DNA from: Chlorella sorokiniana
Lineage: Eukaryota > Chlorophyta > Trebouxiophyceae > Chlorellales > Chlorellaceae
Assembly (NCBI GenBank): GCA_025917655.1
Contig: CP084611.1
Location: 4,154,001 to 4,218,000 of the forward strand
Reading direction: 5' to 3'
DNA length: 64,000 nt
Each line of letters opens with the position of its first letter. Position 1 is the stretch's first letter. The translations under genes and the position numbers were made by a program. The notes below the pieces were generated by a model that did no database searches, was not told the origin of the DNA, and worked only from the letters and a program-made list of their open reading frames with translations. This document shows positions 1 through 64,000 of this stretch, piece after piece.

Positions 1-1136
1 TATGGGGTGCATTACTTCACTCAGCTGAGCCAAAGACACTATGGCGCATCTATGCTGACGCTGCACGCCTTTCAGCTGCCTGCCTGTCTGCCCAAGCCGT
101 TAAGCTGCTATCCGGACGTGCTGACAGACCGATGACAAGAATGGCAGTCGCGGCCCCAAACGAAAAATACCTACAGGTCAGGGTTCATGCATTGGAAACT
201 AAAGCAGATGCGAGAATGGGCTGGGTCACGAAGGAACAGCACAGCGATGTGGGACCTCACGCAGACATGCAAAACAGCCAAGTTGCATGCTAGCATGCCA
301 AACCCACATAAAGTTCCACTGATGCAAAGTTACGGGCGGCGCACCAGCAGCCTCGGCAGGGGGCGGCGGCAGAGAAACGCTCACAGAACGGCAGACATCC
401 TGACCGGCGTTTTGATTCAAAACTTTTGCTCACCAGGGAGCCTCCCAGCTCTCCCACTTCCTGGGCTGGCCAGGAGGGTTAATCTCGCCAAACAGGTAGC
501 CGCCCGGCTCGTTCTTCCCCTCTGAGAAAAAGCTGCCCCCGCTACCACCACCACGCACTTTGCCGCAGCGCCTGGCTGCAAGGGGAAGCCTTCGCAACAC
601 GAGGGACATCCTTGCGCAGAGGGGCACGTTGATGACTTCCGGGACAGCAACAGACACGGCGAGAGACCAACCAAGCGTTGGATTGCCTGGGTTTGCTCAC
701 ATGGGGCAATGTACCTCCGAGTACCGCTGGGCTACAGCTTGCATCCTGGGCCAGTAAAGTGGCATGCAATCAGGCACTCCAGCTCGGAATCGACGCTAAC
801 AGAGTGTCAAACAAGGTTTGTGCCGCAGTGCAACACCATGGCGACAACATGCCTCGTGGCTTGACCTCTTCTCGCGACATGGCATGACTCGTGGCTTCAA
901 ATATCAAACCAAATCCAGACGAAAAGAGCGTGTCGGGCCCGATCGGGGCATGCCACGTCATTGTGCGTTTTTGGCACCTGGGTTGCTTTCGTTGGTTGGC
1001 GAGTTTAGCAACGCTTTTGGCGCGTCCGCGTAAGGAACGCGACGTTCAGCCGTGAAGGAGGCTGGAAGATCGGGAGCGAAGGTCCACAGGCACTCAGAAA
1101 CTCAGAAACTGGTCGCGTCCCAACATCTTTGCGTAG
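1..1136. other. 5' flanking region, no gene recognised
   Basis: No open frame here resembles a known family, and short open stretches on both strands look like chance in GC-rich DNA. In the frame that later encodes the acyl-AMP ligase, a TAG stands at 1134-1136. No ATG occurs in that frame before the first recognisable domain residues at about 1384. The true start codon must therefore lie in a separate upstream exon or be hidden by an indel. The stretch presumably holds the promoter, 5' UTR and perhaps a small first exon, but I see no TATA box or other element I can defend. Confidence 0.4.
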
Positions 1137-4100
1137 GTGCGTGTCATTTCAAAGTGCGATGTCACAGGCTCGGCCGTGGCAGCAACACTCCCAAAGACGT
1201 CTCCAGCCATCCGCCGTTTGGCAGTCGAAACCCCACCGTTTGCCTACCCTCCGATTCCCGAGCATCACTATGTGCCGCACTGCAGGTATTGGAAAATCGC
1301 CTGCCATGCCCAGCGGCCTGCCGGCAGTTCTTCTTATGGGCAGCCAGCGGCCTCAAGAGCCGACGAACCGCGCAGCGATCGGGATGCGTGGCATTTGTTG
1401 GAGCTGGCCGCCATCCACCATGCCGACACACTGGCGGTTGTGGATTGCGCGGCAGGGGGAGGGGGGCGGCAGCTGACGTACAGCCAGCTGTTTGATCGCA
1501 CCACATCGCTCGCAGCGCACCTGGCCTCCGTGGGCGTGCGTCGTGGCGACCGCATCGGCGTCCTCTCCCGCAACGCTTCTTATGTCATCGAGCTGCACTT
1601 TGCAGCGGCAGCCCTGCATGCCGTGGTGGTCAACATGAACATCCACCTGGCCCCCGTGAGCTGGCCTTCATCGCAGCCGACTCCGCGCCCAAGGTTGTGT
1701 TTGCAGACACGCATGTCGCCGACTCGCTGCTGGCGGCGCATGCCGAGCTTTGCAGCCAGGCCGCCGAGTCACAACAGGGCAGGGGAGCCTCTCCGGTGTT
1801 TGGCAGCGTGGTGTGGATGCAGGTGGAGGGCAGCAGCCATCTTCCTGCTGCGCAACCAGGAATGCAGGTGGGAGTTCCGGCCGATTGCTGCAGGCTGATC
1901 TGGTCTGTCTGCAACAAAAACAGACAGCAGCGGCAGCACCAGCATGTCATGATGCTGAACAGGGCCTCCTGTGCGCTTCATGTACTTTCGGGTCCCCCTT
2001 GCCTTTCTGCAGGCACGCGAATATGAAGCTTGCTTGGCGGCTGCCGCGAGCAGCGCCGAGGCACGCGGCCAGCTGACGGCGGCGTGCAGCCTGGTGCTGG
2101 CTGAGGGCAGCGTCGAGGACGGTTTCCACCTGTACTACACCAGCGGTACAACGGGCGTGCCCAAAGGCGTGATGCTGAGCCACCGCACTGTGGTGCTCCA
2201 CGCTGTGGGCACCATCTCAGGTGGGCTGCTGCTCCAGCCGATGTGTATGTGGCTGTGGAGCAGGTCAGCGCTGGCAGTGCTGGCATGCGTCCATTTTGAT
2301 AGAACCTTTCTTAAGCAAGGGGAGACTCTTTGTGTGCCTAGTATCTCCTTGCGCAACGACGCTTGCCATACACGCACATGCATGCGCTGGTGCTGTGCGG
2401 CGGGGGCTGATGAGCCACGCCGCCCCGGCCGCCCCGTTCCAGAGATGAACCTCAGCCGCCACGACGTGTGGGGCCACTTTGCCCCATGTTCCACCTCGTG
2501 GACGTGTTTGCCGTGTATGCCGTCACCCTGGTGGGCGGCCGCCACGTCACCCTCCCCGCCTTCAGCCCCCAGGAGGTGCTGCTGGCCATCGGTGAGCGAG
2601 CGACGCCGTCTGTGCGTGTGCACCCGCTTGTCACCCTGCACGTGCTGTGCAATGCTCCCACGATGCACGCCGCTGCTCTGCTTGGTTTGCGAGGAGCCCT
2701 GGCTGCTGGCCTGCCGCCCAGCGCACCCCCTGCGCCCTCCTGTCCTCCTGCTTCCACCCGTGCAGAGCGCGAGCGTGTCAGCGCCACGAATGTTGCCTCC
2801 ACTATGGTGGCCATGCTGGTCAACAACCCGTTGGTGGAGCAGCTTGACCTCACCAGCCTGCGCGTGCTCAGCTGCGGCGGCAGCCCGCAGAGTCCCGCGG
2901 GTGAGTTATGAAGCAGCAGCGGCAGCGGTGCGGAGTGGTTGTGTCAAGCCGTGTCAACCATCCTGCCATGCAGCTACATCCCCGCTTGTCGTGTCTTTCG
3001 CTGGAGCTTTTCGTGTGCGGATTGGCCGCTTGACGTCGCCTGACCCCTGTTGCCCCTTTTGGTGCCTGGCCTCTGCAGTTGTGGTGCGCGCAATTGCCGT
3101 GTTTGGATGCGAGTTCTTCCTCTCGTACGGCATGACAGAGTGCTGCGGCAAGATTTCCATGAGCATCCTGCCTCCTGGCGATGCTCGTCGCACCATGACC
3201 GGTGGGTCCTGCATCATGGTTACTCAGCTTTGCTGGACAGCCTGCTGTTATCAGGCATGCTGCAAGCTCCTGAGCTTAACTTGCACCATGTGTGCCTGCG
3301 TGCAGTGGAGGAACAGCTGGCCTTAGTCACCAGCAGCGGGCGCCCTTTCCAGCTGATTGATGTCAGGATTGTGGCCGAGGATGGTGCAGACGTGGCAAAG
3401 GATGGCGTGCAGGTAATGCCTGTGATGTCCTTTGGGGGCGTTGCTGGGATGAACAGTCCGTGTGCGATGTGTTGAACGCTTTTATGCTGTGGCCCTTGCA
3501 GGTTGGAGAGGTGTGGGTGCGTGGGCCAACCGTGTTCGCCGGCTACTGGGGCCTGCCAGCGGCTACTGCCGAGAGCTTTGCAGAAGGCGACTGGTTCAAG
3601 TGAGAGCAAATCTCACTTAATTTGAGCTAGAGTATGCATGCTCAAGCTAGAGCACGCATGGTGCTGTATGGTCAGCAATGGCACGCTTGACTGTTGGTTA
3701 ATGCTCTGCCCAGGACCGGGGACCTGGCAACCGCGGATTCCAGTGGGTACATCCACGTTGTGGACCGCAAGAAAGACATGCTGTTGGTTGGCGGCGAGAA
3801 TGTGTACAGTGAGCGCTTCCCTCTTGCCCTCGTGTTCCCTTATGAGTTGTTCTTGGGAGCGCCAAGCTGTTGCACTGCTCCACTGCCTGCCTCACAGCGC
3901 GTTGTTGCTGTGCCGAGTCTGGCCGCCCTGCCTGTGTGCCACCTGGTCCTGCACTGCAGCCACCGAGGTGGAGGCTGTGCTGTACAGCCACCCTGCGGTG
4001 CACCAGGCCGCGGTGTTTGGCTTGCCCAGCCGGGTCATGGGAGAGCTCGTGGGCGCGGCGGTCACCCTGCGCCCGACGCAGCCGCGCAGGCAAGCAGTGT

Positions 4101-7100
4101 GGTGGTGCACACAGTCGCACACGTGGCGGTGCACGGTGTGGCTCCTTATCTGGTCTGGCACTAAGTGCAGTTTGCTCCTGGTGCTGTACAGGCCATCACC
4201 CCGCGTGACCTCATCAGCTGGTGCGCTGGCCGCCTGGCCCACTACAAGGTGCCCGCTGCGCTGCACATACTCCCCAAGATGCCCACCACCGGCTCTGGCA
4301 AGATCCTGAAGACGGAGCTGCGGCGCATGTATGGCGCCAGTGCCGGGCATGCAGCAGCGAGTCCTGCTGCCCCCGTCACCTTGGCTGAAGCGGCGGCCGT
4401 GGTCGCTGCAATTGGAGGAGGGAACCTGGCCTGCCAGCCGCTGGAGGCTGGGCTGGGCTCTGAGTGGGGCCGTGACCTCCTCCCGAAGCTGGCATACCTG
4501 TTGGTGGTGGAGCATGCGGCCGACATCCGCCAGCAGGTAAGCCTTGCATCCGCCACGGATGTCAACCGAGTCGCACGTCGCATCTGATGCGTGGCTGTGC
4601 ACTTCTTGCCCTGCCTGAGCCGCGCACCTTGGTGGCTTTGCCGTGCAGGTAAAGGCTGCTGTGGCCATGGGAGTGCGTAATCTAGGAATCATCGCTTTGG
4701 AGCAGCCTGCACTGCATCAACTGGAAGGTCTGGCAGCTCTGGGCGACACAGTGAGCGTGGCGCACGTCGATCGTGCAGCTTGCGCTGCGTCCATCGCGAT
4801 CGAAAGCGGTGGGGCCAGCCCACTGCGATGCGCCGTGGCGGCGATGCGTGAGCTGATGCCGCCGTTGGGTAGCGTGCTTCACGCGCCCCTACCGGCTGAA
4901 GCTGCCGCCGCTGCAGCAGAGGCAGTAAAACAAGCTCAAGCAGCGGCGGTGCCAGCTGCTCGTACTTCTGTTCAACCATACCAGCAGCCAACACTTGCCA
5001 CAAATGCAGCCAAGCCAGCAGTGGATGCAAATGCCGTGCGGCAGGCAGTCATCGCAGCTGTTGGCGCGCTGCTGGGCGACCCTGCTGCATCCAGCATCGG
5101 CGAGGACGAGCCGCTGATGTCGGCAGGCCTCACTTCCACCCTGGCTGTACAGCTGACGCAGCAGCTGGAGGAGAGCCTTTCTCTGGCCCTGCCGGGCACC
5201 CTGGTGTTCGATTACCCCTCGATCAACGAGATGGTTGGCTTCCTGGCAGCTGAGCTGGCCAGCAAGTCCAGCAGCGCAGCTCAAAAGCCAACCAGCACGG
5301 CCGCGCCTGAACCTGCTAGCAGGGTGACGCCGCTACCACAGAGGGCCGCCACAACCGCACCTCGACCCGCCCCGGCAGCCCGCCAGCAGCAGCTGGAAGC
5401 CGGCGGAGCCGCTCTGGTCTTGCAGCACGTGGCACAGCTGCTGGGCAGTGATGCAGCCGGCACTTCTGCTGACGCGCCCCTCATGTCTGCCGGCCTGACC
5501 TCCACGCTGGCGGTGCAGCTGACACAGCTGCTGGAGCAGGCAGTCGGCGCCGAGCTGCCAGGCACGCTTGTGTTCGACTACCCATCGGCCGCGGAGATCG
5601 GCGCTTTCCTCGCCGCCCAAGGCCTGCTTTCCACAAGCTCCCTGACTGCAGCGGCAGCTCCACCTCAGGCCGCTGCACCGGCAAGTGTTGAGGCAGGGCC
5701 GCGGCAGCGGCAGCAGGTCGCTGCGCAGGTGCTTCGCGAGGCTGCCAGCCTGCTGGGCAGCGACGTAGTCATCCGCGCTGATGAGCCGCTCATGTCAGCA
5801 GGCCTGACCAGCACCCTGGCTGTGCAGCTGGTCGGGGCTCTCGAGGCAGCTGTTGGTGCCGAACTGCCGGGCACCCTGATTTTCGACTATCCAACTGGTA
5901 CGTCAAAGTGGTGGTTTATCAAGCTGTTGGCGAATGTGCGCAGCTACCAACCACGAGTACTCACTCCCCTTGTTGCAGCGTCCGACATTGCCGACTATTT
6001 TATCTCTGAAGGCCTGGTTCCCGCCGCGCTGGCCAGCCTTGCAGCACCTGCTGCACTGGCTCCCGCTGCGCTAGCAGTTGCGCAGGTGTGCATCCATGGC
6101 GCACACATGGTTGAGCTAACAGACGCAGCGGCCCTGCTTCCTGCGGAGAAATCACCTCCTGTCATGCTGCGCACACCCTGCAGGACCCACCGGCCGCCAC
6201 ACCACTATGCGCAATTACTTCCTCGTCTCACAGCGTCCCTGGGGGCGCCTGGACTTCCAGCGCCCGTCTGGCAACGACCGCATCAGCTGCGTGCCTTTGG
6301 AGCGCTGGGACGTCGAATCTGCACCTGCTGACAACCATTCAGGCAAGCACGGGCGCGGGCAGGGCAGGCTGCGGGTGCAGGGCATGGAAGCCAGTGGAGT
6401 GACACTGCTTAAACGTGCCGCCCGCAGAGCTGAACAGCCAGTTTGGGTCGTGGCTTGCGGGCGCCGACCGGTTCGGCGCCAGCGGGATGGGGCTGTCGCC
6501 GGCGGAGGCGCTGCTCGTCGACCCTCAGCAGCGCCTGGTCATGCAGTCCTTTGCGGGTGAGCCTGGGTGGGTTTGTGCTGCGTTTGGCAGGACATCCACC
6601 ATCCAGCTGTGCCATGGTGCGGCTGCAAAACTGCTGGCATCGTGCTGTGCTGCAGAGGCGCTGGCAGGCCACCACGCACACCATGAACCGTGCCGCGCTA
6701 CGGGTGTGTATGTGGGCGTGTCCCAGCTTGAGTATGCACGGATCAGCCTGGAAACCGGGGCCAGCACCGTCAACACGTACTACGCCACCGGCGCGCACCT
6801 CAGCGTCGCTTCAGGTGGGTGTGGTCCAGCGCTACTCGGGAGAACTGTCGGGGGAATGCACCTGCATTCCGCCTGGTGCAAGGGGTGCTTGCCCCAGGGG
6901 TGCTCACCCTGTCTGGTTCCTTGCGTCCGCCTTCTGCAGGCCGCCTGTCCTACACATTCGGCTTCAAGGGGCCGGCAATGACGGTGGACACCGCCTGCTC
7001 GTCCTCCCTGGTCACCACCCACCTGGCCGCCAAGGTGATGCACACACGCCCCGCTGCGTTGCTGCCGACAGCATCTGCCTGCAGCGTCACTTGTCTGCGA

Positions 7101-10100
7101 TGCTGGCGTGGCTGCGCCCGCCTGCGCCTCGTGCACTCCGTGCTCAAGCAAGCTGTGCTGTGCGGCAGGCACTGGAGGCCGGGAGTGTGAGCTGGCGGGC
7201 AGCGTGGGCATCAACCTGACGCTGGTGCACAGCTGGACGCGCGCGTGCCTCCGCGCCGGGATGCTCTCCGAGGAGGGCCGCTGCAGGACGCTGGATGCAG
7301 ACGCAGACGGCTACGTGCGGGCCGAGGGCGTGGGCGCAGCCATGCTTGCCCGCTTCCCCCGCCGACCAGCAGGAGTGCAAGGGCGGTCCGGGTGCCGCCC
7401 TTGCATGGCAGTCGCTCGTCCTGCTGGTGGGCAGCGCAGTGAACCAGGACGGGCGCAGCAGCAGCCTCACCGCCCCCAACGGGCCCAGCCAGCAAGAGGC
7501 CATGCAGGCAGCGCTGCGGTCTGGCGATCGTTCAGCATTTGAGGTTGCTCACCTGCAGATGCATGGGACAGGTGGGGGCGGTTGCATCCATCGAGGGCGC
7601 TTTGCTGTGGCAACGTGGACCCGGGCGCCAGCTTACACATCCTGGTTCCTCTGGAACAGCCTCCACCATTGTCTTGCTGTGCAGGCACTTCTTTGGGCGA
7701 CCCAATCGAGGTGGGCGCCGCAGTGGCCGTGCTCCTGAAGCCTGGCGTCGCACGTGAGGCCGCGCTGCAGCTGACGGCGGCCAAGTCGTTCATGGGCCAC
7801 GCCGAGCCTGCTGCTGGCATCGTGGGCATCGCCAAGCTGTCGCTCATCCTGGGGCACCAGCTGGCCGATCCCATCCTGCACCTGCGTACTGTCAACCACT
7901 ACGTGGCGAGTGCTGGTGAGCGCAGCAGCGCAGGTGTGGCGTGTGGCGTGTGGCGTGTGGCTGCGCAGTTGCCTGCTCATGGTCATGCTGCTTTACACTG
8001 CGTCCGTCCATGTCTCGCTGACTGGGCCATGCTTGTCATGCCACCCTCGCTTGCAGTGAGTGGCGCTGCCAGCCATGGTACCAACCACCGCATCTCGGCC
8101 CCTCGCCAGCTCAGTACCAGCGTGGCGACTCGGGCCGAGCTGCTGGGAGGCGTCAGCTCTTTTGCTTTCCAGGGCACCAATGCACACGCTATTCTCGGCA
8201 AGCTGACTGACCGCACCTTTGCTCTGCCTGGGCCGTCGCCCGCATTTGTGAGCGCAGCGGCCAGCCAGCAGGCACGGTTCTGGGTGCTTCCGGCAGCTCA
8301 CTCTCTGGTGGGCTGCGTGAGCAGCGGTGGCGCTGGCGGCCAGCGTGTGATGCTGTTTGAGTGCAGTCTGCTGGCGGCTCGGCAGGCGATGTATTCAGAC
8401 CACCAGGTGTTTGGCAGGGTGCTGTTTCCAGGAGCGGGCATGATGGAAGCCGCTCTGGCAGCTGCCAGCACGGCCCTGGATGGCCCCGGCAGCAGGGCAG
8501 CACTGGCGGTGGCTGGCATGGCCATCATCAGCCCCCTGATCATCCCGCCGCCGGAGCAGCAGCCGGCGCCTGGCGTGCGTATGCACTGCAGCCTTGTGCC
8601 AGCCACCGGCGACATTCAGCTGGCTGAGCAGCGGGGCAGGGGCGCCTCCACACCTTGTGCACACGGCGGCGTCATGTGTGCGGCGGCAGCGACAGCCGCT
8701 GTGCGTGCTGCAGCCGCCATGGTTGCATACGCACAGGCGAGGCGCTTGCTGCCGCTCGGCAGGGAGGCAGCGGCCACCGCCCTGGCTGGAGGCAAGCCAC
8801 AAGGGAAAGCCACAGGCAGCATTGCGGTGGACAGGAAGCTTGGTGCCGACGGCTACCTGGTTCCACCCCCGTGTATGGACGCCTGCCTGCACCTGGGAGT
8901 GGCGGTGCCAGGCTGCGGCGCCAAAGTGCCCATCGCGGTGGGCGCTTTCGTGTTAGCTGACAGCTGTGCAGCGGCGGGCACTGAGCTGGCGGGCAGCACG
9001 TCGGCGGCATACCGCCTGCCCTCTGGCGGTTCTGAAGTGTCCAGCTTTGCCCTGCACACCTCTCTTGGCGGCGCTTTCGCCAGCCTGGCAGACCTTGAAA
9101 CCAAGGTGACCAAGCCCAAAAGCACGGCTCCAACGTCAGTCCAGCCAGCAGACTTCCTGTATGAAGTTGATTGGCAGGCAGCGGGGCTGGCCGACAGCGA
9201 GCAGCAGCCGCGACCGTCTGCTGCAGTGGAGCTAGGCGGGAGCTCGCTTTCCCTAGACTTTGCAGCTGGCCCCAGACAGGCAGCCACGGGAGCGCTTGCA
9301 GTCATTCAGCACGCCCAGACGGCGCAGGCGCCGGCTGTTGGTGCGTGGCTGCCGGAAACGCTGCCCCGCGGGCTGGCAGCTGGCTTCACATCTGCGGCAG
9401 TGCTGGCGGCTGGAGCTGTGGAGGGGCTGCTGCGAGTTGCTGCCACAGAGCATGCTGCAGCCCAGTACCGGTTGGCGGTGACGGATGCTCAGGCGGCATC
9501 GCCCTGCCTGGCTCCTCCAGCCAGCAGCCGGACATGGGGATCTTGAACTGTACCCGGGTGCACGGAACTGTGTCCTCAATCCCGCATCTGCTTCCCAGGT
9601 GATGGCGTGGATCCTGCATCTTGATGTGCTGCTTCTTGCCAGTGAGATGTTGGAGCACCCTGCAACTCCAAAACACTGTCTTGCTCAGTGCTCTGTGCGC
9701 CCGTTGCCATTCCTTGTCATGCAGCTGTGCGGTTGTGCCTGCCGCGGAGCTGCTGCAAATCCGGCCGCTGCCGAGAGGATCCCTTGCCAGCCTGACGCCC
9801 CAGCCAGTAGATGCTGCCTCAGCTGTCGCCAAGCTGCAGCCTCACGAGGTGCTGGTTGCGGTGAAGGCTGTGGGCATCAACTTCCGGGACGTGCTCAACG
9901 TGCTGGGCATGTATCCGGGGATCCGGGGCCGCCGGGCAGCGATTGCGCGGGATCGTCATCCATGCTGGGGGCGCATCTGGCTTCAAGCCAGGTGAGCGCT
10001 GCCGGTGCTGCTGTTGGATGCCGCTGCCTCTTCATCATCTGCCTGCGCCAGTCCTACTGCAATACGATTGGCGTCATTCCAAGCATGCTGCTGCTCCCAA

Positions 10101-13100
10101 ACTGCAGGCGACTGCGTGTTTGGTCTTGCCCATGGCTGCCTGGGTACGGCGGTGGCCAGCCCGGCGGCCATGCTGGCCCCGCTGCCCGGCACGCTGAGCT
10201 TCCAGGAGGCCGCCACCACGCCAACCGTCTTCATCACAGGCAAGCGCCATGCTGCGACTTGCTGGCTAGATCTTCTGTCTTGCATTGAGTGGGCCCTGGA
10301 CAATCGCGGACACGGATGCCCGCCATGTGTGCAGTGGAGATGGCCCTGGATAAGGTGTCCGCCCTTGCGCCCAGCGACCGCGTGCTCGTGCACGCTGCTG
10401 CCGGCGGCGTGGGTTTGGCCGCCATCCAAGTCGCCCAGGTATCTGTGCGCTGCCCTGCACGGCACCCTCCTGCGACCGCTCAGGTCCCACCCTCCTTTGG
10501 CAAGGTGCTGACTCTCGCTCCTTGCTCATCACGCGCAGGCAAAGGGTGCTGCTGTGGTTGCCACTGCTGGCGGGGCGGCTAAGCGGACCCTTGTGCATGC
10601 TCTGGGGGTGCCGTCGGTGCTGGGTTCCCGTGACACCCTGTTTGTGTCTGAAGCGGCTCAGCTCGGAGGCGTCACCGCTGTGCTCAACAGCCTCACCAGC
10701 AGCGGCATGGTGGCCGGCTCGCTGGCAGCGCTCAGCGCCGGTGGCCGCTTTGTGGAGATCAGCAAGCGCGACATCTGGAGCCCGGCGCGCGTGGCACAAG
10801 GTAAGAAGAAATCCAAAGAGGGTGCTTGTCGACGGGGACGTGCCCCATCAACTGGCTGCACAATCAGCCTGCTGGCCTGCTAAAGGAGCAACTCACGCAT
10901 ATTGTGCTGTGCAGAGCGTGCCGATGTGCTGTACTCGCTCGTCGCCGTGGACTTCCTGCCTCCCGCGGTCGTCGGCACCACGCTGCGCAAGGTTGCGCGC
11001 CAGCTGTGCGCGGGCGTGCTGCGGCCCCTGCGCAGCATCACACACGGCCTCGGCGTGGTGCCCTCCGCCTTCCGCCAGATGGTGCAGGCAAGTGGCCGGC
11101 GCGGCACGGCTGCTTGTCTATGCTGTTTGTGGGCATACGCAACCCCAACGCTTGCCTTCATGTGACCCGCATTCCGTTGCAGGCCACGCACGTAGGAAAG
11201 GTTGTGGTTTCTGGGAGGCGCCGCTGGCTGCTAGCCCTCGCAGCATCCCATCTGTGGCCATCACCGGCGGTTCCGGAGGGCTGGGCCTCATGATCAGCAG
11301 CTGGCTGGTGCAGCGCACCGGCAAGATGTACGTCCTCCTGTTGAGCCGCTCCGGCAGGACAGCCGACCCCGCAGCCGCCAGTCTCACTGCCACACCGGCC
11401 TGCATCAGCTCGGCCATGGCGGATGCCGGCAGCTCGGTGGATGTTGCTGCCGCCTTGGCTGCTGCCGCCTTCTCGCCGCGCCCCGCCCTGCAGATGGTGC
11501 TGCACGCGAGCGGGGTGCTGGCAGATTCGCTTCTCGACAAGCAGAGTGCTGCCTCTTTCAGGTGTGCCTACATGTCAGCAGCTCGTGGGGGCTGCCTGTT
11601 GCCATTGGGTTCAGTGGCTTGGCCCTGCATCATCAGTGTGACCATGTCTTGTGAGCAGGCGAGTATTTGCACCAAAGCTGGGTGCCCTGGAGGTCGTGTC
11701 TACAACCCTCCAACGCCAGCCAGTTGCAACGCTTGCCCTGTTCTCCTCGGTGGCGTCGCTGCTGGGCGCTGCTGGCCAGGTGAGTGCCACGTCAGCACCG
11801 ACCCAAGCTCCCTGCAGTGCCCTCGAGGCCCTCAGGGCTTCCCAAGCACTTGTTCGTCCCATACAGGCCAACTACGCGGCAGCCAACGCGGCGATGGATG
11901 CATGGTCGCACAGCTGGCAGGCCGCTGGCGGCGCCTCCAAGGCCATCCAGTGGGGAGCTTGGTCCTCCTCGGGTGCGCTGTTTGCTGGTCAGCGGCATGT
12001 GCTTCCGCATGCCAGGCATCCGATTGACATCGACTGGCTTCTGCCTCGTGCAGGCATGGCCTCAGCTGCAGTGCTGAAGCGCTTGGACAGGATTGGGCAG
12101 GGCAGCATCACTGCTGACCAGGGGCTGCTGTCCCTGCTGGTCATCCTGCGGGCGCAGCTGCGACAGCCTCCAGCCCCGCACTGCCCCAGCTGGCTGTCAA
12201 CGCCTTCCTCTGGAACGTCTACCTGAGAACCAGCCAGCCAGCCTTCTTTGCAGAGATGGTGCCAAAGCAGGCGGCCGCGCAGCTTGCGCTGGGCAAGAGG
12301 GCGGGCGCTGCATCACGCTCCTCGCGCGCTGCCAAGCCGGCAACCGCGGCAGACCCAGCTTCCGTGCAGGGACAGGTCAAGGGCGAGGTGGCGGCGGCCA
12401 TCATGCAGGTGAGTCCTGTTGTGTGCGCGTACCAGGGGGCGGATGCTGTTTGGCTCACCTCGTATGCTTCACAAGCGCGCTTGGCGAGCCGATGTTCCGG
12501 CAAGCTCAGCCCTGATTTCATCCCGCATGCATGCCGACCCTGGCTCTGCCTGTGCAGGTCCTGGGCGCCTCGATCGGCGACGACGAGCCGCTCATGTCTG
12601 CCGGCCTGGACTCGCTGGGCTCGGTGGAGTTTGCAAACGTGCTGAGTCAGAAGCTGGGCCTGCAAGTGCCCTCCACCCTCGTGTTTGACCACCCCACCGT
12701 CACCGCCGTCACCGCCTACCTCGCCGCCCAGATGCTCAAGTCGGCGGCCGCTGCGGCGGCGGCGGCCCCGAGGCGCAGGAGGGTGACGCGGCCGACGCGT
12801 CGCCGGCGGTGTCTCAGGATGCTGAGCTGGCGTACTTTGGCGGGCCAGCGCGGCTGGACCAGCTGTCAGCCGAGGTGCCGCGCAGTCAGCGCCACCTGGC
12901 AGTCAGCGCCGTCGCAACACGCAGCCTCATGGCCGAGACATTTGCGGCTCCCGAACAGGTAAAAGGCCATATCAGCCCTCGCATCCTTCGGCGCAAGCAG
13001 TGGGCAGTATGCCTGTGACACCTCTCACCGTGCGCTGTTCATCCCACTGCAGGCCAGCCTCTCAGTGGACTGCATCCACCGACTGCCGCTCGACCGCTGG

Positions 13101-16100
13101 GACCTCGACCGTGCGGAGCAGCTGCAGGGGGACGCGCTGACGCTGTCCGCCCAGTTTGGCGCCTGCATGGCCGACGTGGACCTGTTTGACGCCTCCGCCT
13201 TTGGCCTGCCCGCCACCGAGGCTGCCGCCATGGACCCCCAGCACAGGCAAGAGCACGCGGGGGCTCGGCTCCACGGAACCGCCAGCACAGGATGGCGTGC
13301 GGGCCCTGCCTTCCAGCCTGTTCAGCCTGACCCGGCTCGGCTCGCTGCTGCAGGCTGGTGCTGGAGGCATCCGGCGAGGCCCTCGTGGCGGCCGCAGCGC
13401 TGGACGCAGCGGCGGTCGGCAGGACGGGCGTGTTTGTGGGCATCTCCTGGACCGAGTACGCGCGCATGGCGGCAGAGGCGGGCAGCGCCGTGAGCGCCTA
13501 CACCGCCCAGGGCGCCGTGCTCAGCGTGTGCCCCGGCCGCGTGGCCTTCCATTACGGCCTGAAGGGGGCAGCTGTGGCTGTGGACACCGCCTGCTCCTCC
13601 TCCCTGGTGGCCGCCAACTCGGCGCGGGAGGCCGTGCTGGGGGCGGCGGCGCCGCCCTCAGCGGCGGCATCAACATGATGCTGGCCGCCGCCACCACCTT
13701 CATGTTCAAGCGGGCGGGCATGCTGTCTGGCGACGGCCGCTGCAAGGCCCTGGAGCAGTCGGGTGCGCTGCGGCCTGTGGGGAAGCGGTTGTTTTGTAAG
13801 CAACAGTGTGTGGCCCTGTTGGAGTGAACACCTCGCTGTTGCCACTCTGACAGCCATCTTCCCCCGGTCTGACATGCACCTTCCCCCGCTCCTTCCGTCA
13901 CAGCGGACGGCTACGTGCGCTCCGAGGCGTGCGCGATGATCCTGCTCTCCTCTGCACCTGCTGTGGGGAGGAGCGCCAGCGGCGTCGTGCTGCTGGGCAG
14001 CGCGGTGAACCAGGGCGGCAGGGCCAGCAGCCTCACCGCCCCCAACGGCCCCAGCCAGCAAGAGGCCATGCGGCTGGCGCTGGGCTCAGCAGGTTGGGCC
14101 CTCCGCCCTCTGTCTGGCTGCCCCCCCTCCTCCACACCGCTCCACCAACAGCACCACGCGTGCACCCCGCCTGCAGGCCTTTCGGTGCGTGAGGTGGGCG
14201 GCCTACAGTTGCACGGCACCGGCACCTCGCTGGGCGACCCCATCGAAGTGGGGGCGGCTTCAGGTGAGGGACACCAGGCATCTGGCTTGCAGCCGCGCAG
14301 CCGGCTCGACATTATGCCTGTGCAGGGCACCCGGCAACACCGCTCTCTGCGCGTTGCCGTGCAGGCCTGCTGGTGGAGGACCGCGCCGCCGCCTTCCCCC
14401 TGCTGGCCAGCAAGTCCAGCCTGGGCCACTCCGAGCCAGCCTCGGGCATCATGGGCCTGGCCCACCTGCAACAGGCATGCCTCAGCTGCCTGGCGCCGCC
14501 TGACAAGCCGCTGGCAGCGCGGCGGTCCACGATTTGAGCCTCTGTTTGTGCTAAGACCCCTGCAGGCCCTCACCCTGGCCACGATGCACCCCGTCCTGCA
14601 CCTCGCCCACCTCAACCCCCACGTTGCCGCTGCCGTGCCGCGTGCCGGCGCCTTTGCCATTCCGCGGCAGCAGGCACCTAGCGCCCCTGGTCTGGGGCAG
14701 GAAGCGCGCTCAGCGCCTGGGGCGTCAGTGCATTTGCTTTCCAGGTGGGCGAGTCGGGAGTTGCGGCGACATGGAAAGCAGTATGATCGGCACCCTGCTG
14801 CTTTCATGATGCACTCTTCTGCCTCAAGTGCAGGGCACCAATGCGCACGCTCTGCTGGCAAGTGCCAGCCTGGGACCTGCCCCCCACTCGCTGTTCAACC
14901 CCGGTCGGCGGCCTGGGCCAGGGAGAGGTTCTGGATCGGGCCCCAGCCGCACGCTTTTGTCGGCGGTGTGGCTCGCGTGGCGGCGGCGGCGGCGGCGCTG
15001 TTTGAGTTCGACCTGCTGCGCCCTCGCCACTCTCACCTGTGGGATCATGCCGTCAGCGGCCGCCCGCTGCTCCCCGGGCGGCCTTCCTGGAGGCGGGCGC
15101 TGCTTGCCTCGATGTGGCTGCCGGCCAGGACAGCCTGAGCCTGCTGCTGGCGGCGGTGAGCATCCCTGCGGCGCTGGAGCTGCCAGCTGGCGCCAGCAGC
15201 GCCAGCGGGCGCAGCTGCTGCTCCGCTGCCAGGTGGATGTGCAGGCGGGCGCACCTCCATCGCGTCCCTGGCCAGCGGCAGGGGCAGCAGGGAGCACATG
15301 CACGGCAAGACGGCACGCTCGGCCCTGGCCGCTGCCCCCGCTGCGCGCAGCCCAGGCAGCCCTTCGGCAGCGCACGTCCTGCTGGCGGCCGTGGTGGCTA
15401 CAGCCGTCGCTCGGCGGAGGGCCAGCGCGGTGGGCTGCATCAGCGGCACACGCGCAGACGGCCATGTTGGAGGCAGGGGGTGGCCCCCGCCTGCGTGGAT
15501 GCCGCCTTCCATCTCGGGCGCTGCCAGCTGGCGCCAGCGCTGCCCGGCCCCAGCTGCGCGTGCCCGCTGCGATCGTCGCGTACCAGACTCACAGCCGGAG
15601 CAGTACAAGCTGGCAGCTGCACGGCGGCTGCCGCCCGCCTTTGAGTCAGACGCCAACGTCACAAACGACTACTGGCTGGGTGCGGGCGGCGCCAGCCTCT
15701 GCAGCGTGCATGGCCTGGAGGCCCGGCTCATGGGGCGCCAGCCAGCTGGCACAGCCCTCGCGCGGGCCGTGCCGGCCGCCGCAGCGAGCAGCCACGCCGC
15801 AACGAAAGAGCTGCTATACGTGGTGGAGCGGATGGCCGCGGAGCCATCGCCGCCTCAGCCCGTCAGCGTGCCGGGCCCCACTCTCCGCCTGCATGCCAGC
15901 AGGCTGGATGAGCACCAGCTGGTGGCGGCAGGCACCGCCGCTTTCCAGCAGGGGCTTGGCGGCGGCGGCGCGCTGCTGGCGACGCTGGGCGCCCAAGCTG
16001 CCGCCGTCCTCACGCTCACGCCGGGCGTCGCTACCGCCGTGGTGGCTGCTGGGCTGCTGCAGGGCCTGACCAAGGCAGTGGCTCAGGAGGACGGCAGCGG

Positions 16101-19100
16101 GCGGTACGCTGTGCTGCATGCGGACAGCTACAGCCGGCGGCCAGGCGACGGCAGGAGCGAGGCGCTGCTGCTCAGCAAGCAGGCAGCGGCAGCCACGGCA
16201 GCAGACGTGCACGGCGTGGCGGCCACCTCGGGCGCCGCCCACCTGGCCGTGCTCCTTCCAGCCAGCCCCGCCATGGAGCAGCGCCCAGCACCCCAGCTGG
16301 CCCAGCGGGCGGGTGCCGTCCTCATTTCTGGCGGCACCGGCACCCTGGGTCAGCTGGTTGGCTGCTACCTCGCTCAGACGGCCAGCGGCGCCAGGCTGCA
16401 GCTTGCCTTGCTGGGCGCAGCGCGTGCAGGCTGAGCAGTCACAGCGAGGCGGCTGCCCTGATCAGCGCCAGCGCCGGCGGCGAAGCCCGGGCGGCGCTGA
16501 CGGTCGCCAGCTGCGATGCGGCGGTGTCCGAGGACGCTGCGGCCGCAGCGGCGGCCATCGCCAGCCGGCAGCGCCTGGCGGCGGTGATGCATGCGGGCGG
16601 CGTGCTGGCCGATGCCTTGCTGCAGAACATGTCGCCTAGCCTGATCCGGCGGGCGCTCGCCCCCAAGGTGGCGGGCCTGGGCAACCTGCAGCTGCCCATG
16701 CTCCTCCAGCCCGCAGCTCGCAGCCTGCTCTTCTCCTCCGTGGCAGCCCTGCTGGGCTCCCCCGGCCAGGCCAACTACAGCGCGGCAAACGCGGCCCTGG
16801 ACGCCGCAGCGCTGTGCAACCAGCAGTTTGGGCTGCCGACCACCAGCGTGCAGTGGGGCGCGTGGTCGCAGGCAGGCATGGCGGCCCAGGACCGCTCCAC
16901 CCTGCTGAGGGTGCAGCGCATGGGCATGGCGGTGGTGACGCCGGCGGCGGGCCTCGCGGCGCTGCGCAGGCTGCAGCTTGCGCAGCCGGCGGCGCCAGCC
17001 GTCGTTGCGGGCGTCCCCTTTGTGCCCGAGCGGCTGCTGGAGCAGCAGCAGCGGGCGGCGAGCAAGGGCATCACTGCCACCATCTATTCCGATCTCGTGA
17101 GCGGTGCGGCGGCACGCCCTGTTGCCTCGGCAGCCCCTGTGCCGCCCAGCAGTGCGGCACCAGCGGCAGCCAGCAGGGATGCTGTGCAGGAAGCTGTGCT
17201 GGCAGTCGTGCGCAGCATCCTGGGAGCGGGCACTGGCCAGGACGAGCCCCTCATGGCGGCCGGCCTGGACAGCCTGGGGGCAGTCGAGCTGCGCAACAGC
17301 CTGGAGGGCCGGCTGGGCGTGCGCCTGTCGTCCACGTTGACATTCGACTACCCAACAGCCGCAGCCATTGCTGACCACATCGCAGCGCAGCTTCAGAGCA
17401 GGGCGGTGCAGGCGGGGGTGCAGGCAGCGCCGCTGCCAGCTCCCGGCAACGTCGGCAGCGCACGAGGCGCGTATCGCTGCTGAAGTGGCGGGGGTGGCAG
17501 CCGAGATTCTCGGCACGGCAGCGGTGGATGCGCAGCAGTCGTTCCTGGCGGCCGGCCTGGACAGCCTGGGGGCCGTCGAGCTGCGCAACAGCCTGGAGGG
17601 GCGGTTGGGACTCAGCCTGCCGTCCACCCTGGTCTTTGACTACCCCACGGTGGCAGCCCTCAGCGCCTTCATCGCCTCCCGCCTGCAGCCCGCTGCCTCA
17701 GCGCAGGCTGCAGGGGCAGTGGACCTGTTCTCTTCTGCAGGCAGCGATGTGGGGCAGGCCAGGACGGCGGGACCGCTTGCCCTGTCCGTGGCTGCGCTGG
17801 CCACTCGCTCCCCAGGCAAGCGTGCATCCTGGTGCAACTGATAGCCGTGTAGTCCGATGTTTTTAGGCCGAATGCTGACTCCTCAGCTCTGCTACCTCTG
17901 GTGCAGGGCGCCCTGCGTGCTGACCTGGCCAGTGGATGCCACCTGGCTGGTGCCGCTGGCCCGCTGGGACCTGGCCGAGCAGGAGGCCAGCCTGGGGGTC
18001 GCCCCCATCCGCTTCTCCATCTTCCTGCAAGGAGCAGAGCTGTTTGACGCCGCCGCCTTCTCCATCAGCGACGTCGAGGCGGTGCTGATGGACCCGCAGC
18101 AGCGCCTGCTGCTCGAGTGCGTGGGCGAGGCGCTGCTGGCGGGCGGCACCAGCGGCGGCAGCGCCGTGAGCGGTGCCGGCGTGTTTGTGGGCATCACCTC
18201 CACCGAGTATGGACAGCTGGTGCAGGTGACTCGCCGAGCCAGGCGCCGCTTTTTTGCCTGGAAGGCATGCATGCATGCGTGCTCGTCACTGGGCTGTCTA
18301 GATCACGCTCACCCGGGTGTGCATGCACCTTGCCCCCACAACACGCAGCGCCACGCGGGCCACCGCTTCACACCCTACTCCGCCACCGGCCACCTCACCG
18401 TGAGCGTGGCGGCCGGGCGCCTGTCCTACACCTTTGGCCTGACGGGGCCCAGCCTGCCGGTGGACACCGTCTGCTCCTCCTCCCTGGTCAGGTGCGCGCG
18501 AAAGGCTTTGAAACGCGGGCTGGGCCAGTGCTGGCTAGCCCTTCCAGCAGGCTGCTAGACATCTTGAAAGGTTCTGGGCCCTCAGCGTTGTGTACTCCCT
18601 TCCTTCCATAACAATACGTGCGCACCCACAACCAGTGCCTGTTTACGCTTGTCCCCGTGCAGCCTGCACATTGCGTTCTCCAGCGTTGCCCTGGGCCAGT
18701 GCCCTGCCGCTCTGAACGCGGGCGTGAACCTGCTCATCACCCCCAACACCACCGCCATGACCCAGAAGGCCGGCATGCTGGCCCAGGACGGGCGCTGCAA
18801 GACGCTGAGCCCCGCAGCAGATGGTTATGCGCGGGCCGACGCCTGCGGAGCCATGCTGCTGCTGCCCGCCGGCTCCCGCGCCGCGCTCGCCACGCTTGCA
18901 GGCAGCGCGGTGAACCAGGACGGGCGCAGCAGCAGCCTGACCGCCCCAACGGCCCCAGCCAGCAGGAGGTGGTGCGCCAGGCGCTGGGCGCAGCGGGGCT
19001 GGAGCCGGCTGCTGTGTCGGCGCTGCAGATGCACGGCACAGGTGGGGCCGGACTCAGGCGGAGCCTTCCTCTTGTGTAACAGGACGGGGAAAAAAGGGAG

Positions 19101-22100
19101 CTGGGCTTGACCTTCCCTTGACTCTCCGCGGCGCTGAGATGGTGGCTTGCTCCGGCTGTGTGCAGGCACCTCTCTGGGTGACCCCATCGAGGTGGGCGCC
19201 CTGGCGGCGGCCCTCGTGGAGCCCCGGCTGGTGGGCGCGCCCCCCGCTGGCGCTGAACGCCGCCAAGTCGTGGAGCGGGCATGCCGAGCCGGGCGCCGGC
19301 ATGGTTGGCCTGGTGCATGCGCAGGCGACGCTTGCCCAGGCCGCCCTCCTCCCAATCCTGCACCTCCACAACGTCAACCCATACGTCACAGGTGACCCCA
19401 GGGCCCCCACCGTGCCTGGCTGCTGCATGTGCACCCCTTTGCTGCGCTTGCCACAATGCTTGCACCCGCCTGGCGCTCTGCAGGCGCGATGGACATGGCA
19501 GGTGGGGAAGGAGGCTGGCTGGCGCCGCGTCAGCCCGGCGCGCTGCCGCCACGTGGCTCCGGCCCAACTGCCTGCGGCATCAGCGCCTTCGCTTTCCAGG
19601 TGACTCAGCAACTCTAGGGGGTGCTCAATGATGCTGTTTAGAAAGCAGAAACACAAACGCGTTCGCAGTGTGTTCAACATTCGTGCCTTCCGCTTGCAGG
19701 GTACCAACGCTCATGCCGTGCTCCAGTCGTCCCAGCACGGCACTGGTGGAGCCAGCAGCAGCAAGCCAGCCGCAGCCTGGATGCAGCAGCGCTTCTGGGT
19801 TGCGCCTCCGGTCCACGCCGCTTTGCTGCGCGCGACCGCAGCACCTGGCGGGCGGCTGATCAGCATGCAGGCTCTCCTGACTGTTGCACCCCTTGCATAC
19901 ACCTGGGACCATCAGGTCGGCGGCAAGGCGCTGTTCCCTGGCGCTGGCTTCTTCGAGCTTGCAGCAGCTGCAGCAAAGATTGCTGGTGCAGCAAGCAGCG
20001 CAGCGTTTTTGGGCGTGAGCATCCCGGCGCCGCTTGTCCTGCCGCCGCTGGCGCTTGAGCGAGGCAAGCCCCACCCGCCTCTGCCAGCCCTGGTATGTAA
20101 GCTAGATGCCAGCAGCGGTGCTGTGGAGGCGAGCAGCGGCCAGCACAGCGTGCATCTCAGGTCCCGTGTATCAGCCGTGGCTTTGATCGACGCCGCTGGT
20201 CGGCATGCCGGCGGCGCCCTGCGGCGGCCAGGGCCCCTGTGAGCTTGTGGCCAGCTGTGAGGCCTCACGTCAAGCCAGCCCTGGCTGGCGAGCCTGCCTA
20301 CACAGCCGGCATTGTTGATGCAGAGCAGCAGGCTCGGGACGTGTTCCTGTCGCCAGCCGTCATGGACTGCTGCTTGCACCTGGGCGCCCTGCCGGCAGCA
20401 GCAGCGCGCCAGCTGAAGGTGCCAGCTGGCATCGATGCGCTGGTGTTGCCAGGGCTGGCAGACAACAGCAGGGGAGCTGAGTTTGCAGCTGCGGCACGAC
20501 AGGTGCAGACCAGCCCAGCAGCTTCAGTCATCGATTATGCGCTGTTGGCATCCGACGAAGCAGCTGCATGCACCATCAGCGGTTTGTTGGCAAAGCCGCT
20601 GCACGCGCAGCTCCAGCCTGCTGCTGCGACACAAGCAGTGCAGGGCGCCCCACGCATGCTTTACGAAATCCAGTGGACAGCCACTGCTCCTGCACCACTG
20701 GCGCTCAGCAGCACGCCTGCGGGGGCCCTTGCCCCTGTGATGCCTGCTGGCAATGCTGCCGCTCTCTGCAGCACCAGCCTGGCCGCTTTCCAGGCGGCTG
20801 TGGCGGAGCAGCGGAACGGCTTGAGTGTGCAGACAGCGGGCGCTCAACCTCAGCTGTCAGTGCTCTCGCTTGCAGGGCAAACTAGCAGCAAGAAGGCTTC
20901 CAGCAGCCTGCTGTGGGGCATGCTGCGCTCGGTGGCGCTGGAGCACACCAGCGCCGCCGTGTCGGCCATTGATGCAGACCTGCTGGCGGCGCATGCACCA
21001 CCACCAGCTGCCGTGCTTCACCTAGCAGCCAGTGCTGCGCCCCTCAGGGCGGCTTCACACGCTTATGGCCAGGCCACCAGGAGCGGGCTGAGCTACTCTG
21101 CAGTGCTCCTGCCCAGCACCTCCCCCGGCTCGGCAGTCAGGCCTTCTGGGCAGCTGGCGGCCATGAAGGACCCGCAGGGGCCACGTGGCAGTCACCGGTG
21201 GCATGGGCTCCCTGGGTTCGCTGCTGGCCGGCTGGCTTGAGGACGCCCGGCTTGCCTCGGCGCTCCTGCTGATCGGGCGGACAGGCCGCCAGGCCAGCAG
21301 CGGCGGCTCCGCCAGTTTGGCAGCGCTGCTTGCTGGCTCGCAGGCAGCTGTCGGCCTTGTGATGGCTGACATGGCGACTGCTGAGGTCAGCCACGCCGTG
21401 CTGGGCGCAGCAGGGGGCGCCACAGCTGCCCTGGCTGCCTTGTTCCATTCAGGCGGTGTGCTTGCGGATGCCACTCTGGCGAAGCAGACGCCAAGTGGCA
21501 TCCGCGCAGTGTTTGCGGCGAAGGTCGCAGCTGCCCAGCGCTGGCGGCAAACCCTGCTGAGCCAGCCTACTGCCGGCCAGGTGTTGTTCTCCTCGGTAGC
21601 GGCGCTGCTCGGCTCTGGCGGTCAGGCCAACTACAGCGCGGCCAATGCCTGGCTGGATGCGTCGGCCAGCTTCCAACAGGAGCAGGCATGTGGAGCTGCC
21701 CGATCAGCAGCTTGCATATCTGCAGCTGCCTCTCCAGTTGCTATTTGCTTGATCCGCTTGGTGTGCCTAAGCAGGTTCTGGTTTAGGTGTTTCCTTTGAT
21801 CGCCTTCCCCCACCGGCATGCAGGGCCTCCTCGCTGCCAGCGTGCAGTGGGGAGCGTGGGCGGGTGGCGGCATGGCGGCCCAGGACCGCTCCACTGTGCT
21901 GCGAGTGCAGCGCATGGGCATGTCCATGATTGAAGCCACTCAAGGCGTGGGCGCCCTCCAGGACCTGCTGGGCGCTCGCGGCGGCGCCAGCGGGGCGGCG
22001 TCTTCACAGCCGTGCCGTTCAACTGGCCAACGTTTGTGGGGCGGATGGGCAGCAAGCCGGTGCCAGTCATGTTCTCGGTGTGTGCAGCAGAGGAGGTGCC

Positions 22101-25100
22101 TGGTCAACCGGCCCCGGCTGGCATGCTGGCTGGGCAGGCGCCTGCTGTGGCACAGCGTGCCCCCACCGTGGACAGGCAGCTGCCCAGCCGAACGCTGCCC
22201 AGGAGACATTCAAGCAGCACGTGGCGGGCGAGGTTGCTGCTGCAGCCCACAGCATCCTGGGCACAGAGGTCGGCGCCAACGACCCTCTTGTTGCGGCTGG
22301 CCTGGACAGCCTGTCGTCTGTTGAGCTGCGCAACAGCCTGGAGAGCAAGCTGGGCGTCGAGCTGCCCTCCACCCTGGTGTTTGACTACCCCACCGTTTCT
22401 GCGATAGCAGGGTTCATCAGCGCCGCCCATGCACCAGCCGGTGCCCTGCCTGAGGCGGGGCCAGGCGGCGCAGCTGCTGGTGCAGCAGGGCCCCAGGCTG
22501 CATCCGCAGAGCATCTGGCCTACATCCGAGGCAAGGTGGCGGCCGTGGCTCGGGAATCCTGGGTGCTGACGTGGCGGAGGATGCGCCCCTCATGTCCGCC
22601 GGCCTGGACTCGCTGAGCTCGGGTATGGGGCCGCAGGCAGTCTTTGGGGGCCCTTGAGCAGCGCGGCAAATGCTTGCTGAGTTCACTGTTCCCAGGAGCG
22701 CGTCCTTCGCCTGCACCTGCTCAGCACCACCCATGCACATCCCTAAGGCTTACCCCTGTGTGCCTTGTGCAGTTGAGTTCCGCAACAGCCTTGAAGCCAA
22801 GCTGGGCATTGAGCTGCCCTCCACGCTCGTGTTTGACTACCCATCCATAGCGGCGATTGCCGGACACGTGGCCACGCTGCTGCCGCACGCTGGGCTTTCA
22901 TCCGACGATGGCGCTGCGACCGCCAGCGATGCAGATTTCTTCGCCGTGCTGCTGGGTGCTTCTGGTGATGTTTCCTACCCAGGAGCCCTGGCAGCAGGGG
23001 CGCCAGCGGCAGCGGCAGCATTGCGGTGGGAGTGGCGGCAGTTGCCACGCGGCAGCCGGCAGGCATCATGGCGGCAGGCGACCCGACCAGGCAAGACTCA
23101 TACCTTCATAGTCTGGTTCGATTGTTGCATGCTTGAGACCGTCTGTGTGTATATCGCTGCCGCAGCTGCGATGCGCTGGCCCCCGTGGGCCTCGCGCGGT
23201 ACGACGTCGACCGGCTGTGCGCTCCGCTCATCGGCGGGCTGGCCTACCGCTTCACTAGCATGCTGGAGGTGTGCTTCCTCCTTGCTCTCTCTGTTTACAT
23301 ATCTACCCCGCCCTTGCTTTTGATTCTTGTTGTTTTTGGTCGGAACCGTTCATCCCTCTTCGCCTTTCCTCTGTCCAGGCTGTGGACCTGTTTGACGCCG
23401 CCGCCTTCTCCATCAGCGACGTCGAGGCGGTGCTGATGGACCCGCAGCAGCGCCTGCTGCTCGAGTGCGTGGGCGAGGCGCTGCTGGCGGGCGCCCCCAC
23501 ATCCTGCAGCGCCCGAGGCCGCTGCCTGCGGCGCCTACGTGGGCACCTGCTTCGAGGACTATGGCCGCCTGGCATCAGCGGCCACCGGGGTCACCACCTA
23601 CACCGCCACGGGCACCACCTCAAGTGTGATGAGCGGCCGCGTCAGCTACAGCTTTGGCCTGCGGGGTCCCGCCATGACGATTGACACGGGTGAGTTGGGG
23701 GTGGGGTGGGTGGGTGGGTGGGTGATGGGGGAGCGGAGGGGGAGGGGGTCGACTGAGTGACCAGCAGTATGCCAGTACCGTGCCCGCTCCCCTGCTCGCA
23801 TCTTACTCACTGAAAGCTTGGCTTTGATCCTTGTCAACTCCCTCATTTTCCAAAACCCTCCCACGCAGCCTGCTCCTCCTCCCTTGTGGGCATCCACTTG
23901 GCCTTCTGCGCTATCCAGGCACGCCAGTGCGCAGCAGGCGCAGCAGGCGGCGTCAACCTGATCCTGCACCACGAGACCTCGGCCATCGCACAGAAGGCCG
24001 GCATGCTGGCGCCGGATGGGCGCTGCAAGGCGCTCAGCGCTGCGGCAGACGGCTACGGCCGGGCAGAGGCCTGCGGCATGCTGCTGCTGCTGCCCTCGGG
24101 AGGAGGGCGTGGCGGCGGCGCGGCAGCAGCGCAGCTGGCAGGCAGCGCGGTGAACCAGGACGGGCGCAGCAGCAGCCTGACCGCCCCAAACGGCCCCAGC
24201 CAGCAGGAAGTGATGCGCCAGGCGCTGGCGGCTGCTGGCCTGACAGGCCAGGAGGTGACAGCCCTGGGAATGCACGGTACCGGCACCGCGCTGGGCGATC
24301 CCATCGAGGTGGGGGCAGCGGCTCCCACGCTCAGCCCAGCCAGCGGAGGCGACGTTGCTGCTCGGCGCGCCCCCTGGTGCTCATGGCCAGCAAGTCGTGG
24401 ATCGGGCACTCGGAGCCTGGCGCGGGCCTGGTGGGGCTGACCCACGCCCAGCTTGCGCTCACCAAGGCCGCCGCTCGGCCCATCCTGCACCTGGGCCCCC
24501 TGAACCAGTATGTGTCGGCAGTCATGGAGCGCCAGCCTGGTGGCTGGTCAGCCCCGCGCCAGCCTGGCGCCCTGGGCACCGCCTCGCACGCCGCCGCAGG
24601 CGGGATGAGCGCCATGGGCGTGTCTGCCTTTGCTTTCCAAGGCACCAATGCGCACGCGTTGCTGGCAGCCCAGCCGTTCAGCGTGCATCGGACGGCTCCC
24701 CTGGCCGCTGGCACGGCTTGGCAGCAGCAGCGCTACTGGGTCTCGCCTCCCGCCCACAGGTGAGCCACGTGAAACGCTCACTGCCCCTGACATCAGGCTT
24801 TGCTTCATTCCATTGGAAAGGCTTCCCGGGAATGCACTGACACGCTGTTCCTGCTGCCTCTGTAGCTTGCTGGAATCCTTCCGAGGCGCCACGGGCCAGC
24901 GGGCGGTGCTGGCCTGCTGCCTGGCGGGCGGCCACAACTTGAGCGGCCCCAGCCTGGCCTACCTGTGGGACCATCAGGTGTCGGGCGCCCAGTCTTCCCC
25001 GGGGCTGGCTACTTCGAGGCAGCGGGCTCCGCTGCCGGCATCCTGGCTGCGGCTGGCACCAGCGGGGCACCGCCGCGACGGATGCGGCACTGGCGGACCT

Positions 25101-28100
25101 CAGCATTGTGGCCCCGCTGTTGCTGCCACAGGCGGCCAGCCTCGGCCCTGACGCGCTCATTCTGCAGGTCAGCTTCGCAACAGCCACTGGAGCTCTGGCA
25201 TTGCAGTCGGTGCACAGCGGCAGCGGCAAGGGCAGGCCCACTGTGCACGTGGAAGCGAGCGTTGCTTTTGTGGTGGCTCGACAGCCGCAGCGGCGGGGCC
25301 GAGCCGCTCCTGCTGCGCAGCCGCAGCCAGCCCCGGAGCAGCTCGGACCAGGCAGGCAGCTGTTGGCTCAGGTTGCGGGTGGCATCCGCGCAGCCTCGTT
25401 CGCTGAGCTGGGAGCTGCGCAGCATGATGACTCCGCGGTGACGGTGTCCCCGGCGGTGCTGGATTGCTGCCTGCAGCTGGCGGCTGCACCAGCTGGTGGC
25501 TCGCCGCTGCGCATTCCAGCAGGCGTCAGCCTCCTCCTTCTGGGCAGCAGGGCAGGTGGCATCGCTGGGCACGGTGGGAAGAGCATGCTGGCCATATCGC
25601 AGCCATCTACTGACTACACGCTGCTAGGCGGCGATGCCACATTCACCGACTATCGCCTGGCAAGGAGCGTCAGCGGGGCAGCGGTGTGCAGCGTCTGTGA
25701 GATGGAGGCCCGGCCCATGGGCAGCAGCGCAGCCAGAAGGAAGCCGGCCCCCAAACGCTACTTGGCAGCAGCCGCGGTTGGACCACCCAGCACGCTGCGG
25801 CAGGAGGACTGGCTGTATGCCTTGGACTGGCTGGCTTACGGCAGCAGCGGCAGGTCTGCTGCAGCAAGCGTGGCGCAGGCAGTCCTGTCTGCCAGCTTGG
25901 GTGTGACGAGCGTCGGCAGCTGCACTGACGTGCTGCTGCCGCCGGCATTGCCATAGTGCAGCAGGCCGCTGCTGGAAGTTCGCAAGGCATGGCGCTGATC
26001 ACTCAGGGCGGCCAGCTAGGTGTTGCAGCAGGCCTGGATGGCAGGCCTGGGGCCAGCGGCGTGCAGGCGGCGGGCCTGTGGGGCCTCGCTCGCACGGTGG
26101 CTCAGGAGCTGACCGCTGTGGCGATGCAGGCTGTGGACATGCAGCGGCAGGCCGTGGCAGGCACCGCAGCTGCCTTCCTGGCCCTGCTTGTCCCCCAGCA
26201 ACCCGACAAGTTGGCTGACTTGCTGCCTGGCGAGGCACAAGTGCAGGGCAGCCCCTACGGCCACAGCGTGCAGGGCGGCAGCCTGCTTGCCGCAGTCCTG
26301 CAGAGGAGCACTATCAAGCCGATGCTGGCGCCCTTCCAGCTGTTCCCCCAGCCGCGCGGGCGCTGCAGAACCTGGCGCCGCTGCCCGTGGATGCCAGCGC
26401 CGCAGCCCTGGCCCCGGCCAGGTGCTGGTGGCTGTGCGGGCGGTGGGCATCAACTTCCGAGACGTGCTCAACGTGCTGGGCATGTACCCGGGGACCCGGG
26501 GCCGCCGGGAGGCGACTGCGCGGGCGTTGTGGTTGCAGCAGGGGCTGGCGTGCACCGCCTGAAGCCCGGCGATGCCGTGTTTGGGCTTGCTGGCGGCAGC
26601 CTCGGCAGCCACGTCCGCTGCAACGCGCAGACTGTCACGCAGGTGAATGCTAGCAAAGGGAGTTTGCATTTGTGCTTGTTTACCAGCGGATCACCGGCAA
26701 AAGGTCATGCAACCCTTACCTGCTTGCTGTCTGCAACCAATGTGGTGCAGATGCCTGGCAACCTGGACTTTGAGGCTGCATCAACCACCCCCACCGTCTG
26801 CATCACCGTGGATTGCGCCTTCCGCCAGTCTGCAATGGTGCGTCCTGGTGACAGAGTGTTGGTGCATGCAGCTGCCGGCGGTGTCGGCATTGCCGCCATG
26901 CAGCTGATTGATGCGCTCGGTGGCACTACGGTGGCGACGGCTGGCAGCAGCAACAAGCGGGCGCTTGTGCGCTCGCTGGGGCCCAGCCAGGTGCTGGGCT
27001 CCCGTGACACCGCTTTTGTGTCGGAGCTGGCAGAAGTTGGGGGCGCCAGCGTGGTGCTCAACAGCCTCACCAGCAGCGGCATGGTGGCGGGGTCGCTGGC
27101 AGCGCTCAGCGCTGGTGGCCGCTTTGTGGAGATCAGCAAGCGCGATATTTGGAGCGCAGCGCGCGTGGCCCAAGGTGGGTGATGGGTGGGTGAAGGCTTG
27201 GATGGGTACCCTAGTGATGGGTTGCTCAAAGGTTAAAAGAGACACCTAAACATAAGGAGAGGGTCTGGATTCTTCGTTTCCGAACGTTGATCGGAAATGT
27301 AACTTTGACAATTCATTTTGATGACCTTTCATTTTGAAGATTGTCCCTCGATTCGATTGCAACTCTCAATCCGAGGTTTGAAAACGTTGCCTATAATTTG
27401 AGTCTCATTCCACTTCAACGTTCGAGTCGGGAAAGTTTAGATTGCCCTTCGGCTCCTTCTGTATAATTTTGCTTGATCAACAATGCCTACCTTGATTGGA
27501 AGGATTCAATCGAAGCAGCGATCCAAAATCAAGAATGCTATCTGGGATAATTTATAATTTTCCTACTGTGTTAGCTTGCTGCGTGCCTGGCGGATACATT
27601 CATTTCGAAATGGTGTCCAAGTTCAGCCTTCCAGTCGAACTGAATTTGGAATCCTGGAATCGATCGAAAAGTCCCTTGCATTCTGAGGCTGCGAATGTGA
27701 AGTTTCTAAATCTAGCCGAACTTTTGCCAACTTCTATTGTTGAAACTTTTCAGTTCCTTTTTCCTGCTGCATGAGTGTTGGACTCCGCCTTCATGATCAC
27801 CCATGCCCCGTCCCTGTCTGCAGAGCGCCCGACGTGTGCTACTCTCTCGTGGCGGTGGACTTCTTGCCGCCGCCGGCCGTTGAGACGATTCTTGGCCGCC
27901 TTGCCGCCGATCTGGCGTCTCAGGCATTGAAGCCGTTGCCACGCGTGGTGCATGACCTCGCTGCCGTTCGTGCCGCCCTGCGCCAGATGAGCCAGGCTCG
28001 CCATGTTGGCAAAATCGTGGTGCGGGCGCGCACCCTGCAGCAGCAGCAACCTGGATCTTCCAAGGTGAGGCTGCTGACCGTTCTGCGTGATCTTTGGGCT

Positions 28101-31100
28101 GCTTGCTTTATTGATGGCTGGCGCACACATTGCTTCCATTGCTAATAGCAAATGCACCTTGCTTTCAGGGAGTTGTTGTGCTGTCTGGAGGCCTTGGCAT
28201 GATCGGTTCCCTTGTGGGCTCCTGGATGACCAGGCAGCAGGTGGCAAAGATTGTGCTGCTGGGCGCAGCGGCCGCCCAGGTGCAGACAGCGGCAGCGTTG
28301 TGCAGCTGGCGTCGAACAGTGCATCTGCAATCACCATGGCCCGCTGTGATGCGAGCAGTGCCGCTGAGGTCGCCGCGGTGGCGGAGGCGGCCACGGGCAG
28401 TAGGAGGCTGCAGAGCGTGGTGCTTTCTGGCGGCGTGCTGGCTGATGCCGCCATCCCCAACCAAGCGCTGCGGGGCATCCGCGCGGTGTTTGCGCCCAAG
28501 CCCTGCAGCGCCCAGCTGTGGCAGCTTCCCGCTGGCGTGCAGCCCTGCCAGGGACACCTTGTCTTCTCCTCCGTGGCAGCCCTGCTGGGCTCCCCCGGCC
28601 AGGCCAACTACAGCGCGGCGAATGCGTGCCTGGATGCCATGGCGCAAGGCTGGCAGTCGCAGGTGCGCCGGAGCTGGCGTTCAGGTGGCCCAGGTGCTAA
28701 CCACCTTCTGCCCACACCTATCTCGCACCCTGCCCACAGGGCATGGCTGGCCTGAGCGTCCAGTGGGGCGCTTGGGCGGAGGGTGGCATGGCGGCGGCAA
28801 ATGCAGCCACGGCCAAGGCTGTCGAGCGCATGGGCATGCGCATGATTGCGCCAGAGGCGGGCCTCCTGGCCTTCCAGTCCCTCCTCCTGCTCTGCAGCGC
28901 GGCTGCACTGCCTGCCGTGACGGCCGCTGTGCCCTTCCGCTGGGGCCGCTTCATACAGCGGCTGGGCGGTGCAGTGCCTCCCATGTTTGCTGCCTTTGAG
29001 GAGGAGGCCGCCAAGGAGCAGGCGGAGACGCCGCAGCAGGAACTCACAGCTGGCAGCTGTGGCTCGGCAGACGATGAGCTCGTTGCCGGCGAGCCAGCTG
29101 CGTCGTCTGGCCAGCGACGCCGTGCGGGCCGGGCGCCAGGCAAAGGCGAAGGCTGCTGGCCAGCGGCAGGCGGCAGGCGCCAGCGCCGCCCCTCCCAGCA
29201 GTACCTGTTGGCCCAGGTGCAGGAGGCCGTCGCCGCGGTGCTGGGCCGGTCGGTGGGCCTCGACGAGCCGCTCATGTCTGCCGGCCTGGACTCGCTGGGC
29301 TCGGTGGAGCTGCGCAACTCGCTGGAGAAGCAGTCTGGGCTGGAGCTGCCCTCCACCCTCGTGTTTGACTACCCCACCGCCTCCGCCCTGGCCGCCTTCC
29401 TCGCCGCGCGGCTGGCGCAGAGCCAGCTGGCTGTCGGGGCAGTCGAGGGTGACACCGACTCGCAGGAGTGGTGCTCGGACGAGGAAGGCAGCCTGAGCGG
29501 GCGGGGGCTGGTGCCCGCCGCGCAGCAGCCACGCCTGGTGGGCGTGAGCGCCATCGCCACGCGCTCGGCTGGCGGCGCGCTGCGCAGCCCGCAGCTGTGC
29601 GACCAGAGCCGGCCCATCCCCGTGGATCGCTGGGACGTGGAGCGGCAGGCAGACTTTGTTGGGGGCATGGCAGTGCAGGTGGGTTTTGGGTGGGGGCTCT
29701 GCTGCTGCCGCTGCTGCTGCTGCTCCATTACTACATCTCCGGACCAAGTGCCCTCTAGACAAGCGGTTTTTTTTTTTCTGGATGCAGTTTGGCGTGATGC
29801 TAGAGGGCGTGCAGCTGTTTGACCCGGCGGCCCTGGGCATCAGCGACACCGAGGCCGCCCTGATGGACCCGCAGCAGCGCCTGCTGCTGGAGACGGCCAG
29901 CGAGGCGCTGCTGGCGCGGCCCAACGAGGCGGCGGACGGCGCTGCGCAGCAACTGGGGCGTCTTTGTGGTGGGTGGCAGCAGTCTTGTGGGCTGCACGCC
30001 GCATTCTTCCATGACCGCCCTGAGCCTTGGCCAGCTAAGCCTCTGCTCAGAGTTGTTCTTTTTATTTTACTGGCTCATGCAGGGTGTCTCCTCCAACGAC
30101 TACCACCGCCTCATCTCCAAGCACGGCTTGGTGGTGACGGCCTACTCAGCCACCGGCACCGCTCTGTCTGTTGTGGCGGGCCGCCTCAGCTTCACCATGC
30201 GCCTCAAGGGCCCCGCCCTGAGCGTGGACACCGCCTGCTCCTCCTCCCTGGTCAGCCTGCACATGGCGTTCAACAGCCTGCTGGCGGCGCAGAGCAGCAT
30301 GGCGGTGAACAGCGGCGTGAACCTCACCCTCACCCCCGACACCTTTGCCATGTTCCAGGCAAGTTGACGCCGCCATGTGTGCACGCGTGCAGCTGTCCGG
30401 CGTTTCTCCCTTTTCTTGTGCTGCAGCTTGACTCAACAAATCTTGCCCAACAACCCTTCTCTTGCTCTGCAGAGGGCTGGCATGATGGGAGCAGAGGGGC
30501 GGTGCAAGGCGCTGGATGCCGCCGCCGACGGCTATGTTCGCTCTGAATCTGCTGTCAGCGCCCTGCTGCACCCCCTGGCCTGCCGCCAAGACGCCACCGC
30601 CGCCGGTTGGACTGTGCTGCTGGCGGGCACGGCAGTCAACCAGGGCGGGCGCAGCAGCACGCTGACGGCGCCCAACGGCCCCAGCCAGCAGGCCGTCATC
30701 TGGGCGGCCCTGGACGAGGCTGGCATCGCCCGGGCTCCATCACCGAGCTGTCCATGCACGGCACGGGTGAGGCTGCCAGCATTCTCTGTTGCGCCCTGGC
30801 CTGCATCAAGTCCCTCTGGCCAGACACGCCTGCCAAGCCTGCCCACGTCCCTCCGCACCCCTCGTTGCCATGCAGGCACCCCGCTGGGCGACCCCATCGA
30901 GGTGGGCGCCATCGCCGCTGTTCTGGTGGAGGGCCAGAACGCGCGGCGGGTGCAGCAGCCGCTGGCGCTCATGGCGTCCAAGTCGTGGGTCGGCCACTCG
31001 GGTGCGCTGGGGCTGCGAGTATGGGAAGAAGCTGCGGATCCGCTGGTTTCCATGTGCTGCGCACCTGTTCAGCAGCAGCGCAAGGCAGGGGAAGGAAGCT

Positions 31101-34100
31101 GTCACAACCCCCATGCCCACCAACCCACCGGTGCCCCTCCCCGCAGAGCCCGCATCTGGCATGGTGGGCTTTGCGCACGCCGCCATGGCCATGGGCGGCG
31201 GCCACTCCCTGGGCATCACCAACCTGCGCTGGATCAACCCCTACGTCGTCACCAGCTTCAAAGTGACGGGCAGCCCGCAGCCGAGGTGGAGCGTGCCCCG
31301 CGCCGCCGCCGGCCTGCCCCTGCACCACGCCAGCGGCGAGCGCATGAGCGGCGTCTCAGCTTACGCCTTCCAGGTGAGCTCAATGCGCTGCTTGCCTGTC
31401 ACTGAGCCCGGTTTGCCCACACCATTTCTGAGCGACGCCTGACCCTGCCCGGCGGTCAATGCGTCTCTTTGCGTGCAGGGCACCAACGCCCACGCGCTGC
31501 TCCAGCGACCGGCGCTCGACCGCCCAGCCAACAACTCGCGCCCAGTGGCGACGCACTGGCAGAAGGAGGCCTTTGGGTAGCGCCCCGGTGCACAGCATGC
31601 TGCACCGGGCGCGCAGCGTGGTGGCCAGCACACGGAAGGCGAGCGTGCACGTGGAGTGCCTGCTCAGCTCAACGCCACGGCTGGCCTGCTTCTGGGACCA
31701 CCGAGTGGGGGCAGGGTTCTCTTTCCGGGAGCCGGCTTCTTCGAGCTGGCAGTCGCGGCTGGCAAGGCGGCAGCCGGCAAGGCGGCAGCGGCCGTGGCGT
31801 TGACGGCGGCCAGCATCCCCGCCCCGCTGCAACTGCCAGAGGGCCAGCAGTCCAGGAAGCAAGCGGTTGTGCTGCGTGGCAGCGTGCTCCTTGCCAGTGG
31901 CGCAGTGGCTGTCACCTCCTCGCCTGCAGCTTACACTGCAGCACCTCAGCGCAACGGCTGCCGCGACCCTCATGTCTGAGGCACAAGGCGGCAGTGCCCC
32001 AGTGACGGCCCGTCTTCCCGTGTCGGCTTGGCTCGTGCGAGACGCTGCGCATGGTGCCTCCGTGCCAGCCTCGCATGCCGCCATCGACAACAGCGCCTGC
32101 GACAGCAACTCCTGGTTCCACCCTGCATCCTTGGACAGCTGCCTCCAGCTGGCGGCTGCCGCGTCGCCCGCCGCGCTCAAGGTCCCCGCCGCCCTGGGCT
32201 GCCTGCTGGTGCCAGACCAGCTCACCGCTCCGCAGCTGGCGGCTGCCAGCAGGCAGGAGAACGCGGCTGCCCCCGTCGACTCCCCTTCGGTTGTGGACTA
32301 CTGGCTGCTGGAGGCTGCGGGCGGCCTGGGGCTCAGCATCAGCGAGCTCGAGGTGAAGCCGCTGGGCAGGCTGCCGCTGCCAGCAGCACCAGCAGCAGCA
32401 GCAAGGGCAGCACCTTCACAGCCTGCTCCAGTGGCTCCTGAAGAGCTGCTGTACGAGGTGGCCTGGCCAGCGGTAGCTCCAGCGGAGCATGCCCATGCAG
32501 CACGCCAGCCAGGCGGCGGCGCAGCACACCAGTGCGAGGTGGAGCTCCTGCCCACTGACAGCACGGCCACCGCAGCTGATGCGATCGCAGCGCTGCAAGC
32601 TGCAGGGCTGGAGAGCCTGGGTGGCGCCCAGGTCAGCACTAGCGGTGCGATTCTGGCAGCACGTGCTGTGCCTTATGGGATTAGGGCCGCTGCCTGGCAG
32701 CCAGCCGAAGGCGGCCTGCCGGGCCTGATGCGCACCCTGGCTCTCGAGTATCAGGGGCAGAGGTTTGGCAGCGTGGATGCCGACAGGCTGGCACCCACCG
32801 CTGGGGTTCCTGTGCGGGGGCGCGCTTAGGCTTGTTGTCTGCCGGGGCGACCCCAGCGGCAGACGCATACGGCGCTGTGCAGCGTGGCGGTGCTCAGCAG
32901 CACGCGGCACTGCTGCCAGCCGTGGCCAGGAGCAGCATCCCTGCCTTCCACCTCATGCCGGTGCCCCGCGGCGCACTGGGCAACCTCAAGCCGCTGCCTG
33001 TGGCAGTTTCTGAGGTGGCTCCAGGCCAGGCGATTCTGGCTGTCAAGGCCGTTGGGGTGAACTTCAGGTGAGCGGCTCAGGAGGTGTTTGCTTGGATGGA
33101 CTTTTCTTTGTTCTATGGTTTTCTGGCATGTTTGGTGATCCCACTTGGTTGAACTGCTGCTTCCTGTTTGTAGGGATCTGCTCAACGTGCTTGGCATGTA
33201 CCCGGGGATCCGGGGCCGCCGGGAGGGGACTGCGCGGGCGTGGTGATGGCTGTGGGTGCTGGTGTGACCCACCTGAAGGCGGGGATGCCGTGTTTGGCCT
33301 GGCATCAGGCAGCCTGGGCAGCCACGTTCACACAAATGCGCTGACAGGTGAGGAGCAATCCAGCAGCCAACTTTTCCGTGTCCAGCAGCGCGCGCTGACA
33401 GGGTCTTCCTCCCTTTTGCAGTCGTGCCCATGCCCTTAAACCTGGGCTCTGACGCGGCGGCAAGCACCCCCACCGTGTTCATCACCGTGGATTGCGCCTT
33501 CCGCCAGCTGGCGGCAGTGCGTCCCGGCGACCGCGCCCTCGTCCACGCTGCAGCCGGCGGTGTCGGCATCGCCGCCATCCAGATGGTGGCTGCTCTGGGC
33601 GGCGAGACGGTAGCCACGGCTGGCAGCAGCAGCAAGCGGGCGCTTGTGCGCTCGCTGGGGCCCAGCCAGGTGCTGGGCTCCCGAGACACCCTGTTTGCCT
33701 CTGAGCTGGCTGAAGTTGGGGGCGCCAGCGTGGTGCTCAACAGCCTGACAAGCAGCGGCATGGTGGCGGGGTCGCTGGCGGCGCTCAGCGCTGGCGGCCG
33801 CTTTGTGGAGATCAGCAAGCGCGACATCTGGAGCCCGGCGCGCGTGGCTCAAGGTAACAGCTGTGCAGCAGCACGGCAACGTGTGAGGTTGAAGCCTCAG
33901 GCAACCCAGCCCTCACCCCATGCATCCACATTTCTTGCCCTGCAGAGCGCCCTGACGTGCTGTACTCGCTGCTTGCCGTGGACTTCCTGCCCCCGCCCGC
34001 TGTGCACTCCTGCATGGCTCGCCTGAGCCGCCAGTTGGCGGCGGGGGTCCTCCAGCCCCTGCCCCAGGTGGTGCACGCGCTGTCGGCGGTGCAGGCGGCC

Positions 34101-37100
34101 CTGCGCCAGATGAGCCAGGCGCGCCACGTCGGCAAGATCGTGGTGTCTGCGCCGGCGAGCGAGGCCAGCAAGGCGCCAGCTGGCGCCACCGTGGTTGTGA
34201 CTGGCGGCCTTGGCACCCTGGGCTCTCTCACTGCGGCGTGGGTGGCCCAGAAGAGCAGTCTGCGGGTGCTGGCCACAGGGCGCACCGGGCGCTTTGCAGC
34301 CGACGCCGCCTCCCCGGAAGTAATCCCCTGGCGGTGCTGGTGGCGGCCTGCTTCTCCAGCGTGCTCAGCATGGCCAGCGTGGATGCCGCGGCGGCTGCAG
34401 ACGCAGCGCTGCTGCTGACTTGCGGGGACGGCTGCAACGCTGGCAGTGCCGTGCACACGCCGCTTGCAGGCATTCTGCATGCCAGCGGCGTGCTGGCGGA
34501 TGCCACCCTGCGCAACCAGACCCTGGGAGGCCTGCGCACCACATGGGCACCAAAGGTCACCGCTCTGCGGCAGCTGGGCTCTGGCTACAACCGCCACCCG
34601 GGCGCCTTCCAGCTGCTCTTCTCCTCCGTGGCGGCGCTGCTGGGCTCCCCCGGCCAGGCCAACTACAGCGCGGCGAACGCGGCCCTGGATGCCATGTCGC
34701 AGGCGATCCAGGCAGAGGCGAGTTCCCATTCCTGCCCTGCATCAAGTCCCCTTTTTCAGTTCCACGGTCATGCGTTGCTCTCGTCCCCTCTTGTGCCTGT
34801 CAGTGACCTGCCCGTGCTTGGCCTTGGTGCAGGGCCTGGCCAGCAGCAGCGTGCAGTGGGGCGCCTGGGCTGGCGCAGGCATGGCGGGCAACGATGCCTC
34901 CACCCGGGCCCGTGTGGAGCGGACTGGCCTGGGCCTGGTGGAGGTGGATGCAGGCCTGGCTGCACTGGAGGGACTGCTCCTCCAGGCCGCCGTCCCTGCG
35001 CAGGCAGCCGCCGTGCCCATCCGCTGGCCTAAGTTCCTGCAGCAGCAGTTCAGAGGCGCGCCGCCCCGATGTTCGGCGCGTTCGCCGCGCTGGCGGCGGC
35101 GGCAGAGCCCAAGGCTGCAGGCAAGGCCACAAGCTTGGCCCGCAAGGCTTCCAGCAGGAAGCCGGGGGCAGCCAGGAGGAGCACCAGGCGGGAGGCAGCC
35201 TCGGCGGCAGCAGTGCAGAGCCCAGCTGACCGGGAGGCTTTCATGTTGCAGCAAGTCAAGGATGCTGTTGCTTCAGTTCTGGGCAGCGCAGATGTCGACC
35301 CGCAGCAACCGCTGATGGCGGCCGGCCTGGACAGCCTGTCGTCTGTAGAGCTGCGCAACAGCCTGGAAGCCAAGCTTGGGGTTGAGCTGCCTACTACACT
35401 AGTGTTTGACTACCCCAGCATTGCAGCCCTTGCTGGCTTCCTCGCCACAAAGGTGCAGCCTGGCTCCGCCGGTGCCCTGCCTGTGGACGAGGGAACTGCG
35501 GATGACAGCGACGGCAGTGAGGCAGCCCAAGCCACACTGCGGCAGTCACGCAGCCGGCGCCTGCGAAGCACTCGCAGGCGCCGCCACGCAGGTGCTGCTG
35601 AGACCAAGGCTGCTGGCCCTATTTCGACCGAGGACCACCAGGCTTTCATGCTGCAGCAAGTCAAGGACGCTGTGGCCGCTGTGCTGGGCAGCGCAGATGT
35701 CGACCCGCAGCAACCGCTGATGGCGGCTGGCCTGGACAGCCTGTCATCGGTTGAGCTGCGCAACAGCCTGGAAGCCAAGCTTGGGGTTGAGCTGCCTACT
35801 ACACTTGTGTTTGACTACCCCAGCATTGCAGCCCTTGCTGGCTTCCTCGCCACAAAGGTGCAGCCTGGCGCTGGTGCAGCTGAGGAGGCAGGTAGCAGCG
35901 ACGGCGTGACAGCCAGCAGCGCGGAAAGCGAGGCATCTGTGGTTGTCAGGCGTGTCACGCGGAGCAGGCGGTCTCAGAGGAAGCGTGGCAGTGGCAGTGT
36001 GGCAAAGGCTGCAGATGTGTCAGCTGAGGACCACCAGGCTTTCATGCTGCAGCAAGTCAAGGACGCCGTTGCCGCTGTGCTGGGCAGCGCGGACGTTGAC
36101 CCGCAGCAACCGCTGATGGCGGCTGGCCTGGACAGCCTGTCATCGGTTGAGCTGCGCAACAGCCTGGAAGCCAAGCTTGGGGTTGAGCTGCCTACTACTC
36201 TAGTGTTTGACTACCCCAGCATTGCAGCCCTTGCTGGCTTCCTCGCCACCAAGGTGCAGCCTGGGTCTGTGGGGAGCCCGCCGTCAGAGGGGAGCCAGTC
36301 TGATGCGGCCAGCTATGCCAGCGAGGCCAGCTACAGCATGGACGAGGAGGAGGCTGTGCATGCGCTGGTGCGATCCCAGCGCGAGCCGACCCGTGACGTG
36401 GTTGCAGTCACGGGCATGGTTGTACGGGCGCCAGCCGACGCCTTTGCAGGCATCCAGGGGCTGGACGCTGTGCAGATGGTGCCTGCCAGCCGGTGGGACC
36501 TGGAGGCCCACTCAGGTGAGCACACCCGGCAGCTTCATACCCTTGGATTAGAGGTGCTGGCACCCTTTGCACCCTTTTGCAATCGGGGACCAGTAACAAG
36601 CACACTTAGACTGGGTCCTCTGCCTGTTGCCTGTGTGCTTGCAGACGTGTTTAGCGGCCTGCCGGTGCGATTTGGCAGCTTCCTGGCAGAGGCGGACCTG
36701 TTTGACGCCGCCGCCTTTGCCACAAGCGACGCCGAAGCCGTGTGGATGGACCCGCAGCAGCGCCTGCTGCTGGAAGCGGTGCGCGAGCTGATGCTGGCGC
36801 AGGCTGGCTCCACCGGCATTGAGCAGGCGGCGCGGCGGGATGTTGGCGTTTTCGTGGGCCTGTCCACCGTGGATTATTTGAAGGTGGGTGGAGGCGGTTA
36901 GAAGGTGCATTTGGTTCCTTGTGGGCATGTCCATGTCTTACTTGGACCTTCATCGTGTTGCCTGCCTGCCTTGTGCCTGGCTGTCAACCGTGCACCCTAC
37001 AACATACTGGGTTTTCAACTGCAGTTGATGGCCAAGTACGTGCCCACCCAGATTGCTGGCTACAACGCCACCGGCACAGCGCACAGCGTGGCCAGCGGTC

Positions 37101-40100
37101 GCATCAGCTACATGTTTGGCTTCAGCGGCCCTGCCATGACGGCAGACACAGGTGCGCCCCTGGAGCAGCAGCAACTCCTGGCACCACACCTCTTCCCCAC
37201 TGGCTGCTCACCGCATGTTGTGGCTCCTGCACCCCTGCAGCCTGCTCCTCCTCCCTGGTCAGCCTGCATATGGCCTTCAATGCATTGCTGCTAGGCAACA
37301 CCGGCCGGGCGGTGAACAGCGGTGCCAACCTCATGCTGTCCGAGGTTGTGTCTGTGGCCTTCAAGAAGTCGGGCATGCTGGCAGCAGACGGGCGCTGCAA
37401 GACGCTGGATGCCGCCGCCGACGGCTATGTGCGAGCCGAGGCCTCTGGTTCGATGCTGCTGGAGCCGATGCAACCACGTGCTGTGCGACAGCAGCAGGCC
37501 AGGCTGCAGGCGCTGCTGGCCGGCAGCGCGGTGAACCAGGACGGGCGCAGCAGCGGCCTCACTGCACCCAACGGGCCAGCGCAGCAAGAAGTCATCCGTG
37601 CCTCCCTGAAGTCCGGCGGCTTGGCAGCATCCAGCGTGAGCGTTGTGCAGATGCACGGGACTGGCACAGGCCTGGGCGATCCCATAGAGGTGGGCGCACT
37701 GGCTGCTGTCATGGTGGGCGCGGCAGCAGGAGGCGCGCTGGCGCTAGTGGCCGGCAAGTCGCTGATCGGCCACTCCGAGCCAGCTGCCGGCGTCATGGGC
37801 CTGGCGCACGCCCACCTGGCGGTGGCTTCAAGGGTCACACTTCCCATCCTCCACCTGCACCGAGGCAAGCTGCTTTGCTGTGTCGACTGTTCTGCTGTGC
37901 TTCATGCTCCCCTTCCAATGAGCTGCCATTGTGCTTGCCGTTACATGCAGTCAATGATTACGTCAGCCCGGCGCTGCAGCAGGGTAAAGGCAGGTGGTCC
38001 CTGCCGCGCCAGCCTGGCGTGCTACCCATGCACGCTATGGTCAGCGGTGTCAGCTCGTTCGCCTTCCAGGGCACCAATGCCCACGCACTGCTGGCTGCTG
38101 CTCCGTCTGGCGGCAGCATCAGCCGTCCAGTAAGCACGGAATGGCAGCGCAGCCGCTTCTGGTTATTGCCTTTGCAGTTTGACTGTATCCAGGCAGTCAA
38201 AGCTGGCCGGCAGGTGGCTGTCTTTGTTGCCAGCTTGCAGAGGCCGGGCATGGCGCCCTTGCTGCAGCTTTCAATGGCAGGCAGCAGTCTTGTGACTGTT
38301 GGCACCAACATTGAGTTCTCTGCTGCGGCTGTTGCACAGCTTAGCGCCGGCAGCGAATTTAAGGTTGGCACTGGTTTTATGAACGCCAATTCAGCAGTTG
38401 ATGCTGCGCAGCAGCCTGTGCTTCAGCTGGCTGTGGGCACACAGACGGGTAGCTTGGAGACTTTTGTCATGCACAGCGGTACAAGCAGTACCTTGAAGTG
38501 CTGCAGTGCACAGCTGGCAGGCTGCAAGTACAACGTCAAAGCTGTGGCGGCCATGCCGGCTGTCAGTCGGCGGCCAGCTTTCTTGCCGCCTGCCCGCCAC
38601 CATCTTCTTGATGCCGCGCATGCGCATCTTGAACAAGACGCACACAGCCTGCTGCAGACCACCGCCATCAAGCCTGCAGCTCTTGATGCTGCCCTGCAAC
38701 TGAGGAGCCAGGGCAGCCTGGCAGCGTGTGTGGATGCAGCGATCCTCAACAGCGCAGTTGGCACCCCGCAGCACGCGGTCGTCGCTGTTGCAGGCGGCAG
38801 TTCAGCTCTGTTGCTGTTGGGCGCACGTGGCGAGGCTAATCTCCAGCTGCAGGGCATTGACAGCAGTCCCGTGGCTGCTCCAGCAGTGCACCAGAAGCCT
38901 GGAAGCCAGGCACTGGAGCAGGAAGCTGGCATGCTGTACAGCGTCGGCTGGGAAGCAGCATCTGTTTCAAGGAGTGCGCCAGCTGTTGAAGGGCCAGCAG
39001 TGCTGGCGCGTTGCGCTGCAGGGGTAGCAGAGGCCGTTTCGGTGGCGCAGGCAGCCCTTGCGCAGGCAACCCCTGGCTTGTCTGCCGACTTGCCGGGTCT
39101 GCTGAGGCCTGTCACAGCACCGTCGGCAGCACGTGTCCCCTCAGGACTTGCTGCAGTGCAGGGGTGCTGAAGGCTCTTGCTCAAGAAGCTCCGGCTTTGT
39201 CGGTGGGTGTGACAAGCAGCTCCAGCAGTGGACCGCCAGCACCCTCAGCAGGCTGGGCGCTTCACTTCAGCGGCAGCAACAGCAGTGACGTGCATGGGGC
39301 TGCCAGCTGCGGTGCATTGGCTTTCTTACCTCGCCTGCTGGCGCAACCTCCTGCCACAAGCAGCAGTAGCAGCTTGCGCAACACTCGCGGCAGCTACGCT
39401 GTCACCGGTGGCTCTGGCGTGCTGGGTGGCCATGTTGCTGCGTGGCTGCTCCAGCAGGGAGCGCCAGCTGTGCACCTCCTCAGCCGGTCTGGCTGCGTGC
39501 CTGCTGCAGTGCTTGCCCAGCAATCGTTTGAGGAGTGTCCTTCTGCCGCTGTTGTCGTCAGCACCAAAAAACGACGCCGCTTGTGCGGCAGACGTGGCGG
39601 AGCTGCGTGCCGCTGCCCCAGGCCTGCAGGGCGTCATGCACGCTGGAGGCGTCCTCGCCGACGCCACCCTGCCAAACCAGACCCTGCTGGGTGTCCTTCA
39701 GGCAAGCATCCGTGTTGCACCAACACTGCGACCGTACGCGGCATCACCTTACTTAAAATTTCCATTGTATGCTTCCTCCAGGTTGCTGCGCCCAAGCAGA
39801 TTGCCCTGGCCAAGGTTCAGCAGCAAACAGGAGCGCTTCCTCTGGAAGGGCTTGTGCTGTTTTCATCGGTGGCAGCCCTGCTGGGCTCCCCTGGGCAGGC
39901 CAACTACAGCGCAGCCAATGCGGTGCTCGATGCAGCAGCTCAACATGCACAGCAGGCCGGCGCCATTGCGACCAGCGTGCAGTGGGGCGCCTGGGCAGGC
40001 GCCGGCATGGCCGCCCATGAGTCGTCCACTGCAACTCGGCTTGAGCGCCTAGGCATGGGCCTTATTCCAATTGCGGCCGGTTTGCAAGCACTCTTCACAG

Positions 40101-43100
40101 TCAGCGGCATGATGAGCGCAGCCCCTGCCGTGCACGCGGCGGTGCCATTCAAGTGGCGGCAGTTTGTTGCTGCAGCACGCGGGCCACTGCCGGAGCTGTT
40201 TGCACCTTACAGATCGGCCTTTGGCACGACTGCGCTTGCTCAGGCAGGCGCAGGCCGGCCAGCAGCACGCCCTGCAGCTGGCGTGGACTCCGTCAAGGTC
40301 CAGACAACTGTGCAGGATGTGGTGCGCAGCATTCTGGGCGCCGACGTTGGGCCCACCCAGCCGCTCATGGCGGCCGGCCTGGACAGCCTGGGTGCTGTGG
40401 AGCTGCAGAGCAGCCTGGAGGGGCAGCTGGGCCTGCAGCTGCCCTCCACCCTGGTCTTCGACTACCCCACTGTGGCAGCTCTCAGCGAGTTCCTTACAGG
40501 CCGTTTGAGCCAAATGGCACCAGCGATTCTTGATACAGACCTGGCCCTCGCACCAAGCATGGACGCGCCCCGCATGATTGCCTCGTCACCAGCCGCGGCA
40601 AGCGCTGTGGTCATGCTGGGCGGCAGCTGGCGGTCGCCGCGCAGCGCGCTTGCCCAGCTGGCAGTTGCTGCCACAAGCATCGATCCTGTGCATGTTGTGC
40701 CGTTTGAGCGCTGGAACGTGGAAACTGAGCCCCTGGCAGCACGGTTTGGGGCGTACCTTGCAGATATTGCTGCGTTTGATGCTGCTGCCTTTGCCACCAG
40801 CGATACGGAAGCAGCCCTGATGGACCCACAACAACGCTTGCTGCTGGAGACGGTTGGCGAAGCCCTGCTCGCTGTGCCTGCCGATGCAGCCTTGGCGCCA
40901 ATGACCGCCCGCGGCGTCTATGTCGGTAGGTGTTGAGGACCGTGGATCTGTCTCTTGCTTCTCCCTCTTGCTTCTCAAGTTTTACTTGATACAATCCATG
41001 GCCCGGTTCTTTCCTGCAGGAATTGCGTCCTCGGATTACGGCAGCCTGGTGGCGGCACATGTCGAGCGCGGCGTGTACCACGCCACCTCTTCGGCGCTGT
41101 CTGTGGCCTGCGGGCGCCTGTCTTACGCCTTTGGGATGCGCGGGCCCAGCGTCAGCATCGACACAGCCTGCTCAGCCTCGCTCGTGGGCCTGCACATGGC
41201 GGCTGTGGGGCTGGCTTCTGGGAGGCCCAGGCCGCGTACGCGTCTGGTGAGCCTTGCAAATGCTTCGAAGCCTTGCATCACCAACTGCATCTGACAAGCA
41301 GCTTGTGCATGCTGCTGTCTTCGCAGGCGTTCATCTTCAGGCCACCCGCACCTCCACCTCCTACGTTTGGACCGCCAGCATGCTGTCCCCTCACGGCCGC
41401 TGCCGCGCCCTGGACCTCGCGGCCGATGGCTACGTGCGCGGCGAAACCGTGATCGCTGCTGTGCTCGCCACCGCCGAGGTGGCAGCGGCTGCAGGCAGCA
41501 GCTCAGGGCCTCTGGCGCACATCCGCGGCAGCGCCGTGAACCAGGATGGGCGCAGCAGCAGTTTGACAGCGCCCAACGGACCTGCTCAGCAGGAGGTCAT
41601 CCGTGCGGGCACCATGCGTGCTGCCGAGGCGCCCGCTGCCGTGCTGGGCCTGTCCATGCATGGGACGGGTGAGCGCTGGCTTCGACTTCATGCCGTATGC
41701 TGTCCCCTGTGCAAGTGTTGCATGGAAAGTGTGTTGCCCCACTGCCTCGTCACCTCTTTCGACCTGCGCTCCCTTTACAGGCACCCCTCTGGGAGACCCC
41801 ATTGAAGTGGGCGCTGCACTAGCCGTCTACGCTGAAGCTCCACGCCCTCAACCGCTGGTACTAGCCGCCAGCAAGTCGTGGGTGGGGCATGCTGAGCCAG
41901 CAGCGGGCCTGGCAGGCCTGCTGTTTGCTCGAGCGGCTGCGAGCCAGGGTCTCAGCCTGACCCTGCTGCACCTGAGGGCAGTGAACACTTACGTGGCCAA
42001 TGCTTTGGAGCAGCAGCCCGTCAAGGGCGGCGTGGCCCCGGCGCTGCTGCCAAAGCAGAGCGGCCCAGGACCTTTCACCAGCAGCCTGCCCACCTGGGGC
42101 GTGTCTGCCTTTGCCTTCCAGGTGGGTGGTGGCTGCACGGCCTGCCCCCTTGGTGTTGCTTGTCATGCGTGGAGTGCTCTGACGGAAGCCTGCCCTCTTT
42201 TGCAGGGCACCAATGCTCACGCTGTGCTTTCTGCCGACGCCTCCACCAGCCTGAGCCCCGGCCAGCGCGCCAGCATTGCCCTCCAGCCGCGCTGGCTGAG
42301 CACGCGGCACTATGTCCTTCCGACTGCCAACCTGCTTGTTGGCAGCGCTGCTGTGCACATGGCGTCAGGTCCCGGCAGGCTGGCTGTGTTCCAGTCTGAG
42401 CTGGTGGGTGCCAGCATGGCCTTCTTGTGGGACCACCAAGTCTTGGGCAAAGCAATCTTCCCCGGTGAGCAATAATCGTAGCATTCTTCCATGCAGCAGC
42501 AAGGTCCGATCCATAGATGTCTGTTACGCTCACCATTGTGTCGACCTTGTGCACATGTGAGCATGCCTGCTGCGCCTTGGGTGCAGGTGCTGGGTACTTT
42601 GAGTTGAGCACGGCGGCGCTGAGGACCCTGAGCCCAGACTCGGCTCTGCACAGTTGTGAGGCGGTCGTTGGCGTGGCGATACCAGCCCCGCTGCTCCTGC
42701 CAGCTGCATGGCCACAGGCAGGCGGTGCCACGCTGGAGTGCAGTGTGGTGCTCTCCTCAGGCGCCCTTGAGCTGGCTTCCTCAAGCGGCGGCGGCAGGGC
42801 AGTTCATGTCACTGCAGTCGCAGCCAAAACCGTTGGACCCGCAGCAGGAGCAGCAGCAGAGCAGCATGCAGCCTCGCTTGCGGCCTTGCAAGCCCTGCTT
42901 GGCCCGCACAAGTCGGCTGCTTCTGGGCAGGCGTCCGCCGTGGCCCTGCTGGAGACGGGCACCGGCAGGAGCGGGCTGTGCCTGGACCCAGCGGCCTTCG
43001 ACTGCTTCCTGCAGCTGGGCCAGGTGTTCAAGGCAGCCGACAGCACAGAGGTCTACGTCCCAGCAGGCCTGTCTGCCCTCCAGGTGGCAGCCCCTCAGGA

Positions 43101-46100
43101 GGCGGGCGAGGAGGCAGTGATGCCAGCTGCCCATGCATGGGCAAGCGCGGTGCCCTCGCCCGCTGCTGAAGCCGGCACCGTCCGCAGCGACTTCCGGCTG
43201 GCAAGCAGCGCCGCCGCCTCACGTGTGTGCAGCATCGCCGCCCTCACAGCCAAGTCCATGGGCCAGGCGTCAGCCAGGGTCCCGGCCGCAGACCAGCAGA
43301 CACCCTCGGTGCAGCGCACAGACTGCCTGTATGAGGTGGCGTGGCGTGTGGCTGACACCGTTGTCAGCGGGGAGGCAGGCGGTGAGCGCACGCTCTGGCA
43401 GATGTCTGCCTCGGAGCAGCGGGACCCTGCTGGCGCGGCCGCTGGCGCGATTGCCTCTGTGCAGCGGCTGCTGAAAGGCTCGGCAGCGGGCGCTGTGCAG
43501 CTGCAAACGGTGGGTGCCGCGCTCGTCCCCGGCAGCATCGCCGCTGACGTGGGCAGGGTGAGGACGGCGGCAGCGGCTGCGCTGTCAGGCCTGGTCAAAA
43601 CGCTGAACCAAGAGGTGCCGCAGACCAGCTGGAGCTCACAGGACAGCGACCCTGCAGCTGCTGGCTGTGGCAGGGCCGGAGCGGCGGCGCTTGTGCAGCT
43701 GGGTGCAAACCCGGGAGCGGCAGATGCCTTTGGATCGGCCGCGCGGCGGCAGTCGCCTCGCCCGCTGCTGCTCAAGTCGGCGGCGGTGGAGCAGCTCGGG
43801 CCACACCACCTGTTCCCCAGCCCTCGCGGGAGCTTGAACAGCCTGGTCCCCCGGCCCGTGGATACCACCAGCCTGGCCCCCGGCCTGGTGCTGGTGGCTG
43901 TGCGGGCGGTGGGCATCAACTTCCGGGACGTGCTCAACGTGCTGGGCATGTATCCGGGGATCCGGGGCCGCCGGGAGGGGACTGCGCGGGCGTTGTGGTT
44001 GCAGCAGGCCCTGGATCCAGCCTGTCAGTCGGCCAGCCGGTGTTTGGTCTGGCAGCCGGCAGCCTGGGCAGCCACGTCATCGCTTCTGCGCAAACGGTGG
44101 TGCCGCTGCCCGCTTCGACCAGGTGAACCTTTTTTCGCGCTGCTGTCGCTGCTGGTTTTGTGTCTTGTGCAGCCTCCGTCGACCTGGGGTTCCATGCCTG
44201 CGCTCAGACAGCCCCTGTGAACACACATGCATGGCATGTTGCTCCCGTGCAGCTTTGAGGAGGCGTCCAGCATGCCCACCGTCTTCATCACCGTGGACAC
44301 AGCCCTGCATCGCATCGCCTGCGTCAGCAGCTGCTCCCGCGTGTTGGTGCATGCGGCGGCAGGGGGCGTGGGCCTGGCGGCCATGCAGGTCATCGCCGCT
44401 GCCGGCGCCGCAGCTGTTGCCACAGCGGGCAGCCCTGCCAGCGGGCGCTGCTGCGCACGCTGGGCGCCACCCAGGTGGTGGGCTCCAGGGACACGCTGTT
44501 TGTTGGAGAGCTCGCCCTCCAGGTGAGACGCTTCCCGACGTGGCTGAGCCGCACAGCAGGCTCTGCCGCACTTCACCGCCTAACCCAGCGTGTGGCGACA
44601 ACGCTGCCATGTGCAGGGCGGCGCTGACGTGGCCCTCAACACGCTCACCAGCAGCGGCATGGTTGCTGCCACCCTGGCCACCCTCACTCCCGGGGCCAGC
44701 TTCGTGGAGATCAGCAAGCGCGACATCTGGAGCCCGGCGCGCATTGCCCAAGGCAGGCAGACCCCTCCGGCTCACCACCACAGCTAACTGCATTGCTCAC
44801 ATCATCTGCAAGTCGCAGCCTTCCTACTCCATTCCGCGTGCTTCCCTCACTCGCCTGCCCTGCAGAGCGCCCGACGTGGCCTACTCCCTGGTGGCGGTGG
44901 ACTTCATGTCGGAGGCGGCCCTGCACGCCGCCATGATGCGGGTCTCGACAGGCTTGGCCGCCAGCCAGCTGCGCCCGCTGCCCGTAATCACGCACGGCAT
45001 GAGCGCTGTGGCCGGCGCGCTTCGCCAGATGTGCCAGGCGCGCCACGTGGGCAAGGTGGTGGTGCGTCAGCCGCCCGCCCAGGACGAGCCTGCGCTGGCG
45101 GGAAGCTGGCTGGTCAGCGGCGGCGTCGGAGCTCTGGGCACGCTGGTGTCTGGCTGGCTGCTGCGTCAGCGCCTGCGCCACCTGGCGCTCGTCAGCCGCA
45201 CTGGGGCCTTCACACCAGACAGCGCTGCCGCCCTGCTGGCGCCGCAGCAGGTCGCCGCCGTCACGCTCAGCAAGGCCGACGCCGGCTTTGCCGCCGACAT
45301 GCGCACTGTGCTGGAGGGCGCTGTGCCAGCTGTCACCGGCGTGATGCATGCCGGCGGCGTGCTTGCAGATGCCACGGTGGGCAACCAGACGCTGGCGGGC
45401 ATCCGGCAGGTGTTTGCACCGAAAGCGTCCGCCTGGCGCCACCTGGACAGCGTGCTCAGCGTGGCGCCCTCGCACACGGCTTTGCTCTTCTCCTCCGTGG
45501 CGGCCCTGCTGGGCTCCGTGGGCCAGCTGAACTACAGCATCGCCAACTCCTGGCTGGATGCGGCAGCCTGCGTCCAGCAGGTCGCGGGCTCGTCGGTGCT
45601 CAGCGTGCAGTTTGGCGCTTGGAAGGGCGCCGGCATGGCAGCCGCCAGCGCGGCCAAGATGGAGGGCATTGGCCTGGGCGCCCTCACCCCCGGCAGCGGC
45701 CTGCAGGGTCTGCACGGCCTGCTGCTGGCCAGCAGCACCAGCCCTGGGGCGGCCGGCGGCCTGATGGTGCCTGCCAGGGTGGCCATGGCGCCTGTGGATT
45801 GGCCGGCCTTCCTGAAGGGCGCACCGGAACAGGTGCCCTTCTTCTTCAGCAGCTTTGCACACCTCAGGCAGAACGCAAGTGGCGCCGCCACGCAGCCGGA
45901 GCAGGGCATGCGTGGGCCCAAGCCAGCTGCGGCGCATGCCAGCCTGGCGGCCGGCATGTCTGAGGAGCAGCGCCTGGTGTACGTCACTGGCGAGGTGGAG
46001 GCGGCAGCAAAGGCCATCATCGGCGGCGCGGTGGGCCCCAGCGAGCCCCTCATGGCGGCCGGCCTGGACAGCCTGGGGGCGGTCGAGCTGCGCAACAGCC

Positions 46101-49100
46101 TGGAGGGCCGGCTGGGACTCAGCCTGCCCTCCACCCTGGTCTTTGACTACCCCACCACCTCGGCCATCGCCGGCTTCATCAGCAGCGCCCTGGCCGCAGC
46201 CGCGCCGGCTGTGGAGAGTGAGGGAGCCATCACTGACGCACCAGAGGCAGCCCTCGTCGTTGCACCGGCAGGGGCAGCCTCCGCCGCTTTCGCTGTGGCC
46301 GTCAGCAGTCTGGCCACGCGCTCGCCTGGAGCGGCGCTCGATGCGTTCACCATGCCGGACGCCATGGCCTGCATCCCCACCAGCAGATGGGGGGCAGACG
46401 TGCAGCTCACTCAGGACATGCCGGCGCGCTTCGGCGGCTTCCTCGCGGGCGCCTTCCTCTTTGACGCCGCGCTCTTCAGCGTTGCTGCTCAAGGCAAGCT
46501 GGGAGGGGAAGGGGGATGAGGGGGAGGCCTGGAGCTGAGAACATAAGTTTGACTCATCCCTGCTGCGATCACTGCCTGCAGAGGCGGTGCTGATGGACCC
46601 TCAGCAGCGCCAACTGCTGGAGACGGGCGAGGAGGCGATGGCCGGCGTGCGCGCAAGCCTGAATGTCGCTGCTGCCACAGGTGGGCCGCTAGCTGCATGC
46701 CCACTGCTGCAACGTGTCCTGCCCTCTTTGCCCTCAATAGCTTCATGCATGGAGGTGTTGTGTTGCGAGTTTTCTTCACAGAAGTTTTGCGCTTGGTTTG
46801 CACCGTGCAGTGGGCGTGTTTGTGGGCATCTCCACCCCGATTTCGGCCAGGTGGCGAGCGCCCACGCCGACATCAGCCCCTACTCAGCCACCGGCTCGGC
46901 GCTGAGTGTGGCCGCTGGCCGCACCAGCTTCTTGTACGGCTTCCAGGGTCCTTGCGTAGCCGTGGATACCGCCTGCTCGTCGTCGCTTGTAGGGGCCCAC
47001 ATGGCCCGCGTCAGCATGGCACAGGGCGGATGCACCGCCGCTAACGCTGGTGAGCACGGTTGCACTGGCATGTCTCGTTGTCTGTTTGCTTGCCGTTTGC
47101 CTGCAAACCGAGCCGCTGACCCTCCCGTGTGTGTGATCACCTGTGCAGCTGGCGTCAAGCTCATCCTGACCCCTGACACATCAGCCATGTTCAACAGGGC
47201 TGGCATGCTGTGCGCCGACGGCCGCTGCAAGACGCTGGATGCCGCCGCGGACGGCTACGTGCGTGGCGAGGCTGTTGTTGCGCTGGTGCTGCAACAAGGG
47301 CCTCTTGCAGCGGTCGGCTCTGGAGCTGATGCTGCGGCATCGTCCCTCTGCTTCCTGGTCGGCACAGCAGTGAACCAGGATGGGCGCAGCAGCACCCTCA
47401 CTGCGCCCAACGGCCCGGCACAGCAGGTGGCTGTGCGGCAGGCCCTGTCGTCAGGCCACATGACGGCAGCCGCGCTGGCAATGGTGCAGCTGCACGGCAC
47501 CGGCACCCCGCTGGGTGACCCCATTGAGGTGGGCGCACTGGCGGCCGTGCTGGCGGCGGCACGCGCTCCATCGGCTGTCGGGCGCCAGGTGGCCCTGGCT
47601 GCCGGCAAGACGAGCGTGGGGCACACGGAGCCTGCGGCGGGCGTGGTGGGAGTGGCGCATGCCGTACAGGCGCTGGTGGGGGCCTTGGTGCAGCCCATCC
47701 TCCACCTGCACAAGGTGAGACTAAAGCCGAGCTGCGCAGCACAAGGCTCTGCTGCCCTGTAGCTGTGGCTGCACCGGGCCATGATGCCTCATCCAGGCTG
47801 CATCACACCTCCTGACCCCTCTCTCTGTGTGCAGCTCAACCCTTACATGGAGGCCAGCGTCAGCGGCACGAATGCTGGCCTGTTTGGCACCGCTCGCCAG
47901 CTGGGCGGCTGCTCCAGCCTGGTGCATGCTCAGGATCAGCCCAGCGCGGCAGGCATCAGCTCCTTTGCTTTCCAAGGCACCAACGCGCACGCCCTGCTGT
48001 CCCGCCTGGACCTGGCACAGGCGGCAGCTGTGCAGCGCAGCTTGCAAGCCTGCCAGCGGCAGTACTTCCACGTTGTGCCGCCCGCGCACGCACAGCTGTC
48101 CTACGCCAGCGTGGCGAGCGCCGGCTCCACCCGCAGGCTGGGCTTCCACATGCGGCTGGGAGCGGAGGCCGTGCATTCCTTCTTCTGCGACCACCAGGTG
48201 TCTGGCAAGCTCATCTTCCCAGGTAGGAGCAGCGCTACTGCGCCACAGCCACCGCACAATCGGCATGCCTTTCCAAAGTCATCATCTTTCATCTTCCTAA
48301 CGTGGTCCTTTTCTCGATTGCAGGTGCTGGTTACTTGGAGATGGCTGCGGCCGTGGCACAAGCTGTGCTGCAGGCAGCTTCAAGCACGGCTGCCTGCCTG
48401 GTGGGCACGGCCATCTCGGCCCCTCTCATCCTGCCCAGCCCAGCCTCCATGCCAGCAGACTATGCTGGCGTTGGTCTACTGGCTGAGGTTGATGTGGCAG
48501 AGGGCAGCTGCAAGCTCTCCAGCTCCAGCGTTGCCCATGTCGCCACCCGCTTTGCGCTGGCAGCCGGCGCTAAGCAGGCATTGGCAGCCGCCTGCACTGC
48601 TGTGCATGCCGTGGAGCCGTCTATGGCTCAGTGCACTGAGCCGCTGGCTGCTGAGTACGCGTACCGCCAGCTGGAAGATGCAGGGTTGCAGTACGGTCCT
48701 CGCTTCCGGCTGCTCCGTGGCATCAAGCGCGGTGGCAGGGCTGCCGCGGCAGAGGTGCAGCAGCCAGACGCTCAGCTGCCTGTCGAGTTCATACTCAACC
48801 CAGCTGTGCTGGACAGCTGCTTGCAGCTGGGAGGCATGGTGCCGCGGCCAGAGCCGGCAGCAATTGCAGCAGCTGCTCGCGGCAGCGGAACCTTCATACC
48901 CGCCTCGCTGGCTGTGCTGCACGTGGCCGCCAGCATTGGCTGTGGCGCAAACGCAGCCGTGGCGCTGCGCCCTGTCGGCCACCAGGACACCGAAGCAGCT
49001 GTCCTCCGCGATCACATGTTGGTCAATACTGGGGGCCAGCTGGTCTGCAAGCTGGATGGCCTTGAGTCCAGGGCAACAGCTGGCAGAGGCAGGGCAGCAG

Positions 49101-52100
49101 CAGCTGCGGCTGCAGCTGCTGCTGCTGTGGATAGGGGGAGATGCTCTACGAGGTCGCCTGGGCAGCAGCAGAAGGAGGCATTGCTGCGCCTCAGCAGCGG
49201 ACTGGTGCCGTGTGCCTGGCAGCATCAGCAGACAGTCATGCACATCTGGCAGCGTCCAGCATTGCAGTGGTGCAGGGTACGCTGGCAGCTGGTGCCACTC
49301 GCCTCCACCTTGTGACTCAAAGCCAGCATGCCTTGCCAGCTCAGCCTGCAGGTAATGCAGGCACCTCCTTGGCTGGTCAGCTCTGGGGCATGATGCGCAC
49401 TGCCGCTGCTGAATGCCAGAGCCTCGAAGTTTCTGGGGCAGATTCAGACGCGCTGGCAGTCCAGCCTGCCGGCAGCCACGCAGCGGCGGTGCTAATGGCT
49501 GGCAGCCAGATGGATGAGCGCGCAGCTTCGCCATTTGATGGATATGGCACATCTGTGGCAGGCGGCTCCGTGTACCTGCCCCTCATGCATCCCAGCGCAG
49601 CCACGAGCAGCCCCGCGCCCTTCCAGCTGTTCCCCCAGCCGCGCGGGCGCTGCAGAACCTGGCGCCGCTGCCCGTGGATGCCAGCGCCGCAGCCCTGGCC
49701 CCCGGCCAGGTGCTGGTGGCTGTGCGGGCGGTGGGCATCAACTTCCGGGACGTGCTCAACGTGCTGGGCATGTACCCGGGGATCCGGGGCCGCCGGGAGG
49801 GGACTGCGCGGGCGTTGTGGTTGCAGCAGGCCCTGGATCCAGCCTGTCAGTCGGCCAACCGGTGTTTGGTCTGGCAGCCGGCAGCCTGGGCAGCCACGTC
49901 GTTGCGTCAGCAAAAACGGTGGTGCCGCTGCCAGGCCTGCTCAGCTTCGAGGCGGCTGCCAGCATGCCCACCGTGTTTGTCACAGTGGATGCCGCTCTGC
50001 ACCGCTGTGCAGCCATGAGGCCTTGGGACCGCGTGCTGGTGCATGCGGCGGCAGGAGGCGTGGGCCTGGCGGCCATGCAGGTTGTGGAGGCGGCAGGCGC
50101 GGTGCCGCTTGCCACTGCTGGCAGCAGCAACAAGCGGGCGCTGCTGCGCTCCCTCGGCGTGAAACAGCTGGCCAGCTCACGCGACACAACGTTCGTTGAC
50201 CACTTCTGCCAGCTGGAAGGGCAGGAGCCCAGCGTGGTGCTCAACAGCCTGACGAGCAGCGGCATGGTGGCGGGGTCGTTGGCGGCGCTCAGCGCTGGCG
50301 GGCGCTTTGTGGAGATTAGCAAGCGCGATATATGGAGCCCGGCGCGTGTTGCCCAAGGTGGGTGGGAAAGAAATAGTTTGGGTTTTGGTTGCCAAAAACA
50401 CAGCTACAAACTATGTGGGGGACAGGCTCCAGCCCCACGGCTTGATTGTCGGACCATGAGTTGTTGTTTGATCATGTGGTTCGATTGTGAATGTTCGATC
50501 CGATTGAACCTCAGGCTGCCCCTCCCCTTCAGCTGCCTGTCTTTTCGTCCAATCGAAGCTCGACTGATATGCAATGAACCCGATTGTGCCCTTTTCCTCG
50601 AAAATTCGATTCCATTTACCTGCACTTCAATCGGTATCTTTCAGCAGTTCTGTAACTCCCGTTTGTTCTTTGTCCTAAACCTGTAGTTGATTCTTACATG
50701 CTGCTGTCCTTCCCCTCGCTGCCTGCCCTGCAGAGCGCCCGACGTGGCCTACTCCCTGGTGGCGGTGGACTTCATGTCTGAGGCGGCCCTGCACGCCGCC
50801 CTGTCGCGCGTGGCGGCGGCGGCAGCGACCGGCAGGGTGCACCCCTGCCCCTCATCGCTCACAGCATGGGTGCCGCCACCGCGGCCCTGCGGCAGATGAG
50901 CCAGGCCCGCCACGTGGGCAAGGTGGTGGTGCGTGTGCCCGCTGGGCACCGGGAGCCGCGCGCAGCGGGCCGCGTGGTGGTCACAGGAGGCCTGGGCACC
51001 CTCGGCCAGCTCGTGGCTGGCTGGCTGCAGCAGCGCGGCGTCGTCAGCGTTGAGCTGCTGGGTCGCAGCGGCATGGCGGCCGCGGACTTCGTGTCAACCA
51101 TCGGCTCAGCCTCGGCCGTTGGAGCAGTCAGCATTCGAAAAGCAGACATCAGCCTGGCAGAGGACCTGGCGCCTGCCCTGGCTGGCGAGCGGACCAGCAG
51201 GCGGCCGCTGGAGCTGCAGGCTATCCTGCATGCCAGCGGCGTGCTGTCCGATGCCACGTTTTCCAACCAGACGCTCGCCGGCATCCGGCAGGTGCTTGCA
51301 CCCAAGGTGCTCCCGGCATCCGCTGGCGGCGCACCCTGGCCAGCAGCCCTGCCGTCTCCGAGGTGCTCTTTTCCTCTGTGGCGGCACTGCTGGGTGCCCC
51401 CGGTCAGGCCAACTACAGCACGGCCAATGCGGCCCTGGATGTCATGGCTCAGCGTGCGCAGCAGGCAGGCCTGGCCAGCACCAGCGTGCAGTGGGGCGCC
51501 TGGGCGGGCGGTGGCATGGCTTCAGCCGAGACGGCGGCGCGTGTGGAGCGCATGGGCATGGCAATGGTCACTTCGGAGGCAGGCCTGGCGGCGCTCGAGG
51601 GCCTGCTGGCACGCGTGACAGCGGCGCCCGTGGTAGGTGCCAGCCCCTTCAACTGGCCGCGGTTCCTGCAACGCCTCCAGCCCAGGCAGCGCACCCAGCT
51701 GTTTGACAGCTTTGTGTGGTCATCCGCTGCTGCGACAGCGTCGGGGGCGCTGCCAGCTCAGCCAGCCGCCAGCCCGTCCCGGCGCTGGCAGCTGGGGCTC
51801 CGCTGAGCAGGGAGTCTGTGGCTGAGCAGGTGGCTGCAGCTGTGGTGGCTGTGATGGGTGGCCCCGTGCTACCCACTGCCTCCCTCATGGAAGCCGGCCT
51901 GGACAGCCTGGGTGCTGTGGAGCTGCGCAACAGCCTGAGCAAGCAGTTTGGGCTGGAGCTGCCCGCCACCCTCACCTTTGACTACCCTACCTCGGCGGCA
52001 ATCGCAGACTTCATTGCCGGCTGCATCGTGCCCCTGGCAGCAGCTGCCGACTCCAATGCCGAGGGAACTGCAGCTGGCGGTGTGGCCCAGGCCTCACAGC

Positions 52101-55100
52101 TGGTGCCAGCGGGCGTGGCCAGGGCAGGCATCGCACTCACTGGCCTCAGCCTGCGCTTTGCGGGCGGCATGGACAGCCTGGAGGGCTTGCACCTTGCACT
52201 GGACACCATGCCTGAGCTGCAGACAGCCGGACCTGAACCCCGCTGGCAAACAGGTGCCGCTCCTGCTTGCCCACCAGAAAATCCTGCTGCTTCCTCCTCA
52301 ACCCCGGCCTGCTTCTGCCCCTTACTGCCTGCAGATTTGCACTACAGCCCATCGGGTGGCATCGGCAAGATAGCCTCTCGCTTTGCCACGTTCGTTCACT
52401 CCACTTTCCACTTTGACCACGATGCATTCGGCTTGTCAGGTGAGTGCAGCACCACCTTCGTTGAAGGGAAGACAAGCATGAAGGCGGCGTGAAACTGCAT
52501 CATGCCGCTTTCTGTGATGTGCAGTGAGCGAGGCAGCCCTGATGGACCCCCAACAACGTGTGCTGCTGGAGGAAACTGTGTCGGCCTTCCGTGCTGCCGG
52601 CCACTCTGCGGATGCCCTGTTGGGCAGCCCCACCGGCGTGTTTGTCGGCTGCATCTGGCTCGAGTATGCAGACCTGCTGACCAGCGCCGGCAGCCTGCCG
52701 GGCGCCTACATGGTTACAGGTGGGTGGGAGCGCAATGGGTGGAAGGTGCAGCTGGCTCCCTCGAAACAATAACGATGTTCATGTGTTCCACCTGCAGGCA
52801 ACGGCCTCGCCTTCATGTCCGGGCGTGTGTCGTACTCGCTGGGCCTTGTGGGCCCTTGCGTGCCCACCAACACAGCCTGCTCGTCCTCGCTGGTGGCCTG
52901 GCACCTGGCCTCTCGGGGCATTGCACTTGTGAGCAGCCGGCATGCTGCTGCCGGTTGGCCTGAGTTGCTGCTGTGGCGGAAGGCAGACAGCTAAGCCTTC
53001 CTGGTGTGCTCAGTTGCCTCTTTTCGTTGTTGTGCAGGGCGACTGCGGGATGGCCACAGCATCTGGGGTCAACTCCTTGCTGCTGCCCACAGCTGCCACA
53101 TCAGCAATGACCCAAGTACACGCGCTGTCGCCTGATGGTCGTTGCAAGGCGTTTGGCAACGAGGCAGACGGTTATGGCCGCGGGGAGGGCTACACCGCTG
53201 TGGTGCTGGAGCCTGTTGCTGGCGGCACCGCCCGGTGCCCGCTCGCCTTCTTCGGCGGCAGCGCCGTCAACCAGGACGGGCGCAGCAGCGGGCTGACTGC
53301 CCCGCATGGGCCCAGCCAGCAGGCGCTGATTGTGGCAGCCATGCGGGAGGCAGGCTCGGCAGCTCTGGAGTACGTGGCCACACATGGAACCGGTGAGGCT
53401 CTGCTGCAGGGCAACTCCTGTATGAGCCCCATGTGTGTGCCGCTGGCATTCTCTCAGCATGCTGCTCTGCTTCCCTCCTGATCAGGCACGCCACTGGGAG
53501 ATCCAATCGAAACAGGGGCCCTGCGCAAGGCGGTCGCGCAGCCATCCGCGCCCACCGCTGCTGGCTTCACAGCCGGCGCCATCAAAACTCTGACGGGCCA
53601 CCTGGAGGGCACTGCCGGCCTGGCTGGCCTCCTGCTGGCCCACGTGGCGCTGCATCGCCGCTTCGCCCATGGCATGCGCTACCGCAGCATCAACCCATAT
53701 GTGGCCAACAGCTTGGGCGGCTGGTCGGTGCCGCACCGGCTGCCTGTGCAGAGCGGCCCCAGCTTCGCAGCCAACGCCGGCACCAGCTCCTTTGGCATGA
53801 GCGGCGTGAACGCTCACGCAATCATCCTCCCGCCAGCCGATGAGCAGCCAGCAGGCCGCGGCGGCCTGGCCCTTGCCAGCTGGAGCCGCAGCCTGCGGTG
53901 CTTCATTGAGGTGCTGGTGCCCCTGCACCCCCTGCTGGGCAGCGCCTCCAAGGCTCGGCAGCAGCTGCAGTTCAAACTGGCGCTGTCCAAGGCCCCGCTG
54001 GCCTTCCTCTGGGACCACCGCGTGCAGTCAGCAGCCATCATGCCTGGCGCTGCCTACTTTGAGATGGCTGCAGCTGCTGGCCGCACCCTGCTGCGGCTGG
54101 CAGAGCCCTGCGTGGCGCTCACTGGCGCAGCCATTGCCGCGCCACTGCGGCTCCCAGCGCCAGCCGAGGCTCAGGTTGTGACGGTTGCTGCAGATGTGCG
54201 GCTGGTTGCCGGCGAGGTGAGCATCAGGTCGGCAGCAGCAGGAGATTCCAAGGGCGCGGAGACGTTGCACCTGCGTGGCAGCCTGACTGCAGCCCGCGCA
54301 GTGGTCGCTTCAGTAGAGTGCTTGCCAGCTGACGGAGCATCGGGCGTTGCATTTCTGCGGATGCGGCCCGCGCTGCCTGCCTCGAGCCCCTGGACACAGC
54401 AGCAGTCTACGAGGGCCTGCGCTTGGCCGGCTTGCAGTACGGCCCTGCCTTCCGCCGGCTGCGTGGCATTGCCCAAGGGCCCAGTGCAGCTGCTGCACGC
54501 CTGGACGGCAGGGTCGCTAACGGCAGCCACGATGCCAGTGTCTCTGGCTTCCTCATGCATCCCACGCTGCTGGACAGCTGCCTGCAGCTGGGCGCCCTTG
54601 TGCCCGAGGAGGCGGCGCCAGGCGGCAGCCCATCCACGGACGGCGGCGGCGCCTTCGTGCCTGCCGGCCTGGCCGTGTACCTCATCCAGCAGCCGCTGCA
54701 GGAGGGCAGCTGCCCGGTGACTGTCGTGCGCCGCAGCCCCCAGGCAGCTCGCAGGGCGGCGGGTGCCACCTACCGAGACCACGTGCTGGTGTCGGAGACA
54801 GGCGCCGTGCTGTCTGTGCTGGACGGCTTGAGGCAAAGCAGCTGCAGGGCAGCGGCGGTGCCAGAGCAGGGACGGCAGCTGCCAAGCAGCTGCCACAGGC
54901 GGAGCTCCTGTATGAGGTGTCATGGCAGGCAGCAGTCCAGGCCGCCACAGCCCAATCGGTGCTGGATGGCGCAGCCGGCATGACCACGCTTGGCTTGCGC
55001 GACGGCGGCAGTGACCCTGTCCGCGGTGCCAGCAGCAGCCTTGCAGTGCTGCAGGCGGCGCTGGAGCAGCAGTCGGCGGCACTCCAGCTGAGCACAGTCA

Positions 55101-58100
55101 GCTCCGTGGTGGCTGGAGCCAGCTCAGCCAGTGCCATGAACGTGGGCGGCAATGCCCTCTGGGGCATGCTGCGCGCTTTTGCTCAGGAAGCTCCTGCTGT
55201 CAGCCATGGCGGAAGCCGTTGGGATCCGCAGGCCACTGTTGCTCGTGGAAGGGGTGTGGACAGCAGCCTTGTTCTTGCAGCCAGTGCCAGTGCTAAGGTT
55301 GCTGATGGTTATGGCAGCCAACTGCTTGCGGGCACAGCACTGCATGCCGTGCTCCTGCCTAGCGGCTCCGTGCAGCCTGCCCTGGCCCCATACCACTTGA
55401 TGCCAAGACCTCGCGGCGCTTTCAGGTGAAGAGGCAGGCGGGATGTCGGGCTCTGCCTCTTGCGTGCGCCAATGACTGTATAGTTCAGAGCTGTTCTGAC
55501 TGCCCTCCTGCCTGTCCCTCTTGCCCCAGAAATCTGGCTGCTGAACCTGTTGCCATTGGCACGGCTCAGCCTGGCTGGGTGGAGGTTGAGGTGAAGGCAG
55601 TGGGCATCAACTTCCGGGACGTGCTCAACGTTCTGGGCATGTACCCGGGGATCCGGGGCCGCCGGGAGGGGACTGCGCGGGCATTGTGACCCGCGTCCCG
55701 GCTGGCAGCACCACCGCCCTGAAGCCTGGCGATGCGGTGTTTGGGCTGGCAGCTGGCAGTCTTGGCAGCCACGTCATTGCATCCGCCAAAACTGTGGTGC
55801 CCATGCCTTCTTTCATCAGGCAAGCTGCCGGCGTGCACCTGCCTGCAGCTGTGGAGTGCTGCCTTCTTGCCTCACTGCCGCCCCACAAGCTGCTCACGAG
55901 GCTTGCCTCCTCGCTATCTGTGCAGCTTTGAGGAGGCCTCAAGCATGCCCACCGTCTTCATCACTGTCGACACAGCCATAAACCAGCTGGCGGCTGCCAC
56001 TCGGCAGACCGCGTGCTGGTGCATGCGGCGGCAGGGGGCGTGGGCCTGGCAGCCATGCAGGTCATCAATGCTTCAAACGCCATGCCGCTCACCACAGCGG
56101 GCAGCAGCAACAAGCGGGCGCTGCTGCGCCTGCTGGGCTGTGCCAACGTGAGCAGCTCACGAGACACCGCTTTTGTGTCGGAGCTGGCAGAAGTTGGGGG
56201 CGCCAGCGTGGTGCTCAACAGCCTCACCAGCAGCGGCATGGTGGCCGGCTCGCTGGCGGCGCTCAGCGCTGGCGGGCGCTTTGTGGAGATCAGCAAGCGC
56301 GACATCTGGAGCCCGGCGCGCGTGGCCCAAGGTGGGTGGGAGCGGAAGGGGTGAAGGCAGCAGAAGAGTAAAGGTTGGGCGAGGGAGTGATGCAGAAGGC
56401 TCGCCAGAAGATTTATGGGGTGGCTCAGCCGATTTTCTTGACTGTTTTCGGAAAGTGCTCGGTCCAAAATTCGATTGCAAGGCCTTCAAAATGTCCAAAC
56501 AAGGACACGAGAACTGAAGGGTTGAAATTCGATCTTTCAATCCGAGCGAATCTCAATTGTGCAATTTAGGTCGAACGGATTCAAGCCTCCCTCCCGTTTC
56601 GATCGGTCCCAGTTATCGGTCTCAATCGGATTTGCTTCGAGAACCCGTCTCTGCCTTTCATTGTTTGTCCCTCTTTCCTGCTCTCTGTGGTTCTGAAGCC
56701 TCCATGCTGATCTCGTTCCCACTGCAGAGCGCCCCGACGTGGCCTACTCCCTGGTGGCGGTGGACTTCATGTCGGAGGCGGCCCTGCACGCCGCCCTGTC
56801 TCGCGTGGCTGCCGGGGTGGCGGCTGGCAGCCTGCGCCCCCTCCCACAGGTCGCACACAACTTGGCGGACGCGCAGGCAGCCCTGCGCCAGATGGGCCAG
56901 GCGCGCCACGTGGGCAAGGTGGTGGTGCGGTCGCCGTCCATGTCGGCCCAGAATGGAGGGAGGAAGGGATCAGGTGGGTGGCCAGCTTGACCGCACCACC
57001 GCCTGCCATCTCTCAGGTGCATGCCACCTCCCTGCACCCACCTTGTCACGTTTGCCTCTTGCAGTCGTCATCAGCGGCGGGCTGGGCACACTAGGCACCC
57101 AAGTGGCCGCCTGGCTTGCGCAGCACCAGGTGCGCCACCTGCACCTGCTGGGCCGCAGCGGCCGCTCGGCGCCCGAAGGCCTTCAGCTGGAGGACCCCAG
57201 CGCTGCAGCGTTTGCCGCCGCCGTCACGATGGTGTTGTGCGATGCGGGCTGCTCGGAGGACGCTATGGGGCAGGCAGCAACGGCGGGCGGCGGGCAGCCG
57301 GTGCTGGGCGTGATGCATGCGGGTGGCGTGCTGGCCGACGGCGTGCTCAGCTCCCAGTCGGCTGCCACGCTGCGCGCTGTGTACGCTCCAAAGGTCGACG
57401 CCAGCACGCAGCTGGACAAGGCATTGGGCAGGCAGCCTGGTGCCTTCAAGCTGCTCTTCTCCTCCGTGGCAGCCCTGCTGGGCTCCCCCGGCCAGGCCAA
57501 CTACAGCGCGGCAAATGCGGCCCTGGATGCCATGGCTCAGCGTGCACAGCAGGCAGGCGCCATCGCGACCAGCGTGCAGTGGGGCGCCTGGGCAGGTGCC
57601 GGCATGGCAGCAGGCGATGCCTCCACGGCGGCGCGTGTGGAGCGCACCGGCATGGCCCTGCTGCTGCCTCAGCAGGGCATGGCAGTGATGCAGGGCATGT
57701 TGGAGCCTCGGCAGCACGCCAGCTCAGCACCGCCGCTGCTGGCAGCGAACGCCTTTGCTTGGGACAAGTTCATGCGCCGCTTTGGCAGCGCCGCCGCCGC
57801 GCCGCCGTTCTTTGCAGAGTTTGCTGGAAGCTCTGCGCCTGATGGTGCAGCCCCGGCAGCCACCTCAAGCGGCCTGGCAGCCGCTCGCAAGGGCCGCGCC
57901 GCCCCGGACCAGGCCTGTCAGCGGCGGACCGAAAGGCGGCTGTGCTGGGGCAGGTGCAGGAGGCTGTGGGGAGCATCCTGGGCGCCGATGTCGGCCAGGA
58001 CGAGTCCCTCATGGCGGCTGGCCTGGACAGCCTGGGTGCTGTGGAGCTCAAGAACAGCTTGAGGGCCGCCTGGGCCTGCAGCTGCCCGGCACCCTTGTGT

Positions 58101-61100
58101 TTGACTACCCCACCGTGTCAGCCCTGGCCGGCTTCATCGAGAGCCAGCTGCCGGCTGAGGAGGAGGGGCAGGAGGGAGCTGGCACGGCAGCCGACGATCA
58201 GCTGGTGCCGCTCAGCCCGCTGGCTGGACAGCCGCTGGACTCTGCGCTGCCGGCCGGCGGCGCGGTTGGGCTGGTTGGCCTGTCCAGCCGCACCGCACAG
58301 GTGGGGCCTAGCACCTGTGGTTCGGCTTGCTTGATCACGGGTGCCCCTTGTCAGTGTGGGTTTGATTGCTCTGCCCACCACGGCGCACGGCAGAAGCCAC
58401 ACACGTCCTGCCTTGTCCCGCCAATGACGCAGAACGCGGTTCTTTCTTTGGTGGCCCTGGACGCCATCTCCCCTGTGCCCTTGGAGCGCTGGGACGTGGA
58501 TGCCCTGTCGCTGGGCGCCGGGGTGCTGCCGCCCGCTTTGGCGGCTTCTTGGAAGGGGCGGATGCGTTTGACGCGGGGCCTTTGGGCTGAGCGGCGGCGA
58601 GGCCGAGCTGATGGACGCGCAGCAGCGCCTGCTGCTGGAGGCGGCGCTGGAGGCGACGTGCCACGCTGGCGCCCGGCTGGCACGGCCCGCCAGCGTGGCG
58701 GTGGCGGTGGGCATCGCCTCGGCCGAGTACAACAACTACATCGTGCCGCGCTTCTCAACCGGCGTCAGCGCCTACTCTGCCACCGGCGGCGCGCTGAGCG
58801 TGGCCAGCGGCCGCCTCAGCTACACGTTTGGCTTCAGGGGGCCGGCCGTCAGCGTGGACACTGCCTGCTCGTCTTCCCTGGTGGCCGCCCATCTGGCGGC
58901 AGGCAACGTCTTTGCCGGCGTGTGCTCCGGCGGCCTGACGGCAGGCGCCGGCCTGCTGCTGTCGCCAGACACCACTGCCATGTTCCACAAGGCCGGCATG
59001 CTGGCGGCAGACGGGCGCTGCAAGACGCTGGACGCCGCCGCCGACGGCTACGTGCGTGGCGAGGCGGTCGGCGCGGTACTCATGCAGGCCTTGCAGGGGC
59101 TGCTGACCGGGTCGCTGGCCGTGTTTGTCGGCAGCGCGGTGAACCAGGACGGGCGCAGCAGCAGCCTGACCGCCCCCAACGGCCCCAGCCAGCAGGAGGT
59201 GGCGCGCCAGGTTCTGGCGGCTGCCAGGCTGGCGGCCGCTGACGTGGCCCAGGTGCAGATGCACGGCACCGGCACCCCGCTGGGCGACCCCATCGAGGCG
59301 GGGGCGGCGGCGGCAGTGCTGGTGGATGGCGCCCGGCGGGCGCTGCCCCTCTCAGCCTTCACCTCCAAGGCCTGGCTGGGCCACACCGAGGCGGCGGCGG
59401 GCGTCATGGGCCTGACCCACTCCACTGCCGCGCTCGCACCGCCTCGCCCACGGTGGGTGCTCCTGGCTCGGCTGCCTTGCCTCCTCTGCTGTTGCGTCCG
59501 CCTCAGGGAGTCTCAAGTGTGCGGCGCCCTGCAACCTGCCGAACCAGTCTGAAAGCTTTCCGACCGCCTCCTCTCCTCCCCCAGGCATTCTGCACTTGAC
59601 CGCCCTCAACAGCCACGTCAGCGCCATCCTGGAGATGTCGGCGGCCAAGTCGGCGGCGCCAGGCTGGCACCTGCCCCGCATGGCAACCCCTGCCGCAAGC
59701 GGCGACGGCTGGACCGTGTGCGGCATCAGCTCCTTTGCCTTCCAGGGCACCAATGCCCACGCCCTGCTGCGCCAGGCTGACGTCCTCGCAGCCACAGGGC
59801 CAGCTGTGGAGCTCGCCACCCTCAGCAGACACCGCGTGTGGCTGGCGCCGCCCGTGCACGCCATGCTGCAGGCTGCGGCGGCCGCCGGCAGCGCCAGGTT
59901 TGCCCGCAAGAGGGCCTCTGCTGAGGTGGCGCTGGAGGCGGCCCTTTCGACACCGTGCTTGGCCTTCTTGTGGCAGCACACCGTGCTGGGAATGGCTGTC
60001 TTCCCTGCAACCGCGTTCCTGGAGATGGCGGCGGGAGCCACGCGGCAGCTGATCAACAGCAACGACCTGTCTGGCTCTTCACTGCGCTCGGCAGTGTTTG
60101 CCACCCCCTGACCCTCCCAGCCGCGCCAGCAGCGGCGGTGCGTGTGCGCTGCACGGTGCAGGCCGCCGCGGGCGCATTCGAGGTCAGCTCGGCAGCGGCA
60201 GCGGGTGCGGGGCAGCGCTCACACTTCTATGCCAGCCTGACCACAGCCCCGGCCAACACCTCCGCAACCGCTGGTCAGCCTCGTGCGGCCGTGCCGGCCA
60301 GCCATCTCGCGCTGTTGCCAGCCCAGAAGGGCCCGCTGGTTGCCCGGCTGGCAGTTGCCGAGGCGATTGTGCCGCCAGAGGAGCTGGGCATGAGCGTACA
60401 CCCAGCTGTGTCGGAGGCAGCCATGCACGTGGCTGTGGCCCACCAGTCGCAGCCCAAGCAGCTGCGCGTTGCCTCCAAGATGGCGGCAGTGGCCGTGCAG
60501 CTTGTGCTGAGCGAGCGGAGCGTGTGGGCCAGCAGCCTGGTTGCGGGGGCTGGGGCAGGCGTGAGGGCGGCGCCAGGGGGCGGCGGCCTGCAGGAGCAGC
60601 AGCTGTTGGGTGTCGGCGGGCTGGCGATGCGGGTGTCTGGCATGGAGACGCGCCGCCTGGTGTCCCAGGTGGGGGAGGTGCCATTCTTTGGTCTCTTGGT
60701 TAAGTTGTGAAACGACAATTTCCATGGCGGATTGACGCCTCTCATCTTCTTGTGCTTCTTGCACCTCCTCCCCGCAGCGGCCAGCCATGATGACCCCTCG
60801 CATGGCGGCCTCCCCTCACGCCGCCGAGGACGCTCCGCTCAGCCCCTTCAACCTGCAGACCCCCACACCCCGCTCTACCTGCTATCCCCCTCGGCCGACG
60901 CGGCTGCCTACGCCCTGGGCGGCGGCGGCGGCGGCCTGCCCAGCTGCCACTCCAGCGTGGAGGTGCTGGCCAGCCGCGGCGCCACGGGCGCGGGCCTGTC
61001 CCCCGAAGCCCTGCAGTCTCTGGTGGCGGAGCAGGTGGCGGCGGTGCTGGGCGGCGCGGTGGGGCCCGACGACCCGCTCATGGCGGCGGGGCTGGACAGC

Positions 61101-64000: not shown

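Follow-up and report, generated by a model that had tools for sequence, protein, structure and literature searches.

According to passages of PMC4661987, AT-less multimodular polyketide synthases (PKSs) predominate in the chlorophytes, with 11 KS domains in Chlamydomonas and Volvox and 10 and 9 in two genes of Chlorella variabilis; module duplication is also described there and, for Chlamydomonas and Volvox, HANGT is given as the motif of the terminal KS. Passages in PMC7073580 deal with a megasynthase conserved among chlorophytes, which has an A domain at its N-terminus, 10–11 modules, a TE, and no AT; its last two modules are non-reducing, and a hydroxy-pyrone is suggested for Chlamydomonas. 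PKS1 homologues are reported in Auxenochlorella in part of PMC12633428. For C. vulgaris, sections of PMC6972661 describe one large gene that has 11 KS, 9 KR, 9 DH, and 6 ER domains and no AT, and point to a separate malonyl-CoA:ACP transacylase that could make up for the lack. That modular trans-AT PKSs are established in chlorophytes, as the first-pass annotation of the sequence considered here had stated, is supported by these parts of PMC4661987 and PMC7073580.

The window, a stretch of 64,000 nt, corresponds to positions 4154001-4218000 of contig C1 in a Chlorella sorokiniana genome of 38.8 Mb in 15 contigs. To this were added 20 kb on the left and 40 kb on the right, a spliced gene model was built by script, and domains were located by Pfam scans of window pieces, by genome-wide family searches, and with profiles made from the gene's own repeated domains. 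The modelled gene, on the plus strand, opens at 1306 and has its stop codon at 69,348, about 5.35 kb to the right of the window, which makes it about 68 kb long. It is very probably a chlorophyte PKS1-type trans-AT modular type I PKS, because all 11 of its KS modules retain the Cys-His-His residues and no AT was detected. Landmarks of the PKS1 type are present, these being an N-terminal ligase, non-reducing last two modules, an altered terminal KS motif, and a C-terminal thioesterase. The whole gene contains a ligase, 11 KS modules, 9 KR, 6 ER, 19 carriers, and a thioesterase-like end, with DH domains numbering 9 by catalytic His and 10 by profile. In window coordinates, the features are:

1137..4536, plus strand: loading acyl-AMP ligase, AMP-binding and C-terminal domains (PF00501, PF13193, open frame)
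5012..5905, plus strand: three tandem loading carriers, motif GLTST (PF00550, own profile)
6065..12722, plus strand: module 1, KS-DH-ER-KR-ACP (Pfam, own profiles, motifs)
12908..17673, plus strand: module 2, KS-DH-KR-ACP-ACP (Pfam, own profiles, motifs)
17782..22867, plus strand: module 3, KS-DH-KR-ACP-ACP (Pfam, own profiles, motifs)
22994..29402, plus strand: module 4, KS-DH-ER-KR-ACP, with a DH frame break adjoining a G run
29538..36244, plus strand: module 5, KS-DH-ER-KR-ACP-ACP-ACP, with a DH frame break adjoining a G run
36398..40495, plus strand: module 6, KS-(vestigial DH, by eye)-KR-ACP
40607..46180, plus strand: module 7, KS-DH-ER-KR-ACP (Pfam, own profiles, motifs)
46292..52273, plus strand: module 8, KS-DH-ER-KR-ACP-ACP (Pfam, own profiles, motifs)
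52358..58138, plus strand: module 9, KS-DH-ER-KR-ACP (Pfam, own profiles, motifs)
58265..61208, plus strand: module 10, KS-DH-like-ACP, without KR and without ER
61364..64000, plus strand: module 11, the part in the window, KS (HSNGT) and DH-like
64,130-64,635 and on to the stop at 69,348, plus strand: module 11, the part beyond the window, carrier followed by TE-like stretches

The first-pass annotation had read a single trans-AT type I PKS gene larger than the window, with at least 11 modules on one strand, ten of them complete and an eleventh in part. The gene model agrees with this, as there are eleven KS clusters on the plus strand and the carrier of module 11 lies past the right edge, as does the stop codon. 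Extension to the right, suggested there as a way to find the release domain, did uncover thioesterase-like stretches; the "unfinished length" that had been named as perhaps undescribed is resolved, since the gene is completed within the added sequence. The proposed beginning at 1137 holds only in that the ligase open frame opens there, directly after a stop codon at 1134–1136; read by eye, this frame has no ATG from 1137 up to 1420. Position 1137 thus marks where an open frame begins and is no established gene start, and the start in the model is 1306.

When frame breaks are permitted at a penalty of 11, the model comprises 112 exons separated by 111 introns and a protein of 17,643 letters, although exon counts vary with the settings. 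Two other gene finders were set aside. One, self-trained, spread over the flanks and reached 705 exons; the other drew on paralogues and allowed no frame breaks, 25% of its introns were no longer than 71 nt, and the frame-break model took its place. The coding-model score in the window is 3110 for the plus strand and 136 for the minus strand, against 9–69 for the four flank strands, a strand control that is partly circular in that the coding model was trained on the same gene, and in which the flanks are shorter (20 and 14.6 kb). A scan for tailoring genes of 20 long open frames in the flanks, a subset with 10 on the left and 10 on the right, revealed no biosynthetic cluster; one kinase-like match and one 5'-3' exonuclease match were seen.

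The loading ligase and the three loading carriers of the first reading are both backed by Pfam matches, the ligase to AMP-binding PF00501 (E 4.1e-53) and PF13193 (E 5.2e-15), and the carriers as three PP-binding stretches (PF00550, E 7.2e-31) in the exon 4919–6085. The closest solved structures to the ligase are feruloyl- and fatty-acyl-CoA synthetases. PF00109 gave 53 exon matches to KS genome-wide, 25 of which are in the window and form 11 clusters, and the gene's own profile likewise finds 11, two of them split over two rows. The KS Cys was present in 11 of 11, and a three-frame pattern search located both the Lys..Gly-His motif and the first His in 11 of 11, with KS11 reading HSNGT (at 62,536) in place of HGTGT. 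The KR counts are lower bounds, the PF08659 search having scored 36 of 46 candidates; at least 13 of at least 38 genome matches are in the window, in 9 clusters that correspond to modules 1–9, and among the candidates scored there is no match after window position 57,594. Modules 1, 4, 5, 7, 8, and 9 have ER profile matches and the same six (6 of 11) have the NADPH-type motif AAGGVG, with no ER match by the gene's own profile after 56,825. Modules 10 and 11 are therefore without KR and ER, while DH-like remnants persist.

DH profile matches occur in 10 of the 11 modules and the catalytic His, judged by eye, is kept in 9 (modules 1–5 and 7–10). Module 6 has no DH profile match and no catalytic His, only a vestigial stretch recognized by eye; in module 10 the His is kept with Glu at the usual Asp position, and in the DH-like domain of module 11 Tyr replaces the catalytic His. 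The 19 carriers found with the gene's own profile, 18 of which are in the window, are arranged as three loading carriers and then 1, 2, 2, 1, 3, 1, 1, 2, 1, 1, and 1 per module. The ER pieces of modules 4 and 5 (26741-27179 and 33420-33858) are 86% identical and their KS 47%, which is either a local duplication or gene conversion inside the gene.

After the last carrier comes a TE-like stretch with HSYGG and GDHFS, which matches PF00975 at E 2.9e-15 when it is read with X at a frame break; the frame-broken reading matched no Pfam family. Behind this canonical-looking TE are two extra TE-like stretches (L011:2954-5350). The second stretch scores E 0.0048, under the Pfam cut-off, and is without the nucleophile Ser (GVGHGA), and the third, more terminal, has GCSVAG and matches PF00975 at E 3e-9. 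These are either three domains or a broken duplicate. Two PPTase-like matches in the genome could prime the carriers. One of them, C1:4084918-4085106 (PF01648, E 1.4e-8), is about 70 kb upstream of the PKS, possibly by chance.

No AT was found in the window by TIGR00128 at E values up to 10, by a short motif query, or by PF00698, and none was seen in the window pieces scanned with Pfam. In the whole genome, TIGR00128 at the same threshold has 10 exon matches, five on contig C3, five on contig C5, and 0 in the window. The AT search works exon by exon and can miss genes, and the 0 matches from the genome search with PF00698 at E 0.001 are a false negative in which both AT genes, split by introns, were missed. 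An AT domain needs about 900 nt (about 300 residues), and wherever a DH match exists, in ten modules, less than 450 nt separates the KS end from the DH start, so that there is no room for an AT between the two. The stretch from KS to KR in module 6 is 1269 nt, and a Pfam scan of its main exon matched KAsynt_C_assoc alone. The first-pass annotation, which saw no AT anywhere, is upheld to this extent, with none detected in the window and little room in the KS–DH gaps; the profile searches, in which an AT between KS and DH was to count against it, gave none in the window, and the Pfam scan gave none in most of the module 6 stretch.

Two other PKS loci were identified in the genome with the gene's own profile. 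One, on contig C8 at ~507–543 kb, has 8 KS, and the other, on the minus strand of contig C2 at ~34–72 kb, has about 6 KS once broken matches are joined by eye. The sequences C8:520081-530403 and 530401-540725 are a tandem duplication of 10,326 nt with 99.88% identity, covering two KS, explained either by very recent duplication of modules or by duplication in the assembly. DNA repeats of up to 89% identity are present at ~78–85 kb of C2.

The genome search for a free-standing AT that had been suggested from the sequence (TIGR00128 at E up to 10 and the short motif query) revealed two genes, on C3 and C5, which are candidate partners of the PKS. The C3 gene looks like a malonyl transacylase of the plastid type (PF00698, E 5.3e-23), its best solved relatives being bacterial FabD (E 2.9e-56) and mitochondrial MCAT (E 1.5e-55) about equally. 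In the C5 gene, ankyrin repeats (PF00023, E 1.4e-15) are joined to an AT (PF00698, E 1.3e-28), and at most joins between its pieces GT or AG is seen on one side or both:

L040 (C5:1234001-1239500), about C5:1235669-1238895, minus strand: ankyrin-AT gene (PF00023 and PF00698)

The C5 AT is 47% identical (141/297) to the C3 enzyme and has the motifs GLSLG and GAFH. Its best solved relative is 2c2n_A (E 3.1e-80), then 8csp_8, which is named as a mitochondrial malonyl transacylase, with the next chain at E 1.1e-50; 2c2n and 8csp are presumably human and the next chains presumably bacterial. Judged by these matches, the C5 AT is a eukaryotic-type enzyme, for which housekeeping in the mitochondrion is a live alternative to a part in polyketide synthesis.

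Ankyrin-fused trans-ATs have been described in dinoflagellates, in passages of PMC7159223, PMC6361889, and PMC4445524, and as in the C5 gene their ankyrin repeats precede a free-standing AT that has GLSLG and GAFH. They differ in belonging to another phylum, and the C5 AT is here one gene whose nearest PDB chain is mitochondrial MCAT. Two C. vulgaris transacylases, one of them 'cytoplasmic', are reported in PMC6972661, the main text of which is without the word ankyrin, and among the literature matches listed there was no title on an ankyrin-fused AT in green algae. On its domain make-up, the ankyrin-AT is a candidate trans-AT for the PKS. It is tentatively suggested, and is somewhat doubtful, that green-algal AT-less megasynthases may be served by a dedicated AT with an ankyrin docking arm, the C5 gene serving all three PKS loci. 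The ankyrin-AT is the less-known part of the system and worth follow-up, since, if it is the missing trans-AT, the question of AT supply narrows to two genes, the plastid-type AT and the ankyrin-AT, and one solution would be common to two distant algal groups.

From these features we infer the order of the chemistry, the product, and the serving AT. The N-terminal ligase would activate a carboxylic-acid starter and load one of the three tandem carriers, a free-standing AT would charge the carrier of every module with malonate, and each of the eleven KS would extend the chain by two carbons. By domain content, full reduction is predicted in modules 1, 4, 5, 7, 8, and 9, double bonds in modules 2 and 3, a hydroxyl in module 6, and two ketones in modules 10 and 11, before the chain would be released by the C-terminal thioesterase region. 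The product is plausibly a hydroxy-pyrone, which passages of PMC7073580 propose for Chlamydomonas, or else a long hydroxyalkyl acid.

The authors of the C. vulgaris genome propose a FAS-like role, as 'PKS/FAS type I', with cytosolic acetyl-CoA synthase up in high light (in sections of PMC6972661), and mostly saturated chains would be possible from the six fully reducing modules. A type I FAS-like enzyme for cytosolic fatty acids is nonetheless unlikely here, as eleven distinct modules that differ in their reductive sets, a starter ligase, and a terminal pair of modules without reduction fit an assembly line and not an iterative FAS. Where a type I FAS has a single iterative module with an integrated AT, this gene has eleven modules and no AT.

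At 7 of the 11 carrier-to-KS junctions, the carrier and the KS share one uninterrupted open frame, in keeping with the earlier observation that module junctions are mostly in open frame. The sequence TGTAA, which we take to be the chlorophyte poly(A)-like signal, is found only 5 times on the gene's plus strand, where base composition predicts ~16 (12 for the reverse complement), and one TGTAA is ~0.1 kb downstream of the terminal stop. These junctions and the gene model point to one gene and one polypeptide, and the TGTAA counts also argue against several adjacent genes for separate docking proteins, as in many bacterial assembly lines. The four junctions outside one open frame (1>2, 3>4, 9>10, and 10>11) would allow several transcripts, and multiple polypeptides are considered possible for C. 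variabilis in a passage of PMC4661987, yet division of this locus among several genes is distinctly unlikely.

The number of frame breaks in the gene model of the PKS varies with the penalty, at 64, 47, or 29. At the middle penalty, 15 of the 47 are near a G4 or C4 run, compared to a background of 9%, and 32 are not. In the window and the fetched sequence, G and C runs pile up at length 5 and collapse at 6–7, a pattern absent from A and T runs. Both free-standing AT genes are broken in a like manner inside GLSLGEY, and because they share this trait many of the breaks in the PKS look like homopolymer assembly errors. Stops are printed inside 3 of the 25 window KS matches and 0 of 57 HSP70 matches; those in the KS matches could come from introns read through, and HSP70 is undecisive as a control for frame breaks because its exon-wise output cannot display them. 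The simplest reading is homopolymer assembly error together with imperfect intron modelling, and not decay. That this is a decaying pseudogene in which the breaks are real mutations is very improbable, for although there are 47 breaks at the middle penalty, some adjoining the catalytic motif of the module 4 and module 5 DH, and stops within KS matches that HSP70 lacks, the breaks are enriched by G and C runs even with most of them elsewhere, the run lengths are themselves abnormal, one of the AT genes with the GLSLGEY break is plastid-type and expected to be essential, and the catalytic residues are kept in every KS. The suggested homopolymer compression means that frame-based annotation of this assembly needs care.

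The chlorophyte PKS1-type gene described here is already known in kind, and is probably g276 of C. vulgaris 211/11P or the gene of a close relative. In the sections of PMC6972661 that describe it, g276 matches on counts, with 11 KS, 9 KR, 6 ER, and no AT, and has 9 DH compared to 9 here with the catalytic His and 10 by profile, in a genome of 40 Mb against 38.8 Mb here. This identity is drawn partly from domain counts, and the 55 kbp of g276 against ~68 kb here, and the single large PKS gene stated for C. vulgaris against three PKS loci here, count against it. With the g276 counts published in PMC6972661, the earlier suggestion that the module order, carrier multiplicity, and length may not yet have been described for the species probably does not hold, although details of the carrier multiplicity and module order could be new in print.

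C. variabilis CvaPKS1, as presented in passages of PMC4661987, is similar in having the ligase first, no AT, and ~40 domains in 12 modules, and differs in its 10 KS and 1.2 MDa, compared to 11 KS and ~17,600 modelled residues. Likened by its landmarks, CrePKS1 of Chlamydomonas reinhardtii (in parts of PMC4661987 and PMC7073580) shares 11 KS, an N-terminal A or ligase domain, the lack of an AT, a TE, and last two modules without reduction, its terminal KS reading HANGT where HSNGT is found here; PKS1 is reported to function in the zygote wall. The gene confirms the published chlorophyte pattern at full length, with the release end included, and corrects the cut-off view given by the window.
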